Assembly (NCBI RefSeq): GCF_900112685.1
Contig: NZ_FOMS01000005.1
Coordinates: 124,001 to 188,000, forward strand
Length of the DNA: 64,000 nucleotides
Direction: 5' to 3'
Source: Roseivivax sediminis
GTDB lineage: Bacteria; Pseudomonadota; Alphaproteobacteria; Rhodobacterales; Rhodobacteraceae
The notes beneath the pieces were generated by a model. The model had not been told where the DNA came from and ran no database searches. It was given only the letters and a program-made list of their open reading frames with translations. The position numbers and the translations under genes were made by a program. Shown here in pieces: positions 1 to 64,000 of this stretch. The number at the start of each line of letters is the position of its first letter. Position 1 is the first letter of the stretch.

Positions 1-1967
1 CCTGCGGCGGTGTCGGAGCCTTCGCCCATGTGGGTGTTGGCGGTCGCGTCGTCATCATCGCGGTCGTCGCCGTCGATCCAGGTACCGGTGTGGATCTCGT
101 CGTTGCCGTCGCCGCCCATGAGCATGTCGTTGCCATCGGCTTCGGCATCGAACTCGGTGCCCGACGCCGCCGAGATACGGGTGTCGTCGTCGCCGGTGAT
201 GACGTCGTCGCCGGCCGAGCCGGTGATCGTGTCATCGCCCGCGCCGCCGGCGTAGCCGTTGTCGTAGTCCGACAGCATCAGCGAACCCGACGCGCCGTCA
301 TCCGCGGCATTCTCGGTGTTGTCGCCGTCCACGTCGAGGATGCGGTCGTCGCCCTCGTCCCCGTCGAGGATGTCGTCGCCCATGTCGCCGACGAGGATAT
401 CGTCGCCGGTGCCGCCATTGGCAATGTCCGCCGCCATGCCGGTATGAGTGTTGTCGAAGCCGTCGTCGCCGTCGGCCCAGGACCCGGTGTGGATCTCGTC
501 GTTGCCGGCACCGCCGTCGATCGTGTCGGAGCCGTCGGCCCCGGCGTCGAATTCGCCATCGGAGAGCGCGGAGACACGGCTGTCGTCGTCGCCGGTGATG
601 ATGTCGTCGCCGGCCCCGCCGGTGATCATGTCATCGCCTGCACCGCCGGCATAGCCGTTGTCGTACTCGGCCAGCGGCAGGCTGCCCGATGCGCCGAAGT
701 CGGCATTGTTGACGGTATTGTCGCTGTCGACGTCGAGGATCGTGTCGTCGCCTTCATCGGCGTCGAGTATGTCGTCGCCCATGTCGCCGACAAGGATGTC
801 GTCGCCTTCGCCGCCCGAAGCGGTGTCGTCACCGGTACCGAGGTGGGTGTTGGCGGTCTCGTCGCCCTCTTCGACGTCGTCGCCGTCGATCCAGGTGCCG
901 ACGTGGATCTCGTCGTTGCCGGCCCCGCCCATCAGCATGTCGTCGCCATCGGCGGAGGCGTCGAACTCGGATCCTGCGGCCGCCGCGACACGGGTGTCGT
1001 CGTCGCCGGTGATCACGTCGTCGCCGACACCGCCTTCGACCGTGTCGTCACCGGCACCGCCGGCATAGCCGTTGTCGTAATCGGAGAGACCCAAGGCACC
1101 GGACGCGCCGTCATCGGCCGCGTTCTCGGCGTTGGTGTCCATGCCGGCGTCGAGGTAATCCTCGCCGTCCGCACCGTCGAGCGTGTCGCTGCCCGGCCCG
1201 CCGGTCAGGTCGTCATTGCCGGCGCCGCCGACAATCGCGCCGCCCGCATCCGGAGTCGCCGCGACAATGCCGTTCACGTCCTTCTGGGCGCCGAGAATCT
1301 GCTGCGCGGTCTCGAGGTCGATCTGCTCGATCTCGCCGGCCGCGGCGGGCAGGATCGGGATGAAACCGCCGGTGCCGTTGACCTCGCCGTCCGGCTCGCC
1401 GTCGCCGTCATTGTCGTCGCTGTCGGCGCCCGCGCCTTCCGGCACTTCCACGCCGTGCAGCACGATCTCGCGCAACGGCAGCGGCATGATGTCATCGCCC
1501 TCGTAGTCGGTCATCGTGACCGGGCTGCCGAAATCGTCGTCGTTGTTCACGTCGAAGGCGTAGTTGTAGGTGAAGCTGCCGTCGCCGTTGGTCGTCGGCG
1601 CATTGCCTTCCTCGTCGACGAGGGTAAGGATCACGTCGCCGTAACTGGGCACACCCTCGAGAACCTCGACATAGCCGTCGCCGTCTGCGTCGGCACCAAT
1701 GTCAGGGGTCGTCGAGTCGACCGGCGCACCGTCGCCGTCGAACAGGCCGTGGATGTGCTGCGGCACCGGCTGGTTCGGCTCCATGCCCTCCACCGCGATG
1801 GAGACGTTGACGTTCTGGACGCCATCTTCCGTTTCAGGGCTCAGCGAAACCAGCGCCGTCCCGGTCACGCCGGAATTGTTGAGCGATGCGAAGTCGACCG
1901 CGTAGATTGCCTCGGCCGTGCCGAGACCGGCCTCGAATTCGCTTAGGGATTGTGACGTCGCAGCCAT
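1..1967 (-). CDS. RTX-type calcium-binding repeat protein, N-terminal part (partial)
   Basis: Seen: a minus-strand frame starts at ATG 1967 behind GTGGAGG and stays open to the window edge, so the C-terminus is missing. The first ~170 residues resemble a CHRD-like domain (PQHIHGLFDGDG; later MPLPLREIVLHG). From about residue 230 the protein is made of aspartate/glycine-rich nonapeptides of the GGxGxDx type (GGAGNDDLTGGPGSD, GGAGDDTVEGG), the Ca-binding beta-roll signature of RTX proteins. These are arranged in a longer module of 133-138 residues marked by YDNGYAGGAGDD, with three copies visible. I see no N-terminal signal peptide. The family is normally exported by type I secretion using a C-terminal signal, which lies outside the window. 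Role inferred: extracellular or surface Ca-binding protein; no enzymatic domain is visible. The open frame on the opposite strand is its shadow. Confidence 0.85.
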   Translation of the reverse strand, partial: MAATSQSLSEFEAGLGTAEAIYAVDFASLNNSGVTGTALVSLSPETEDGVQNVNVSIAVEGMEPNQPVPQHIHGLFDGDGAPVDSTTPDIGADADGDGYVEVLEGVPSYGDVILTLVDEEGNAPTTNGDGSFTYNYAFDVNNDDDFGSPVTMTDYEGDDIMPLPLREIVLHGVEVPEGAGADSDDNDGDGEPDGEVNGTGGFIPILPAAAGEIEQIDLETAQQILGAQKDVNGIVAATPDAGGAIVGGAGNDDLTGGPGSDTLDGADGEDYLDAGMDTNAENAADDGASGALGLSDYDNGYAGGAGDDTVEGGVGDDVITGDDDTRVAAAAGSEFDASADGDDMLMGGAGNDEIHVGTWIDGDDVEEGDETANTHLGTGDDTASGGEGDDILVGDMGDDILDADEGDDTILDVDSDNTVNNADFGASGSLPLAEYDNGYAGGAGDDMITGGAGDDIITGDDDSRVSALSDGEFDAGADGSDTIDGGAGNDEIHTGSWADGDDGFDNTHTGMAADIANGGTGDDILVGDMGDDILDGDEGDDRILDVDGDNTENAADDGASGSLMLSDYDNGYAGGAGDDTITGSAGDDVITGDDDTRISAASGTEFDAEADGNDMLMGGDGNDEIHTGTWIDGDDRDDDDATANTHMGEGSDTAA

Positions 1968-2207
1968 GGAACCTCCACTGGGTTTGAATGGTCAATGCGG
2001 CACCCACGCACCTGGGCGGCGACGAGTTTCAGAAAAATCTTCACCAAAGTTACCGATCGTCGTTCACGCGCCGCTCGTTTGTTGCGCAAGATCCTTCCGG
2101 CGATCCCATGAAATGAACATCTTGCTGTGAATCCCCCGCAAAACCCGCGGGAAAGGCGCGATCGACGCCGAATTGCGTCACCCCGCCGTTGCACCATTGG
2201 CGGACAC

Positions 2208-3305
2208 TCAGAACAGGGTGAGCTGATCGCCCGCGTTTGGCGGCGGCGCAAAGCGGTCACAACGCAGCGGCGCGGTGGGCCGGTCGAGCCCCAGGCGTCG
2301 GGCGGCCAGCGCGAAACGGTGCGCGACGATCTCGGCATAGGGCCCCTCGCCGCGCATCCGGCGGTGCCAGCGGCTGTCGTACTCCTTGCCGCCATGCATC
2401 TCGCGCAGCCGGTTCATCACCCGGTCTGCACGGTCCGGATAATGCTCCTCCAGCCAGTCCCGCCAGAGCGGCGAGACCTCGCGCGGCAGGCGCAGCATGA
2501 TCCAGCTTGCCGCGTCCGCACCGGCGGCTGCACCCGCTTCCAGGATGCGCTCGATCTCGGGATCGGTGAGCGCCGGCACCACTGGCGACACCATGAGACG
2601 CACCGGTATCCCGGCCTGCGTCAGCCGCGTGATCCCGGCAAGGCGGCGCGCCGGGGACGGCGCCCGCGGCTCCAGCCGCCGCGCGAGCATCGGATCGAGC
2701 GTGGTCACCGACAATCCGACGCGTACCAGCCCTTCGGCCGCCATCGGAGCGAGGATGTCGATGTCTCGCTCGATCAGAGTGCCCTTGGTGACGATCCCGA
2801 CCGGGTGGCGGAAATCGCGCAGGACCTCCAGGATCCTCCGCATGATACCGCGGTCCCGCTCGATCGGCTGGTAGGGGTCGGTGTTGGTACCGATGGCGAT
2901 CGGCGCGACGCGATAGCGCGACGCGCACAGTTCCTTTGCCAGGACGTCGGACGCGCCGGGTCGCGCGATCAGCCTCGTCTCGAAATCGAGGCCCGGCGAG
3001 AGGTTCAGATAGGCATGGGTCGGCCGCGCGAAACAGTAGATGCAGCCATGCTCGCACCCGCGATAGGGGTTGATCGTCCGGTCGAAGGGAATGCCGGGCG
3101 AGGCGACGTAATTGATGATGCTGCGCGGCCGCTCATCGGTGACCTGTGTGCGCAGGGTCCGCGCCTCTTCGGGAATGTCCCAGCCGTCATGGTCGACCGC
3201 CCGGGAATGCCGCTCAAATCGCCCGGCGTCGCAGGACCCCGCGCCGCGCGCCTTGCGGATGTCGCCATCGACCGGATTGAGATGCCGCCCCATAACCGCT
3301 GACAT
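2208..3305 (-). CDS. PA0069-family radical SAM protein
   Basis: The protein carries the radical SAM cysteine triad CEHGCIYC (CxxxCxxC) followed by FARPTHAYLNL, which binds a 4Fe-4S cluster and S-adenosylmethionine. GTNTDPYQPIE and the VTKGTLIERD strand are typical of the PA0069/SplB-like branch. The substrate of this family is not known to me, so no reaction is assigned. The start is uncertain: ATG 3305 (MSAVMGRHLNP) gives about 365 residues, ATG 3293 is close behind, and neither has a strong ribosome site. An upstream ATG at 3344 would add unconserved-looking sequence. The gene is divergent from the corrinoid protein gene across about 180 bp of AT-richer DNA that must hold both promoters. 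Confidence 0.85.
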   Translation of the reverse strand: MSAVMGRHLNPVDGDIRKARGAGSCDAGRFERHSRAVDHDGWDIPEEARTLRTQVTDERPRSIINYVASPGIPFDRTINPYRGCEHGCIYCFARPTHAYLNLSPGLDFETRLIARPGASDVLAKELCASRYRVAPIAIGTNTDPYQPIERDRGIMRRILEVLRDFRHPVGIVTKGTLIERDIDILAPMAAEGLVRVGLSVTTLDPMLARRLEPRAPSPARRLAGITRLTQAGIPVRLMVSPVVPALTDPEIERILEAGAAAGADAASWIMLRLPREVSPLWRDWLEEHYPDRADRVMNRLREMHGGKEYDSRWHRRMRGEGPYAEIVAHRFALAARRLGLDRPTAPLRCDRFAPPPNAGDQLTLF

Positions 3306-3487
3306 AGAACATTTAGCGAACATCGGCAATGTCGGTCTCGCCACACTAACGAATTATTCAGAGGTCTCGTCGCATATTCCGGCATTGGTGTCGGAAACGG
3401 GCGATTGCGCTGTCACGGCAGGCGCCATGTGTGAACGAAGTCGGGGGACGCAGCGACCTCTACGAGTGGCGGCAAGGAGTGTATGCC

Positions 3488-4192
3488 ATGTCTGACGCGG
3501 AAGACGACCTGATCCTGGCGGAGCTCAGCGACGAAGAGCTTGTCCCCCAGATGCATGACGACCTCTACGACGGTCTCAAGGAAGAGATCGAGGAGGGCGT
3601 GAACCTCCTGCTCGAGCGGGGGTGGCAACCCTACGACATCCTCACCGAGGCGCTCGTCGCCGGCATGACGGTGGTCGGTCGCGACTTCCGCGACGGCATC
3701 CTCTTCGTGCCCGAGGTGCTGCTGGCGGCGAACGCGATGAAGGCCGGCATGGCGATCCTCAAACCGCTCCTGGCGGAGACCGGCGCGCCCACGGTGGGCC
3801 GCATGGTGATCGGTACGGTCAAGGGCGACATCCACGATATCGGCAAGAACCTGGTGTCGATGATGATGGAAGGCGCCGGCTTCGAGGTCATCGACATCGG
3901 CATCAACAACCCGGTGGAGAAGTACCTGGAGGCACTGGAGACCGAGAAGCCCGACATCCTCGGCATGTCGGCGCTGCTGACCACGACGATGCCCTACATG
4001 AAGACCGTCATCGACACGATGGTCCAGCAGGGCATCCGCGACGATTACATCGTGCTCGTCGGCGGTGCGCCCCTGAACGAGGAATTCGGCCAGGCCATCG
4101 GCGCCGACGCCTATTGCCGCGATGCCGCCGTAGCGGTGGAGACGGCCAAGACGATGATGTCGCGCAAGCACAATTCGCTCGTGGCCGGGTGA
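3488..4192 (+). CDS. Corrinoid (B12)-binding methyl carrier protein, MtbC1/MetH-module type
   Basis: This 234-residue protein has the two-part architecture of methyltransferase corrinoid proteins: a helical cap domain (about residues 20-100) and a Rossmann-like B12 domain. The cobalt-ligand motif DxHxxG is seen as D114-I-H116-D-I-G119, followed by SALLTTTMPYMK and the GGAPLN loop. Known role of the family: to carry a methyl group on cobalamin between two methyltransferases. ATG 3488 was chosen because AAGGAG lies 9-10 bp upstream; an earlier start at 3431 would add 19 unconserved-looking residues. It heads a group with a small membrane protein and DUF1638 but is separated from them by a strong terminator. 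Inferred role: B12 module of a split methionine synthase, or carrier for another methyl donor such as glycine betaine. Confidence 0.9.
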   Translation: MSDAEDDLILAELSDEELVPQMHDDLYDGLKEEIEEGVNLLLERGWQPYDILTEALVAGMTVVGRDFRDGILFVPEVLLAANAMKAGMAILKPLLAETGAPTVGRMVIGTVKGDIHDIGKNLVSMMMEGAGFEVIDIGINNPVEKYLEALETEKPDILGMSALLTTTMPYMKTVIDTMVQQGIRDDYIVLVGGAPLNEEFGQAIGADAYCRDAAVAVETAKTMMSRKHNSLVAG

Positions 4193-4221
4193 GCGAAGGG
4201 CCGCTGCCGCAGCGTCAAAGC

Positions 4222-4250
4222 GCCCCGCCGGGCCCGGCGGGGCTTTTCTT
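4222..4250 (+). terminator. Rho-independent terminator after the corrinoid protein gene
   Basis: A perfect 11-bp inverted repeat (GCCCCGCCGGG and its complement, 4222-4243) is followed at once by TTTTCTT. It lies 30 bp after the stop codon of the corrinoid gene and ahead of the next gene, so the downstream pair probably needs read-through or its own promoter. Confidence 0.85.
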
Positions 4251-4295
4251 GCGGGCACTTCCGTCCCATATTCTCTGTCAAGAGAGGAGACGTTC

Positions 4296-4469
4296 ATGCC
4301 CGTGACATTCTTCGCCCTGCTCGTGCTCTTTGTCCTGTCAGCGGCAGGCCTCACGATCTGGGCGCTCAGCGCTTTCGGCGCGATGACGATACTGCCGATC
4401 CTGCTGATCGTGGCGCTGGCGCTGCGCTGGGGGCTTGGGCACGTCCCTTTCGACGACCGTCACATCTGA
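4296..4469 (+). CDS. Small membrane protein, 57 residues
   Basis: An ATG at 4296 preceded by GAGAGGAGA encodes 57 residues ending HVPFDDRHI. Two hydrophobic segments fill residues ~4-27 and ~31-46 (TFFALLVLFVLSAAGLTIW; ILPILLIVALAL), so a two-helix inner-membrane peptide is likely. It sits between the corrinoid gene's terminator and DUF1638, and its stop lies inside or just before the DUF1638 start region, suggesting translational coupling. I do not recognise the family. The good ribosome site and neat packing argue for a real gene; the function is unknown. Confidence 0.6.
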   Translation: MPVTFFALLVLFVLSAAGLTIWALSAFGAMTILPILLIVALALRWGLGHVPFDDRHI

Positions 4470-5124
4470 GCGCGCCTTGGACGCGCCGCTCCCGGACGAC
4501 GACGCGCTGACGCTAGAAGGACGCGCCGCCGATCGGACGGGTCGCGTCCTGCTCATTGCCTGCGGCGCCCTCGCCAGGGAAATCCTCGACCTGCGCGACG
4601 CCAACGGCTGGGACCACCTCGATCTCGTCTGCCTGCCGGCGATCCTGCACAACACGCCTGAGTCGATCCCCGATGCGGTCGAGGCCGCCGTCGAGCGGCA
4701 TCGCGACCGTTATGACAGCCTCCACGTCGTCTACGCCGATTGCGGCACCGGCGGACGGCTCGCGGCGCGCTGCGCCGCCTTGGGGGTGGAGATGGTCGCC
4801 GGCCCCCATTGCTACAGCTTCTTCGAGGGCAACGCCGCCTTCGCCGCGCGGGACGAGATGACGGCCTTCTACCTGACCGACTTCCTCGCGCGGCAGTTCG
4901 ACGCTTTCGTCTGGCGACCGCTCGGCCTCGACCGCCATCCCGAGCTGCGCGAGGCGTATTTCGGCCATTACGAAACCCTCGTCTACCTCGCACAGACCGA
5001 CGATCCGGACCTGACCGAGACGGCGCGCGCCTGCGCGGACCGCCTCGGTCTCGCCTTCGAACGACGCTTCACCGGCTACGGCGATCTTGCCCCGACGCTG
5101 GCCCGCTGGGCCGCGAATCAATAG
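4435..5124 (+). CDS. DUF1638 domain protein
   Basis: The sequence from GRVLLIACGALAREI through LVCLPAILHNTPE, VVYADCGTGG and AGPHCYSFFEG matches DUF1638, a family of unknown biochemical function that I know as a recurrent neighbour of corrinoid methyltransferase genes. The start is unclear: TTG 4435 overlaps the previous gene by 35 bp, and TTG 4477 lies 8 bp after it and would drop 14 unconserved-looking residues; 4477 may be the true start. The 3' end overlaps the convergent deacetylase gene by 7 bp. Conserved Cys and His residues (ACGAL, ADCGTGG, GPHCYSF) could bind a metal or corrinoid, but that is inference. Role probably linked to B12-dependent methyl transfer. Confidence 0.85.
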   Translation: MGTSLSTTVTSERALDAPLPDDDALTLEGRAADRTGRVLLIACGALAREILDLRDANGWDHLDLVCLPAILHNTPESIPDAVEAAVERHRDRYDSLHVVYADCGTGGRLAARCAALGVEMVAGPHCYSFFEGNAAFAARDEMTAFYLTDFLARQFDAFVWRPLGLDRHPELREAYFGHYETLVYLAQTDDPDLTETARACADRLGLAFERRFTGYGDLAPTLARWAANQ

Positions 5125-6866
5125 TCGCCGCGCAGGATCTGGGACACCGGAACCAGCGCCACCTGCGACGCGCGATCCTGAAGGGACCACAGCAAGAGCG
5201 CAGAGAGCGTGTCGGCGCGCAGCCGCCCCAGCATGATCACCGGCCCGTCCTGGCGCGCACGGAAGGCGGCCTGATCTAGGAAGCGCCGCTGCACTGTCGG
5301 GTCCTGCCCGTCGCCGTCGAAATCGCGGAACACCGTGCCCGACGGCACACCGGCGCGCGCCGCAAGCTGTTGCGCGGTGTTCAGCCCGTTCGGCAGCATC
5401 ACCAGCCCATGCCCGGTATCGTTCAGGACTTCGGTCAACTGATCGGACACAGCCCGCCACCCCTGGAGCATCGAGCCCGGCGCCTCGAGCACGCCAACCG
5501 ACTGCGGCAGCGCACTGAACGCCGCCTCGAGCGCAACTTCCACGTCCGAGGCCGCCGCGCCCTCCGGCACGCCGGCAAGCGCGAGCACCTCGAAGCCCTT
5601 CTCGCGGTATGCCGCCATGCGCTCGCTTGCGTCCGGCAGGGCCGGGTCGACCGCGAAGCTCACCGGGAAGGGAAAGGCGCCCACCGCCTGCGGTCCCAGC
5701 GGCCCGCCCGCATCGTCGATGAGGATCACCGACATCCGCGGCCGGTCGCCGGCCTCCACGGCCGGAGCGGCGTAGCGTTCGATGGGAGGGCCGCTCTCTT
5801 CGGCCTCGGCCTCGGGCGCATTCTCCGGCACATCCGGATCGTCGCCCGGCCGGTGGACCGGCACCGCGTCGTCCCGGTCGGTCAGGCGGGTCGCCGGCGC
5901 GCCGACGCCGGGGCGCTCCGACGCGCCGGACTCCTCGGTCCCGGCCTCGTCGCCCTCGGTTTCCTCGCTCCCGGTCTCGTTGGCCTCGACCTCGGGACGC
6001 GGCGGCCGGGCGAGCTCCGGCTCGGGGGCGGCGTCCGGTTCGGGCGCCTCGGGGCCGGTCTCCGCGGCGGCGAGTCTCGGCGCCGCGTCCTCAGAGGGAG
6101 CCACAGGAGCCGGATCGCTCTCCGGCGCGGGCGGCGGTGTCGCGCCGATTTCGCTCTGCGCCTCGGGGGCCGCGTCGGAGGGCGCCGCGTCGTCATTGGT
6201 CTCGTCTTCCTCCCCGGCATCGGCGACAAGGCCGCTGTCCTCCCCCGGAACGGACGGGCTCGGCGGTTGCGCGGGTTCGGTGGCGATACTCGGGGCGGCT
6301 TCGGCGCCCGGCGCCTGCGGCTCCTCCACGGCGGGCGGCGCCATGACCGGGGCGTCGGTACTGACGGCAACCCGACCGGGGCTCTGCGGTGCATCGGGTG
6401 CGGGAAATGGGCCGCTCTCCTGCACCGCTTCCGGCCGACCGGCCGGCGCCGTGTCGCCACCCGGAACGTCACCCTCGCGCGGCGTTTCGGGCGTATCGAG
6501 GGGCACGGTCTCGCCCACCGCGACGCGGCTTTCCGCCTCCGGCCGGCGCGCCGGTTCGGGCGGCGGCGGCAACTCGGTCCTGGAGGTTTCCCGCTCTGCA
6601 TCTTCGGCAGGCATCGGCTGCGTATCGTCCTCGGGCCCCGCCTCCGCGGTGTCGGAGGCAGGCTCGGCGGCGCTCTCCTCGGACCCGTCACTCTCGGCGC
6701 CGGCGGATGGCCCTCCATCGTCCGTCTCCGCCACGGTCGGTTCCGGCGCTTCGACCCGGGTTCGGTCAGGATCCTCGGGCACGCCCACTGCAACCGACAG
6801 GACGGCCGCCGCCGCGACCGTGGCCGCGAGCCCCAGCGCCGCACCCGACAGAAACCCGCTTGCCAT
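5118..6866 (-). CDS. Divergent polysaccharide deacetylase family protein with a long acidic linker
   Basis: The 582-residue protein has an N-terminal membrane anchor (residues ~4-28), about 345 residues of low-complexity Glu/Ala/Pro/Ser-rich sequence, and a C-terminal domain (from ~375) of the divergent polysaccharide deacetylase family (YibQ/DUF610). That domain opens with SVILIDDAGG and contains LVMLPNGLNTAQQLAARAG and GPVIMLGRLR. It is expected to face the periplasm on its anchor. Family members have the deacetylase fold; their substrate is not established. The start ATG 6866 has AAAGGA upstream. It is convergent with DUF1638 (7-bp overlap) and divergent from trpD. Confidence 0.85.
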   Translation of the reverse strand: MASGFLSGAALGLAATVAAAAVLSVAVGVPEDPDRTRVEAPEPTVAETDDGGPSAGAESDGSEESAAEPASDTAEAGPEDDTQPMPAEDAERETSRTELPPPPEPARRPEAESRVAVGETVPLDTPETPREGDVPGGDTAPAGRPEAVQESGPFPAPDAPQSPGRVAVSTDAPVMAPPAVEEPQAPGAEAAPSIATEPAQPPSPSVPGEDSGLVADAGEEDETNDDAAPSDAAPEAQSEIGATPPPAPESDPAPVAPSEDAAPRLAAAETGPEAPEPDAAPEPELARPPRPEVEANETGSEETEGDEAGTEESGASERPGVGAPATRLTDRDDAVPVHRPGDDPDVPENAPEAEAEESGPPIERYAAPAVEAGDRPRMSVILIDDAGGPLGPQAVGAFPFPVSFAVDPALPDASERMAAYREKGFEVLALAGVPEGAAASDVEVALEAAFSALPQSVGVLEAPGSMLQGWRAVSDQLTEVLNDTGHGLVMLPNGLNTAQQLAARAGVPSGTVFRDFDGDGQDPTVQRRFLDQAAFRARQDGPVIMLGRLRADTLSALLLWSLQDRASQVALVPVSQILRGDY

Positions 6867-7061
6867 GGCCCGATCCTTTCCTGCTCCGCCACGCGCGACG
6901 CGCCGGCCCGAACCTCGTTTCCCCGGGTCCGGATCCGCCCCGGCGCCCCCTTGACGCGCCTTCGCCGCTCACCGCATGTATAGCGTGACCTGACCGGCCG
7001 CGACCACCCCTCGCGCCCCCCGAAACGACTGGCCGCGCATGACCTTTCTCCCCGTGCCCGC

Positions 7062-8075
7062 ATGACCGACGCACTGAAACCACTGATCGGCGCCGCAGCC
7101 GACCGCCCGCTGACGCGCGACGAGGCCGAGCGCGCCTTCACCCTTCTGTTCGAGGGCGAGGCGACGCCGAGCCAGATCGGCGGGCTGCTGATGGCGCTGC
7201 GCACCCGCGGCGAGACGGTCGAGGAATATGCGGCTGCCGCCGCCGTCATGCGCTCCAAGTGCCACAAGGTGACGGCGCCCGCCGGCGCGATGGACATCGT
7301 CGGCACCGGCGGCGACGGCAAGGGCACGCTCAACATCTCCACCGCGACAGCCTTCGTGGTCGCCGGGGCAGGCGTGCCGGTGGCCAAGCACGGCAACCGC
7401 AACCTGTCGTCGAAATCGGGGGCCGCCGATGCGCTGACGCAGATGGGCGTGAACGTGATGGTGGAGGCACGGCGCGTTTCCGCCATCCTGCAAGAGGCCG
7501 GCATCGCCTTCATGATGGCGCCGATGCACCACCCGGCGATGGCCCATGTCGGCCCCTCGCGGATGGAGCTTGGCACCCGGACGATCTTCAACATCCTGGG
7601 GCCGCTGACCAACCCGGCGGGCGTGTCCTATCAGCTGACCGGCGCCTTCGCGAAGATGCTGATCCGGCCCATGGCCGAGACGCTGCGCACGTTGGGATCG
7701 ACCCGGGCGTGGCTCGTGCATGGTGGCGACGGCACCGACGAGCTGTCCATCGCGGGGGTCAGCTGGGTCGCCGCGCTCGACGACGGCGAGGTGACGGAGT
7801 TCGAGCTGCACCCAGAGGAGGCCGGCCTGCCCGAACACCCGTTCGAGGCGATCCTCGGCGGAACCCCCGAAGAGAATGCCGCCGCCTTCCGCGCGCTGCT
7901 GGAGGGCACGCCCTCGGCCTACCGGGACGCGGTGCTGCTGAACTCGGCCGCCGCGCTGAAGGTGGCGGGTGTCGCACCCGACCTGCGCACCGGCGTCGAA
8001 ATGGCGGCGACCAGCATCGATTCCGGCGCCGCGAAAACGCGGGTCGAGACGCTCGCGCGCCTGACCTCTTCGTGA
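7062..8075 (+). CDS. trpD: Anthranilate phosphoribosyltransferase
   Basis: TrpD joins anthranilate to PRPP to give phosphoribosylanthranilate in tryptophan synthesis. The PRPP/Mg loop [14 protein letters not shown], the [17 protein letters not shown] anthranilate-channel motif and GPLTNPAGV are all present. Its 337 residues fit the family. It begins an overlapping operon: its stop TGA shares bases with the GTG start of ung. No trpG lies upstream, where a divergent deacetylase gene sits instead; in related genomes trpG usually precedes trpD, so the amidotransferase subunit must be elsewhere. Confidence 0.97.
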
Positions 8076-8722
8076 CCCTCACTCCGCCTCCGGCCTGGGC
8101 GCATCTGCCGTTCTTCGCCGACGAGCTGCCGCGGATCGAGGCGGCGCTCGCGGCCGAGACGCGGCCCGTGCTGCCGCCGACGGGGCAGGTCTTCGCCGCT
8201 CTGGACGCGCTGCCACCGGCCGGCGTGCGGGCCGTCATCCTCGGCCAGGATCCCTATCCGACGCCCGGCCATGCCCACGGTTTCGCCTTCTCGGTGGAGC
8301 CGGAGGTGCGCCCCCTGCCCCGCTCTCTTACGAACATTTTCAAGGAGATGCAGAGCGACCTTGGCGCATCTCCCGAAAACGGCGACCTGCGCGGCTGGGC
8401 AAGCGACGGGGTGCTGCTGCTCAACACGGCGCTCACGGTTCCTGCCGGCGACGCGGGTGGGCACGCGCGGCTGGGCTGGTCGCGCCTCGCACAGGAGGTG
8501 CTGCAGGATCTTTCGCAGGCGCCGCGGGCCTTTGTACTCTGGGGCGGACATGCGCAGCGCTTCGCCCCCTTCATATCCGTGCCCGGCCATCTTATCCTCC
8601 AGTCGCCACACCCATCGCCGCTGTCGGCGCGGCGGGGCTTTTTCGGGTCCCGCCCCTTTTCGCGTGTCAACGACTGGCTTAGGGCCAGAGGCGAGAGCGA
8701 AATCAACTGGACGAGGACATGA
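8072..8722 (+). CDS. ung: Uracil-DNA glycosylase (family 1)
   Basis: Ung removes uracil from DNA to start base excision repair. The water-activating loop [14 protein letters not shown] (catalytic D60), [18 protein letters not shown] and the C-terminal [11 protein letters not shown] loop are intact; 216 residues is normal. The start is GTG 8072, overlapping the trpD stop as GTGA, and its own stop overlaps the trpC start as ATGA, so it is translationally coupled on both sides. Finding a repair gene inside the trp operon is unusual, because trpD and trpC are normally adjacent. Confidence 0.95.
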
Positions 8723-9522
8723 CAGAGACCATTCTGGATAGAATCAAGGCCACCAAACTCAACGAGATCGCATCGGACAAGGCGACGATGCCGCTCGAAC
8801 TGATCGAAGGTGCGGCGAAGAACGCCGACCCCGTGCGACCGTTTGCCGACAGCCTCGCGCGGGCGCAGGGCAACGGCTACGGGCTCATCGCCGAGATCAA
8901 GAAGGCCTCTCCGTCCAAGGGTCTCATCCGGGAGGATTTCGATCCCGCCGAGCTGGCCCGCGCCTATGAACGCGGCGGTGCGACCTGCCTGTCGGTGCTG
9001 ACCGACATGGCCTATTTCAAGGGCGCCAAGCCTTACCTGACGCAGGCGCGCGGCGCGACGATGCTGCCGGCGTTGCGCAAGGATTTCATCTACGACCCCT
9101 ACCAGGTGGTCGAGGCGCGCTCGCTGCACGCCGACTGCATCCTCTTGATCATGGCCTCACTCGACGATGGCCAGGCGGCAGAGCTTGAGGCCTGCGCGAT
9201 GGACTGGGGCATGGACGTGCTGATCGAGGTGCATGACCGGGCCGAGCTTGACCGCGCGCTCAAGCTCAAGTCCCGGCTGATCGGCGTGAACAACCGCGAT
9301 CTCAATACCTTCGAGACCTCTCTTGATGTGACGCGCGATCTTTCCGCGCATGTCCCGGGCGACCGGCTTCTGGTCTCGGAGTCGGGTCTGCACACGCCTG
9401 CCGACCTGCGCGCGATGGCCGAGACGGGCGCACGCAGTTTTCTCATCGGCGAGTCGTTGATGCGGGAGGCGGACGTGGAAGCCGCGACCGCCCGCATCCT
9501 CGCCGACCCGGTGCCGGCCTGA
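8719..9522 (+). CDS. trpC: Indole-3-glycerol phosphate synthase
   Basis: TrpC closes the indole ring from carboxyphenylamino-deoxyribulose phosphate. The TIM-barrel motifs are complete: [15 protein letters not shown] (catalytic Lys), [44 protein letters not shown] and VSESGLHT. It is a stand-alone TrpC of 267 residues, not fused to TrpF. The ATG overlaps the ung stop. moaC follows after 3 bp, the trpC-moaC-moeA order common in alphaproteobacteria. Confidence 0.97.
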
Positions 9523-9525
9523 GCC

Positions 9526-10002
9526 ATGGCGGACCTCACGCATTTCGACGACGAGGGCCGCGCCCACATGGTCGACGTCTCGGACAAGGCCACGACGGCC
9601 CGCGTGGCCGTGGCTGTCGGCTGGGTGAAGATGTCCCCGGAAACACTTGAAATAATTGTAGAAGGCCGAGCCAAGAAAGGCGACGTGATCGGCGTGGCCA
9701 GGCTCGCCGGGATCATGGGGGCGAAACGAACCTCTGACCTGATCCCGCTGTGCCATCCGCTGCCGGTCACCAAGGTGGCCGTCGACATCGTGCCCGACGC
9801 GGATCTGCCGGGCCTCAGGATCGAGGCGACGGTCAAGACCACCGACCAGACCGGCGTCGAAATGGAGGCGCTGACCGCGGTGTCGACCGCCGCGTTGACG
9901 GTCTACGACATGGCCAAGGCGGTCGACCGGGGCATGGAAATCGGCGGGATGCACCTGCGCCTCAAGGACGGCGGCAAGTCCGGCCGATACGAAGCGCCAT
10001 GA
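9526..10002 (+). CDS. moaC: Cyclic pyranopterin monophosphate synthase
   Basis: MoaC converts the MoaA product into cyclic pyranopterin monophosphate in molybdenum cofactor synthesis. The signature [13 protein letters not shown] with its Cys-His-Pro turn and [20 protein letters not shown] are present in 158 residues, the usual length. It starts 3 bp after trpC and its TGA overlaps the moeA ATG, so expression is tied to tryptophan genes by position although the pathways are unrelated. Confidence 0.97.
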
Positions 10003-11174
10003 TCACCGTGACCGAGGCGCTCGACGCGCTCTTCACGCTGGCCGCGCCGCTAGAGACGGAGGAGGTTCCGCTTCTGTCGGCGGCCGGCCGCGTGCTGCGG
10101 GCGGACGTGGTCGCCGGGCGCGATCAACCGCCCTTCGCCGCCTCCGCCATGGACGGCTACGCGATCGCGGAGGCCGCCCCCGGCGAGAGCGTCAAGGTCA
10201 TCGGTGAAAGCGCTGCCGGGCATGGATTTTCCGGTATCGTGCGCGCCGGTGAGGCGGTGCGGATCTTCACCGGCGCGCCGATGCCCGCCGGCGCCACGCG
10301 CGTCGTGATACAAGAGGACGTGGTGCGCGATGGCGATCGCGCGACGCTGCGCACGATCGACGCGGCCACCCATGTGCGTGCGGCGGGTACGGACTTTACC
10401 ACTGGGGCCAGGATGTCTGCGCCGCGCCGGATCGGACCGAACGACCTTGCCCTGCTCGCGGCGATGAATGCGGGCCATGTGCGCGTGACGCGGCGCCCCC
10501 GCGTGGCGCTGATCGCGACCGGGGACGAGCTGGTGATGCCCGGCGAGTTGCCCGGCTCCGACCAAATCGTCGCCTCCAACACGTTCGGGCTTCATGCGCT
10601 GCTGTGCGAACTCGGGGCGGAACCGAGGATGCTGCCGGTCGCCCGGGACGACGCGGCGGCGCTCGGATCGGTGCTCGGACTCGTGGACGACGCCGATCTC
10701 GTCATCACAGTGGGCGGCGCGTCGGTGGGCGATCACGACCTCGTCGCCACGGTGGCGGAGGAGCGCGGGCTGGATCGCGCGTTCTACAAGGTGGCGATGC
10801 GGCCCGGCAAACCGCTGATGGCTGGCCGGCTCGGCGCGGCGATGATGATCGGCCTGCCGGGCAATCCGGTCTCGGCCATGGTCTGCGGGCATGTGTTCGT
10901 GGCCCCCGTGATCCGGGCGTTGCTCGGGCTGGGCGCGCAGCCCGCACCGCGCCGGCGCGCGCCACTGGCGCAGGACCTGCCCGCGAACGGTCCGCGCGAG
11001 CATTACATGCGGGCGCGGCTGGGCGGCTCGGGCCTCGACGTGTTCGAACGGCAAGACAGCGCACTTCTGACCGTACTGAACGAGGCCGACGCCCTCGCGA
11101 TCCGCCCGCCGCACGACCCGGCGCGGCGTGCAGGTGCGGAACTGGACTACCTGCCGCTGCGAACAGGCGCCTGA
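9999..11174 (+). CDS. moeA: Molybdopterin molybdenumtransferase
   Basis: MoeA inserts molybdate into adenylylated molybdopterin. The 391-residue sequence has [22 protein letters not shown], the GDELVMPGE loop, [10 protein letters not shown] and [10 protein letters not shown], which form the cofactor-binding domain. The ATG at 9999 overlaps the moaC stop. The last 28 bp overlap the 3' end of cckA on the other strand. In many relatives lexA follows moeA; here the operon ends against cckA instead. Confidence 0.96.
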
Positions 11175-13477
11175 TCGTCTGCCATGGCCCCGTCCTCGTC
11201 GCGCAGCCTGTCGTGGACGGCCTGAGCCAACTGGTTCAGCGAGAACGGTTTCTGCAGAAAAGTCGCATTGCCGACATCTCCGGCGGAGTCGCCGAGCGAG
11301 TCGGCGGCATAGCCCGACACGAAGATCACCCCGGTCTCGGGCCGGTCCTCCCGTGCCTGGCGCACCCAGGTGGGCCCGTCGAGCCCCGGCATGATCATGT
11401 CGGAGACGATCAGGTCCACCGAGAGTCCGGGATCGCTGAGGATGTCGAGCGCGGCTTCACCGCTATCGGCCTCGATTACCGTCAGGCCCTTCAGCCTGAG
11501 GCCCCGCGCCGCGAAAGCACGGACAGGCGCCTCGTCCTCGACGATGAGCACGACGCCTTCGGCGGCGTCGGCCGCGTCCCTGATCTTGCGGGCCGGGATC
11601 GCGGCGGGAGCGGCGTCGCGCCGGGCCGTCGCACTCTGGGCGGGGAAGATCAGCTTGAAGGTCGTCCCCTTGCCAACCTCGCTGTCGAGGAAGATGAACC
11701 CGCCGGTCTGCTTGATGATGCCATAGACGGTCGACAGGCCCAGCCCGGTGCCCTCGCCACTCCGCTTGGTGGTGTAGAACGGTTCGAACACCTTGCGGAC
11801 CTGGTCGGGCGGAATGCCGGTGCCGGTATCGGTCACCTTGACCACGACGTAATCGCCGGGCTCCACCATCGCGCGGTCGCGGCGCAGTGGGGCGCTGAGC
11901 GTCAGGCGCTCCGTCTCCACGAGGATGCGGCCGCCTTCAGGCATCGCATCGCGGGCGTTGACCACGAGGTTCATCATCACCTGTTCGAGCTGCCGCCGGT
12001 CGCCGCGGATCGCCGGCAGCGCCGGTTCGTGGCGCAGTTCAAGAGTGATCTGCGCTCCCACAAGGCGGTTGAGAAGGTGCGTGAGGTCCGACAGCGTCTC
12101 TCGCAGGTCGAGCAGTTCCGCCTTCATCGGCTGCTTGCGCGAGAAGGCCAGAAGCTGGCCGACAAGCGCCGCCGCACGGTTGGCGTTCTGATTGATCTGG
12201 ACGAGGTCGTCGTAATCCTGGTCGCCGCGCGTGTGACGCAAGAGCAGAAGGTCGCAATGCCCTGAAATCGCAGTCAGAAGATTGTTGAAGTCATGCGCGA
12301 TCCCGCCCGCGAGTTGGCCGATCGCCTGCATCTTCTGGCTTTGCACGAATTGCGCCTCGAGCGTCTTGAGCTCCGTCGCATCGGTCATCACCGCGATCAG
12401 GTCCAGCCCGCCGCCGCGCGTCAGCGCGACCTGGAGGAACGTCTCCTCTCGCGCGCGGCTGAGGCGGAGGAATTCGGGACGGTTGAGGCCGCGCCCCTCT
12501 GCCGCGTCGGAGAGCCAGTCGGCGATGGGCCGGCCCAGACCTTCGAACAGCATGCCGAGGCGCACACCGTCTATGCCGTCGAGCTCCAGCAGCGCGCGCG
12601 CCTCCCGGTTGGCCGCGAGGATCGCACCATCGGCGGCGACCTTCAGCAGCGCGATCGGCAATGTCTCGAGCAGGATGTCGGACACCGCGCCGGTATCGGG
12701 CGCCGGCAGGAGGGCGATCTCGCTGCGCCCCGGGCCCGCGGAGATCGAGCGGAATTCGTAACGCGCGGTTCCCGTGGCAACGGGAATGTCGTGGATCGCG
12801 CCGTCTTTCACCGCGTCCCCCGGAATCAGTTCGGACAGCGCCCGGACACGGCGGCCCAGCAGCGCGCGCGCAGCCGTGTTCATCGCCAGCACGGCGCCCT
12901 TGCGTCCGACCGCGAGCGTGGGCACGCCTGCCTCACCGGTGGGCGGGGCGGAAAAATCCTCGACCCGCCATAAGGTCAACCCATCGCCGGCATCCCTGCC
13001 GGTCACCCGCAGTGCACCGTCGCCCACGATCACGTCTTCGGAGGCCCGTCCGCTACGCGCCACCTCTTCGCCGAGCCTTTGCAGAAGCGCGGCGGGATGC
13101 GCGAGCCGTCCCCTGAGCAACCCCGGGAGCGACGCATCGGCAGCAAAATTGCGCCGTGCGGCGTCGTTTGCGAAATGCAGCGCAAAGTCCGAAGTGCAGA
13201 GGAGGCAGGGCGCCGGATCGTCCGCCAGCAATGCCTCCAGCGTGACATTGGCGGAAGCCGCGCGCCGCCGCGCCGGAAGGCGCCACAGCCCCAACAACGC
13301 GCCCGAAAACGTAAACACCGCGCCCGCCGATATCAGCGCGACGGACAACGTCCGGTCCGGCACAAGGACGGAGACGACGAAGCAGGTCACCCCGGCAAGG
13401 AGCGCGGCCGCCCAATGCGCGATGCGCGATCGAGCTGTCACGGGACGCTTTCCGGTAAGAACGCTTGCTTCACTCAT
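11147..13477 (-). CDS. cckA: Hybrid sensor histidine kinase CckA
   Basis: The 776-residue protein has two membrane helices (about 21-65), PAS-like sensing regions (~85-370), a HisKA domain with phosphoacceptor H395 ([11 protein letters not shown]), an ATPase domain (N503, [18 protein letters not shown]) and a C-terminal receiver with D693 (VSDMIMPG) and K743. This order and sequence match CckA, which feeds the CckA-ChpT-CtrA phosphorelay. In Rhodobacterales that relay controls motility and gene transfer agents rather than essential cell-cycle steps. ATG 13477 has AGGTGG upstream and was preferred to the start 30 bp further out. A CtrA-like site lies 50 bp upstream. The gene is convergent with and overlaps moeA. 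Confidence 0.93.
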
Positions 13478-13526
13478 GACCACCTGCCGAAAAACGACGA
13501 CCCGCAAAACGATGGCCGGCAGTCAT

Positions 13527-13541
13527 CTAAAAAACCGTTAA
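13527..13541 (-). promoter_or_regulatory. CtrA-like binding site upstream of cckA
   Basis: On the minus strand this reads TTAA-CGGTTTT-TTAG, seven of eight bases of the CtrA consensus TTAA-N7-TTAA. It is 50 bp before the cckA start, a position that could overlap the promoter. Binding is inferred from sequence only. Confidence 0.5.
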
Positions 13542-13568
13542 GCCAACTTGCTCCAGCCTATGCGCCGC

Positions 13569-14723
13569 TTATTCGCGCATCAAGTGCGCGGTGAAGAACC
13601 CGTCTCCCGCCTGATCGGGCAGGAAGTTCCGCCGAAGCGTGCAGCGCCAGCCATCGTGCCGCGCGAGGAAGGTATCGATCCGCGCATCGTTCTCGTCGGA
13701 CAGGACGGAGCAGGTGGCGTAGACAAGCGTGCCGCCCGGCCGCAGGAGGGTCGTGGCGCGGTCCAGGATACCGTCCTGCAAGCGATGCAGTTCCGCGAGC
13801 CGCGTCTCTGTCAGGCGCCATTTGGCCTCGGGCGCACGGCGCCAGGCGCCCGAACCGGAACAGGGTACATCCGTCAGCACGACGTCGAAGAGGCCCTCGG
13901 GGCTCGCCGGCAGGCCGACCTCGGCCCCGGCGCGCTCCGCCCGTCCCGGAAGGTCGCGCATCCGGCCGCGATCGGCATCCCAGGCCGTGACCGGCCCGCC
14001 ACCGAGCCGGGCGGCCAGCGCCAGGGTCTTGCCGCCACCGCCAGCGCAGAGGTCGAGCACGCGCGCCCCGGCAGGCAGCGGCACGAGGTCCGACACCGCC
14101 TGGCTCGCCGCGTCCTGCAATTCGACATGGCCCGCGCGGTAGGCGGCGGAGCCGGCGACGCGGCGCGCGTTCGCGGTGACCGTCAGCGCCGTGGGCGACA
14201 GCGGATTGGTCGCGGTTTCGATCCCGTCGGCTTCCAACATGCGCCGGGCGGCGGCGAGATCGGCGCGGAGGGTGTTGACGCGCAGGGTCACCGGCGCCCG
14301 GTGGCGCAGCGCCTCGGCGATCGTGCCCGCCTCCGGCCCCCAGGACGCGGCAAGCCGGTCGCAGAGCCAGTCGGGCAGGTCCCAAGCCGCGCGACCCTCC
14401 GGCGCATTCCCTTCCGCCCGTTCGGCCGCCGACAGCGGCGCAGGCGCGTGCCCCTCGCCGGTAAAGACCGTGTCCGGGTCGATCCCATTGAGCCGCAGGA
14501 GGCCGAGGATCACGGCCCGCCCGCCCTCGCCGCCGCCGCTTACTGCGGCAGAGCGCCAGCGGCGCAGCGCGTCGAAGACATGATCGCGCACCGCCGCGCG
14601 GTCCTTGGACCCCGCAAATCGCGCACCGCGCGCCCAGCCGGTCAGCGCGCGTTCGGCCGGCTCTCCGGCGGCGATGCGGTCGAGGATCTCGGCCGCACTG
14701 CGGTAGCGCGCCGCGGGGGTCAT
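13569..14723 (-). CDS. RsmB/NOP-family RNA (cytosine-5) methyltransferase
   Basis: An SAM-dependent m5C rRNA methyltransferase of 384 residues. An N-terminal NusB-like region (residues 1-140) precedes the methyltransferase domain with LDLCAGGGGKTLALAARLGG (SAM binding), DVVLTDVPCSGSGAWRR (catalytic-site PC motif) and LVYATCSVLSDEN (the TCS motif with the nucleophilic Cys). It resembles RsmB, which modifies 16S rRNA, but is shorter than the E. coli enzyme, so the exact target is uncertain. ATG 14723 lies 10 bp after the guaB stop, indicating a guaB operon; a start 174 bp earlier would overlap guaB and is unlikely. Confidence 0.9.
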   Translation of the reverse strand: MTPAARYRSAAEILDRIAAGEPAERALTGWARGARFAGSKDRAAVRDHVFDALRRWRSAAVSGGGEGGRAVILGLLRLNGIDPDTVFTGEGHAPAPLSAAERAEGNAPEGRAAWDLPDWLCDRLAASWGPEAGTIAEALRHRAPVTLRVNTLRADLAAARRMLEADGIETATNPLSPTALTVTANARRVAGSAAYRAGHVELQDAASQAVSDLVPLPAGARVLDLCAGGGGKTLALAARLGGGPVTAWDADRGRMRDLPGRAERAGAEVGLPASPEGLFDVVLTDVPCSGSGAWRRAPEAKWRLTETRLAELHRLQDGILDRATTLLRPGGTLVYATCSVLSDENDARIDTFLARHDGWRCTLRRNFLPDQAGDGFFTAHLMRE

Positions 14724-14733
14724 CGCCGGCGAC

Positions 14734-16269
<1,536 letters not shown>

Positions 16270-17151
16270 TCAGGCCGCGGCAAAGCCTCCGACCAGCGCG
16301 TCGAAGACCGCGCGCACGCGCGGCGCGTCGCGCAGGTCTTCGTGCGTGACGATCCAGACCCCGAGCCGCGCGACTGTCAGATCCGGCAGCACGCGCACGA
16401 GATCCGGGTCGCTCTCGCCCACCGGCACCTGCGTCGCGGCGATGCCGAGACCGGCGCGCGCGGCGGCAAGCTGCGCCGGATGGCTGTCGGTTCGCAACGC
16501 GAAGCGCGCCGGTGTGAATTCCGGCGCGAACGCCGCGGCCATGCGCAGATCGGTGACGTTGCGATCGGGGCCGATCAGGTCGTGATCGGCCAGGGCCGCG
16601 CGCGTCGCCGGGCGGCCGCGCCGCGCGATGTAGCCGCGCGCCGCGAACAAGCCGAGCGGGATCTCGGCGACCTTGCGCGCCACCAGAGCCGCCTGCGTCG
16701 GCGCCACCGTCCGCACTGCAAGGTCGACCTCGTGCGCCAAGAGGTCGGCGCGCTCGTTCGAGAGCGACAGTTCCACCGACAGGCGGGGATGCGTCCGTCG
16801 CAGCGGCGATAGCATAGGCGGGACCACCTCGACCCCCATGAATTCGGGCACGCTGAGCCGCACGCGGCCAGCCGCCGCGCCCGGTGGCGCGGAGGCGAGG
16901 CGCCGGAATTCATCGGAGGCCAGCGCCATGCGCCGCGCCGCATCGCGCAATGCAAGCGCGGTATCGGTCGGTACGAGGCCGGATGCCGAACGTGTGAACA
17001 ACACCGTGCCGAGCGCCGCCTCCAGTGCCTCGAGCCGCGTGCGCACCGTTGGATGCGACAGGCCCAGCCGCCGCGCCGCGCCCGACAGACTACCGCTGTC
17101 CAGAACCGCGAGAAAGAGGCGCTGATCGTCCCAAGAGACCCGTTCGCTCAT
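16270..17151 (-). CDS. LysR-family transcriptional regulator
   Basis: An N-terminal winged helix-turn-helix (RLFLAVLDSGSLSGAARRLGLSHPTVRTRLEALE split over residues ~12-45) is followed by a LysR substrate-binding domain; 293 residues is standard. It is divergent from the NAD-dependent epimerase gene with 100 bp of unusually AT-rich sequence between, holding a GATAAT...ATTATC dyad. By the usual LysR arrangement it probably controls that neighbour and itself. The inducer is unknown. Confidence 0.93.
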   Translation of the reverse strand: MSERVSWDDQRLFLAVLDSGSLSGAARRLGLSHPTVRTRLEALEAALGTVLFTRSASGLVPTDTALALRDAARRMALASDEFRRLASAPPGAAAGRVRLSVPEFMGVEVVPPMLSPLRRTHPRLSVELSLSNERADLLAHEVDLAVRTVAPTQAALVARKVAEIPLGLFAARGYIARRGRPATRAALADHDLIGPDRNVTDLRMAAAFAPEFTPARFALRTDSHPAQLAAARAGLGIAATQVPVGESDPDLVRVLPDLTVARLGVWIVTHEDLRDAPRVRAVFDALVGGFAAA

Positions 17152-17167
17152 AAAATTCTTTCTAACG

Positions 17168-17191
17168 GATAATCACTGTATTGCAATTATC
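17168..17191. promoter_or_regulatory. Inverted repeat in LysR/epimerase divergent region
   Basis: GATAAT (17168-17173) and ATTATC (17186-17191) form a perfect 6-bp dyad around 12 bp. LysR regulators bind interrupted dyads of the T-N11-A type in divergent promoters; this one lies 16 bp from the regulator start and 60 bp from the target start, as expected. Assignment is inferred. Confidence 0.5.
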
Positions 17192-17251
17192 TTTCAACCC
17201 GATCGCGCTTAACACGGTGTCACCCACCACGCTTCGGGAAAGGAAAGTCCG

Positions 17252-18223
17252 ATGAATGACAGAACGGCGCTCGTCCTAGGTGCCACCGGCGGCATCGGCC
17301 GCGCCATTGCCGGGGCGCTGCTGCGTCATGGCTGGCAGGTACGCGGTATGGCCCGCGTCTTGCCCGAAACCGGGCCCGCAGGGCTCAGTTGGGTTCGCGG
17401 CGATGCGATGCGGCGCGGCGACGTGCTGCGCGCAGCGTCCGGGACCTCGGCGATCGTGCACGCCGTCAACCCGCCGGGCTATCGAGATTGGGACCGGCTC
17501 GTCCTGCCAATGATGGAAAACAGCCTGCACGCCGCACGGGTGACCGGCGCGCGCATCCTTCTGCCGGGCACGATCTACAATTATGATCCCGAGCGCTGTC
17601 GGGTCATCGACGAGACGACGCCGCAGCGTCCCGCCTCGCGCAAGGGCGCCATCCGCGCGCAGATGGAAGCGATGCTCGCAGCGGGGGCGCCGGGCGTGCC
17701 ATCGATCATATTGCGCGCAGGCGACTTCTTCGGCAGCGATGCCCGCAGTTCCTGGTTCTCTCAGGCAATGGTCCGGCCCGGCCGGCCGTTGCGCAGGGTG
17801 GTCAACCCTGCCCGCGGACCCGGTCACAGCTGGGCCTACCTGCCCGACCTGGCGGAGGCGGCGGCCCGCCTTCTCGACGCGCCCGGCCTGCGCCCTTTCG
17901 AGCGGCTTCAATTCGAGGGCCTGTATGACGCCACCGGCCGGCGACTGATCGACGGGCTGGAGACCGTGACCGGACGCCCGCTCACCGTGGATCGCTTTCC
18001 CTGGTGGCTGATGCACGCGCTGGCGCCGGTCGCGCGCTTCCCGCGGGAGGCGGCGGACATCGCGCCTTTCTGGCGCCATCCCGTTCGGCTGGACAACAGC
18101 CGGCTTGAGATGCTGATCGGTCCCGAGCCGAGGACGGAGCTCGAAGCGGCGCTCCGCGCGACCCTGGCGTCGCTCGGCTGTCTGCCGGGACCTCGGGCGC
18201 CGGCCCTGCCGCGTCCGGCTTGA
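17252..18223 (+). CDS. NAD(P)-dependent epimerase/dehydratase-like protein (extended SDR)
   Basis: The sequence opens with the Rossmann motif LVLGATGGIGRAIAGALLRHG and continues with SAIVHAVNPPGYRDW, ILLPGTIYNYDP and ILRAGDFFG, typical of atypical/extended short-chain dehydrogenases. The Tyr-xxx-Lys catalytic pair is not clear: the region after NYDP has ASRKGAIRAQME, where the usual Y-x3-K would lie, so it may be a reductase-like or non-catalytic member. AAAGG sits upstream of ATG 17252. It is divergent from, and probably regulated by, the LysR gene. The substrate is unknown. Confidence 0.85.
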   Translation: MNDRTALVLGATGGIGRAIAGALLRHGWQVRGMARVLPETGPAGLSWVRGDAMRRGDVLRAASGTSAIVHAVNPPGYRDWDRLVLPMMENSLHAARVTGARILLPGTIYNYDPERCRVIDETTPQRPASRKGAIRAQMEAMLAAGAPGVPSIILRAGDFFGSDARSSWFSQAMVRPGRPLRRVVNPARGPGHSWAYLPDLAEAAARLLDAPGLRPFERLQFEGLYDATGRRLIDGLETVTGRPLTVDRFPWWLMHALAPVARFPREAADIAPFWRHPVRLDNSRLEMLIGPEPRTELEAALRATLASLGCLPGPRAPALPRPA

Positions 18224-18397
18224 GGGCTTTCCCCGCTGCCCGTCCTGCCGCGGGGCATTGCCGGCGCAGGATCGGGCGGGAAGTGACGCGGCCGCAAGGC
18301 GGCAGCTTGACGCCGCGTTGCAGAATTGCGGCTTGCAAGGTCGCCTGGATGCGCGTTGATCTGGAGGGGACCGACACTCGATCCCTGGAGCGTCCCA

Positions 18398-19546
18398 ATG
18401 TCCCTGCCGCTGGCCGGTCTCGTCGTGCTCGACCTCACCCATGTCCTCGCCGGACCCTTCGCGTCGATGACGTTGGCCGACCTGGGCGCACGGGTGATCA
18501 AGGTCGAACGGCCCGGAACAGGGGACGACACGCGCGGCTTCCCGCCGTTCAAGCACGGCCGCAGCGCCTATTTCGCGGCGATCAATCATGGGAAGGCGTC
18601 GATCGCGCTGGACCTGAAGGCCGACGCCGATCGGGCGACCTTCGAACGGCTGTTGGACCGGTCCGACGTGATCCTGGAGAGCTACCGCCCCGGCGTAATG
18701 GAACGGCTCGGCTACGGCTGGGAGGTGCTGCACGCGCGCGATCCGAAGCTGATCTACGGCGCGGTGTCGGGGTTCGGCCATACCGGCCCGGACGCCCGGC
18801 GCCCCTCCTACGACATGGTCGCGCAGGCGCGCGGCGGCGTCATGTCGATCACCGGCGAGCCGGGAGGCGAGCCGATGCGCGTCGGCGCCTCCATCGGCGA
18901 CATCGCGGCGGGCATGTACCTCACCCAAGGGGTGCTGGCCGCGCTGGTGGACCGGGCCAGGACCGGGATCGGGCGCAAGATCGACATCTCCATGCTCGAC
19001 AGCCAGTTCGCTCTCCTCGAACACGCCGTCGCGGTTGCCAGCGCGATCGGCAAACCCCCGAGCGGCACCGGGGGGCGGCACCCGTCCATCGCGCCGCACG
19101 AGACCTTTAACGCCTCCGACGGGCTGTTCGTGATCGCCGCCGGAAACGACACGTTGTTCGAGAAGCTGTGCGTGGCACTGAGCCTGCCGATCGCCGACGA
19201 CGAACGTTTCGCCACCAATGCCGCGCGGTGCGGGAACGCGCGGCTGCTCAAGCGGCTGATCGAGGCGGTGACGCTCGATGCCACGCGCGCGCACTGGATC
19301 GCGAAGCTCACCGCTGCGGGAATCCCGGCCGGACCGATCCAGTCGGTCGACGAGGTGATGAAAGACCCCCAGATCGTCGCGCGCAACATGGTCGTCGACG
19401 TGCTCGACCGCAACGGGCGGCAGGCGTTCAAGGCGGCGGGCAACCCGATCAAGATGTCCGATGCCGAGGACCGCACCGCGCGCGCACCGGCCCCCGACCT
19501 CGACGGCAATCGCGGCGAGATCCTGCGCTGGCTCGACGGGTCCTGA
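18398..19546 (+). CDS. CaiB/BaiF-family (class III) CoA-transferase
   Basis: The protein aligns along its length with formyl-CoA transferase: LVVLDLTHVLAGPFASM, GARVIKVERPGTGDDTR, SRPGVMERLGYG-like sequence, and GASIGDIAAGMYL, where D168 corresponds to the catalytic aspartate (D169 of the oxalate-type enzyme). It moves CoA between acyl groups; the acids used cannot be told. It has 382 residues, with start ATG 18398 behind CTGGAG. A 175-bp gap separates it from the epimerase gene. A stem-loop repeat follows its stop codon. Confidence 0.92.
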   Translation: MSLPLAGLVVLDLTHVLAGPFASMTLADLGARVIKVERPGTGDDTRGFPPFKHGRSAYFAAINHGKASIALDLKADADRATFERLLDRSDVILESYRPGVMERLGYGWEVLHARDPKLIYGAVSGFGHTGPDARRPSYDMVAQARGGVMSITGEPGGEPMRVGASIGDIAAGMYLTQGVLAALVDRARTGIGRKIDISMLDSQFALLEHAVAVASAIGKPPSGTGGRHPSIAPHETFNASDGLFVIAAGNDTLFEKLCVALSLPIADDERFATNAARCGNARLLKRLIEAVTLDATRAHWIAKLTAAGIPAGPIQSVDEVMKDPQIVARNMVVDVLDRNGRQAFKAAGNPIKMSDAEDRTARAPAPDLDGNRGEILRWLDGS

Positions 19547-19600
19547 GGACGGGTCGGACGTTTCCGATCCGGCGGCGCGCGCTTCCGCGCGCCCACCAAG

Positions 19601-19678
19601 TTTGGGGGTGAACCCCCACCCCCCCGGATTGGGGGCGCCGCCCCCACGCCCCCGGGAGTATTTCCGGCCCAAAGAAGC
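19601..19678 (+). repeat. Dispersed stem-loop repeat, copy A
   Basis: Two GC hairpins (GGGGGTGAACCCCC; GGGGGCGCCGCCCCC) are followed by CCCGGGAGTATTT and GGCCCAAAGAAG. It lies about 55 bp after the CoA-transferase stop, in the same direction. The same layout recurs five more times in the window. Confidence 0.85.
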
Positions 19679-19773
19679 GCGATGTCTGTTTTGACGGGCG
19701 AAACGTCGCGGCGGAAAGGATGCGGAAACGGGCAGCGTGCCATCAGACCGTCAGGTCTCAACGGGTGCCAGTC

Positions 19774-21804
19774 ATGAACCAGGATCCCCTTGTCGTTTTC
19801 ACCCCGTCCGGACGACGCGGCCGCGTGCCTGCGGGGACGAGCGTTCTGGATGCCGCACGGAGGCTCGGGGTGGACCTCGATTCGGTCTGCGGCGGGCGCG
19901 GGATCTGCTCCAAGTGCCAGGTGGCACCGGCCTTCGGCAGCTTTGCCAAGCACGGGATCACCGCCGTTCCGGACGCGCTGTCGGATTGGAACGCGGTGGA
20001 GGCGCGTTACGACCGGAAGCGCGGCCTCGCGGCCGGGCGACGGCTCGGCTGTCAGGCCAAGGTGCTCGGCGATGCGGTGATCGACGTGCCGCCCGAAAGC
20101 CAGGTGCATCGGCAGGTCGTGCGCAAGGATGTCGACCGGCGCGAGATCGCCATGAACCCCGCGACGCGGTTGATGTATGTCGAGGTGCCCGAGCCCGACA
20201 TGCACGAGCCCGCCGGGGATTTCGAGCGGCTGGCGCGGGCTCTGGCCGACGAATGGGGCGTCGAGGGACTGTCGGCGGACCTGACCATGCTGGCGCGCTT
20301 GCAGCCGGTCCTGAGGCAGGGCGCCTGGAACGTCACCTGCGCGCTGCACAAGTCGCACAGGGATACGGGGTGGCGGCTGACCGGCCTGTGGCCGGGCCTG
20401 CACGAGGGCGGCCTTTTCGGCCTCGCGGTTGATGTGGGATCGACCACCATCGCGGCGCATCTGACGGACCTTTCGACCGGGGCGGTGCTCGCCTCGGCCG
20501 GGATCATGAACCCGCAGATCCGTTTCGGCGAGGACCTGATGAGCCGGGTGTCCTATGCCATGATGAACCCCGACGGGGCCGCGGAGATGACCGCAGCGGT
20601 GCGCCAGGCGCTGACGACGCTGACACGGCAGATCGCTTCGGATGCAGACGTTGCGACGGAGGCGATCCTCGAGGCGGTCTTCGTGTGCAACCCGGTGATG
20701 CATCACCTGCTCCTGGGTCTCGATCCGGTGGAACTCGGGCAGGCACCCTTTGCGCTGGCGACCTCGGGAAGCCTGTCGATGGACGCCGGCGCGCTGGGGC
20801 TGAGCTCCCTGCCCGCCTCCGCCCGGATCTACGTGCTGCCCTGCATCGCCGGCCATGTCGGCGCGGACGCCGCTGCCGTGGCGCTGTCGGAGCGTCCCGA
20901 CCGCGCCGAGGAGCGGACGCTGATCGTCGACGTCGGAACCAATGCCGAGCTGCTGCTGGGCGACGGCACGCGCGTTCTGGCCTGCTCGTCGCCCACCGGG
21001 CCGGCCTTCGAGGGAGCGCAGATCTCCTCGGGGCAGCGTGCGGCGCCCGGGGCGATCGAGGCGGTGCGGATAGATCCCGCGACCAAGGCGCCACGGATCC
21101 GGGTGATCGGCTGCGAGCTCTGGTCGGACGACCCGGGCTTCGAGGAGGCGACCCGCGCGGCCGGCATCACCGGCATCTGCGGGTCGGGCATCATCGAGGC
21201 GGTGGCGGAGCTGCGCCTCGCCGGGCTGATGGACCGGAGCGGGCTGATCGGATCGCCGCAGGCGACCGGCTCGGACCGGGTGATCGCGGACGGGCGGACC
21301 TGGAGCTACGTGCTGCATGACGGGCGCGCGGCCGGCGGCCCGCTGGTCACTGTCACGCAGGGCGACGTGCGGGCGATCCAGCTGGCGAAATCGGCGCTTT
21401 ATGCCGGGGCGCGACTTCTGATGGACGAGATGGAGATCGACCGGGTCGACCGGGTTGTGCTGGCCGGCGCGTTCGGCGCGCATATCTCGCCTCTGCACGC
21501 AATGGTGCTGGGGATGATCCCCGATGTGCCGCCGGACAAGGTGACGAGCGCGGGCAACGCGGCCGGCACCGGCGCGCGGATCGCCCTGTGCAACATCGAC
21601 GCGCGGAGGGAGATCGAAGAACTGGTCGGCGCCATCACCAAGGTCGAGACGGCAATCGAGCCGCGCTTCCAGGAGCATTTCGTGGCCGCGAACGCCATCC
21701 CGCATGACAGCGCGCCGTTTCCGGAGTTGCGCAGGGTGGTCGTTCTGCCGGAGGTGCAGTTCGGCGCGAGCGGCGGGCGAGAGCGGCGGCGGCGGCGCGG
21801 CTGA
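19774..21804 (+). CDS. ASKHA-domain corrinoid reductive activator (RamA/RACo-like, DUF4445)
   Basis: The 676-residue protein starts with a 2Fe-2S ferredoxin domain whose cysteines are C39, C45, C48 and C93 (VCGGRGICSKC; RLGCQAK). It continues with the DUF4445/ASKHA domain: FGLAVDVGSTTIAAHL, NPQIRFGEDLMSRVSYAM, VDVGTNAELLLG, CSSPTGPAFEGAQIS, GICGSGIIEAVAEL and LAGAFGAHI. Proteins of this type use ATP hydrolysis to drive reduction of inactive cob(II)alamin to cob(I)alamin in corrinoid methyltransferases. ATG 19774 was preferred because the Fe-S domain begins right after it; ATG 19720 would add 18 residues. Inferred role: reactivator of the corrinoid protein at 3.5 kb, replacing the reactivation domain of a normal MetH. 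Confidence 0.92.
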   Translation: MNQDPLVVFTPSGRRGRVPAGTSVLDAARRLGVDLDSVCGGRGICSKCQVAPAFGSFAKHGITAVPDALSDWNAVEARYDRKRGLAAGRRLGCQAKVLGDAVIDVPPESQVHRQVVRKDVDRREIAMNPATRLMYVEVPEPDMHEPAGDFERLARALADEWGVEGLSADLTMLARLQPVLRQGAWNVTCALHKSHRDTGWRLTGLWPGLHEGGLFGLAVDVGSTTIAAHLTDLSTGAVLASAGIMNPQIRFGEDLMSRVSYAMMNPDGAAEMTAAVRQALTTLTRQIASDADVATEAILEAVFVCNPVMHHLLLGLDPVELGQAPFALATSGSLSMDAGALGLSSLPASARIYVLPCIAGHVGADAAAVALSERPDRAEERTLIVDVGTNAELLLGDGTRVLACSSPTGPAFEGAQISSGQRAAPGAIEAVRIDPATKAPRIRVIGCELWSDDPGFEEATRAAGITGICGSGIIEAVAELRLAGLMDRSGLIGSPQATGSDRVIADGRTWSYVLHDGRAAGGPLVTVTQGDVRAIQLAKSALYAGARLLMDEMEIDRVDRVVLAGAFGAHISPLHAMVLGMIPDVPPDKVTSAGNAAGTGARIALCNIDARREIEELVGAITKVETAIEPRFQEHFVAANAIPHDSAPFPELRRVVVLPEVQFGASGGRERRRRRG

Positions 21805-21833
21805 TCCAGGGGGCTCGCCGGTTCAGCGGACGG

Positions 21834-21887
21834 GAGCGAGGGGCCAGCCCCTCGCGCTCCCCGGGATATTTGAGGGCAGATGAAAAC
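21834..21887 (+). repeat. Dispersed stem-loop repeat, copy B
   Basis: The stem GAGCGAGGGGC / GCCCCTCGCGCTC is followed by CCCGGGATATTT and GGGCAGATGAA. It lies 30 bp after the corrinoid-activator gene, in the same direction, facing the convergent serine hydrolase gene. Confidence 0.8.
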
Positions 21888-21926
21888 CACGGACGCCGGT
21901 CCGTATGTCGGACACGCAGCTGACGG

Positions 21927-22907
21927 TCAGAGGATGTCGGTCATCAGCGCCTTGAGGTCACCGAAATAGCCGCCAGAGCGTGCGGGACGCGTGGGGTCCG
22001 AGGTGATGGCGATCACAGTGTCGCGCTCCGGCGCGACGGCGAGGATCTGACCGCCATAGCCGCGGCCGTAGCGCACCGGCGTGCCCGAAAGGCTGGTCAG
22101 GAACCAGCCGTAGCCGTAACGGTCGTTGGAGAAAGGCGAGCGGGCATTGGGCTCCCAGGAGCGGGCGATCCAGTCTTCGGGGATGACCTGCGCGCCATCG
22201 TGGCGGCCGCCGTTCAGCACGGCCTGGCCGATCCGTGCGAGGCCGCGCGGGCTCAGCCCCATGTCGTTGCCACCGAGATAGTTTCCCTGCGGGTCCGCGA
22301 CCCAGGGTGCGAAATCGACGCCCAGCGGATCGCCGAGCCAGTCGCGGGCGAGCGCCAGCAGCGGGCGGTCGGCCGCGCGCGCCAGCGCAACGCCGAGGAG
22401 ATGCCAGCCGCCGGTCGAGTAGATGAAGCGGCCGCCCGGCTCGGCCGCGAGCCCCTGGTCGAGCGCGTAGCCGACCCAATCGCCCGAGGAGACCCAGGCG
22501 CCGTAATTGCCGCCCGAGACGCTTTCGAGGCCGGCGCGCATCGACAGAAGGTCGCCCACGGTGATCGAGTCGCGCGCGTCGTCGAAGGGGCCCCGGCCGA
22601 GAAGCGGCATCACCCGCTCGTTGGTGCCGTCCAGAACGCCGCGCTCGATGGCGATGCCGGTCAGCAGCGCCAGCAGCGTTTTCGAAACCGACTTGACGTT
22701 GGCGACGGCATCGAGGCCGGGGCCGCCGAACGCTTCGGCGAAGACTTCCTCGCCCTCGCGGCGCACGACAAGGCTGTGAAGCTGGTCGAGTTCGCGCGCG
22801 GTTTCGGAGAACCGGACAGGGACCTGCGCGAGGAGAGGCGGCGCGGCGAGTGCCGCGGCGCCAAGTCCGATCAGGCGGCGGCGGGAGGGTCGGAACGGAC
22901 AGCTCAT
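21927..22907 (-). CDS. Exported serine hydrolase, beta-lactamase (class C) family
   Basis: A twin-arginine signal (SRRRLIGLGAAALAAPPLLAQ across its first 28 residues) is followed by a beta-lactamase/PBP-like fold. The SxxK motif is S73-V-S-K76 (NVKSVSKTLLALL), and later motifs include SITVGDLLSMRAGLES, FIYSTGGWHLLG and the GRGYGGQILAVAPE loop. Such enzymes hydrolyse esters or peptides; the substrate is unknown. The second catalytic motif is YST rather than YxN, common in esterase-like members. ATG 22907 gives 326 residues and puts the Tat motif at the start; a longer frame to 23060 exists but spoils the signal. No clear ribosome site is seen. Confidence 0.85.
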   Translation of the reverse strand: MSCPFRPSRRRLIGLGAAALAAPPLLAQVPVRFSETARELDQLHSLVVRREGEEVFAEAFGGPGLDAVANVKSVSKTLLALLTGIAIERGVLDGTNERVMPLLGRGPFDDARDSITVGDLLSMRAGLESVSGGNYGAWVSSGDWVGYALDQGLAAEPGGRFIYSTGGWHLLGVALARAADRPLLALARDWLGDPLGVDFAPWVADPQGNYLGGNDMGLSPRGLARIGQAVLNGGRHDGAQVIPEDWIARSWEPNARSPFSNDRYGYGWFLTSLSGTPVRYGRGYGGQILAVAPERDTVIAITSDPTRPARSGGYFGDLKALMTDIL

Positions 22908-23140
22908 GCGGCGGGACGTGGGGGTGCTGCCTCCACCGCCAAGCGCGGCGGCGCTCACCTTTGCGTGTGTGCAGGCCGAACACCCAGCGCAATTACCGAA
23001 AATGTCGACAGCGACAGGCTCAGCGAAACAAACGGAAAGAAAATGCCGGGCAGCAGTCACTTTTCTCGGGACTCCGCGGTTGACGCGCCGGAGCCCGCGC
23101 CGTAAGCAACCGTGGCGCAGGGAAAAGGACTCAGGACGCG

Positions 23141-23191
23141 ATGTCGGCGACGATCGTACTTATCGTAAGGTTATGGCGCATGGGCCGGTAA
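23141..23191 (+). CDS. ilvBN attenuator leader peptide
   Basis: A 16-codon frame starts at ATG 23141 with CAGGA four bases upstream and ends TAA 23191. It reads MSATIVLIVRLWRMGR: six of codons 5-11 specify Ile, Val or Leu, including TTA, GTA and CTT, which look out of place in this GC-rich DNA. It precedes a hairpin and a perfect terminator 90 bp before the ilvB start. This is the classic design in which ribosome stalling at scarce branched-chain tRNAs decides whether transcription enters ilvBN. It is identified from sequence only, but the composition and position leave little doubt. Confidence 0.85.
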   Translation: MSATIVLIVRLWRMGR

Positions 23192-23216
23192 CGGACCCCA
23201 TATGGATCCCATGCGC
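23176..23216 (+). promoter_or_regulatory. Alternative (anti)terminator hairpin of the ilv leader
   Basis: GCGCATGGG (23176-23184) and CCCATGCGC (23208-23216) can pair perfectly over 9 bp. A shorter alternative pairs ATGGG (23180-23184) with CCCAT (23197-23201). The larger stem ends inside the left arm of the terminator, so the structures compete. The left arm overlaps the end of the leader-peptide frame, as needed for ribosome control. Confidence 0.65.
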
Positions 23217-23245
23217 CCCCGATAGACCCTCGGGGGCTTTTTTTT
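23215..23245 (+). terminator. Attenuator terminator of ilvBN
   Basis: GCCCCCGA (23215-23222) pairs with TCGGGGGC (23230-23237), followed directly by eight T residues (23238-23245). It lies between the leader peptide and ilvB, with no other gene to terminate, so it works as an attenuator. Confidence 0.9.
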
Positions 23246-23279
23246 GCGCGACAGACGCCTCGAACGTGGAGCTGGAAAG

Positions 23280-25034
23280 ATGACCAAGGCGATGACCGGA
23301 GCGAAGATGGTGGTGCAGGCCCTGAAGGATCAGGGCGTGGAGGTGGTCTTTGGCTACCCCGGCGGCGCCGTGCTTCCGATCTACGACGAGATCTTCCAGC
23401 AAAGCGACATCCGCCACGTCCTCGTGCGGCACGAACAGGGCGCGGTGCACGCGGCCGAGGGCTACGCGCGGTCGACCGGCAAACCCGGCGTCGTCCTGGT
23501 GACCTCGGGTCCGGGGGCCACCAACGCCGTCACCGGGATCACCGACGCTCTGATGGATTCCATACCGATGGTCGTTCTCACCGGCCAGGTGCCGACCTTC
23601 ATGATCGGTTCCGACGGCTTCCAGGAGGCCGACACGGTCGGAATCACCCGTCCGTGCACGAAGCACAACTGGCTGGTGAAGGACACCGGCAGCCTGTCGG
23701 CGACGATCCACGAGGCCTTCCACGTGGCGACCGCGGGCCGGCCCGGGCCGGTGCTCGTCGACATCCCGAAGGACGTGCAGTTCGCCTCCGCGAAGTATCA
23801 GCCGCAGGCCGAGGCCAAGACCGCGCGCTACCAGCCGAAGGTCCAGGGCGACACGGAGATGATCACGCGGCTCGTGGAGGCGATCGAGACCGCGGAGCGG
23901 CCGGTGTTCTACACCGGCGGCGGCGTGATCAATTCGGGCCCGGTGGCGAGCCAGCTGCTGCGCGAGCTCGTCGATGCGACCGGCATTCCGATCACCTCCA
24001 CGCTGATGGGGCTTGGTGCCTATCCGGCCTCGGGGCGCAACTGGCTGGGCATGCTCGGGATGCACGGGCTCTACGAGGCCAACCTCGCCATGCACGGGTG
24101 CGACCTGATGATCAATGTCGGCGCGCGCTTCGACGACCGGATCACCGGGCGGATCGACGCATTCTCGCCGCGCTCGGCGAAGGCGCATATCGACATCGAC
24201 CCGTCCTCGATCAACAAGGTCGTCCATACCGACATGCCGATCATCGGCGATGTGGGCAACGTTCTCGGCGAGATGCTGGAACTGTGGAAGGCGCGCGGGC
24301 GCAAGGTCAACCGCGAGGGCCTGCAGCGCTGGTGGGCCGAGATCGAGGACTGGAAGAAGACGGAGTGCCTGTCCTTCAAGCCGTCGGAAAAGGTGATCCG
24401 GCCGCAGCACGCCATGGCCCGGCTCGAGGCGCTGACCAAGGGGCGCGACCGCTACATCTGCACCGAGGTCGGGCAGCACCAGATGTGGGCGGCGCAATAT
24501 CTCGGCTTCGAGGATCCCAACCGCTGGATGACGTCCGGGGGGCTCGGCACCATGGGCTACGGCTTCCCGGCCTCCATCGGCGTGCAGGTCGCCCATCCCG
24601 ACGCCCTGGTGATCAACGTCGCGGGCGAGGCGTCGTGGCTGATGAACATGCAGGAGATGGGCACCGCGATCCAGTACCGGCTGCCGGTCAAGCAGTTCAT
24701 CCTCAACAACGAACGGCTCGGCATGGTGCGCCAGTGGCAGGAGCTTCTGCACGGCGAGCGCTATTCGCATTCCTGGTCCGAGGCGCTGCCCGATTTCGTC
24801 AAGCTGGCCGAGGCGTTCGGCGCCAAGGGGATCAAGGTGGACGATCCGGCCGACCTCGACGACGCGATCGCGGAGATGATCGCGCATGACGGGCCGGTGA
24901 TCTTGGACTGCCTGGTGGAGAAGCACGAGAACTGCTTCCCGATGATCCCGTCGGGCGAGCCGCACAACAAGATGCTGCTGGGCGAAGCATCGACCCAGGA
25001 CGCGATCAAGGAAGGCGGCGCGGTGCTGGTCTAA
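23280..25034 (+). CDS. ilvB: Acetolactate synthase, large (catalytic) subunit
   Basis: The TPP- and FAD-dependent enzyme condenses pyruvate with pyruvate or 2-oxobutyrate, the first common step to Val, Leu and Ile. The cofactor-activating Glu is E52 (VRHEQGAVHAAEGYARS); TSGPGATN and GARFDDRITG are present. The metal/TPP motif reads G449-E-A-S with WLMNMQE, instead of the usual GDGS, keeping an acidic ligand. ATG 23280 (584 residues) has GGAG nine bases upstream. Transcription is under the leader attenuator just upstream. ilvN follows after 122 bp that contain a stem-loop repeat. Confidence 0.96.
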   Translation: MTKAMTGAKMVVQALKDQGVEVVFGYPGGAVLPIYDEIFQQSDIRHVLVRHEQGAVHAAEGYARSTGKPGVVLVTSGPGATNAVTGITDALMDSIPMVVLTGQVPTFMIGSDGFQEADTVGITRPCTKHNWLVKDTGSLSATIHEAFHVATAGRPGPVLVDIPKDVQFASAKYQPQAEAKTARYQPKVQGDTEMITRLVEAIETAERPVFYTGGGVINSGPVASQLLRELVDATGIPITSTLMGLGAYPASGRNWLGMLGMHGLYEANLAMHGCDLMINVGARFDDRITGRIDAFSPRSAKAHIDIDPSSINKVVHTDMPIIGDVGNVLGEMLELWKARGRKVNREGLQRWWAEIEDWKKTECLSFKPSEKVIRPQHAMARLEALTKGRDRYICTEVGQHQMWAAQYLGFEDPNRWMTSGGLGTMGYGFPASIGVQVAHPDALVINVAGEASWLMNMQEMGTAIQYRLPVKQFILNNERLGMVRQWQELLHGERYSHSWSEALPDFVKLAEAFGAKGIKVDDPADLDDAIAEMIAHDGPVILDCLVEKHENCFPMIPSGEPHNKMLLGEASTQDAIKEGGAVLV

Positions 25035-25054
25035 CGCGCCCTGCCATATGAGAC

Positions 25055-25115
25055 GCCGGGGGGCTGTCTGCCCCCCGGACCCTCCGAGGATATTTGGATC
25101 AAGACGAAGCAGGGG
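25055..25115 (+). repeat. Dispersed stem-loop repeat, copy C (between ilvB and ilvN)
   Basis: The perfect stem CCGGGGGGC / GCCCCCCGG around TGTCT is followed by CCGAGGATATTT, GATCAAGACGAAG and CAGGGGC. It separates two subunit genes of one enzyme and has no T-run, so it is more likely a processing or stability element here than a full stop. Confidence 0.8.
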
Positions 25116-25156
25116 CGCGCGGGTCTGCGCGCCGCCGGTGAAACGAAGGACAGGAC

Positions 25157-25717
25157 ATGCCCGCGCTGAACATCAAGAAAGGGTCGACCAAGCATTCGGC
25201 CTACAATCTGCGGCCCAGTTTCTCCGAGCACCTGGAGACGCACACTCTCGCTGTGCTGGTCGACAACGAGGCCGGGGTCCTGGCACGGGTCATCGGGCTG
25301 TTTTCCGGGCGCGGCTACAATATCGAGAGCCTGACTGTCGCCGAGATCGACCATGAAGGGCACACGAGCCGCATCACCATCGTCACGACCGGAACGCCGC
25401 AGGTGATCGAACAGATAAAGGCGCAGCTCGGCCGGATGGTACCGGTGCACGAAGTTCACGACCTGACCGTCGAAGGCCGGTCGGTCGAACGCGAACTGGC
25501 ACTGCTGAGGGTCGAGGGGACCGGCGACAAGCGTGTCGAAGCGCTGCGGCTCGCGGATATCTTCCGGGCGCAGGCGGTCGACTCCACCCTGGACAGTTTC
25601 GTCTTCCAGATCACCGGCACACCCGAGAAGGTCGATGCCTTCGCCGACCTGATGCGCCCGCTGGGCCTGGTCGAGATCGCGCGAACCGGAGTGGCGGCGC
25701 TTTCCCGCGGAAGCTGA
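25157..25717 (+). CDS. ilvN: Acetolactate synthase, small (regulatory) subunit
   Basis: IlvN/IlvH activates the catalytic subunit and mediates valine feedback. The N-terminal ACT domain (HTLAVLVDNEAGVLARVIGLFSGRG split across residues ~29-54, then YNIESLTVA) is followed by the ALS_ss C-terminal domain; 186 residues is somewhat longer than E. coli IlvH through an N-terminal extension. AAGGACAGGAC precedes ATG 25157. It is expressed with ilvB from the attenuated promoter. Confidence 0.96.
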   Translation: MPALNIKKGSTKHSAYNLRPSFSEHLETHTLAVLVDNEAGVLARVIGLFSGRGYNIESLTVAEIDHEGHTSRITIVTTGTPQVIEQIKAQLGRMVPVHEVHDLTVEGRSVERELALLRVEGTGDKRVEALRLADIFRAQAVDSTLDSFVFQITGTPEKVDAFADLMRPLGLVEIARTGVAALSRGS

Positions 25718-25773
25718 GCAAAGTCGACGCGGTTCCACACAACGTGGAGGGCCTCGTGATCCGAACTTGATTC

Positions 25774-25793
25774 GGCGCCGCGACAGCGGCGCC
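25774..25793 (+). terminator. GC hairpin downstream of ilvN
   Basis: GGCGCCGC and GCGGCGCC form a perfect 8-bp stem with loop GACA, 57 bp after the ilvN stop. There is no T-run, so any termination would be weak or factor-assisted. Confidence 0.4.
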
Positions 25794-26021
25794 CGTTGCG
25801 CAGTTTGGCGGTGTCCCCGCTCGGTGGTACGGCGCAGGTCTCGTTACAACGCACACTGGTTTTTCCGACGCGAAACCTGTACAAAACATTGTTATTCGGG
25901 GAAATGACCCCCCGCATTCTTGCCAATCCGGCAACAGACGGCGTTATTCTGTAGCTTATCGGCCGGGGCCGCTCGACGATCCGCGAGAACCCGCGGCGCC
26001 GTCGGCGGGAGCAAGGACCAT
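25794..26021 (+). other. Non-coding upstream region of the HTH regulator
   Basis: No convincing gene lies in the stretch between the ilvN hairpin and ATG 26022; with the hairpin the gene-free interval is 304 bp. It is AT-richer around 25860-25960. A weak promoter-like pair TTGCCA (25920-25925) and TATTCT (25945-25950) is spaced 19 bp, longer than ideal. I see nothing else in it. Confidence 0.4.
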
Positions 26022-26786
26022 ATGACGATGTGCGAGCGGGAACCCAGCCCGGCGGAGCTTCGACAGAGGCTGGGCGAGAATCTCACGACACTGTCCCGTT
26101 CGGCACCGTCGATTTCTGCCCTGTGCCGCGAACTCGGCATCAACCGCACGCAATTCAACCGCTATCGCTCCGGGGAGAGTTTCCCGAGGCCGGATGTGCT
26201 TTGGCGCATCTGCCGGCACTTCAAGGTGGACGCCCGGATCCTTCTGGAGCCTGTCGACGCGATCCTTGCCTCGGCCAGGGGCCCGTTCTGCCATTCGGAG
26301 CTGGCGGGATTCCTGAGCGCGCCGGAGCGGCAGGTGAGCGAGGCGTCGCTGCCGACCGGCATCTACCGCACAGTTCGCACCAAGGCGGGCGCGGACCACG
26401 CGGTCTCGGGGCTCGTGCGGATCTACCGCAAGGACGGTCACGCCTTCCTGCGCGGATTCGAGCCGCGCGGCACCGGCGAACTTCCGGGCACCATGCGCGA
26501 GTTCCGTGGCGTGCTGGTGGCGCACTGGGCCGGTTTCGTCGCCATAACCTCCCGCCGAAACAGCACCGCGCTGAGTTACACCGACATGCGACCGGTGCCG
26601 GGCGAAACCGGCCTCTGGTCCGGACACGTCCACGCCGCGGAACACGGGGACGGCGACGATGCCCACGGGGCTCGTGCGGTGTTGCAGTATCTCGGCACCG
26701 TCAGCCCGGAGGTCTATGCCGCAGCGCGCGGCGCCGGCCCCGTGCCGGCGAGCGCACTGCCCAACGCGGTGCGCGCCAGGCTCTGA
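26022..26786 (+). CDS. Helix-turn-helix (XRE-type) transcriptional regulator
   Basis: The first ~75 residues form a Cro/XRE-like HTH: LRQRLGENLTTLSR, ISALCRELGINRTQFNRYRSGE and FPRPDVLWRICRHFKVDARIL. The remaining ~175 residues (LPTGIYRTVRTKAG, GLVRIYRKDGHAFLRGFEPRG) look like a sensory domain I cannot name. ATG 26022 is placed by AAGGA six bases upstream; an in-frame ATG two codons later is possible. It is convergent with prfB, 10 bp apart. The target is unknown; no operator could be seen. Confidence 0.8.
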   Translation: MTMCEREPSPAELRQRLGENLTTLSRSAPSISALCRELGINRTQFNRYRSGESFPRPDVLWRICRHFKVDARILLEPVDAILASARGPFCHSELAGFLSAPERQVSEASLPTGIYRTVRTKAGADHAVSGLVRIYRKDGHAFLRGFEPRGTGELPGTMREFRGVLVAHWAGFVAITSRRNSTALSYTDMRPVPGETGLWSGHVHAAEHGDGDDAHGARAVLQYLGTVSPEVYAAARGAGPVPASALPNAVRARL

Positions 26787-26796
26787 GCGGCGAGCG

Positions 26797-27918
26797 TCAA
26801 TCCTCGCGCGCGTCGGCGCGGGCCTTGCCGGATACCTTCAACGCGAGGGTTGCGGCCATGAAGGGATCCAGTTCGCCGTCCAGCACGCCGGAGGTGTCGG
26901 ACGTCTCGACGTTCGTGCGCAGATCCTTCACCATCTGGTAAGGTTGCAGCACGTAGGATCGGATCTGGTTGCCCCAGCCGGCATCGCCCTTCTGCTCGTG
27001 CTGGGCGTTGATCTCCGCATGGCGCCGCTCCAGCTCCATCTGGTAGAGCCTTGATTTCAGGGCCTTCATGGCGATGTCGCGGTTCTGGTGCTGCGATTTC
27101 TCGGAACTGGTCACGACGATCCCGGTCGGATGGTGGGTGATGCGGACCGCGGAATCGGTCGTGTTCACGTGCTGGCCGCCGGCCCCCGAGGAGCGGAACG
27201 TGTCGATACGGATGTCGGCGGGGTTCACCTCAACCTCGATGTTGTCGTCCACGACCGGATACACCCACACCGACGCGAAGGAGGTCTCGCGCGTTCCCTT
27301 GCCGAAGGGCGAAATCCGCACGAGGCGGTGCACCCCCGATTCCGTTTTCAACCAGCCATAGGCGTTGGGGCCGGAAATCTTGTAGGCGCAGGACTTGATG
27401 CCGGCTTCCGATCCCGGCTCCTCCGATTGCAGCTCGACCTCGTAGCCCTTGGACTCCGCCCAACGGACATACATGCGCTGCAGCATCTGCGCCCAGTCGC
27501 AGGCCTCGGTGCCGCCGGCGCCGGCGTTGATCTCCAGGAACGTGTCGTTGCCGTCGGCCTCGCCGTCGAGCAGGGCTTCGAGCTCCTTCTTGGCCGCCGT
27601 CTCCGCCAGCGCCTTAAGCGCGGCCTCGGCCTCGGATATGATCTCCTCGTCGCCCTCAGCCTCGCCCATCTCGATCAGGTCCTTCTGGTCCGAGAGGTCC
27701 TGGGCGATGCTGCGGTAGGTCTCCATCTGATCGACGAGCATCTGTCGCTCCCGCATCAGCTTCTGCGCCGCCGCGGGATCGTTCCAGAGGTCGGGGTCCT
27801 CGACTCGGGCGTTGAATTCCTCAAGCCGGTGCTCGGCGGTGTCCCAGTTCAGCCGCTGGCCGAGCAACTCGAGCGATTTCTCGATACGCAGAGCGGTGTT
27901 TTCGGCCTCGGCTCGCAT
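26797..27918 (-). CDS. prfB: Peptide chain release factor 2
   Basis: RF2 ends translation at UGA and UAA. The GGQ motif (SSGAGGQHVNTTDSAVR) that triggers peptidyl-tRNA hydrolysis and the SPF stop-codon-reading motif (VRISPFGKGTRE) are both intact in 373 residues. There is no internal UGA or slippery CTTTGA near codon 26, so the autoregulatory frameshift found in E. coli prfB is absent. ATG 27918 starts MRAEAEN. It lies downstream of mrcA, but an IS remnant and over 500 bp now intervene. Confidence 0.96.
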   Translation of the reverse strand: MRAEAENTALRIEKSLELLGQRLNWDTAEHRLEEFNARVEDPDLWNDPAAAQKLMRERQMLVDQMETYRSIAQDLSDQKDLIEMGEAEGDEEIISEAEAALKALAETAAKKELEALLDGEADGNDTFLEINAGAGGTEACDWAQMLQRMYVRWAESKGYEVELQSEEPGSEAGIKSCAYKISGPNAYGWLKTESGVHRLVRISPFGKGTRETSFASVWVYPVVDDNIEVEVNPADIRIDTFRSSGAGGQHVNTTDSAVRITHHPTGIVVTSSEKSQHQNRDIAMKALKSRLYQMELERRHAEINAQHEQKGDAGWGNQIRSYVLQPYQMVKDLRTNVETSDTSGVLDGELDPFMAATLALKVSGKARADARED

Positions 27919-28094
27919 GATGGGTCCTGCACGCTGATGGGATTGGCGGGCGTGATAGCGCGTCCCGCCCGCGGCCTCAAGACACCGACCCGCGTCTTCT
28001 GTTACCGTCTCAAATACTCCGCGGAGCGCGAGGGGCGCCGCCATCGTCGCTCGAATGCGGCTGCGGAGTGAGGCCGAGACAGGCCGCGTCCGTG

Positions 28095-28357
28095 TTACCC
28101 CCCTTTAATACACGGCTTCACGTACGATGCCGGCATGATCCGGACGTCGTGGCCCATGGCGATCGGCTCGCGCGCCCGTTAATGGGCCCCTGCGCAGGCC
28201 TCGAGGCAACGAGGCGGAGCGGACAGCATTTCAAAAACGCCGGAACCTGGCCGCGCCGCAGCTTCCGGCGCAATGCAACTGTGCCGTCTTACCGGGCCCC
28301 GTGGATCTGGAAGACGCTCTTGGCAAGATCGACGCCGATGGCGGCAATCCGGTCCAT
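28095..28357 (-). pseudogene. IS110-family transposase N-terminal remnant
   Basis: Read on the minus strand from ATG 28357, the DNA gives MDRIAAIGVDLAKSVFQIHG, then after damage LRRGQVPAFFEML, CLEACAGAH, GHDVRIMPASYVKPCIKGG. This is the start of an IS110/IS1111 (DEDD) transposase, with the first catalytic Asp in VDLAK. It is broken by stops after HGAR and after GAH, by a one-base deletion in a T-run near 28235, and by loss of everything after about residue 87. No inverted ends or target duplication are visible. It sits in the ~546-bp gap between prfB and mrcA; the rest of that gap shows nothing I recognise. Confidence 0.8.
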
Positions 28358-28464
28358 GGATGGCTCCCTCAATGCGTCTATGACGACACCCTATGTGGCA
28401 CATTGCGATGCCGGGAGCGGCAGCCATCCACCCCATCAATGGCGCGACTGGCTCCCACCGGCAA

Positions 28465-31017
28465 TCAGTAGAGCCCGCCCGAAGACATGGTCCCGAAATC
28501 CGCCTTCGGTCCGACAACCGCCTTGCGCCCCGTGGAAGTAGTCACTTCACGCGCGCGGCCGTCCGGCTGGATCACCTCGAAGCCCGAGCCCATGGCCCAG
28601 CCGCCATCCATCTGGACGCCGAAGATCGGCTCTTCCCCGGCGCGAAAGCACTCCGACACGACGTTGGAGCCCGAGGCATCTGCCCCGAGCCGCGAGCCCG
28701 AGAAGCGGTCGATCTTGATGAACTGACAGGCCTCGGGGACCTTGAATTCGCCGCCGCCGTATTTTGCCACCGCCTTTTGCATGAAGGACTGGAAGACCGG
28801 GCCGCACATCGACGAGCCGTATGCGCCGCGCCCCAGCGTGCGCGGCTGGTCGTAGCCGATATAGCAGCCGGCCACGATGTTGGAGGTGAAGCCGATGAAC
28901 CACACGTCCTTGGCGTCGTTGGTGGTGCCGGTCTTGCCCGCGGTCGGCACGCCAAGATCGACCGCGCCCGCGGCAGTGCCGCGCTCCACCACGCCGCGCA
29001 TCATGGAGGTCAGCTGATAGGCGGTGACCGGGTCCATGATGCGTTCGAGGTTCGACACGATGCGCGGAGACGATCCCGGCGCCACGTTGGGATTGGCGCA
29101 GTTCACGCACTCGCGCTTGTCGTGGCGGTAGACGGTGTTGCCATAGCGGTCCTGGATTCGGTCGACGAGCGTCGGCTCCACCCTCTCGCCGCCATTGGCG
29201 AACATCGCGTAGGCCGCGACCATGTCGAACACGGTCGATTCCTCGGACCCGAGCGCATTGGCCAGATGCAGGCCCATATCGTCATAGACGCCGAACCTCT
29301 CGGCGTAGCGGGCGACGGTGGACATGCCGATCTCCTGCGCGAGCCGGATCGTCATCAGGTTGCGCGACTGCTCGATCCCGGTGCGCAGGGGCGTCGGGCC
29401 GTAATACTTGTTCGACGAGTTCTTCGGCCGCCACACGCCCTGAGGGGTGTCGATCTCGATCGGGGCATCGACGACGATGGTCGCCGGCGAGTAGCCCGAA
29501 TCGAGCGCCGCCGCGTAGACGAACGGCTTGAACGAGGAGCCGGGCTGCCGCTTTGCCTGTGTCGTGCGGTTGAACACCGAATGCTGGTAGGAAAAGCCGC
29601 CCTGCATGGCCAGCACGCGGCCGGTGTTCACATCCATCGCCATGAACGCGCCCTCGACCACCGGCACCTGCCGCAGCGTCCAGCGGATGAAGCTGCCGTC
29701 GCTGTCCGATGTCATCTTGCGAACGAGCACGACGTCGCCGACCTCCAGCAGGTCGCCGGCGACGCTGGCGCGGCTCTCCAGCCGCTCGGTTTCCCGGTTC
29801 CACTTGCGGGCCCAGTCGACGTCCGCGGCGGGGATCCAGTGACCGTCCTCGTCTTCTTCGACACCCTCGATGCCGATGCGCGCGTCGCTTGCGCCGACTT
29901 CGAGCACCACCGCCGGGTGCCAGGGATCCTCAAGGTCGATGTCGCGCGGCACATCCGTCGCCGAGAGCGCCGCGCGCCAGTCCGCTTCCGTGCCCAGCTG
30001 TGCGGCCCCGATGCTCTTGCCGGTGCCGCGCCAGACCCCTCGGGATCGGTCGTAATCCTCGAGCGCCTCGCGCAGGGCGCTTTCTGCCTCGACCTGCATT
30101 TCCGGATCGAGCGTGGCTCGCACGGAGAAGCCGCCCGAGAAGAACTCCGCCTCGCCGAAATCTTCCGAAAGCTGACGGCGGATCTCGTCGGTGAAGTAGC
30201 CGCGCGGCGGCAGGCTGGCCTGGAACGGCTCGATATCGCCGCTCTGCACGGTGCGCAGCGGCTCGTTCAGAGCATCCCGGTAGGCGTCTTCGGAGATGTA
30301 GCCGTTCTGGAACATCTCTCCGAGCACGTAGTTGCGCCGCGCGGTCACGCGGTCCTTGTTGCGAACCGGATGATAGTTCGATGGCGCCTTGGGCAGCGCG
30401 GCGAGGAACGCCGCCTCGTGCACCTTCAGCTCGCTCAGGGACTTGTTGAAATAGGTCTGCGCCGCCGCCGTCACGCCGTAGGAGTTCTGCCCCAGGAAGA
30501 TCTCGTTGAGGTACAGCTCAAGGATCTTGTCCTTGGACAGCGTCTCTTCCAGCCGGGTGGCAAGGATGATCTCCTTGATCTTGCGCTCCGCCCGCCGGTC
30601 GCCGCCGAGCAGGAAGTTCTTCATCACCTGCTGGGTGATGGTGGAGGCGCCGCGGATGTCCTGCCCCCGGCTCTTCACCGCGTCGACCGCTGCCGAGACG
30701 ATGCCGCGCGCATCGTACCCCTGGTGCTGATAGAAATTCTTGTCCTCGGCCGAAATGAAAGCCTGCTTGACCAGGTCCGGGATTTCGCGCGCGGGCGTGA
30801 AGAGACGCCGTTCCTGCGCGAACTCGTCGATGATCCGGCCCTCGACCGAATAGATCCGGCTGATCGTCGGCGGCGTGTACTGCGCCAGGCTCTCGTGGCT
30901 CGGCAGATCCTCGCCGTAGATCCAGAAGACCGCCCCGATCGACAGCGCAGCCATGCCGACCCCGAGCGTGACCATCGAGAAGATGGCCCCGAAGAAGGAC
31001 ATGACGAAACGCAACAT
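28465..31017 (-). CDS. mrcA: Penicillin-binding protein 1A (glycosyltransferase/transpeptidase)
   Basis: This bifunctional enzyme polymerises and cross-links peptidoglycan in the periplasm. An N-terminal membrane helix (residues ~10-35) is followed by the GT51 domain with catalytic E near residue 89 (SAEDKNFYQHQGYD) and GASTITQQVMKNFLL, an OB-like insert, then the transpeptidase domain with SSFKPF (SxxK near 494), SRN and GKTGTTND (KTG near 694). ATG 31017 (850 residues) is preferred over 31032 because GGGAG lies 9 bp before it. It follows the amidase gene by 79 bp on the same strand, a cell-wall pair. Confidence 0.96.
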   Translation of the reverse strand: MLRFVMSFFGAIFSMVTLGVGMAALSIGAVFWIYGEDLPSHESLAQYTPPTISRIYSVEGRIIDEFAQERRLFTPAREIPDLVKQAFISAEDKNFYQHQGYDARGIVSAAVDAVKSRGQDIRGASTITQQVMKNFLLGGDRRAERKIKEIILATRLEETLSKDKILELYLNEIFLGQNSYGVTAAAQTYFNKSLSELKVHEAAFLAALPKAPSNYHPVRNKDRVTARRNYVLGEMFQNGYISEDAYRDALNEPLRTVQSGDIEPFQASLPPRGYFTDEIRRQLSEDFGEAEFFSGGFSVRATLDPEMQVEAESALREALEDYDRSRGVWRGTGKSIGAAQLGTEADWRAALSATDVPRDIDLEDPWHPAVVLEVGASDARIGIEGVEEDEDGHWIPAADVDWARKWNRETERLESRASVAGDLLEVGDVVLVRKMTSDSDGSFIRWTLRQVPVVEGAFMAMDVNTGRVLAMQGGFSYQHSVFNRTTQAKRQPGSSFKPFVYAAALDSGYSPATIVVDAPIEIDTPQGVWRPKNSSNKYYGPTPLRTGIEQSRNLMTIRLAQEIGMSTVARYAERFGVYDDMGLHLANALGSEESTVFDMVAAYAMFANGGERVEPTLVDRIQDRYGNTVYRHDKRECVNCANPNVAPGSSPRIVSNLERIMDPVTAYQLTSMMRGVVERGTAAGAVDLGVPTAGKTGTTNDAKDVWFIGFTSNIVAGCYIGYDQPRTLGRGAYGSSMCGPVFQSFMQKAVAKYGGGEFKVPEACQFIKIDRFSGSRLGADASGSNVVSECFRAGEEPIFGVQMDGGWAMGSGFEVIQPDGRAREVTTSTGRKAVVGPKADFGTMSSGGLY

Positions 31018-31096
31018 GGCTTTTTCTCCCACGAGACAGGTGAATGCGCGATAAACGGTTCACCACAATCAGTCAAAACACGTCTTCGTCCGCGAC

Positions 31097-32320
31097 CTAA
31101 CGCCGCCGCAGCCCCGCCTCGGCGGTGTCCTCGCGCTCCCACGCCTCAAGCCCGTCGCGGATGCCGCGGGCCATGCGGGCGCGCCACTCCGGATCCTGCA
31201 TGTTGCGCAGTTCCTCGTCGGTGGACAGGAACCCCAGTTCGATCAGGACCGAGGGGATGTCCGCCGCCTTCAGCACCGAAAAGCCGGCCTCGCGCAAGGG
31301 GCGCTTGTGCACCGCGCCCTCCTGCTCCTGGATACCGCCGACAAGCGCCTCGGCCAAGGCGCGGCTGCGCGGGGCGGAATCCTGGCGGGCCAGATCCATC
31401 AGGACGCCCGCGACGCGGTCATCGGCGCCCGACAGATCGAGCCCGGCGAGGATCTCTCCGCGCTCGTGCCGTTCCACCAGCGCGCGACTGGCCGCGTCCT
31501 GCGCGTCGCGGGCCAGCGTGTAGACGCTGGCGCCGCGTGCGATGCCCTCCTCGATCGCGTCGGCGTGGAGAGAGATGAAGACCTCCGCTCCGGCGCGGTG
31601 CGCGGCGGCGACGCGCGCCTCCAGCGACATGAAGATGTCGCCCTGGCGGGTCAGCGCCACCTGGAAGCCGCCCGCGCGCATCAGAACCTCCTCGAGTTCG
31701 CGCGCGAAAGTCAGCATCAGGTCCGCCTCGGTCGCACCGCCGTGCTGAGCGCCGGGGTCGATGCCGCCATGCCCGGGGTCCAGAACGACGTGCAAGAGCC
31801 CGTCTTTCGGAGGCAGCACCGGCGTCGCCGCCGGTTCGGGCAGGTCGAAGCGTGGATCCCGCGGCGCACCCGCACCGGCGGCGAAGGTCGCGGCGTCGGT
31901 CGGCGCAAGCGACACTCGCAGCATGGCGCCGCCGCCATCCTCCGACACGTCCAGCCCGGCGGTCGCGACCTCGAGCGGCCCCGCAAGGTCAGCAACCAGC
32001 CGCGACCAGCCGGCGCGGAAGGCCCCGATGCGCAGCGTCTGCACCTGCTCGCCCGCCAGCAGCGACGAGGGGTCCACCGGGCCCCAGTCCACTTCCCGGA
32101 AGTCGATCACCAATCGTGGCGGATCGTCGAGCGTGAAGATGCGCCACGGCACGCCCTGACTGAGGGCGAGGCGCATCTCCGCGCCCTGCCCCAGCCGGCC
32201 GTCGCGCACGAAGCTGCGCTCGGCGTCGAGCCGCGCGAGCGCGCCCATCTCCTGCGCCGCAGCAGGAGCCGCGACCGCAAATGCCGCCGCCAGCGCCATG
32301 CCTTTCAGTAAACCGCCCAT
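31097..32320 (-). CDS. N-acetylmuramoyl-L-alanine amidase with AMIN domain (AmiC-type)
   Basis: A signal peptide (GLLKGMALAAAFAVAAPAAA, cut before QE) leads to an AMIN peptidoglycan-targeting domain (~30-165) and a C-terminal Amidase_3 domain. The zinc ligands are recognisable in VVLDPGHGGIDPG (His), the E of ATEADLMLTFA and FISLHADA (His), with the catalytic Glu in SVLIELGFLS. It cleaves the stem peptide from glycan strands, typically at the septum. It has 407 residues. It is first in an amidase-mrcA unit; in relatives the divergent upstream gene is often rne, which is not here. Confidence 0.94.
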   Translation of the reverse strand: MGGLLKGMALAAAFAVAAPAAAQEMGALARLDAERSFVRDGRLGQGAEMRLALSQGVPWRIFTLDDPPRLVIDFREVDWGPVDPSSLLAGEQVQTLRIGAFRAGWSRLVADLAGPLEVATAGLDVSEDGGGAMLRVSLAPTDAATFAAGAGAPRDPRFDLPEPAATPVLPPKDGLLHVVLDPGHGGIDPGAQHGGATEADLMLTFARELEEVLMRAGGFQVALTRQGDIFMSLEARVAAAHRAGAEVFISLHADAIEEGIARGASVYTLARDAQDAASRALVERHERGEILAGLDLSGADDRVAGVLMDLARQDSAPRSRALAEALVGGIQEQEGAVHKRPLREAGFSVLKAADIPSVLIELGFLSTDEELRNMQDPEWRARMARGIRDGLEAWEREDTAEAGLRRR

Positions 32321-32376
32321 CGCCCTGCCCGAGCCTCTTGTGATTGTCCCGAGCCTACCGCGAATGCGGGGCGGAT

Positions 32377-32499
32377 TCACCCCTCGGATGTGATCCCGCC
32401 GGTCACACCCACGTGGGGCACGATCCGCGCGGGTGTGGCCGCCCACATCGCCGTGGCCAGCGCCACGACCAGCAAAACGGTCGTCAGCATGCTTCCCAT
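32377..32499 (-). CDS. Possible 40-residue membrane peptide
   Basis: ATG 32499 has GGAG nine bases upstream and encodes MGSMLTTVLLVVALATAMW followed by a short polar tail ending GGITSEG. One hydrophobic helix fills residues 4-20. It lies between the amidase and DsbA genes, is read toward the amidase, and ends 56 bp before it. No family is recognised. The strong ribosome site and membrane helix support it; the small size leaves doubt. Confidence 0.4.
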   Translation of the reverse strand: MGSMLTTVLLVVALATAMWAATPARIVPHVGVTGGITSEG

Positions 32500-32677
32500 G
32501 ATCTCAAGCTCCTGCCTTTTTCGTATCTGCCTCTGCCGGGCCGCTTGTTTCGCGTGCCTCTGAGTCATCAATCATCCGTCAAAGCGGCGGGCCCGTCACG
32601 ACCGATCTTGCGGCATCGGCAAGGCTCCGCCCGCGTGCGGCGCCTCATCACAAAGCGGCGACGGCCCGCCCCCCGGG

Positions 32678-32707
32678 TTGAGCTTGCGGCCCGCCCTTCC
32701 CTATGCT
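32678..32707 (+). promoter_or_regulatory. Candidate sigma-70 promoter of the dsbA-like gene
   Basis: TTGAGC (32678-32683) and TATGCT (32702-32707) are spaced 18 bp and lie about 55 bp before the start codon, matching a housekeeping promoter reasonably well. Confidence 0.4.
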
Positions 32708-32760
32708 CTGGCGGATGACGCGGCGCGCGGGCGCCGGAAGCCGTGAGAGGAGCCACGTCC

Positions 32761-33510
32761 ATGACCCCCATTCGCAGCGCCGCCGCCGTCCTGGCGCTTT
32801 GCGCGACGCCGGCCGTCGCCTTCGACATCACCGACATGACCGATGCCGAACGCGAGGCGTTCAGGGCCGAGGTGCGATCCTATTTGATGGAGAACCCCGA
32901 GGTGATCCTCGAAGCCGTCGAGACGCTCGAATCCCGCCAGGCGGCGCAGCAGGCGCAGGCGGATTCGGAACTGGTGGCGGAGCATTCGGAGGCGATCTTC
33001 GACGACGGCTATTCCTGGGTCGGCGGCAACCCCGACGGCGACGTGACCGTGGTGGAATTCATGGACTACCGCTGCGGCTATTGCCGCCGCGCCAAGGAAG
33101 AGGTGGAGCAGCTGGTCGAGAGCGACGGCAACATCCGCTTCATCCTGAAGGAGTTCCCGATCCTCGGCGAAGCCTCCGTCATCGCGTCGCGCTTCGCCGT
33201 GGCAACCCGGAACGTGGCCGGTGACGAGGCCTACAAGCAGGTGCACGACGCGCTGATGAGCATGTCGGGCGAGCCGTCCGAGGTGGCGCTGGAACGGCTG
33301 GCGGGCACGCTCGGGCTCGATGCGGACGCGATCATGGCCGAGATGGAAAGCGACGCGGTCCGCGAAGAGCTGCAGTCTGTGCGGTCGCTGGCGCAGGATC
33401 TGGCGATCAACGGCACCCCGACCTTCGTGATGGGGGACGAACTGGTGCGCGGCTACGTGACGATCGACCAGATGCGCGAGATCGTCGCCGAGGCGCGCGA
33501 GGCCGGGTGA
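32761..33510 (+). CDS. DsbA-family periplasmic thiol:disulfide oxidoreductase
   Basis: A signal peptide (TPIRSAAAVLALCATPAVA) precedes an N-terminal helical extension (MENPEVILEAVETLE) and a thioredoxin-fold domain with the active-site motif CGYC in FMDYRCGYCRRAKEE and the cis-Pro loop NGTPTFVMGD. This is the Com1/DsbA-like layout of 249 residues. It probably forms or isomerises disulfides in exported proteins. ATG 32761 follows GAGAGGAG. Its stop overlaps the GTG start of the next gene. Confidence 0.93.
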   Translation: MTPIRSAAAVLALCATPAVAFDITDMTDAEREAFRAEVRSYLMENPEVILEAVETLESRQAAQQAQADSELVAEHSEAIFDDGYSWVGGNPDGDVTVVEFMDYRCGYCRRAKEEVEQLVESDGNIRFILKEFPILGEASVIASRFAVATRNVAGDEAYKQVHDALMSMSGEPSEVALERLAGTLGLDADAIMAEMESDAVREELQSVRSLAQDLAINGTPTFVMGDELVRGYVTIDQMREIVAEAREAG

Positions 33511-34037
33511 TCCGCGCGGCAGCTCTCTGCATTGCGCTGCTGCCCGCCGGGGCGGCGGCCGAAGGTCTGGGCGACACGGCGTCGGAGCACGCTGCGCTCG
33601 GCGAGGAATTGCGCGAGCTGTTCCGCGCAGAGCCCGAACTCGTGGCCCCGGCGGTCGGCCCCTCGCCCGCGCTCGTGAACACCATCGCACGGACCATGTA
33701 TTCCGAGGAGATCGCCTCCGACCTCGCTCGGATCGAAGGCGAGACCGCCTCGTTGTTCGGGGAGGAGCGCCCCATGATCGGCGCGGACGGCAAGCCCCCC
33801 GCCATCGCGCTATTCGTCGGTCCCGCCTGCGAGGAGTGCGCGGCAGCGCAGGAGGAGCTGCACCGGCTCGCCAGCCGGCTCGGCGTTGCGGCGACGGTGA
33901 TCGACATCGGCGATGCGGAGGATGCCGCGATGATGGCGCGGCTGACGCTCGATCAGGTGCCGTCGTACGCCATGCGCGACAAGCTCATCCGCGGGCACAT
34001 TCCACCCGTGGTCCTGGAGCGCTATCTCTCCGAGTGA
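33507..34037 (+). CDS. Exported thioredoxin-like protein, CEEC motif
   Basis: The GTG at 33507 overlaps the DsbA-like stop (GTGA), so the two are translationally coupled. The 176-residue product has a signal peptide (RAAALCIALLPAGAAA), a helical region and a C-terminal thioredoxin-like half with FVGPACEECAAAQEELHRL and DQVPSYAM, where a CxxC and a cis-Pro-like turn are visible. I do not recognise a named family. Inferred: redox partner or substrate-holding companion of the DsbA-like protein in the periplasm. Confidence 0.75.
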   Translation: MIRAAALCIALLPAGAAAEGLGDTASEHAALGEELRELFRAEPELVAPAVGPSPALVNTIARTMYSEEIASDLARIEGETASLFGEERPMIGADGKPPAIALFVGPACEECAAAQEELHRLASRLGVAATVIDIGDAEDAAMMARLTLDQVPSYAMRDKLIRGHIPPVVLERYLSE

Positions 34038-34042
34038 ATGAA

Positions 34043-34065
34043 CAGGGTGGGTCCGGCCCGCCCTG
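34043..34065. terminator. Hairpin between convergent genes
   Basis: CAGGGTGGG (34043-34051) pairs with CCCGCCCTG (34057-34065) with one wobble and a 5-base loop, just after the thioredoxin-like gene and facing ispG. There is no T-run; it could act as a weak bidirectional terminator. Confidence 0.4.
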
Positions 34066-34117
34066 CAATTCCTGCCCGAAGAGGCCAAGAGGCGGCCGGG
34101 AGCGCGCGGGCTGGTCG

Positions 34118-35251
34118 CTATTCGGCGGCTTCCTTGGCGGTCGCGTCGGCGGCGTCGAGTTCCTCGGCCTTCTTCTCCACCTGTTCGACGATATGGTCGA
34201 TCATCTCGTCGTTGGACATCGAATGCGACTTCTTGCCCGCAAGGTAAACCATGCCGCGGCCCGCGCCGCCGCCGGTGAAGCCGACATCGGTCATCAGCGC
34301 CTCGCCGGGGCCGTTCACCACGCAGCCGATGATCGACAGCGACATGGGCGTGTTGATATGCGCCAGCCGTTCTTCCAGCGCCTCGACCGTCTTGATGACG
34401 TCAAAGCCCTGGCGCGCGCAGGACGGACAGGAAATGATATTCACGCCGCGATGGCGCAGGCCGAGTGATTTCAGGATCTCGTATCCGACCTTCACCTCCT
34501 CCACCGGATCGGCCGAGAGCGACACGCGAACTGTATCGCCAATCCCCATCCACAGCAGGTTGCCGAGGCCAATCGCGCTCTTGATCGTGCCGGAGGTCAG
34601 CCCGCCCGCCTCGGTGATGCCGAGGTGGATGGGCGCGTCCGTCGCCTCCGCGATGCCCTGGTAGGCCGCCGCGGCGAGGAACACGTCAGAGGCCTTCACC
34701 GAGATCTTGAACTCGTGGAAATCATTGTCTTGCAGGATGCGGATATGTTCCAGCCCCGACTCGACCATCGCCTCCGGGCACGGCTCGCGGTATTTTTCCA
34801 GAAGGTGCCGCTCCAGGCTGCCGGCGTTCACGCCGATCCGCATGGAGCAGCCGTTGTCGCGCGCCGCCTGGATCACTTCGCGCACCCGGTCTTCGGAGCC
34901 GATATTGCCCGGATTGATCCGCAGGCAGGCGGCGCCGGCCTCCGCCGCCTCGATTCCGCGGCGGTAGTGGAAGTGGATATCCGCCACGATCGGCACCGGG
35001 CTTTCGCTGCAGATCTCCTTCATCGCGCGGGCGCTGTCCTCGTCCGGGACGGACACGCGCACGATATCGGCGCCCGCCTCGGCGGCGCGGGTCACCTGTT
35101 CGATCGTGCCCTTAACGTCGGTCGTCGCGGTGTTCGTCATGGTCTGGACCGAGATGGGGGCGTCGCCGCCCACCGGCACGGAGCCGACCATGATCTGTCG
35201 CGAGGTGCGGCGATAGATGTTGCGCCAGGGGCGAACGTGGTTGAGGCTCAT
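34118..35251 (-). CDS. ispG: 4-Hydroxy-3-methylbut-2-en-1-yl diphosphate synthase
   Basis: IspG (GcpE) is the 4Fe-4S enzyme converting MEcPP to HMBPP in the non-mevalonate isoprenoid pathway. Seen are [30 protein letters not shown], the cluster-binding [14 protein letters not shown] and [10 protein letters not shown]. Its 377 residues are typical of the bacterial single-domain form. ATG 35251 follows GGAGGATCC; an upstream ATG at 35302 lacks such a site. It is preceded on the same strand by the RodZ-like gene, 95 bp away. Confidence 0.96.
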
Positions 35252-35346
35252 GGATCCTCCGTCGAGCGACGCCGCGGGCCGCATCAGGGCCCGTTCCTGC
35301 ATCGCTAGCTAAACGACGGCGCGCGCCGCTTCAACCGGCGCGGCAA

Positions 35347-37011
35347 TCACTCCTCGGCGACGGGGGCCGCCGCGCCGGAAAGCTCCGCCACCGCCTGGCC
35401 CAGGACCGCGTTCTGCGCCGGGTCGGCCGGGCGCATCGTCTGCGTCACCTCGGCCACGGTCAGTGCAAGATTGTCCGCGATGGCGCCGGTGCTGCCGTAA
35501 GGTCCGTAGGTCTCGCCGTTCACCGCGAAGTAGACAGCCCCGGCATTGCCGCTGCGGATCGTCGGCGGCTCCGAGGTCTGCGGCACGTCGTAGGTGTCGC
35601 CGGCCTGCATGACGCTCTCGAACAGGTCGGCGCCGGTGGCGTCGCGCACGCGCACCCATGTTTCGGCGGTGGCCACGATCGTGACGCGGGGATTTCCCTC
35701 TTCGAGGACCTGCGGCGTCGGGGCCGGCACCGTCTGCTCCGATGGCTCGGCGCTCGCCACGCGCGGGGCGCGGTCGAGATTGAGCTCGGCCACCACGCGC
35801 TGGAGATCTGCATCCGAGGACGGCGCGGCCTCCGCGAAGCGTTGCGTCACCGCCTCGGGTTCGAGCGCGACACCGGACGTCACGGACCCGCGGGCGCCAA
35901 CCGGGCCGTAGGTCTCGCCGGCCACCGCGAAGTAGACCGCGCCGGATTCGCCGACTTGCAGGACCGGGCCCTCGACATCGGGCCCCGGGGCGTAGGTGTC
36001 GCCGGCGTTGAGGATGCCCTCGAACACCTTGGCGCCGGATGCGTCGCTCACCCGCACCCATGCGGGGCGCACGGCGATCGTGGTCACGCCGTCGCGTGGG
36101 CCGGTGACGGGCGTGCGGCTGCCGTCGCCGCCCAGCACCTCGGCCAGCGTCTGTTCGATCGCGCTGGTGGCGGAATTGGCGGTCTGCACGTTCGGCAGCT
36201 CGTTCCGGCCGGCCCCGGCGAAGGCGCCGACGCGGCTCGGATCGAGGGTGGAGATCGGCGCGTCCCGCGCCACAAGCACCGGCACGTCGAGCGCCTGCGG
36301 CCGGTAGAGCCGGTCCAGCGCCTCGTTCGACGGCGGTGAAAAGACCCCGGCGGATTCCACCGCCTCGGCCTCGTCCTCAGGCGCGGCAGGCCGGGCCGCG
36401 GCCACGGGATCGAGGTCGGACAGCACCACCGGCGTCTGATCGACCGGCGTAACCTGCACCCGCTGCACCTCCTGCAGCACGGTGTAGCCGCCGTAGCCGA
36501 TCCCGCCGATCAGCGCGGTCAGAACCAGCATGGACCCCACGGCGCCCGGCTCGATCCGCGACAAGAGGCTGTCATTGGCCGGGGCGAAGGGCAGCGCCGG
36601 TTGCTTGAACGGGTCGCGCGCGGGTTGGGCGGCTTTCGCTTCGGGGGCCTCGCGGGGACGCTTGAGCACGGAGGCCTCGGCAGACATGCCGTGCGCGACG
36701 GAAAAGCCGCTTTCCTGACAGAAGGCGTGGAAGGTCTCGTCGGGATCCATCCCGAGATAGCGCGCATAGGACCGTACGTAGCCGGCGATGAAGCCGGGCG
36801 TGTCGAAGGCGGAGGGATCGCAATTCTCTATCGCGGCGATGTAGCTCGCCTTGATGCGCAACTCGCGCTGCACGTCGAGAAGCGATTTGGCGAGCGTCGC
36901 CCGCTCCCCGCGCATGACGTCGCCGAGGCGCAGCGCAAAGTCGTCGAAACCGCGCGGTGACCCGCCCTCGGTCTCGAACCCGTCCTGCGGAGATGTCATC
37001 CGCCAAGTCAT
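35347..37011 (-). CDS. RodZ-like HTH membrane protein with two C-terminal DUF4115 domains
   Basis: An N-terminal cytoplasmic HTH_25 domain (residues ~25-100: LAKSLLDVQRELRIKASYIAAIE split, FIAGYVRSYARYLGMDP) is followed by a linker, a membrane helix (~158-180, GSMLVLTALIGGIGYGGYTV) and a long periplasmic part. The last region holds two similar DUF4115-type domains: AWVRVSDASGAKVFEGILNAG and TWVRVRDATGADLFESVMQAG, each continuing to GAVYFAVxGETYGP. RodZ links MreB filaments to wall synthesis; this protein may do so, but the duplicated domain makes it distinct. Two starts are possible (37011, 36999); neither has a clear ribosome site. Confidence 0.85.
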   Translation of the reverse strand: MTWRMTSPQDGFETEGGSPRGFDDFALRLGDVMRGERATLAKSLLDVQRELRIKASYIAAIENCDPSAFDTPGFIAGYVRSYARYLGMDPDETFHAFCQESGFSVAHGMSAEASVLKRPREAPEAKAAQPARDPFKQPALPFAPANDSLLSRIEPGAVGSMLVLTALIGGIGYGGYTVLQEVQRVQVTPVDQTPVVLSDLDPVAAARPAAPEDEAEAVESAGVFSPPSNEALDRLYRPQALDVPVLVARDAPISTLDPSRVGAFAGAGRNELPNVQTANSATSAIEQTLAEVLGGDGSRTPVTGPRDGVTTIAVRPAWVRVSDASGAKVFEGILNAGDTYAPGPDVEGPVLQVGESGAVYFAVAGETYGPVGARGSVTSGVALEPEAVTQRFAEAAPSSDADLQRVVAELNLDRAPRVASAEPSEQTVPAPTPQVLEEGNPRVTIVATAETWVRVRDATGADLFESVMQAGDTYDVPQTSEPPTIRSGNAGAVYFAVNGETYGPYGSTGAIADNLALTVAEVTQTMRPADPAQNAVLGQAVAELSGAAAPVAEE

Positions 37012-37151
37012 TGCGGCTGCCCCGATGTCACCGTCACATGTCCCGTGCCTGTATCAGGCGCGTATCCCGACTCTCTGCCTGACGAGTCGAGTCGCCCCTC
37101 TTATTGGAGCGAGCGTACCACAGGACAAGGCTTTCGACACAACTTTGAGTG

Positions 37152-38375
37152 TCAGGCGGAAAGATCAGCGCGATTCAGCGCACAATGCGACCACAGTTCA
37201 TCCATCGCGTGAACGAGATGATCGAGTTCTTTCGGGCCGTGTACGGGCGACGGGGTGAAGCGCAGACGCTCCGTCCCGCGGGGGACAGTGGGATAGTTGA
37301 TCGGCTGAACGTAGATCCCGTAGCGATCGAGGAGCATGTCCGACAGGACCTTGGTGTGCACCGGATCGCCGACGATGACCGGCACGATATGACTGCCGTG
37401 GTCGATGATCGGCAGGCCCATGCCCTTCAGCCGGGTCTTGAGGATCTTCGCCTGGGTCTGGTGCCGCTCGCGCAGCGCCTGGTCGCGCTTGAGATGAGCG
37501 ACAGAGGCCGCAGCCCCGGCGGCGACGGCGGGCGGCAGCGACGTGGTGAAAATGAAGCCCGGCGCGTAAGACCTTATTGCATCGCACATTCTTCCGGACG
37601 CGGCGATGTATCCGCCCATCACGCCGTAGGCCTTGGCCAGGGTGCCGTTGATGATGTCGAGCCGGTGTAGCAGCCGGTCCCGCTCGGCCACGCCGCCGCC
37701 GCGCGGGCCGTACATGCCGACGGCATGCACCTCGTCGATATAGGTCAGCGCGCCGAATTCGTCGGCCAGATCGCAGATCGCCTCTATCGGGCCGAAATCG
37801 CCGTCCATGGAATAGACGGATTCAAAGGCGATCAGCTTCGGCGCGGCCGGATCGTCCGCCGCCATCAGTTCGCGCAGGTGCGCAACGTCGTTGTGCCGGA
37901 AGATCCGCTTGGCGCCGCCGTTGCGGCGCACGCCCTCGATCATCGAGGCGTGGTTCAGAGCGTCGGAATAGATGATGAGGCCCGGAAACAGCTTCGGCAG
38001 GGTCGACAACGTGGCATCGTTGGCGATGTACGCCGAAGTGAAGAGCAACGCCGACTCCTTGCCGTGCAGGTCGGCCAGTTCGGCTTCCAGACGCTTGTGG
38101 AAGACCGTGGTGCCGGAGATGTTGCGCGTGCCGCCGGAACCGGCGCCGGCGGCATCCACCGCCTCGTGCATCGCGGACAGGACCGCCGGGTGCTGCCCCA
38201 TCCCCAGGTAGTCGTTGCCGCACCAGACGGTGATCGGCGTTTCCGACCCGTCGGGCTTGCGCCAAGTGGCATGGGGGAAATGTCCGCGCTGCCGCTCGAT
38301 ATCGATGAACGTCCGGTACCGGCCCTCTTCGTGCAGTTGGTCGATGGCCTGTTCCAGTTGCGCGTTATAGTCCAC
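37152..38375 (-). CDS. hemA: 5-Aminolevulinate synthase
   Basis: This PLP enzyme joins glycine and succinyl-CoA to make 5-aminolevulinate, the Shemin route of alphaproteobacteria. Present are the N-terminal [57 protein letters not shown] and the PLP-lysine motif [15 protein letters not shown] 38375 (MDYNAQLEQ) is chosen as start because GGGAG lies 7 bp upstream and homologues begin at this point; the length is then 407 residues. Upstream sequence holds an FnrL-like box and a 7-7-7 dyad, fitting oxygen-regulated tetrapyrrole synthesis. Confidence 0.96.
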
Positions 38376-38449
38376 GCCGCGTCTCCCACTTCCTGTCGCG
38401 AAGCCGAGTCGGCCCGCGCCGCCCACGTCCCGGGCGGTATTCCGCGTAT

Positions 38450-38470
38450 GCTGTGCATATAGAGCACAGC
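38450..38470. promoter_or_regulatory. Inverted repeat in the hemA promoter region
   Basis: GCTGTGC (38450-38456) and GCACAGC (38464-38470) form a perfect dyad around ATATAGA, 75 bp before the hemA GTG. The AT-rich centre could be a -10 element, so a bound factor would block transcription. The spacing TGT-N11-ACA is one base short of the PpsR/CrtJ consensus; the regulator is unknown. Confidence 0.5.
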
Positions 38471-38512
38471 TCGCCCGAACAACCGGTTACCCCAAGACCG
38501 AAAGTCGCAGCT

Positions 38513-38526
38513 TTGACATAAGTCAT
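38513..38526. promoter_or_regulatory. FNR/FnrL-like box between hemA and the dipeptidase gene
   Basis: TTGAC-ATAA-GTCAT differs from the TTGAY-N4-RTCAA consensus at one end base. It is about 140 bp upstream of hemA and 175 bp from the divergent dipeptidase start. FnrL control of hemA is known in Rhodobacter. The remainder of this 325-bp intergenic region shows no gene. Confidence 0.45.
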
Positions 38527-38700
38527 ATCGGTTGCGCGCCTTTCGGAAACTTTCCCGAGTCATGGGTATCCGGCTGTTATGGGACCATCCCGGGCCTTCG
38601 CCGCGCCACCCCTCCGATGGTCTTGGCCGTCCAGGCGGGCTGGACACCGCCCGGCGCGCTGGTACCGTCGCCGCCAGACCACAGGATCAGGAGTGCCGCG

Positions 38701-40071
38701 ATGTCCCTCGACGCCGTCCTTGCCCGGATCGACGCCGACCTGCCCGCCGCCACGGAGCGGCTGTTCGAGTTGTTGCGCATCCCGTCGATCTCGACCGACC
38801 CCGCCTACAAGGACGAATGCCGCCGCGCCGCCGAATGGCTGGTTGCCGACCTTGCCACGATCGGCGTGGAGGCGGGGCTGCGCGACACGCCCGGTCACCC
38901 CATGGTCGTCGGCCACGTACCCGGCGACGGCCCGCACGTGCTGTTCTACGGCCATTACGACGTGCAGCCGGTGGACCCGCTGGAGCTTTGGGACCGCGAT
39001 CCGTTCGACCCGGCGCTGGAAGACACGGAAAGCGGCCGCGTGATCCGTGCCCGTGGCTCCTCGGACGACAAGGGCCAGCTGATGACCTTCGTGGAGGCCT
39101 GCCGCGCCTGGCACGCGGAGACCGGCCGCATGCCCTGCCGCATCACATTCTTCTTCGAGGGCGAGGAAGAGTCGGGCTCGCCGTCGCTGGTGCCTTTCCT
39201 AAAGGAGAATGCCGAAGAGTTGCGCGCCGACGTCGCGCTGATCTGCGACACCACGCTCTACGGCACCGAGACACCCGCGATCGTGACCATGCTGCGCGGC
39301 CTTCTGGGCGAGGAGGTGGAGATCACCGGCCCCGACCGCGACCTGCATTCGGGGTTTTTCGGCGGGCCGGCGATGAACCCGATCCGGGTGCTGACACGCA
39401 TCCTCGGCAACCTGCACGACGACGCCGGCCGGGTGACCGTGCCGGGTTTCTACGACGGTGTGCCGGACCTCGACCCGGGCCTGCGGTCGCGCTGGGACGC
39501 GCTCGGGTTCGATCCGACCGGCTTTCTGGGCAGCGTCGGGCTCGGCCTCGCCGCCGGGGAGGCCGAGCACAGCGCGCTTGAACAGATCTGGTCGCGTCCG
39601 ACCGCCGAGATCAACGGCATTCTCGGCGGCTATACCGGCGCCGGCTTCAAGACCGTGCTGCCCTCGCGCGCCTCGGCAAAGGTGAGCTTCCGGCTTGTGG
39701 GCGACCAGGACCCGCTGGCGATCCGCGACAGCTTCCGCGCCTGGGTGCGCGATCAGGTGCCGGAGGATTGCAAGGTGACCTTCCGAGACCACGGCGCGTC
39801 CGGGGCCTCGGTGATGGCGACCGATCACCCGGCCTTCGAACAGGCGCGGCAGGCGCTGTCGGCCGAGTGGCCTCAGGAGGCCGCGTATATCGGAGCCGGC
39901 GGCTCCATCCCCGTGGCCGGGCATTTCAAGTCCGTCCTGGACACCGACGCGATGCTGATCGGCTTTGCCAAGGACGACGACCAGATCCATTCGCCGAACG
40001 AGAAATATGATCTCGACAGCTTTCACCGCGGAATCCGGAGCTGGGCGCGCATCCTCGACGCGCTGGCCTGA
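38701..40071 (+). CDS. M20-family metallopeptidase (dipeptidase)
   Basis: A cytosolic zinc peptidase of 456 residues. Metal-binding motifs are clear: LFYGHYDVQPVDP (His, Asp), RGSSDDKGQLM (bridging Asp), FFEGEEESGSPS (catalytic Glu-Glu) and DLHSGFFGG from the lid domain, ending with DDQIHSPNEKYD (His). The M20A/F dipeptidase branch with this pattern splits dipeptides or acyl-amino acids; substrate range is not readable. ATG 38701 follows AGGAG. It stands alone, divergent from hemA. Confidence 0.93.
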   Translation: MSLDAVLARIDADLPAATERLFELLRIPSISTDPAYKDECRRAAEWLVADLATIGVEAGLRDTPGHPMVVGHVPGDGPHVLFYGHYDVQPVDPLELWDRDPFDPALEDTESGRVIRARGSSDDKGQLMTFVEACRAWHAETGRMPCRITFFFEGEEESGSPSLVPFLKENAEELRADVALICDTTLYGTETPAIVTMLRGLLGEEVEITGPDRDLHSGFFGGPAMNPIRVLTRILGNLHDDAGRVTVPGFYDGVPDLDPGLRSRWDALGFDPTGFLGSVGLGLAAGEAEHSALEQIWSRPTAEINGILGGYTGAGFKTVLPSRASAKVSFRLVGDQDPLAIRDSFRAWVRDQVPEDCKVTFRDHGASGASVMATDHPAFEQARQALSAEWPQEAAYIGAGGSIPVAGHFKSVLDTDAMLIGFAKDDDQIHSPNEKYDLDSFHRGIRSWARILDALA

Positions 40072-40195
40072 TCCTGCGGCCGCGCTCGCACCGCAGCGTC
40101 GGCGCGGGCGTTTACCAAGAAACGGTTAAGAAATTGCCCCTCGTGGCCCGGAGCTTTCCGCTTTTACGCCGCAATCCCTGCGCATCCTGCGCGCC

Positions 40196-40708
40196 ATGAC
40201 ACACGCGATCCGCAAACAGACCAAGGCCGACTTCGCCGCTCGTGTGCAGCGGGTCGCTCCCGGCTACGGGCGAAGCCGGACGGCACCACCGCCGCAATCG
40301 GGTTCGCCTTTCGCCTTGGGCCTTCTGGGTTTCGCCTGGATCTATCTCGCCGTTTCCGTGGCGCAGAACCGAGGCCACCTGCATGCCAGCATCGAGGCAA
40401 GCGCCCTGCCACCCCATGCGCAGGTCTGGGTAATGGCCGGCCTCGCCGCAATGCTCGCGGTCAGCGCGGTCATGGTGATCGTCCATCTTGCCCGCCTGCT
40501 GCGGCGCGGGCACCGCGGAACGAGCGGATCGATCCTTGCCGGCGGCCTCTTCGCCATGGCGTTTTGCCACATCCCGACCGGCATATTCGAGGCCGGAATC
40601 GCCATGCTCGACTTCAACACGTCAAGGCTCCTGCGCAGCGCCGGGGCGACGATGCAGGATGGCGTGGGGTTCGACCTCGTCTCGATCAGCTTCACCGCCG
40701 CGCGCTGA
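40196..40708 (+). CDS. Hypothetical membrane protein, 170 residues
   Basis: After a basic N-terminus (HAIRKQTKADFAARVQR) there are hydrophobic segments near residues 40-57, 77-98 and 112-135, suggesting three membrane helices. I do not recognise the family. The 124 bp before it contain TTTACC...GGTTAA sequence but no clear promoter. The gene ends 20 bp before the convergent choV. Codon use looks like its neighbours; its reality is supported by length and lack of a better frame. Confidence 0.6.
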   Translation: MTHAIRKQTKADFAARVQRVAPGYGRSRTAPPPQSGSPFALGLLGFAWIYLAVSVAQNRGHLHASIEASALPPHAQVWVMAGLAAMLAVSAVMVIVHLARLLRRGHRGTSGSILAGGLFAMAFCHIPTGIFEAGIAMLDFNTSRLLRSAGATMQDGVGFDLVSISFTAAR

Positions 40709-40728
40709 GCGACCGACCATAGGTGTCG

Positions 40729-41763
40729 TCAGCCACCCCGGCGCGGCGCGGCCAGGCGCCGGACTAGTCCTGTGGCGCTCACCTCGCCGAGGACGCGGCC
40801 GTCGCGCACCACGCGAAGCCGCTCCGGCCCCTCCGCCAGCCGCGCCATGACGTCGGTCACCGGCACGTCGGGCGCGAGTTCCCCGTCCGTGTCGGCGCCG
40901 GTCGCCGGCTCCATCACGTCACGCGCACAAAGCACCCCGAGCGGGTTCATGTGCGCCACGAACTCCGCCACGTAATCGTCTGCCGGATCTGAATAAATCT
41001 CTTCCGGTCGTCCGCATTGCACGATCCGGCCGCCCTCCATTATGGCGATGCGGTTGCCCAGCTTGAACGCCTCGTCGAGGTCGTGGCTGACGAAGACGAT
41101 GGTCTTCTGCATCTCGCGCTGCAGTTCCAGCAGCTCGTCCTGCAACTTCGTGCGGATCAGCGGATCGAGGGCCGAGAACGGCTCGTCCATCAGGAGGATC
41201 GGCGCGTCCGTCGCGAAAGCGCGCGCAAGGCCGACGCGCTGCTGCATCCCGCCGGAGAGCTCGCCCACCTTGCGGTCGCCCCAGCCGTCGAGGCCGACGA
41301 GCCCGAGCTGTCGGTCCACCCGTTCGGTCCGTTCGGCCTTGCCCACCCCCGCAAGCTCGAGGCCCAGACCGACATTCTCGCGCACGCTGCGCCAGGGAAG
41401 AAGCCCGAATTGCTGGAACACCATCGCCACGCATTCGCGCCGCACCTGCCGCAGGTCCCCGTCCGAGGCATGGGTCACGTTGCACGTCCACTGCCCGTCG
41501 CTGACCGTCACCGACCCGCGCACCACCGGGTTGAGCCCGTTGATCGCCCGCAGGAGCGTCGACTTGCCCGACCCCGACAGCCCCATGAGCACCAGCATCT
41601 CGCCCGGCGCGACGTCGACGGAGCAATCGTGCACGCCCAGCACCTGCCCGGTGCGCTTCTGGATCTCCGCCCGGCCCTGGCCCTGGTCCATCAGCGGCAA
41701 GGCCGCTTGAGGTTCTTCCCCGAAGACGATGGAAACATTGTCGATCTTGACAGCAGGCGTCAT
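40729..41763 (-). CDS. choV: Choline/betaine ABC transporter, ATP-binding protein
   Basis: The ATPase of a quaternary-amine importer (ProV/OpuAA/ChoV group). Walker A is MGLSGSGKSTLLRAIN, the signature VGELSGGMQQRVGLARA, Walker B PILLMDEPFSALDP, with the switch His in VSHDLDEAF. The family's extra N-terminal segment (ALPLMDQGQGRAEIQKRTG) is typical of choline transporters. The C-terminal tail (~270-344) has only a single CBS-like stretch. ATG 41763 overlaps the permease stop as ATGA. No substrate-binding protein gene is present in the unit. Confidence 0.88.
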   Translation of the reverse strand: MTPAVKIDNVSIVFGEEPQAALPLMDQGQGRAEIQKRTGQVLGVHDCSVDVAPGEMLVLMGLSGSGKSTLLRAINGLNPVVRGSVTVSDGQWTCNVTHASDGDLRQVRRECVAMVFQQFGLLPWRSVRENVGLGLELAGVGKAERTERVDRQLGLVGLDGWGDRKVGELSGGMQQRVGLARAFATDAPILLMDEPFSALDPLIRTKLQDELLELQREMQKTIVFVSHDLDEAFKLGNRIAIMEGGRIVQCGRPEEIYSDPADDYVAEFVAHMNPLGVLCARDVMEPATGADTDGELAPDVPVTDVMARLAEGPERLRVVRDGRVLGEVSATGLVRRLAAPRRGG

Positions 41764-42599
41764 TTGCGGCCTCCGACGTTCAGCATCCGGTCGAGCATGA
41801 TGGCGACGACGACGATGACGAAACCGCTCTCGAAGCCGAGCGAGGTGTTCACCTGATTGAGCGCCCGCACCACCGGCACGCCAAGCCCGTCCGCCCCGAC
41901 GAGCGCGGCGATCACCACCATCGACAGCGACAGCATGATGGTCTGGTTGAGCCCCGCCATGATCTGCGGAAAGGCGCTCGGCAGTTCCACCTTCCACAGC
42001 ACTTGCCGGTCGGTGGCGCCGAAGGCCCGCGCCGCCTCAAGCAACGGCTCGGGCGTGGAGGAGACGCCGAGATAGGTCAGCCGGATCGGGGCCGGCACCA
42101 CGAAGATCACCGTCGCCATAAGGCCCGGCACCATGCCGATGCCGAAGAACACGATGGCCGGAATCAGATAGACGAAGGTCGGCAGCGTCTGCATCAGGTC
42201 CAGCACCGGCCGGATCACGGTATAGAGGCGCGGGCGGTGCGCCGCTGCGATGCCAATGGGCACGCCCACCCCCATGCACACCACGCAGGCCGACAGGACA
42301 AGCGTCAGGCTTTCAAGCGTCTCTTCCCAGTAATCCTGGTTGAGCACGAACAGAAAGCCCAGACCCACGAACAAGGCCACCTTCCAGCTGCGCTGCAGCG
42401 CGTAGGCCAGCGCCATGAATAGGGCGATAATCACGAAGGGGTGCGGGCTTTCCAGCGCCCAGAGCACGCCGTCGATCAGCCCCTCCATCCCGCGCGCGAG
42501 CGCGTCGAGCAGCCAGCCTGCATGGGTGCGGATGCCGTCGAAGACGATTTCCGCCACGTCGCCCACGGGAATCTTGTAGTCTGTCAGCCAGTCCAGCAC
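41760..42599 (-). CDS. choW: Choline/betaine ABC transporter, permease
   Basis: An inner-membrane permease of the ProW/ChoW type with about six helices (for example PFVIIALFMALAYAL, VALFVGLGFLFVL, LVLSACVVCMGVGVP). The ATPase-contact (EAA) loop is EPLLEAARAFGATDRQVLWKVELP. The N-terminus VLDWLTDYKIPVGD matches ChoW starts, and GTG 42599 has GGGGGA six bases upstream; GTG 42617 is an alternative. It is co-transcribed with choV and divergent from betI, sharing a region with a BetI-like dyad. A choX binding-protein gene, usually first in this operon, is missing. Confidence 0.88.
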   Translation of the reverse strand: MLDWLTDYKIPVGDVAEIVFDGIRTHAGWLLDALARGMEGLIDGVLWALESPHPFVIIALFMALAYALQRSWKVALFVGLGFLFVLNQDYWEETLESLTLVLSACVVCMGVGVPIGIAAAHRPRLYTVIRPVLDLMQTLPTFVYLIPAIVFFGIGMVPGLMATVIFVVPAPIRLTYLGVSSTPEPLLEAARAFGATDRQVLWKVELPSAFPQIMAGLNQTIMLSLSMVVIAALVGADGLGVPVVRALNQVNTSLGFESGFVIVVVAIMLDRMLNVGGRK

Positions 42600-42697
42600 G
42601 GGTCGTCCCCCAGTCACGGCGCCGCGTCGGGCGCTCTTTCATCGCATGTCCGGTCGCGGCGGCTCATGGCCTCGCGACGCCCGGCGGCGCGTTGTTG

Positions 42698-42711
42698 ATT
42701 GACGGGTCAAT
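42698..42711. promoter_or_regulatory. BetI-type operator between choW and betI
   Basis: ATTGA-CGGG-TCAAT is a perfect 5-bp dyad, extending loosely to TTGATT...AATTAA, centred between the divergent choWV and betI genes. It resembles BetI operators, which BetI leaves when choline is present. It lies 58 bp from the betI start and about 100 bp from choW. Confidence 0.65.
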
Positions 42712-42768
42712 TAATGCCGCGATATGGTCCGCGCCGCAACCGCCAATTTGGCAAGGGATCCCGCACGC

Positions 42769-43368
42769 ATGGGAAAAGAGGTCCAGCGCCGGCGCGACCT
42801 GATCGCGGCGACCATCCGCGAGATAGGCCAGCACGGCACGCTGAACGTGACCGTGGGGCAGATCGCGCGCAGGGCCGGCGTCTCGCCCGGCCTCGCCTTC
42901 CACTATTTCGGCGACAAGGAGGCGCTGTTTCTCGCCACCATGCGGTCGATCCTGCGCGACTACGCGCGCGACGTGCGCGACGCGCTCGACACGGCACAGG
43001 GTTCGCGCGCGCGCCTCGACGCGATCATCGAGGCCAGCTTCGCCGACAGCCATTTCCGCGACGGCGCGGTCGCCGCCTGGCTCAATTTCTACGTTCTGGC
43101 CCAGACCTCACAGGAGGCCGCGCGATTGCTGGCGCTCTATCACCGGCGGCTCGGCTCAAACCTCCTGCACGATCTGCGCCCGCTTGCCGGGGACGAGGCG
43201 CCCGCCATCGCAATGCGGCTCGCGGCGTTGATCGACGGGCTGTATCTGCGCTTCGCCCTCGCTCGCGGCGCCGTCGACGCGCAGCCGGCCGCCGACCAGG
43301 TGCGCGCGGCCCTGGCCCGCGAACTGGCCGCCTGCGCTCACCGCGGCGACAGCGCAGTCAGGTTGTAG
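42769..43368 (+). CDS. betI: TetR-family choline-responsive repressor BetI
   Basis: An N-terminal TetR HTH (RRRDLIAATIREIGQHGT, VGQIARRAGVSPGLAFHYFGDKEAL over two stretches) is followed by a ligand domain with WLNFYVLAQTSQEAARLLALY and LAALIDGLYLRFAL, matching BetI. BetI represses choline uptake and oxidation genes. ATG 42769 gives 199 residues, the family length; ATG 42724 is possible. The gene sits alone facing choWV; betA, betB and betC do not follow as they do in many relatives. Its end overlaps the convergent lipoprotein gene by 31 bp. Confidence 0.88.
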   Translation: MGKEVQRRRDLIAATIREIGQHGTLNVTVGQIARRAGVSPGLAFHYFGDKEALFLATMRSILRDYARDVRDALDTAQGSRARLDAIIEASFADSHFRDGAVAAWLNFYVLAQTSQEAARLLALYHRRLGSNLLHDLRPLAGDEAPAIAMRLAALIDGLYLRFALARGAVDAQPAADQVRAALARELAACAHRGDSAVRL

Positions 43369-43862
43369 CCGTACCAGTCCAGGATCTCCTCGGCCGCCGC
43401 CAGCCGCTCGCCCGGCCGGCCCGTCCGGTCGAGCACGAAGACCCAGGCGCCACCCGGATCGCCCATCGCCGCGGTGCGCCCGTCCGCGTCCAGCCAATGC
43501 ACCCAGAGCGGCCGGCCCGCGACGGTGAACCGCCCCGGCGCGACTTCCTCGACCGCATGGTCCGTTCCGGCGATACGCATGCGGCCCGGCGCGAACCGCA
43601 CGGCGGCGCCGGGCGGCACGCCCGCCCCGCGGACCACCTGCCACTCGCCCTCGAGCCGCGCCGCCGTCACATCGATCTGCGCCCCCACCGGTGCGCCGCT
43701 CTGCCTCAGCGGTGCCGGCGGCGCGGGCAGGTCCGGCGTCGTCCGGCCGCAGGCGACAACAACGGACACGAGGACGAGGCAGGCCAGTCGGGCCGCAAGC
43801 GCCCCGCAGCCGCCGCGCCCTCCCGCGCGCGCATCGCGCGACGACGCGAACGCCTCGCTCAC
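43338..43862 (-). CDS. Lipocalin-like outer lipoprotein, hypothetical
   Basis: The GTG at 43862 overlaps the rlmE stop (GTGA). The 174-residue product has a lipoprotein signal ending [12 protein letters not shown], where the Cys would be lipidated. The mature part ([21 protein letters not shown], split; [40 protein letters not shown]) resembles small lipocalin-like/META-type barrel proteins of Rhodobacteraceae. No function is known. The 3' end overlaps betI on the other strand. Confidence 0.75.
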
Positions 43863-44599
43863 GTGTCCTCCTCCGGATCCTTGCGGCCCCTGAAGCCCGT
43901 AGCCACCACAAACTTCTCGGAGGAATCCGCGCGCGAGGCCGGCGGCTTGACGTTGGCGACATTGTCGAAGCGCTGCTTCAGCAGCGTCTGCAGACCGCTT
44001 TCCGCACCGCCCGCCAGCACCTTGGCGACGAAGGTGCCGCCGTCCTCCAGCACGTCGAAGGCCAGCTCCGCCGCCGCCTCGCACAGCGCCACGATGCGCA
44101 GGTGGTCGGTCTGCTTGTGCCCCGAGGACGAGGCGGCCATGTCCGACATCACCACGTCCGCCGGCCCGCCGAGCCAGTCCTTCACCCGGTCGTCGGCGCC
44201 ATCCTCCATGAAATCGTGCTGGTGGATCTCGGCCCCCGGGACCGGGTCCACCTCCTGCAGGTCGACGCCCAGCACGCGCCCGCGCTGGCCCGACCGCTCG
44301 CCGAGCGCGTTGACCCGCGCCGCCGCCACCTGGCACCAGCCGCCCGGCGCGCAGCCGAGGTCCACGACCCGCGCCCCCGGCACCAGGAACCGGAAGCGAT
44401 CGTCGAGCTCGAGGATCTTGAACGCCGCGCGGCCGCGATAGCCCTCGGCCTGCGCCCGCTTCACGTACGGATCGTTGAGCTGACGCTGCAGCCAGCGGGT
44501 CGAGGACGCCCTGCGTCCCCGTGCCGTCTTCACCTTGACCTTCAGGTCGCGCTGCCCGCGCCCCGAAGAACTCTTGCCTCGTCCCGGTTCCTTCGCCAT
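43859..44599 (-). CDS. rlmE: 23S rRNA (uridine-2'-O-)-methyltransferase
   Basis: RlmE (FtsJ/RrmJ) methylates U2552 of 23S rRNA. SAM-binding [16 protein letters not shown] and the K-D-K-E catalytic set are recognisable (K in [12 protein letters not shown] in [14 protein letters not shown] in TFVAKVL, E in SSEKFVVA). A basic N-terminal extension ([20 protein letters not shown]) makes it 246 residues. The ribosome site AGGGG before ATG 44599 is provided by the tail of an intergenic repeat. It is followed by an overlapping lipoprotein gene. Confidence 0.95.
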
Positions 44600-44600
44600 C

Positions 44601-44657
44601 GCCCCTGCTTCATCTGCCCTGAAATATCCCGGGGGTGTGGGGGCAGCGCCCCCACGC
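44601..44657 (-). repeat. Dispersed stem-loop repeat, copy D
   Basis: Read on the minus strand: GGGGGC-GCT-GCCCCC, then CCCGGGATATTT, GGGCAGATGAAG and CAGGGGC. It lies between the Ppx gene (upstream) and rlmE. Its last bases, CAGGGGC, sit just before the rlmE ATG and appear to serve as its Shine-Dalgarno. Confidence 0.85.
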
Positions 44658-44687
44658 GGTCGCCCCGCATCGCCCGGCCCGTCACTC

Positions 44688-45800
44688 TCAGAACGGTCCG
44701 TCCTCGAGCACCCCGTCCGCCGACATCTGCGCGTAGAGGAGGCCCTCGCGCAACCCCCGGTCGGCCACCGACAGCCGATCCGTCGGCCAGCACCGCAGCA
44801 GGGCCTGCAGGATCGCCGCGCCCGACATGATCAGCGCCTGCCTGTCCTGGCCGATGCGCGGATCGCGCCGGCGGCCGACCGGCCCGAGCTCCAGATACTT
44901 GCGGATCACCGCCTCGATCTGATCGGAGGTCATGCGCAGCCCGTCCACCTTCGTGCGGTCATAGCGCTTCAGTCCCAGATGCGAGGCCGCCACCGTGGTT
45001 ACCGTGCCGCTGGTGCCGACGATCTGGAAACCGGCGCGTTCCTGTTCGTCCTTGTAGGGCGCGAATTCGGCGAGGTTCTCCTCGAAGAACCACGACATCA
45101 GCGCGTAGCGCGCCGCGTCGTCCTCCACGTCAGAGAACTGGTCGCGCAGCGTCGCCACGCCCAGCGGCACGCTGATCCAGTCCACCACCTTGGCAGCAGG
45201 AAACGGGCTGCCTGCCGTGTGGAACCCGGCATGCAGCCGCATGATCGCCTTCGGCCGCTCGCGGTGCGGCACGCTCGACAGGTCGATCCACACCAGCTCG
45301 GTCGAACCGCCGCCGATATCCACGACCAGAAGCTGTTCGGTCTTGGTGGAGACCAGCGGCGCGCAGGAAATCACGGCCAGCCGAGCCTCCTCCTCGGGCT
45401 GGATGATCTCCATCCTGAGGCCGGTCTCGCGCTCCACGTGGCGGATGAAGGTGCGGGCGTTCTGCGCGCGGCGGCAGGCTTCCGTGGCCACCAGCCGCAT
45501 CCGCGTCACGCCGTGGCGCCGGATCTTCTGCTGGCACACGCGCAGCGCTGCCACCGTGCGCCCCATGGACGCGCGCGACAACCGTCCCGTGCGCTCGAGC
45601 CCATGGCCCAGCTGCACGGATTTGGAGAAGCTGTCGATCACGTGAAACTGGTTGCCCCTGGGTTGGGCAATCAGCATCCGACAGCTGTTTGTTCCCAGAT
45701 CCACCGCCGCATAGAGGCCGGCTGGATCGGGCTTCGCGGGTGCGTCGCTCTCGACCGGTTTCGGGAAAGCGCCCGCACCTGTGGGACGCTCTGGCGCCAT
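44688..45800 (-). CDS. Ppx/GppA-family phosphatase
   Basis: An ASKHA-fold exopolyphosphatase/pppGpp phosphatase family member of 370 residues: [17 protein letters not shown] (phosphate 1), [38 protein letters not shown] (phosphate 2) and [11 protein letters not shown] (adenosine-type motif). It hydrolyses polyphosphate or pppGpp; which one cannot be told, and C-terminal domains of full Ppx are absent. ATG 45800 has GGAAAGG nine bases upstream; ATG 45806 is too close to that site. It is followed by repeat copy D and rlmE. Confidence 0.9.
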
Positions 45801-46139
45801 GTTCATGCGCCTTTCCGATGTCAACTTGGCCTCACGTTACGCCCCGCGCCGGACCCGCGCAAGCCTCCGTGCCGCCGCCCGTCGCCGCGTCGCCTCCGGG
45901 CCCGCCGGACCCGCGCGCGAAGCCGATGGCAGGACATCCCGTAGGACGAAGCGCCACGCTCCGGCACCGTGCCAGGAGGGCCCTCTTTGCGCATCTGCGG
46001 CCTCCGGGACACACTAGGGAGTGTCCGTTCGAATGCGACGCGATCTGTCGCTCACGCTGTCCGGGATGTCGAAATCCGACCGCAGGGGATGCCCCGCGGC
46101 CGCTATCAGGGACCTCAGCGGAGCAGAGGAGACCCGGCC
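45801..46139. other. Gene-free divergent region
   Basis: This stretch between the divergent Ppx and virulence-factor genes holds no convincing gene. It should contain promoters for both sides. I see a GGACAC...GTGTCC stem near 46007-46026 and the ribosome site of the next gene, but no riboswitch that I recognise. Confidence 0.4.
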
Positions 46140-46442
46140 ATGGCAGCGCTGACCATCGTCTACTGGCGCGATATTCCCGCCCAGGTCATCGTCGGCGGCG
46201 GCCGGCGCGGCGCCAAGATGCCGCTGCCCGAACGGTTCGAGCAGGCCATCGACCGGGCTGCCATGGCTTCCGGCGCGGCCGGGACCGACGCCTATCTCGC
46301 AGGCTGGCACAAGGTCCCCGCAGGAGAGGCGTCCGGCGACGCCGCGGCCGAGGCCGCACGCATCGACGCCGAGTACGATCATCAGCGGTTAATCTCGCTC
46401 GCCCATAATGGCGGCCACGCCCACGCCCACGCCACGCTCTGA
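46140..46442 (+). CDS. Small 'virulence factor'-family protein
   Basis: The 100-residue product (ALTIVYWRDIPAQVIVGGG, GAKMPLPERFEQAIDRAAM, AYLAGWHKVP) matches a small family labelled virulence factor in databases, from memory. Despite the name, its role is not known, and in Rhodobacteraceae it sits beside methyl-THF genes. ATG 46140 follows AGAGGAGA. The C-terminus is His-rich (GGHAHAHATL), possibly metal-binding. It heads a four-gene unit with a MetF-like protein 17 bp downstream. Inferred: accessory factor in one-carbon or B12-dependent methyl metabolism. Confidence 0.8.
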   Translation: MAALTIVYWRDIPAQVIVGGGRRGAKMPLPERFEQAIDRAAMASGAAGTDAYLAGWHKVPAGEASGDAAAEAARIDAEYDHQRLISLAHNGGHAHAHATL

Positions 46443-46458
46443 CGACGGAGATCCGGAC

Positions 46459-47382
46459 ATGACCATCCTGCCCTTCGGCAAGCGCGCCCATGCCGCGCGC
46501 CCCGACGCCTCCGTCGCCGCGCTGGCCGCGACCGCCTCGATCGAGGTGATGCCGCGCACGCTGGCCAAGGTGGACGACCTGCCCGCGATCCTGCCCACCG
46601 GCACGCGGGTCTACATCGCCCATATCGACGGCACCCCTATCGAGGAGATGGTCGCGGCCGCCGCCCGGCTCGCCCAGGGCGGCTACACCGTGATGCCGCA
46701 TTTCCCCGCGCGCGTCATCGAAGACAAGGCGATGCTCGCCGACTGGATCGCCCGCTACCAGGGCGAGGCCGGGGTCACCGAGGCGCTGCTGCTCGCCGGC
46801 GGCGTGTCCGAGCCGCGCGGCGCCTTCCATTCCTCCATGCAGATGATGGAGACCGGGCTTTTCGACGCGCACGGCTTCACCCGCCTCCACGTCGCCGGCC
46901 ACCCCGAGGGCAACCGCGACATCGACCCCGACGGCAGCGACCGCGCCGTGATGGAAGCGATGCACTGGAAACAGGCCTTCGCGGAGCGTACCGATGCGGA
47001 TATGGGCATCGCCACGCAGTTCGCCTTCGAATCCGCGCCGCTCTTCGCCTGGGCCGACCGGCTCTCGGCCGAGGGAATCGCGCTGCCGATCCATCTTGGC
47101 CTCGCCGGACCGGCCAGGCTGCAGACGCTGGTGCGCTTCGCCGTGGCCTGCGGCGTCGGCCCGTCGCTGCGCGTGCTGCAACGCCGCGCCGCCGACGTCA
47201 CCAAGCTGGTCAAACCCTTCACGCCCACCGACATCGCGACCGAGATCGCCGCCCACGTGACGGAGCGGCCGACGGGCAACATCGCCGGCATCCACCTCTT
47301 TCCGCTGGGCGGGATCGCCGCCTCCGCCGACTGGCTGGCAGAGATGCGCGCGCCCGCGATGGCGCAGGCGCGACGCCGCTAG
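46459..47382 (+). CDS. Methylenetetrahydrofolate reductase-like protein (MetF family, divergent)
   Basis: The 307-residue protein keeps the MetF TIM-barrel pattern: ASIEVMPRT (substrate-end Glu), TRVYIAHIDGTPIEEM, YTVMPHFPARVI with the conserved PH, EALLLAGGVSEPRG, LHVAGHPEGN with the H-P-E signature and TQFAFESAPLFAWADRL with conserved Gln-Phe. MetF interconverts methylene-THF and methyl-THF using FAD. It diverges from standard MetF, so it may run in the oxidative direction during demethylation. Upstream GGAG places ATG 46459. It is followed at 6 bp by a HAD gene and then the methyl-THF methyltransferase. Confidence 0.8.
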   Translation: MTILPFGKRAHAARPDASVAALAATASIEVMPRTLAKVDDLPAILPTGTRVYIAHIDGTPIEEMVAAAARLAQGGYTVMPHFPARVIEDKAMLADWIARYQGEAGVTEALLLAGGVSEPRGAFHSSMQMMETGLFDAHGFTRLHVAGHPEGNRDIDPDGSDRAVMEAMHWKQAFAERTDADMGIATQFAFESAPLFAWADRLSAEGIALPIHLGLAGPARLQTLVRFAVACGVGPSLRVLQRRAADVTKLVKPFTPTDIATEIAAHVTERPTGNIAGIHLFPLGGIAASADWLAEMRAPAMAQARRR

Positions 47383-47387
47383 CCCCG

Positions 47388-48053
47388 ATGGCGGCCGCGC
47401 TTCTCTTTGATCTCGACGGCACGTTGCTCCATTCGGATGCGTTGCACATGCAGGTCTTCATCGAGCTCTACGCCGAACGCGGCCGCCGGATCGACGAAAG
47501 CTATTACCTGAGCAGCATCCACGGCCGCCACAACTCCGAAACCTTCGCCCGCGATTTCCCGGACGAGGACCCGATGGCCCTGTCGGACGAGAAGGAGGCG
47601 CGCTTTCGCGACCGCCTGCCGGCGCAGGTCGATCCGATGCCGGGCCTGCCCGCCCTTCTCGACCGTGCGGCGGCCGAAGGCTGGCGCGTCGCCGTCGTAA
47701 CCAATGCGCCGCGCCTCAACGCCGAAGCGATGCTGAGCGCGATCGGCCAGCGCGCCCGGTTCGACACGCTGGTGATCGGCGACGAATGCGCGCGGCCGAA
47801 ACCCGACCCGCTGCCCTACACGGAGGCGATGGCGCTCCTCGGCGCCCGCCCGCAGGACGCCATCGCCTTCGAGGACAGCCCCTCCGGCACGCGCGCCGCG
47901 CAGCTTTCCGGCGCGTTCACCATCGGCGTGCGCTCCTCCCTGCCGCACGACCGGCTTCGCGAGGCCGGCGCCCATGCCTCGATCGCCGACTTTGCCGATC
48001 CCGCCCTCGCGCCGATTCTCGACCAACGCCTTCAGACCGGAGCCGCCCCATGA
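47388..48053 (+). CDS. HAD-superfamily phosphatase
   Basis: The four HAD motifs are present: LLFDLDGTLLHSD (nucleophile Asp and acid/base Asp), VVTNAPR, the Lys of ARPKPDPLPY, and AFEDSPSGTRAA (metal Asp). A helical cap with HGRHNSETF follows motif I, as in phosphoglycolate-phosphatase-like enzymes. The substrate is unknown; 221 residues is usual. It sits within a methyl-THF unit, and its stop overlaps the next start (ATGA), so it may clear a phosphorylated side product of that pathway, which is conjecture. Confidence 0.88.
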   Translation: MAAALLFDLDGTLLHSDALHMQVFIELYAERGRRIDESYYLSSIHGRHNSETFARDFPDEDPMALSDEKEARFRDRLPAQVDPMPGLPALLDRAAAEGWRVAVVTNAPRLNAEAMLSAIGQRARFDTLVIGDECARPKPDPLPYTEAMALLGARPQDAIAFEDSPSGTRAAQLSGAFTIGVRSSLPHDRLREAGAHASIADFADPALAPILDQRLQTGAAP

Positions 48054-49099
48054 CCCGCACCGTCCTGCAATCCGCGACCAAGACCGCGATCCTCGGCTTC
48101 GACCAGCCGTTCTGCGTGATCGGCGAGCGCATCAATCCCACCGGCCGCAAGAAGCTCGCCGCGGAGCTCGAGGCCGGCGATTTCTCCACCGTGGAGAAGG
48201 ACGCAATCGCCCAGGTCGCCTGCGGCGCCACGGTGCTCGATGTGAACGCCGGCGTGGTCTACAACTCCAACCCCAACCCGAACGAGACCGAGCCGCCGCT
48301 CATGCGGAGCATGATCGAGCTCGTGCAGGGCCTGGTCGACGTGCCGCTCTGCATCGACAGTTCCGTGCCCGCGGCGCTCGAGGCCGGGCTCGACGCCTGC
48401 CACGGCCGCCCGCTGGTGAACTCCGTCACCGGAGAGGAAGAGCGGCTCGAATTTGTGCTGCCGCTGGTGGCAAAGTACAACGTGCCGGTGGTGGCGATCT
48501 CCAACGACGACACCGGCATCTCCGAAGACCCGGACGTCCGCTTCGCCGTCGCGAAAAAGATCGTGGAGCGCGCGGCAGATTTCGGCATCCCCGCGCACGA
48601 CATCGTGGTCGATCCCCTGGTCATGCCGATCGGCGCGATGGCGACCGCGGGCCTGCAGGTCTTCGCCCTCGTGCGGCGCCTGCGCGACGAGCTGGGCGTG
48701 AACACCACCTGCGGCGCCTCCAACATCTCCTTCGGGCTGCCGAACCGGCATGGGATCAACAACGCCTTCCTGCCGATGGCGATGGCCTCGGGCATGACCT
48801 CGGCGATCATGAATCCCTGCGCGCTGCCCCTGACCCCCGCGAAAGTGGCGGAGAAACGGGCCGAGGTGGAAGCGGCGGGCGTGATGCTGCCCCCGGACAT
48901 GGACGACGAAACCTTCTGCCGGCTGTTCAACATCGGCTCCACCGAGGCACGGCCGGGCGGCGAGATGACGGCGATCCGCGCCGCCAACTTCCTGACCGAC
49001 AACGACGCTTCGGGCGCCGCCTGGATCCAGCACAACCGCGTCCCCGGCGAGGCCGCAACCGGCGGCCGCGCCGGAGGTCGCCGCCGGCGCCGCGCCTGA
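48050..49099 (+). CDS. Methyltetrahydrofolate:corrinoid methyltransferase (pterin-binding MetH-like module)
   Basis: The 349-residue protein is a pterin-binding TIM barrel: FCVIGERINPTGRKKL, VLDVNAGVVYN, LCIDSSVPAALEAGL, LVNSVTGEEER, VAISNDDTGISED, DIVVDPLVMPIG and TTCGASNISFGLPNRHG, as in AcsE, MtgA and the folate module of MetH. It moves a methyl group between methyl-THF and a corrinoid protein. It overlaps the HAD stop. Its partner corrinoid protein is most likely the one at 3.5 kb, since none is adjacent. The C-terminal ~20 residues are Arg/Gly-rich and extra to the family. Direction (methionine synthesis or demethylation) is not decided by sequence. Confidence 0.93.
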   Translation: MTRTVLQSATKTAILGFDQPFCVIGERINPTGRKKLAAELEAGDFSTVEKDAIAQVACGATVLDVNAGVVYNSNPNPNETEPPLMRSMIELVQGLVDVPLCIDSSVPAALEAGLDACHGRPLVNSVTGEEERLEFVLPLVAKYNVPVVAISNDDTGISEDPDVRFAVAKKIVERAADFGIPAHDIVVDPLVMPIGAMATAGLQVFALVRRLRDELGVNTTCGASNISFGLPNRHGINNAFLPMAMASGMTSAIMNPCALPLTPAKVAEKRAEVEAAGVMLPPDMDDETFCRLFNIGSTEARPGGEMTAIRAANFLTDNDASGAAWIQHNRVPGEAATGGRAGGRRRRRA

Positions 49100-49101
49100 C
49101 C

Positions 49102-49362
49102 TCAGCAGGGCCGACTGCAAAGGTTCTCGCAGGGGATGCCGTGATCGTCCCCGTCGCGCACCCGCTGGCCGCGTTGCAGAAGCTTGAAGCAGGCTTCCTC
49201 GCAGGACCGCAGGCGTTTGCAGCTGACATCGCTGCAGTCGAACGCCTGCGCCACGAGGTACGGCTTCAGAAGATCGGGAATTTCGGTCGAAACCTCGGCC
49301 GCATCGGCTGTCGCCGCGAAGGTCCCGAGCAAGGCCATGAAAACCAAAGCGAAAAAGCGCAT
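49102..49362 (-). CDS. Small secreted Cys-rich protein with Excalibur-like motif
   Basis: A signal peptide (FFALVFMALLGTFAATADA) leads to a mature part of about 65 residues with eight cysteines and a C-terminal RDGDDHGIPCENLCSRPC. The DxDxDGxxCE-like spacing recalls the Excalibur calcium-binding motif. It likely folds by disulfides in the periplasm. ATG 49362 is chosen because the signal peptide starts there, though no good ribosome site is seen. It is convergent with the methyltransferase gene (2 bp apart) and downstream of mfd and repeat E. Function is unknown. Confidence 0.7.
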   Translation of the reverse strand: MRFFALVFMALLGTFAATADAAEVSTEIPDLLKPYLVAQAFDCSDVSCKRLRSCEEACFKLLQRGQRVRDGDDHGIPCENLCSRPC

Positions 49363-49450
49363 CGAACCATGTGCGCACACATGAGATTATCTGAACTTAA
49401 TCTTTTTCCGGCGCCGGGCGAGTCTTTCCGCCCCACCGAACTAGAACCGC

Positions 49451-49537
49451 GCCCCTGCTTCTTTGGGCCGAAAAATACTCCGGGGGTGCGGGGGCAGCGC
49501 CCCCGCCGGGCGGGGCTTGGGGGCTCCGCCCCCAAAC
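49451..49537 (-). repeat. Dispersed stem-loop repeat, copy E
   Basis: On the minus strand: GGGGGCGGAGCCCCC, then a second stem GGGGGC-GCT-GCCCCC, CCGGAGTATTT, GGCCCAAAGAAG and CAGGGGC. It lies about 30 bp beyond the mfd stop, in mfd's direction. Confidence 0.85.
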
Positions 49538-49568
49538 ATCGTGTGCGCGCACCGCGCGCCCCGCCGGA

Positions 49569-52500
49569 TCAGGCCTCCGCCTTCGCCTTCTTTTTCTCGG
49601 CCTTCACCTTCTCGGCAAGGTCGCGGGCGATCGCGAAGGCGCCCTGGATCTTGTCCTTGTCGCGGGTCCAGTCGCGGCGCACGACGATCTTGTTGTCGCG
49701 CACCTTGGCGAGCCCGTCCTGCGCCTTGATGAACTCCACCAACCCCTGGGGGGAGGCGAACTTGTCGTTGTGGAACTGGATCGTCGCGCCCTTCGGCCCA
49801 CCGTCGAGCTTGGAGATCCCGGCGCGCTTGCACATCGCCTTGATCCGCACCACCAGCAGCAGCGTGTTCACCTCTTTCGGCAGCGTGCCGAACCGGTCGA
49901 TCAGCTCCGCCGCGAAGCCCTCGAGCTCCACCTTCGTCGTCAGCTCCGACAGACGCCTGTAAAGCCCCAGCCGCACGTCGAGGTCGGGCACGTATTCCTC
50001 GGGGATCAGCACCGGAACGCCAAGGTTGATCTGCGGCGCCCACTGGTCGTCGCCGACCTCCTGGATGCCCTCGGCCTCGCCCGAGCGGATCTTGGCGATC
50101 GCCTCTTCCAGCATCGACTGGTACAATTCGTAGCCGACCTCGTTCATCTGGCCGGACTGTTCCTCGCCCAGAAGATTGCCGGCCCCGCGGATGTCGAGGT
50201 CCTGCGACGCGAGCGCGAACCCCGCCCCCAGCGTGTCGAGCGAGCCCAGCACGCGCAGCCGCTTCTCCGCCGTCGGCGTCAGCCTGGCGCGCGGCTTGGT
50301 CGTGAGATACGCATAGGCGCGCGTCTTGGAGCGGCCCACCCGACCGCGGATCTGGTACAGTTGCGAGAGCCCGAACATGTCCGCGCGATGCACAACCATC
50401 GTGTTCGCCGTCGGGATATCGAGGCCGGATTCCACGATGGTCGTCGCCAGCAGCACGTCGAACTTGCCGTCGTAGAAGGCGTTCATCTTGTCGTCGAGCT
50501 CACCGGCCGCCATCTGGCCGTGCGCCACGACGTAGCTCAGCTCCGGCAGCTGCTCCTTCAGGAATTCCTCGATCTCCGGTAGGTCCGCGATGCGCGGACA
50601 GACATAGAAGCTCTGCCCGCCGCGGTAATGCTCGCGCAACAGCGCCTCGCGGATCGTCACCGGGTCGAATTCCGACACGTAGGTCCGGATGGAGAGGCGG
50701 TCGACCGGCGGCGTGCCGATGATCGACAGATCGCGCACCCCGGTCAGCGACATCTGCAGCGTGCGCGGAATGGGCGTCGCCGTCAGCGTCAGCACGTGCA
50801 CATCCGAGCGCAGCGCCTTCAGCCGCTCCTTGTGGGTCACGCCGAAATGCTGCTCCTCGTCGACGATCAGAAGGCCCAGGTTCTGGAACCGCGTGCCCTT
50901 GGACAAAAGCGCATGGGTGCCGACGACGATGTCGACGGTGCCCTTGGACAGCCCCTCGCGGGTCGCATGCGATTCCTTCTGGCCGATGAAGCGCGACAGG
51001 CCGTGGACCTCAAGCGGAAAGCCGCGGAACCGCTCCTTGAAGGACGCCAGATGCTGCCGGGCGAGCAGCGTGGTGGGCGCGATCACCGCGACCTGCACGC
51101 CGGACATCGCCGCAACGAAGGCCGCCCGCATGGCGACCTCGGTCTTGCCGAAACCCACGTCGCCGACGATCAGCCGGTCCATCGGATTGCCGGCGGTCAG
51201 GTCAGCCATCACGTCCTCGATGGCGCTGAGCTGATCGTCCGTCTCTTCATAGGGGAAACGGGCCGCAAAGGCGTCCCACGCGCCGGGCGGCGGATCGAGG
51301 ATCGGCGCCTTGCGCAGCGCACGCTCCGCCGCGATGCGGATCAGCCGGTCGGCCATCTCGCGGATGCGTTCCTTCAGGCGGGCCTTCTTGGCTTGCCAGG
51401 CGCCACCGCCGAGCTTGTCGAGAAGCCCTTCCTCGTGCCCGTACTTGGACAGAAGCTCGATGTTCTCCACCGGCAGGAAAAGCCGTGCACCCTCGGCGTA
51501 TTCCAGTACGAGGCATTCATGCGCGGCCCCTGCGGCCTGTACCACCTCCATGCCCGTGAAGCGTCCGATGCCGTGATCGACATGGACCACAAGATCGCCG
51601 GGCGTGAGCGCCTGAATTTCGGTCAGGAAGTTCTCGGCCCGCTTGCGTTTTCTCGGCTGGCGGATGAGCCTGTCGCCCAGCACGTCCTGTTCGGAGATGA
51701 CGGTGATCCGCCGGTCGCCCCACGGCCCTTCGAAGCCGTGCTCCAGCGCCCAGACGGCGAGGTGCACGCCGCGCTTGCCGATCCGCGTGCCGTCCGAGAT
51801 CGGGATCGTCCCGGACAGGCCCTCGTCCTCGATCAGCCCTTCCAGGCGCTCGCGCGCGCCCTCCGAATAGGATGCGATGACCACCGGTCCGGCTTCGAGC
51901 TTTGCATTAACGTGGTTTGCCAAAGCTTCGAAAAGGTTTACGTTTTCCTGTTGACGCTCCAGCGAGAAATTCTTGCCGATGCGCCCGCCGGCATCCGCGA
52001 CGCCGGGGCCGCTGGCCTGCTCCAGCGGATGGAAGCGCACCACGCGCCGATCCGCGGCGACGGCGTCCCAGGCGGCCTCGTCCAGATAGAGCTGCTGGGG
52101 CGGGCACGGCTTGTAGACCGTGTCGGACCGCTTGTCGGCCATGGCGTGCCGGCGTGTCTCGTACTGGTCGACGATCGCCTCCCACCGCGCGATGTGCTGC
52201 GGGCGCGTCTGTTCGTCTGCGGTGACGGTCGCGCCGGGCAGGTAGTCGAACAGCGTCTCCAGCCGTTCGTGGAAAAACGGCAGCCAGTGCTCCATGCCCT
52301 GGTGCTTGCGGCCCGCGCTCACCGCCTCGTAGAGCGGATCGTCCGAGCCGGCGGCGCCGAACTCGATCCGGTAGTTCTGGCGGAAGCGGCGGATCGCCTC
52401 CTCGTCGAGGATCACCTCGGAGACCGGCGCGAGTTCGACGCGCTCCAGCTTGTCGGTCGTACGCTGGGAGGCGGGATCGAAGCGCCTCGCGCCGTCCAGG

Positions 52501-53048
52501 ACATCGCCGAAGAGGTCGAGCCGCACCGGCCCGCCCTCGCCCGGCGGATAGACGTCGATGATGCCGCCGCGGATCGCGTAATCGCCCGGCTCCATCACCG
52601 TGGGCGCCTGGCTGAACCCCATGCGCACGAGAAAGCCGCGCAGCGCGTCCTCGTCGATGCGGCGCCCGACCTCGGCAACGAAGGCGGCCTCGCGCAGGAC
52701 CTCGCGCGCGGGCACCCGCTGCGTCGCGGCGTTGAGCGTGGTCAGCAGCACGAAGCGCTCGGGCATCCCGTGAACGAGCGCCGCGAGCGTCGCCATGCGC
52801 GCGGCCGAGATGTCCGCGTTGGGCGAGACCCGGTCGTAGGGCAGGCAGTCCCAGCCGGGGAAGGTGAAAACCGGCATGTCGGGCGCGAAGAACGCCAGCG
52901 CGTCCTGCATCTGCGCAAGACGCTTGTCGTCGCGCGCCAAATGGATCACCGGTCCGGCGGAGGCCTCCCCCAGGACGAGCGTTGCATCGAATCCCTCGGG
53001 CGCGCCGCCGTTGGTGACGTGGGTTTTCTGGGGGGTCGAGACTGCCAT
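49569..53048 (-). CDS. mfd: Transcription-repair coupling factor
   Basis: Mfd removes stalled RNA polymerase from damaged DNA and recruits UvrA. At 1159 residues it has the UvrB-like N-terminal domains (PVFTFPGWDCLPYDRVSP), the polymerase-interaction domain (LTPGDLVVHVDHGIGRFTGME, split), and the translocase motor with Walker A GDVGFGKTEVA (~629), VDEEQHFGV (~726), LTATPIPRTLQMSL, VESGLDIP and QIRGRVGRS, then the C-terminal regulatory domain. Two starts compete (53048, MAVSTP; 53069, MAHLTRD), with no strong ribosome site for either. The C-terminus is Lys/Ala-rich. Confidence 0.96.
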   Translation of the reverse strand: MAVSTPQKTHVTNGGAPEGFDATLVLGEASAGPVIHLARDDKRLAQMQDALAFFAPDMPVFTFPGWDCLPYDRVSPNADISAARMATLAALVHGMPERFVLLTTLNAATQRVPAREVLREAAFVAEVGRRIDEDALRGFLVRMGFSQAPTVMEPGDYAIRGGIIDVYPPGEGGPVRLDLFGDVLDGARRFDPASQRTTDKLERVELAPVSEVILDEEAIRRFRQNYRIEFGAAGSDDPLYEAVSAGRKHQGMEHWLPFFHERLETLFDYLPGATVTADEQTRPQHIARWEAIVDQYETRRHAMADKRSDTVYKPCPPQQLYLDEAAWDAVAADRRVVRFHPLEQASGPGVADAGGRIGKNFSLERQQENVNLFEALANHVNAKLEAGPVVIASYSEGARERLEGLIEDEGLSGTIPISDGTRIGKRGVHLAVWALEHGFEGPWGDRRITVISEQDVLGDRLIRQPRKRKRAENFLTEIQALTPGDLVVHVDHGIGRFTGMEVVQAAGAAHECLVLEYAEGARLFLPVENIELLSKYGHEEGLLDKLGGGAWQAKKARLKERIREMADRLIRIAAERALRKAPILDPPPGAWDAFAARFPYEETDDQLSAIEDVMADLTAGNPMDRLIVGDVGFGKTEVAMRAAFVAAMSGVQVAVIAPTTLLARQHLASFKERFRGFPLEVHGLSRFIGQKESHATREGLSKGTVDIVVGTHALLSKGTRFQNLGLLIVDEEQHFGVTHKERLKALRSDVHVLTLTATPIPRTLQMSLTGVRDLSIIGTPPVDRLSIRTYVSEFDPVTIREALLREHYRGGQSFYVCPRIADLPEIEEFLKEQLPELSYVVAHGQMAAGELDDKMNAFYDGKFDVLLATTIVESGLDIPTANTMVVHRADMFGLSQLYQIRGRVGRSKTRAYAYLTTKPRARLTPTAEKRLRVLGSLDTLGAGFALASQDLDIRGAGNLLGEEQSGQMNEVGYELYQSMLEEAIAKIRSGEAEGIQEVGDDQWAPQINLGVPVLIPEEYVPDLDVRLGLYRRLSELTTKVELEGFAAELIDRFGTLPKEVNTLLLVVRIKAMCKRAGISKLDGGPKGATIQFHNDKFASPQGLVEFIKAQDGLAKVRDNKIVVRRDWTRDKDKIQGAFAIARDLAEKVKAEKKKAKAEA

Positions 53049-53082
53049 GTCCCGGGTCAAATGGGCCATGGCCTTCGCGCCG

Positions 53083-54844
<1,762 letters not shown>

Positions 54845-54964
54845 CGGCGATCTGCTCATTGCGGCGGCTTGACGGTGACAATTCGCCGAGGAGCGGGTAG
54901 TTTGCTACTCAACCGGCAAGGAATGGCCGGACCCGAGACATTTCAGGCAGAAAAGAGCGGTATC

Positions 54965-55519
54965 ATGATGGATTTCACACGACGCGGGCTCCTGCTCGGG
55001 CTGGGCGCGGTCGGCCTTGCGGCCTGCAACAACGCGGTGGGCAGCCGCGGTCCGGAGCGTATCGACGCGCGGGTCGATGCGACACTTCGGGCGCTCTATC
55101 AGCAATATCCCGGCACCACGCAGCTGCGCGAGAAGGCCAGCGGCATCCTGGTGATGCCGCTGGTGACCGAGGCCGGGCTCGGCCTCGGCGGCGCCTACGG
55201 GCGCGGCGCACTGCGGGTGAACGACGCGACGGTGGACTACTACTCGACCACCCGGGCCTCGGCCGGGCTGCAGATCGGCGCGCAACAATACGCCCATGTG
55301 CTGTTCTTCATGACCGAGGATGCGCTGCAGAACTTCCGCCGCTCGCCCGGCTGGACCGCAGGCGCGAACGTGGAATACGCGATCCCCGAGGGCGGCGAGA
55401 CGCTGACGGCGGAGACTCTGACCTCCACTTCTCCGGTGATCGCGGTGATCTTCGGGCAATCCGGCCTGCGCGCGGGTGCGACCGTCGAAGGCACGAAATA
55501 CTCGCGGATCATTCCGTAA
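54965..55519 (+). CDS. SYLF/Ysc84-domain lipid-binding lipoprotein
   Basis: The N-terminus DFTRRGLLLGLGAVGLAACNN combines a twin-arginine motif with a lipobox (LAAC), so the protein is probably exported and lipidated. The rest (KASGILVMPLVTEAGLGLGG, YGRGALRVNDATVDYYSTT, AGLQIGAQQYAHVLFFMTEDAL) matches the SYLF domain, which binds lipids in other proteins. It has 184 residues. Two adjacent ATGs are possible. It stands alone between hemB and the convergent polysaccharide ligase gene. Role in the envelope is unknown. Confidence 0.85.
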   Translation: MMDFTRRGLLLGLGAVGLAACNNAVGSRGPERIDARVDATLRALYQQYPGTTQLREKASGILVMPLVTEAGLGLGGAYGRGALRVNDATVDYYSTTRASAGLQIGAQQYAHVLFFMTEDALQNFRRSPGWTAGANVEYAIPEGGETLTAETLTSTSPVIAVIFGQSGLRAGATVEGTKYSRIIP

Positions 55520-55574
55520 CGCGCGTCTTAGGCGATGACTGCTCCACCCTCGGCGACGGTCGGGGGCTGATGGT

Positions 55575-56873
55575 TTAGGCCGCCTGCGGCACCGTGTCCG
55601 GCGCCGACTTGCGTTCGGCGTGCAGCTCCGCCGCGTGGATGCCGAGGACGATGAGCCCCGGCCAGAGCATGTAGGCCTCGATCTCCAGATTCTCGCCGAA
55701 GCTCAGAAGCACAATGGTCATCACGATGGACAGCGGCAGCGCCCCGCGCGGCCCTCGTGCCGCGTCCGTCAGCGCCAGAAGCGTCTGCCACAGGAGCGGC
55801 ACCAGCAGCGCCAGGAGGCCGACGAGGCCCTTCACGAAGAGCAGCCCCCACCAGGTGTGATGGCTGCCGATGGGCATGTATTCGACGACATGCGCACCGG
55901 GATGCACGGTGCCGTGGCCGAACCAGAACGCCTCGTTCTGCCAGCGCTCGCCGGCGATGCGCTGCAGCGTCTCGCGCACGCGGGTCGAATCCGCCCGCGC
56001 GCCCTTGAACGCGGCGATGCCGTCCTTGATCGCTTGCACCAGCGCGGTGCCGACCACGGCGAGCGACGCCGCCGCGGCGGCGAGCATCTGCCACGCCCAG
56101 CCCCGCAGGATCAGCGGCATCAGCCGCGGCCCCGTGGTGCAGGCCACGAGGCCGACCAGCCCCATGCGCGATTTCGACAGAAGGATCATCGCGACGCCGG
56201 CGGCAATGCCGATGCTCTTCCAGCGGATGTTCTTTTCCTCCAGCGCGAAACAGACCTGGATCACGCCGAGAAGCGCGGCAAAGGGCGACCACGGCGCATA
56301 GAACTGCCAGCGCGGCGTCCAGCTGCCCGGATCCCAGGTGAAGAAGTAGACCGAGAAATACTCCGGCCCCGGCCCGCCGATGGCCTTGAGCGGCGAGGTG
56401 AAGATCCGCTCCGGCAGGCCGACATAAGGCGCCGCGAAGAGGATCGGCAGAAGCGCGAGCGTCCAGAGCCCCACGACGCATTGCCCGCGCACCAGCACCT
56501 CGCGCCGGATCGGCAGCACCGCACCCGCGAGGGGAAACAGCGCCAGAAGCGCCCAGCCCTTGGCCCAGCCGATCGACGACTTGATTGTCTGCTTCAGCCC
56601 GAGGCCCCAGTCCACGTGCCCGACCCAGAGCGCCACCAGCATCACGAACATGCCGAGAAACCAGCACCACACGACCGGCGGCACCGGCCCGCGCGCCCGA
56701 AGATCCGCACGGATCGCCGGCCCGAGATAGAGCGACAGCGCCGCCAGCCCGCCCAGGAGCCACGCCAGCACCGGCCCGACGACGTAGAGCGCGCCGATGA
56801 AGTAGAACGGCCAGGTCAGGCGCAGCGCCTTGTTCACCATCGCCTCGGCCGGGTTCTGCGGAAGCGCGGTCAT
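55575..56873 (-). CDS. O-antigen ligase/polymerase-like membrane protein
   Basis: A 432-residue protein with some ten hydrophobic segments and a large periplasmic loop containing GHGTVHPGAHVVEYMPIGSHHTWW (in two stretches), ending HHTWWGLLFVKGLVG. This loop pattern is typical of the Wzy_C/O-antigen ligase family (WaaL, Wzy, ExoQ), which polymerise or attach polysaccharide on the outer face of the inner membrane. Its ATG overlaps the stop of the chain-length gene (ATGA), so they are made together. The glycan is unknown. Confidence 0.85.
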   Translation of the reverse strand: MTALPQNPAEAMVNKALRLTWPFYFIGALYVVGPVLAWLLGGLAALSLYLGPAIRADLRARGPVPPVVWCWFLGMFVMLVALWVGHVDWGLGLKQTIKSSIGWAKGWALLALFPLAGAVLPIRREVLVRGQCVVGLWTLALLPILFAAPYVGLPERIFTSPLKAIGGPGPEYFSVYFFTWDPGSWTPRWQFYAPWSPFAALLGVIQVCFALEEKNIRWKSIGIAAGVAMILLSKSRMGLVGLVACTTGPRLMPLILRGWAWQMLAAAAASLAVVGTALVQAIKDGIAAFKGARADSTRVRETLQRIAGERWQNEAFWFGHGTVHPGAHVVEYMPIGSHHTWWGLLFVKGLVGLLALLVPLLWQTLLALTDAARGPRGALPLSIVMTIVLLSFGENLEIEAYMLWPGLIVLGIHAAELHAERKSAPDTVPQAA

Positions 56874-58324
56874 TCGGCCGGCACCATGGCGGGGGTTGCG
56901 CGGGGCTCGCCGGTGGTCAGCAGACGGTCGATCAGCGGACGGCGCAGCCAGCCCAGCATCAGGCCCATGAAGAAGAACATCGTCGCGGCGATGCCGGCCG
57001 CGAGCGCCAGCTTGCGCTTGGGCGAGGACGGCTCGGTCGGCAGCGCCGGATCTTCCAGCACCTGCACCAGCGGATAGGAAGCATACAGGTCCGTCTTGGT
57101 GGTCTGGCTGCGCGCCATGGCAGAGGCGAAGACGGCCTCGGCCACCTCGAAATCGCGGCTGAGATCCTCGAGCCGCGCCGCAGGCTCCAGAAGCGCGATG
57201 CGCTGCGCCTCGGCGGCGTCAAGACGGGTGGTCATGGCGGCGTGTTCTGCGGCGAGGCCGGCGCGCTCGGCCTCGAGCGTGACGAGCTTGGACAGAAGGT
57301 CGGCACGGCTGCCCACATGGCTGAGGTCGAGCCCGTCCAGCGCGTCGCCCGACAGGCCGGTCAGGCGGGCGGCGCGGACGGTGGCCTCGGATGCGGCGGC
57401 GGCATGGGCGGTGCGCGCGGCGCGCACCTTCGGATGGTTTTCCCCGAACCGGCCGCGCGCCTCGCTGAGAAGCGCCGCCTGCTCCGACATCGCCGCGGCC
57501 AGCGCGCCGAACTCGGTGTCGGCGTGAAGCCGCAGGGCCGCGGCCGCGAGCGGCGGCGTGGTGCCGAGCGCCTGCTGGAGCGCCGTCACCGCCTCGGTCT
57601 TCTCGTCGAGCGTCGCGGTCAGGTCCGAGACACGCTCGCGCAGCGCGTCGGTCTCGGCCACCAGCGTGTCGAACTGCTCGGCGGAGATGAGGCCCGTTTC
57701 GCGCTGGAGGCGCGCGATCTCCTCCCGGGTGGCGAGCACCGACTGGCGGTATTCCTCGATCGCCTCGCCGGCGCCGGTCTCGCGGATCGACGCCTCGTCG
57801 GCGCGCAGCGCCTCGATCTCCGAGAAGAAGGCGGAGAGGAGCGCATCGCCTCGCGCCTTGGCATCCTCGGGCGAGTTGCCGACCATGCTGACATGGATGA
57901 GCCCGGTCTGATCGACCAGTTCCACCCGCGGCTGGCCGAAATCGCGCGGGTGCATGTCCAGCGTTTCCGCCGCGGCGCCGAGGATCCGCTCTGCCCCGAT
58001 CAGGCGCTTGTAGGTCTCCGTCGGGCTGACGGAGGAATTGGCATAGGGCGAATTGGAAAACGACGAGGCCTGCCCGATCCGGTCGAGGTTGACCGAGGCC
58101 GAGGCACCCGCACCCGGCAGGATCAGCGACAGCCCGGAGGTGTAGCGCAGCGGCGCGGTCTCCAGGTAACTCATGATCGGCGTCCAGATGCAGACCGCAC
58201 CGATCGCGAAGAGCCCGGCATAACGGGGCATGCGGCCGAGATCGGCCACGCGGCCCCCCCGCAGTAGGCGCAGGGCGGACAGCTGGCGGAACGGCAGGCG
58301 GACAAGGCGCGGGATTGGGATCAT
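56870..58324 (-). CDS. Polysaccharide co-polymerase / chain-length determinant (Wzz/GumC type, no kinase)
   Basis: Two membrane helices (about 33-52 and 440-460) flank a ~380-residue periplasmic region rich in heptad-like coiled coil (DTLVAETDALRERVSDLTATLDE, split; AAMTTRLDAAEAQRIALLE). The Pro-rich lead into helix two (LPTEPSSPKRKLALAAGI) is the family hallmark. Such proteins set the chain length of exported polysaccharide together with a Wzy polymerase. A tyrosine-kinase domain is absent, so export control by phosphorylation would need another protein. A perfect CTATCCG-GG-CGGATAG palindrome lies 93 bp upstream. Confidence 0.87.
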   Translation of the reverse strand: MIPIPRLVRLPFRQLSALRLLRGGRVADLGRMPRYAGLFAIGAVCIWTPIMSYLETAPLRYTSGLSLILPGAGASASVNLDRIGQASSFSNSPYANSSVSPTETYKRLIGAERILGAAAETLDMHPRDFGQPRVELVDQTGLIHVSMVGNSPEDAKARGDALLSAFFSEIEALRADEASIRETGAGEAIEEYRQSVLATREEIARLQRETGLISAEQFDTLVAETDALRERVSDLTATLDEKTEAVTALQQALGTTPPLAAAALRLHADTEFGALAAAMSEQAALLSEARGRFGENHPKVRAARTAHAAAASEATVRAARLTGLSGDALDGLDLSHVGSRADLLSKLVTLEAERAGLAAEHAAMTTRLDAAEAQRIALLEPAARLEDLSRDFEVAEAVFASAMARSQTTKTDLYASYPLVQVLEDPALPTEPSSPKRKLALAAGIAATMFFFMGLMLGWLRRPLIDRLLTTGEPRATPAMVPAE

Positions 58325-58416
58325 GGCGGGTCTCCTTCGCGGTCCGTCATAGCCGCGAAGAGTGCGGCCCGCGCGGAGGCCGGCGGATACCCGTGGGGAG
58401 GGTTCGGAGAGTGGGG

Positions 58417-58432
58417 CTATCCGGGCGGATAG
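58417..58432. promoter_or_regulatory. CTATCCG/CGGATAG palindrome upstream of the polysaccharide operon
   Basis: CTATCCG-GG-CGGATAG is a perfect 7-bp dyad 93 bp upstream of the chain-length gene. A further half-site CGGATACCC lies nearer that gene at 58384. A near-copy follows the sugar-transferase fusion gene. Candidate operator for the neighbouring LuxR-type regulator. Confidence 0.55.
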
Positions 58433-58484
58433 GATGCGGAGGGCCCGGCGCGTCGTCCGAGCAGTTCCGCGGGTGGAGACGGCA

Positions 58485-58546
58485 GGAGCGAGGGGCCGGC
58501 CCCTCGCGCTCCCCGGAGTATTTGCGGCCCAAAGAAGCAGGGGCGG
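58485..58546 (+). repeat. Dispersed stem-loop repeat, copy F
   Basis: The stem GAGCGAGGGGC / GCCCCTCGCGCTC is followed by CCGGAGTATTT, GGCCCAAAGAAG and CAGGGGC. It lies between the LuxR regulator and the chain-length gene, opposite to the direction of both, the only copy not aligned with its upstream gene. Confidence 0.85.
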
Positions 58547-58613
58547 GCGCGCTGTGGAGAGAGATCGCGCGGCCCGGACCGGGACCGTCAGCCGCGCCGA
58601 GAGGTTGCAGGGA

Positions 58614-59336
58614 TCAGAAGAGGCCGGCTTCCTTGGCGATGATCGCCGCCTGGGTGCGGTTGGACGCGCCGATCTTGCGATAGAGCGTCTTGACGTGCAG
58701 CTTCACCGTCGGCTCGCGGATGTCGAGATCGCGGGCGATCTCCTTGTTCGACTTGCCGAGCGTGAGGCCTTCGAGCACTTCGAGCTCGCGCCGCGAGAGC
58801 GTCTTGGCCAGGGCGTTCTCGGGCGCGTCCGGTTCGCGCGCGCGCATGAAGTCCAGCGGCGCGTATTGCTCGCCCATCGCCATGAAACGCACCGCGTTCA
58901 CAAGACTCCGCGCCGGCAGGGTCTTGGGCAGGAACCCGGCCGCGCCGACCGCGAGCGCCTCCTCCGCGACCTCGCGGTTCGCGGTCCCCGAGATCAGCGC
59001 GACGCGGTGGCGGCCCGGCAGGGCCATCACCTTGCGCAGCCCCTCGAGCCCGTCCATGCCGGGCATCGAGAAGTCGAGAAGGACGAGATCGAAAGGCGTG
59101 CCCGCCTCGATCAGTCGCAGGGCGCCGCCGAGGTCGGCCGCGGTCTCCGTCGTGATGCCGCCCTCGTTCTCGAGATACAGAACGACCGTATCGCGAACGA
59201 GGTCGTGGTCATCGGCAATCAGGATACGCAAGCTCTGTCCTCCGGCCGCCGCAAGTCGCCGCGCCGGCCCCTCGGGGGCCGTCTGCCGCGATCCTTCTGC
59301 GCGCAAGGGCGCTGTTTCCAAACGGTTGGTCTGCAT
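58614..59336 (-). CDS. LuxR/NarL-family response regulator
   Basis: A receiver domain (ILIADDHDLVRDT; phosphorylated Asp 88 in LVLLDFSMPGMDG; Lys in FLPKTLPA) is joined to a C-terminal LuxR HTH (LSRRELEVLEGLTLGKSNKE split, IREPTVKLHVKTLYRKIGA). No kinase is adjacent; the hybrid kinase at 61.7 kb has its own receiver but could be the partner. The start is uncertain: ATG 59336 gives 240 residues, while TTG 59231 has an ideal GGAGG seven bases upstream and would start just before the receiver. It lies between polysaccharide genes whose upstream regions share a palindrome, so it probably controls them. Confidence 0.88.
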   Translation of the reverse strand: MQTNRLETAPLRAEGSRQTAPEGPARRLAAAGGQSLRILIADDHDLVRDTVVLYLENEGGITTETAADLGGALRLIEAGTPFDLVLLDFSMPGMDGLEGLRKVMALPGRHRVALISGTANREVAEEALAVGAAGFLPKTLPARSLVNAVRFMAMGEQYAPLDFMRAREPDAPENALAKTLSRRELEVLEGLTLGKSNKEIARDLDIREPTVKLHVKTLYRKIGASNRTQAAIIAKEAGLF

Positions 59337-59673
59337 CTCGGTCCATCGCCTCGCCTTGTCGTTGTGTCAAGTCAACACCGTGAACGTGGCGAGAGAAGGG
59401 CATCCGCGCGTGATGTCCATCCGTCGCACGGACAGGTCGCGGTGCCCGTTCGGACAGGGGCGCGCGCCGTTCGGGCCATGGCGCGCCCCGTTCTCCCCGG
59501 ACCGGTGTCCCCATCGGGGCGGACACCTCTCCCGCGGCGGCGGGCCGCCCCGCCGGACGGGCAGCCGCTCACCCGGCGGGGCGCGCGCGCTCGCCGGGCG
59601 GGACGTGGCGCGGCACAGGCCAGGCGGGGCAAATCCGGTGCAACGACAGCCCTTTGCGCCAGGAGACGCCCCG
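59337..59673. other. Gene-free divergent region with CGGACAG repeats
   Basis: No gene is visible between the divergent LuxR and sugar-transferase genes. CGGACAGG occurs at 59429-59436 and 59451-59458, exactly 22 bp apart (two helical turns), the second preceded by CCCGTT as in the palindromes at 58417 and 61104. The rest is very GC-rich. Confidence 0.45.
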
Positions 59674-61083
59674 ATGAGCTACGCCTACCCGATCACCGCC
59701 GGCCAGCCGGTCCACCCTGCCCCGACCGCCGCCGCCGCACCGGCGCCGCGGGCGCTACGGACCCTGCCTCTTTTCGGCCTCGACGTCGTGTCGGCGCCGG
59801 CCGCGGCCGTGCTCGACCGCCTGATGCAACCGGGTGCCCGGGCGCGGGTCGCCTTTCTCAATGCCCATTGCGCCAATGTCGCGGCGCGGGACGCGGCCTA
59901 TCACGACGCGCTCGCCACCGCCGACATGGTGCTGCCGGACGGTGTCGGCGTGGAGATCGCCGCTCGCCTCACAGGCGACAACATCACGGAGAATCTGAAC
60001 GGGACCGATTTCACGCCGAAGCTGATGGCACGGGCCGCCGCACGCGGGCTGAGCGTCTACCTGCTGGGTGGCCGGCCTGGCGTGGCCGACGCGGCGGCGC
60101 GGCGGCTCTGCCTCGACCACCCAGGGCTGCGCGTCGTCGGCACGCGGGACGGGTACGAGGGCCTGGCCGACTCCGCCGCCGCCATCGCCGCGATCAACGC
60201 GGCGCGGCCCGACATCCTGCTCGTCGCGCTCGGCGTGCCGATGCAGGACCGCTGGCTGGCCGACAACGCCCGCCGGCTGGGCGCCCGGATCACCATGGGG
60301 GTCGGCGCCCTGTTCGATTTCCTGGCGGGCCGCGTGGCGCGGGCGCCGCAGATCGTGCGGCGCGCGCGCGCCGAATGGGCCTGGCGCCTGGCGATGGAGC
60401 CGCGGCGCATGGCTGGCCGCTACCTGGTCGGCAACGCGACCTTCCTGGCGCGGGCCGCCCGGGCCGCTATCGCCGAACTCGACCGTGTCGCGGCGACGCG
60501 CCGGGCGCTCGACCTGACGCTCGCCGGCGGCGCGCTTCTGCTGCTGTTGCCGGTCGCCCTGCTTCTCGCCGCGGCGATCCGGATCGACAGCCGCGGCCCG
60601 GTCCTGTTCTGCCAGACGCGGATCGGCAAGGACGGCGTGCCCTTCCGGCTCTACAAATTCCGGTCCATGCACGTGGACGCAGAGGCACGGCGCGCCGCGC
60701 TGCTGGCCCAATCCGACCGCGCCGGCGTGTGCTTCAAGTCGCGCAACGATCCGCGGGTGACGCGGATCGGCCGGCTGCTGCGCCGGTTCTCGATCGACGA
60801 ACTGCCGCAGATCCTCAACATCGTGCGCGGCGAGATGTCGATCGTCGGTCCGCGCCCGGCCCTGCCGCAGGAGGTAGAGGCCTATCCCGCGCGGGCGCTC
60901 GGCCGCCTGGCCGTCAAGCCGGGGCTCACCGGCATCTGGCAGGTCTCCGGCCGGGCCGAGATCGGCTTCGACAAGATGATCGACATGGATCTCGCCTATG
61001 CCCGCTCGCGTTCCGTCCTTCTCGACCTGGTGTTGATCGCACTGACATTCCGGGCCGTCATCGGCGGGCGCGGCGCGTATTGA
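59674..61083 (+). CDS. Fusion of WecG/TagA-type glycosyltransferase (GT26) and bacterial sugar transferase
   Basis: Residues ~31-245 are a GT26 domain (FLNAHCANVAARD, MVLPDGVGVEIAARL, NGTDFTPKLM, LLGGRPGVAD, ALGVPMQDRW). After a hydrophobic segment (~281-302) residues ~303-469 are a polyprenyl-phosphate sugar-phosphotransferase (FRLYKFRSMH, FSIDELPQILNIVRGEMSIVG in two parts, GPRPALP, KPGLTGIWQVSGR). The second domain would load the first sugar phosphate onto undecaprenyl phosphate and the first would add the next sugar, so one polypeptide could start repeat-unit synthesis. ATG 59674 follows AGGAGA. Confidence 0.92.
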   Translation: MSYAYPITAGQPVHPAPTAAAAPAPRALRTLPLFGLDVVSAPAAAVLDRLMQPGARARVAFLNAHCANVAARDAAYHDALATADMVLPDGVGVEIAARLTGDNITENLNGTDFTPKLMARAAARGLSVYLLGGRPGVADAAARRLCLDHPGLRVVGTRDGYEGLADSAAAIAAINAARPDILLVALGVPMQDRWLADNARRLGARITMGVGALFDFLAGRVARAPQIVRRARAEWAWRLAMEPRRMAGRYLVGNATFLARAARAAIAELDRVAATRRALDLTLAGGALLLLLPVALLLAAAIRIDSRGPVLFCQTRIGKDGVPFRLYKFRSMHVDAEARRAALLAQSDRAGVCFKSRNDPRVTRIGRLLRRFSIDELPQILNIVRGEMSIVGPRPALPQEVEAYPARALGRLAVKPGLTGIWQVSGRAEIGFDKMIDMDLAYARSRSVLLDLVLIALTFRAVIGGRGAY

Positions 61084-61103
61084 CCCCCTCCTGGACGGGC
61101 CGC

Positions 61104-61119
61104 CTACCCGAACGGATAG
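61104..61119. promoter_or_regulatory. CTACCCG/CGGATAG near-palindrome
   Basis: CTACCCG-AA-CGGATAG differs in one base from a perfect copy of the site at 58417 and is again followed by CGGATACCC (61131-61139). It lies 102 bp upstream of the molybdopterin-fold gene and 21 bp after the fusion gene. Confidence 0.5.
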
Positions 61120-61205
61120 GTCCGACCCTCCGGATACCCATCTGCGAAACACGTCCCGATTGTGCCATGAAACCCCTGCCAACGCCTGATGAGAAGCCCG
61201 AGCCC

Positions 61206-61706
61206 ATGACCCCGATTCGCCTTGCCCTGACCCTCCTCTTCGCCGCGCCCGCCGCCCTGGCACAGGATCTGCCGGCGCCCGACGCCGACCCGCTGCTGAC
61301 CGTGAGCGGAGAGATCGGCTGCACCAACGACGGCGACTCGGCGGTCTTCGACCGGGCCATGCTCGAGTCGATGAATCCCGTGACGATCGAGACCGAGACG
61401 ATCTGGACCGACGGCGTGCAGAGCTTCACCGGCGTACCTCTGGGCGAGATCCTGTCGGCCGCCTGCGCCGAGGGCAGCGCGATCCAGGCCACCGCGATCA
61501 ACGACTACGCCGTCGAGATCCCGCGCGCCGACTGGGAGCGCGAGGGCCCCGTCGTCGCCTACCTGAACAACGGCGAGCCGATGTCGGTGCGCGACAAGGG
61601 GCCGCTCTGGATCGTGTACCCATACGATTCCGAGCCCGAGTTCCAGTCCGAGGTGACCTATTCGCGCAGCATCTGGCAACTGGACCGCATCGTCGTGACC
61701 GAGTAA
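61206..61706 (+). CDS. Periplasmic molybdopterin-binding-fold protein (SUOX/YedY-like, small)
   Basis: A signal peptide (TPIRLALTLLFAAPAALAQ) precedes a ~147-residue domain of the oxidoreductase molybdopterin-binding fold (LLTVSGEIGCTND, FTGVPLGEILSAA, AINDYAVEIPRADW, VRDKGPLWIVYPYDSEPE). The Cys that holds molybdenum in SUOX/YedY is not visible in its usual context, so it may not be an enzyme. The next gene, 12 bp on, is a membrane hybrid kinase, which suggests a sensory ligand-binding role. ATG 61206 is placed by the signal peptide; ATG 61167 is an alternative. A shared palindrome lies upstream. Confidence 0.8.
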   Translation: MTPIRLALTLLFAAPAALAQDLPAPDADPLLTVSGEIGCTNDGDSAVFDRAMLESMNPVTIETETIWTDGVQSFTGVPLGEILSAACAEGSAIQATAINDYAVEIPRADWEREGPVVAYLNNGEPMSVRDKGPLWIVYPYDSEPEFQSEVTYSRSIWQLDRIVVTE

Positions 61707-61718
61707 CCGGGTCGCGCA

Positions 61719-64000
61719 ATGCGCGACGACACGACCGCCGATTCCCCCCAGGGGACAGAGCGCTACCCGCACTGGCGGCGCACGCGCATGGCCCCCGCCA
61801 TCGCCGCACTACTGGTCTGCGCCGGCCTCGTCATCGGCATCGGGGTACTGCTGGACCGCCAGATCGAGGCCTTCTCGACGGCCAATTCCGACAACCTGCA
61901 ATGGACCCTCGCGCAGACCGAGGTGGAATACCTGCGCTTCCGGCTGTCCCTCGCCGAGGCCCAGCGCGACCCCGAGCCCGGCGCCCTCGCCCGGGTGCGG
62001 CGCAGCTTCGACATTTTCTACAGCCGCTTGAACACGCTGTCGGAAGCCGAGGCCTTCCGGGCCCTGCGCGACGTGCCCGACTACGAAGGCCCTCGCACCC
62101 GGGTCTTTGAATTCCTCGACGGCGCGGTGCCGCTGATCGACGGTTCAGATGAGAGGCTGCGCGCCGGGCTCGACGAGCTGAAGCAGGACGCGCTGGCCGC
62201 GCAGGAACCGTTGCGCGCACTGACGCTGGAGGGACTCTCCGCCTTCGCGGAGGTGGCGGACGACCGGCGCACGGAACTGGTTCGGGTGCTCGGCCTTCTC
62301 GGGCTCGTGCTCGCGGCGCTCTTTGCCGGGCTCGTCTTCCTCGCGGTCTTTCTCTACCGGCTCGTGAACCTTGCCGAGGACCGGGAGCGCGATGTCACGC
62401 GGGGCGCAGTGCGCACCCGCGCGATCGTCGAAACCTCGCTCGACGGTATTTTCGTGCTCGACGGCGAAGGGATGATCGAGGAAGTGAACATGGCCGGCCG
62501 CGCGATCTTCGGGCTCGGTCCGGAAGAGGGTATCGGGCTTCAGATCACCAGCCTGTTCCCGCCAGAGGCGCAAGAGGCTCTGCGCGACGGACCGTTCGGG
62601 TTCCTGACCGGCGATGCCGCCCGGTCGGTGCCGCCGCAATCGCGCCGTTTCGAATCGCCGGCCCGCGACATGGTGGGCCGCACCTTCCCCGCCGAGATCT
62701 CGGTCGGCCGCGCGGACACCGAGGGCGCGCCGGTCCACATCGCCTATATTCGCGACATCTCGCGCCGCAAGGCGGCCGAACAGGGCCTGACCGAGGCGCG
62801 CGACCGGGCCCTCGCCGGAGAGCGCGCCAAAGCCGAGTTTCTCGCGGTGATGAGTCACGAGATGCGCACGCCGCTGAACGGGCTGCTCGGTTCCATGCAG
62901 TTGATGCGCGATCATGCGACGACGGAGCGGCAAAGCGAGCTTCTGGACCGGATGCAAAGCTCCGGCCGGATGCTGCTGGGTCTCGTCAACGACGTGCTGG
63001 ACCTGTCCAAGTACGAGGCCGGCAAGATGGAGGCGGAGCGCCGCCCGCTCTCCGTGGAACGGTTGCTGGACGGCGTGGTCGAGACCATCGCGCCCCTCGC
63101 CGCGGCGAACGGCGACACCCTGGCATGGGAATGGATCGGTCCCCCGCACGATGGCTGCACCGGCGACGCCAGGCGACTTCGGCAGGTACTTCTCAACCTC
63201 GCGGGCAATGCGGTGAAGTTCACGCGCGGCGGCGAGGTCACGATCGAGGTCGAGGCGCTGGGCGATGGCGACATGGTGGAGTTCCGCGTTATCGACACCG
63301 GCATCGGTATCGCGGAAGAGGACGTCGAACGGATCTTCCTCGATTTCGAGACGCTCGATTCGTCCTATGCCCGCGCCGCCGGCGGCACCGGGCTCGGACT
63401 CGGGATCGCGCGGCGGCTCGCCCGGCTGATGGGCGGAGACATCGGCGCCGAAAGCGAACCGGGCGAAGGAAGCCTGTTCTGGCTGCGCGTACCGCTCCTT
63501 TGCGGCGACGCCGATGCCGCAGGTGAGCATGCGGATGCCGCCGGCCCGGCGCGGCCGGCCTCCCCGCTCGACCTGTTGCTGGTGGAGGACAACCCGATCA
63601 ACCGCGCCGTCGCGCGCGAGATGCTCGAGGCGGACGGACATAAGGTGACGGAGGCCGAGGACGGCCGCGCCGGTGTCCACCGGGCCGCCACGCGGCGCTT
63701 CGACGCCATCCTGATGGACGTCTCGATGCCCGTCATGGACGGGCTGGAGGCAGCGCGCGTCATCCGCGACGGGGCCGGCCCTTGCCGCGACGTACCGATC
63801 CTCGCTGTCACCGCACATGCCCTGCCCGAGGAGATCGCCGGCTTCCACGCCGCCGGCATGACCGACGTGGTGAACAAGCCCATCGACCGCGACGTGCTCG
63901 CGCGGACACTGGCCGCCGCCATTGGGACGGGTCCGGATGTCGGCCCTGCGGTGCCCCGCACGGACCGCACCGACCCTCTGGTCGACGAGGCGCATCTGCA
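61719..64000 (+). CDS. Hybrid sensor histidine kinase (partial, C-terminus cut by window)
   Basis: Residues ~25-45 and ~190-213 are membrane helices bounding a ~145-residue periplasmic sensor. A PAS domain (~232-345, IVETSLDGIFVLDGEGMIEEVN split), a HisKA domain with H380 (AVMSHEMRTPLNG), an ATPase domain (NLAGNAVKFT, DTGIGIAEED, GGTGLGLGIARRL) and a receiver (LLLVEDNPINR; Asp in AILMDVSMPVMDG; Lys in VVNKPIDR) follow. An Hpt domain may lie beyond the edge. It is 12 bp after the molybdopterin-fold gene and probably senses through it. The nearest response regulator is the LuxR gene at 58.6 kb. Confidence 0.92.
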   Translation, partial: MRDDTTADSPQGTERYPHWRRTRMAPAIAALLVCAGLVIGIGVLLDRQIEAFSTANSDNLQWTLAQTEVEYLRFRLSLAEAQRDPEPGALARVRRSFDIFYSRLNTLSEAEAFRALRDVPDYEGPRTRVFEFLDGAVPLIDGSDERLRAGLDELKQDALAAQEPLRALTLEGLSAFAEVADDRRTELVRVLGLLGLVLAALFAGLVFLAVFLYRLVNLAEDRERDVTRGAVRTRAIVETSLDGIFVLDGEGMIEEVNMAGRAIFGLGPEEGIGLQITSLFPPEAQEALRDGPFGFLTGDAARSVPPQSRRFESPARDMVGRTFPAEISVGRADTEGAPVHIAYIRDISRRKAAEQGLTEARDRALAGERAKAEFLAVMSHEMRTPLNGLLGSMQLMRDHATTERQSELLDRMQSSGRMLLGLVNDVLDLSKYEAGKMEAERRPLSVERLLDGVVETIAPLAAANGDTLAWEWIGPPHDGCTGDARRLRQVLLNLAGNAVKFTRGGEVTIEVEALGDGDMVEFRVIDTGIGIAEEDVERIFLDFETLDSSYARAAGGTGLGLGIARRLARLMGGDIGAESEPGEGSLFWLRVPLLCGDADAAGEHADAAGPARPASPLDLLLVEDNPINRAVAREMLEADGHKVTEAEDGRAGVHRAATRRFDAILMDVSMPVMDGLEAARVIRDGAGPCRDVPILAVTAHALPEEIAGFHAAGMTDVVNKPIDRDVLARTLAAAIGTGPDVGPAVPRTDRTDPLVDEAHL

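Follow-up and report, generated by a model that had tools for sequence, protein, structure and literature searches.

The DNA analysed here, hereafter the window, is a stretch of 64,000 nucleotides from Roseivivax sediminis (contig NZ_FOMS01000005.1, positions 124,001 to 188,000). The genes of interest within it are the following:

2208-3344, minus strand: PA0069-family radical SAM protein, adjoining the carrier gene, a conserved neighbour
3488-4192, plus strand: mtgC-like stand-alone corrinoid carrier with B12 cap and B12-binding domains and a DIHDIG motif
4435-5124, plus strand: DUF1638 protein (PF07796, 104 bits), behind the carrier gene
19774-21804, plus strand: RamA/RACo-like corrinoid reactivator with an N-terminal 2Fe-2S ferredoxin domain (Cys 39, 45, 48 and 93) and ASKHA domains
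46408-47382, plus strand: candidate methylenetetrahydrofolate reductase of a divergent, MetF2-like type, opening the apparent mtgD operon
47388-48053, plus strand: HAD hydrolase, middle gene of the same apparent operon, with the MetF-like gene before it and mtgD after it
48050-49099, plus strand: mtgD-like stand-alone methyl-THF:corrinoid methyltransferase, sharing 4 bases with the HAD gene before it

The carrier, the reactivator and the methyltransferase, recognised previously in a sequence-only reading of the window, are real, the domain profiles and the DIHDIG motif being in agreement. The carrier (234 aa) is matched by the Pfam profiles PF02607 (66 bits) and PF02310 (93 bits), and it is the only one of the four PF02310 matches in the genome whose frame is short (280 aa, as against 761-894 aa for the other three). 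It shares 85% identity with the carrier of Ruegeria pomeroyi strain SZCCDBG043 (locus L073). The reactivator combines the 2Fe-2S ferredoxin domain (25 bits) with a RACo linker, a middle domain and the C-terminal ASKHA domain (281 bits), and is the sole PF14574 match in the genome. No NCBIfam model scored over its cut-off for the carrier, the best being MtgC_2 (205 vs 370 bits), nor for the reactivator, for which the best was AcsV (374 vs 800 bits) and the RamA model reached 92 vs 500; the names of both are therefore founded on domains and on published relatives. The methyltransferase matches Pterin_bind (94 bits) and the NCBIfam methyl-THF:corrinoid methyltransferase model (395 bits, cut-off 259). 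For the first gene of its apparent operon, the Pfam search gave no match and NCBIfam a weak one to TIGR00676 (E 4.6e-4, 19.6 bits vs a cut-off of 293.7), and we regard it as a possible divergent MetF2-like reductase. A metF paralogue also adjoins mtgD in R. pomeroyi, according to PMC12478193, and the congener G003 retains the gene order MetF-like/HAD/mtgD. The DUF1638 gene at 4435-5124 and the MetF-like/HAD/mtgD operon had both been missed in the sequence-only reading.

The homocysteine module is located just beyond the window edge. A PF02574 protein of 336 aa, MtgE (G000:C5:121580-122590), ends 1.4 kb before window base 1 and bears the motifs NCGVG and GGCCG, which hold the zinc cysteines, as a stand-alone homocysteine-binding protein. 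The earlier statement that no such protein is present is accurate for the window and fails for the genome, in which the search then proposed for a stand-alone homocysteine S-methyltransferase domain was successful. The proposal of a novel MetH minus its homocysteine module is consequently ruled out, because MtgE sits just outside the stretch that was read. A third PF02574 protein, on contig C4 (L006:7606-8499), was not counted among the parts of the split system; NCBIfam matches it best to a homocysteine S-methyltransferase model, under the cut-off (118 vs 215 bits). Direct repeats flanking mtgE, sought as a sign of a scar or insertion, amounted to one weak 24-base pair of repeats and one weak 20-base pair. 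Rfam at the gathering threshold returned no riboswitch hits in the window or in loci L004 and L005, so that regulation offered no clue.

A canonical MetH is also encoded in the genome, on contig C9, by two ORFs that overlap by 4 bases: PF02574 lies in one, and PF00809, PF02607, PF02310 and PF02965 in the next, with the reactivation domain PF02965 at G000:C9:135435-136244, and the zinc-cysteine motifs and DVHDIG are seen. The sequence-only reading, which was right that the window holds no full-length MetH, had proposed a check of the genome for intact metH or metE and had named a complete copy accounting for methionine synthesis, combined with no methionine phenotype for the three genes, as evidence against itself. 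The check bears out the first half of this, yielding the two-ORF metH with its reactivation domain, which rules out a genome devoid of metH, whereas PF01717, the catalytic domain of MetE and the only MetE domain sought, was not found in the genome (control positive in 10/14). The usual absence of canonical MetH in carriers of the split system is thus not the case here. Other genomes with both systems are described in PMC12478193 (28/239 metH genomes there). Since this MetH is complete, the split machine is not the sole candidate for methionine synthesis and is not to be credited with it exclusively, and the canonical enzyme may carry all of it in R. sediminis.

The system itself is already known from related marine bacteria, and R. 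sediminis adds another genome to it. The earlier suggestion of a methionine synthase in several parts, working with a RamA-like partner as in Roseobacter relatives, named the right kind of system, its parts being described in PMC5764234. In that work, Phaeobacter inhibens has a three-part methionine synthase with RamA-like/DUF1638 reactivation (Price et al, 2018), and the DUF1638 protein is required for methionine synthesis together with the RamA-like protein. Each of the five P. inhibens parts has a counterpart in the R. sediminis genome, and the arrangement is alike in both: DUF1638, the carrier, the radical SAM gene and the homocysteine module share one neighbourhood, while the pterin module and the RamA-like protein are located elsewhere. 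This P. inhibens-like order was found in 52 of the 80 named loci with mtgC that were retained, a set that leaves aside P. inhibens and R. pomeroyi DSS-3; the DUF1638 gene is present in 77 of them and the radical SAM neighbour in 68. The P. inhibens counterpart of the latter is reported as dispensable for methionine (PMC5764234, section 11). Two differences are apparent: an RTX-like repeat gene parts MtgE from the radical SAM gene in R. sediminis, and P. inhibens, described in PMC5764234 as having no PF02965 protein, depends on the split enzyme, whereas R. sediminis also has canonical MetH. Compared with the latter, the split system uses the same domain families, and presumably the same chemistry, but the domains lie on separate proteins and RamA-like/DUF1638 reactivation takes the place of the AdoMet domain.

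The second system for comparison is MtgBCDE of R. pomeroyi, a dual methionine synthase and glycine betaine methyltransferase (Mausz et al, 2025; PMC12478193), with which R. sediminis shares the MetF-like gene beside mtgD, an MTTB-type MtgB, the RamA-like protein and DUF1638. A single PF06253 (MTTB, MtgB-type) protein is encoded in the genome, on contig C15 (781 bits) and unlinked to the other parts, whereas carriers can have as many as seven, and R. pomeroyi induces two, according to that paper. Its best solved relative is 4yyc, a putative trimethylamine methyltransferase (697 bits), ahead of the glycine betaine methyltransferase 9yce (404 bits), and its sole NCBIfam match is a trimethylamine model below the cut-off (266 vs 525 bits). 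Betaine demethylation, raised earlier as an alternative to methionine synthesis, is a published role of the same parts with its MTTB protein in the genome, and is to be seen as a second function rather than an alternative.

We consider it quite probable that this gene set belongs to the MtgBCDE/RamA/DUF1638 system and acts mainly as a demethylase and as a second methionine synthase, the latter rank being suggested by the complete MetH of the genome. Presence, domains, motifs, gene order, synteny and co-occurrence were established directly; the reactions, their direction and the substrate are taken from the published relatives. By this analogy, the MTTB-type MtgB would take a methyl group from a quaternary amine, for which glycine betaine is the most likely candidate, and load it onto MtgC, which would carry it on cobalamin. 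The exchange of methyl groups between MtgC and tetrahydrofolate, both ways, would be the task of MtgD, and the MetF-like protein encoded next to it may pass methyl-THF on to C1 oxidation. MtgE would transfer the methyl from MtgC to homocysteine to yield methionine, and the RamA-like protein with DUF1638 would re-reduce oxidised cobalamin.

The distribution among relatives was surveyed in 37 family genomes of 61, with DUF1638 and MTTB standing in for MtgC, MtgD and RamA. MetH occurs in 8 of the 37: with DUF1638, MTTB and MtgE in four, without any of these in three, and with DUF1638 and MTTB but without MtgE in one. The pattern of DUF1638, MTTB and MtgE without MetH is found in 27/37, and two genomes (82% and 85% complete) fall outside all of these patterns. 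Among the 33 genomes that are at least 90% complete, MetH is present in each of the four that have no MtgE orthologue, and none lacks both; G030 (85% complete) has neither. In G008, ramA and mtgD were not found within ~80 kb around mtgC.

It could be argued that the system is a demethylase only, in which betaine-like compounds are demethylated by MtgB, MtgC, MtgD and MetF2, all methionine comes from MetH, and MtgE is a relic, a proposition that we hold to be somewhat doubtful. It is favoured by the complete two-ORF MetH with its zinc-cysteine motifs, DVHDIG and PF02965, and by the congener G003, which has MetH and no mtgE yet retains mtgC, mtgD, ramA, DUF1638, HAD, the MetF-like gene and MTTB, as would be predicted were MtgE dedicated to methionine and the other parts to demethylation. 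A remnant of mtgE in G003 was not detected by tblastn (best E 2.3) or by short-word blastn, whose best match of 13 bases (E 0.004) was taken as chance. On the other hand, mtgE of R. sediminis is intact and constrained (dN 0.15, dS 1.08 vs G008), and the MtgE/MtgC dN ratios of 21 pairs give no clear sign of relaxed selection in MetH-bearing genomes, ranging over 2.1-2.7 in three MetH-MetH pairs, 0.8-4.2 in six MetH-free pairs and 1.5-2.9 in 12 mixed pairs.

It is unlikely that MtgE works by itself, without MtgC as its partner, as a homocysteine methyltransferase for betaine (or DMSP). Its NCBIfam name is betaine--homocysteine S-methyltransferase (590 bits, cut-off 338), and by this name and by locus it is of the same kind as P. 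inhibens Bmt (PGA1_c13370). The purified Bmt forms methionine directly from DMSP or betaine in vitro without cobalamin (PMC12366255), and MtgE may therefore act alone. However, its closer solved structures are MetH homocysteine domains (best 134 bits) as against BHMT (42-49 bits), the fitness patterns of the three genes resemble one another in P. inhibens (all r > 0.7, PMC5764234), and orthologues occur in none of the three family genomes without both DUF1638 and MTTB. It is highly improbable that the carrier, the reactivator and the methyltransferase are unrelated to one another and serve different corrinoid enzymes: they do lie in three separate places, with ramA ~16 kb and mtgD ~44 kb from the carrier, but DUF1638 (PF07796) and RACo are each matched once in the whole genome, no other PF02310 match is in a short frame, and relatives of MtgE, MTTB, MtgC, DUF1638, MtgD and RamA are clustered in the class relative G051 (L119) and in Rhizobium sp. 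L069.

The assignment to the MtgBCDE/RamA/DUF1638 system extends a published but little-known B12 methyl-transfer system to another genome, and it illustrates how a window edge, combined with no genome-wide search, can make an ordinary gene set appear gapped. The mosaic of MetH and Mtg is of modest interest. The MetH of G001 has another origin or history than the remaining MetHs. We give even weight to the hypothesis that the genus is swapping methionine synthases, MetH making the split machine dispensable and leading to its stepwise loss (MtgE in G003, everything in G001 and G002), the order of the steps being inferred. If this is true, such congeners would amount to natural mutants in which the role of MtgC and MtgD in methionine synthesis can be told apart from their role in demethylation, and a congener of the G003 type would provide an easy test of which of these roles persists where MetH makes methionine.

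The domain matches bear out the three scattered genes (carrier, reactivator and methyltransferase) that the sequence-only reading had taken for a split cobalamin methionine synthase or a B12 demethylation system, and further parts lie beside them and elsewhere in the R. sediminis assembly (4.62 Mb, 37 contigs; C numbers denote its contigs, the window being C5:124001-188000, and L numbers denote loci with their own numbering).

1-1967, minus strand, extending upstream (whole gene L004:10722-13967): RTX-like repeat gene; many GGxGxD-type repeats, read by eye
2208-3344, minus strand: PA0069-family radical SAM gene
3488-4192: mtgC-like corrinoid carrier; B12 cap PF02607 (66 bits), B12-binding PF02310 (93 bits), motif DIHDIG
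4435-5124, carrier's strand, 242 bases behind the carrier: DUF1638 gene; PF07796 (104 bits)
19774-21804: RamA/RACo-like reactivator; 2Fe-2S ferredoxin domain and RACo linker, middle and C-terminal domains
46408-47382: MetF-like gene, first of the mtgD row; weak match (E 4.6e-4, far below the NCBIfam model cut-off)
47388-48053: HAD hydrolase gene, middle of the row, overlapping mtgD by 4 bases
48050-49099: mtgD-like methyltransferase, a pterin-binding enzyme; third gene of this tight row
C5:121580-122590, carrier's strand: MtgE, 336-aa homocysteine S-methyltransferase protein
C15:90849-92342 (L098:8829-10343, minus strand): MTTB/MtgB-type protein (781 bits), the only one in the genome

The MtgD protein exceeds the NCBIfam cut-off for methyl-THF:corrinoid methyltransferases (395 vs 259 bits). 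No NCBIfam model reaches its cut-off for the carrier, the best being MtgC (205 vs 370 bits), or for the reactivator (AcsV, 374 vs 800 bits; RamA, 92 vs 500 bits), whose ferredoxin domain has cysteines 39, 45, 48 and 93 and whose nearest solved structure is 3zyy (281 bits). The MetF-like product has no Pfam match. In profile searches of the genome, the RACo family and DUF1638 each gave a single match. None of the other mtg genes is linked to the MTTB gene, whose frame is open without an in-frame stop, so that the product is of the non-pyrrolysine type. Among solved structures it is closest to 4yyc, a putative trimethylamine methyltransferase (697 bits), ahead of the glycine betaine methyltransferase chain 9yce (404 bits), and its sole NCBIfam match is the trimethylamine model, below cut-off (266 vs 525).

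The homocysteine module, which the sequence-only reading missed in the window, is present just outside it: MtgE lies about 2.42 to 1.41 kb ahead of window base 1. The protein carries the cysteine motifs NCGVG and GGCCG, and although its NCBIfam label is betaine--homocysteine S-methyltransferase (590 bits, cut-off 338), MetH is by far its best match among solved structures (134 bits, against 42-49 bits for BHMT). A third stand-alone homocysteine S-methyltransferase-like protein lies on C4 (L006:7606-8499; best NCBIfam model below cut-off), in a locus where the Rfam models of the 5' ureB small RNA (15131-15420, 104 bits) and the TPP riboswitch (2333-2452, 55.7 bits, barely above the gathering score) also match. 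Full-length MetH is likewise missing from the window but not from the genome, a complete metH or metE being one half of what that reading said would count against it: canonical MetH is present beside the split system, as two ORFs on C9 overlapping by 4 bases, the first with PF02574 (323 bits) and the next with PF00809, PF02607, PF02310 and PF02965 (402 bits). The second ORF alone exceeds both NCBIfam MetH cut-offs (1507 vs 1497 and 1203 vs 1011 bits). A profile search of the genome found no PF01717 domain of MetE.

The Mtg system as such is already in print. Phaeobacter inhibens has a three-part methionine synthase with RamA-like and DUF1638 proteins, whose mutants are rescued by methionine, and the locus numbers of its DUF1638, carrier, radical SAM and homocysteine genes run consecutively (Price 2018, PMC5764234); its homocysteine protein, once purified, can reportedly form methionine directly from DMSP and betaine (PMC12366255). 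Ruegeria pomeroyi depends on mtgC and mtgD both to make methionine and to use glycine betaine, and it has a metF paralogue downstream of mtgD; the study that showed this also counts MtgBCD in 28 of 239 metH-bearing genomes (Mausz 2025, PMC12478193). The parts and their linkage are observed here, and by analogy with these relatives we propose that a common core of MtgC, MtgD, the RamA-like protein and DUF1638 most likely shuttles methyl groups between THF and cobalamin. A betaine-like donor would supply its methyl group to this core through MtgB, the MetF-like protein would drain methyl-THF into C1 oxidation, and MtgE would let the core also yield methionine, alongside MetH. Upstream of the window (L004:2720-9507), genes for an AraC/DJ-1-type regulator and for a periplasmic binding protein are followed by ATPase and permease genes of, by eye, a branched-chain-amino-acid-type ABC transporter; the row runs into mtgE with gaps of 30-72 bases, and the transporter's substrate could be a methylated compound.

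The genome scan gave at least 584 carrier relatives, of which the best 80 (83-89% identity, titles mostly roseobacter-type) were examined as loci, some ending at contig edges. Of these 80, 77 contain DUF1638, 68 the radical SAM gene and 59 MtgE (56 of 72 where at least 9 kb upstream is available); 52 show the arrangement MtgE, radical SAM on the opposite strand, MtgC, DUF1638. The R. pomeroyi strain SZCCDBG043 locus (L073; carrier 85% identical) has no MtgE within 10 kb of the carrier, which agrees with the published locus tags of strain DSS-3, where the two are also separate. One roseobacter-type mtgC locus, 85% identical to that of R. sediminis, is titled Enemella evansiae (L013). This species is an actinobacterium; a mistaken title or a mixed sample is the probable explanation.

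Within the genus, the congener G003 shares the locus (transporter permease 91%, radical SAM 83%, MtgC 92%, DUF1638 75%, TrpD 89%), including the RTX-like gene, whose neighbours in R. sediminis are mtgE and the radical SAM gene. This RTX-like gene is likely a recent insertion, since it was not found at the mtgC locus in any of the five remaining congeners with Mtg genes. In G003, the gap from transporter to RTX-like gene is about 0.26 kb, against 1.2 kb in R. sediminis, and neither mtgE nor a credible remnant was found at the mtgC locus. As the six further genomes of the genus with Mtg genes, R. sediminis included, have MtgE at this locus, the simplest explanation is that G003 lost it; none of the open-licence papers listed in our searches was about such a loss in a MetH-bearing congener. 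G003 retains ramA (75%), the MetF-like/HAD/mtgD row (73%, 73%, 88%) and MTTB, and has MetH, a gene set which supports MtgE serving methionine alone and the other parts demethylation. In a further congener, G008, neither ramA nor mtgD was found in about 80 kb of the mtgC contig.

The MtgC+DUF1638 tree groups R. sediminis, G003 and G008, all with MetH (97% support); G010 may stand beside them (37%). In the MetH tree, these three and G002 split from the rest (100%) and G001 pairs with G012 (80%), so the history of MetH in the genus is not simple. Contrary to the idea of decay, mtgE looks maintained, given its dN of 0.15 and dS of 1.08 between R. sediminis and G008 and a rate relative to mtgC no higher in MetH-bearing than in MetH-free pairs.

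R. sediminis and 60 relatives were searched for MetH (PF02965), DUF1638, MTTB and MtgE. The family count excludes 24 class-level genomes, two of which (G037, G051) have MetH, DUF1638, MTTB and MtgE-like proteins (53% and 52%). Among the 37 family genomes, MetH occurs in 8, DUF1638 in 33, MTTB in 34 and an orthologue of MtgE in 32 (identity 57% or higher; one copy partial). MetH stands alone in three (G001, G002, G031), with all three other markers in four (R. sediminis, G008, G010, G012) and with DUF1638 and MTTB without MtgE in G003, while 27, two of them below 90% completeness, have DUF1638, MTTB and MtgE without MetH. Outside these classes fall G016 (82% complete; MTTB and the partial MtgE, without DUF1638 and MetH) and G030 (85% complete; DUF1638 and MTTB, without MtgE and MetH). 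All 33 genomes with a completeness of 90% or more have MtgE, MetH or both, and each of the four without MtgE carries MetH (Fisher p = 0.0017, with no correction for kinship). This pattern in the family agrees with two methionine synthases replacing each other.
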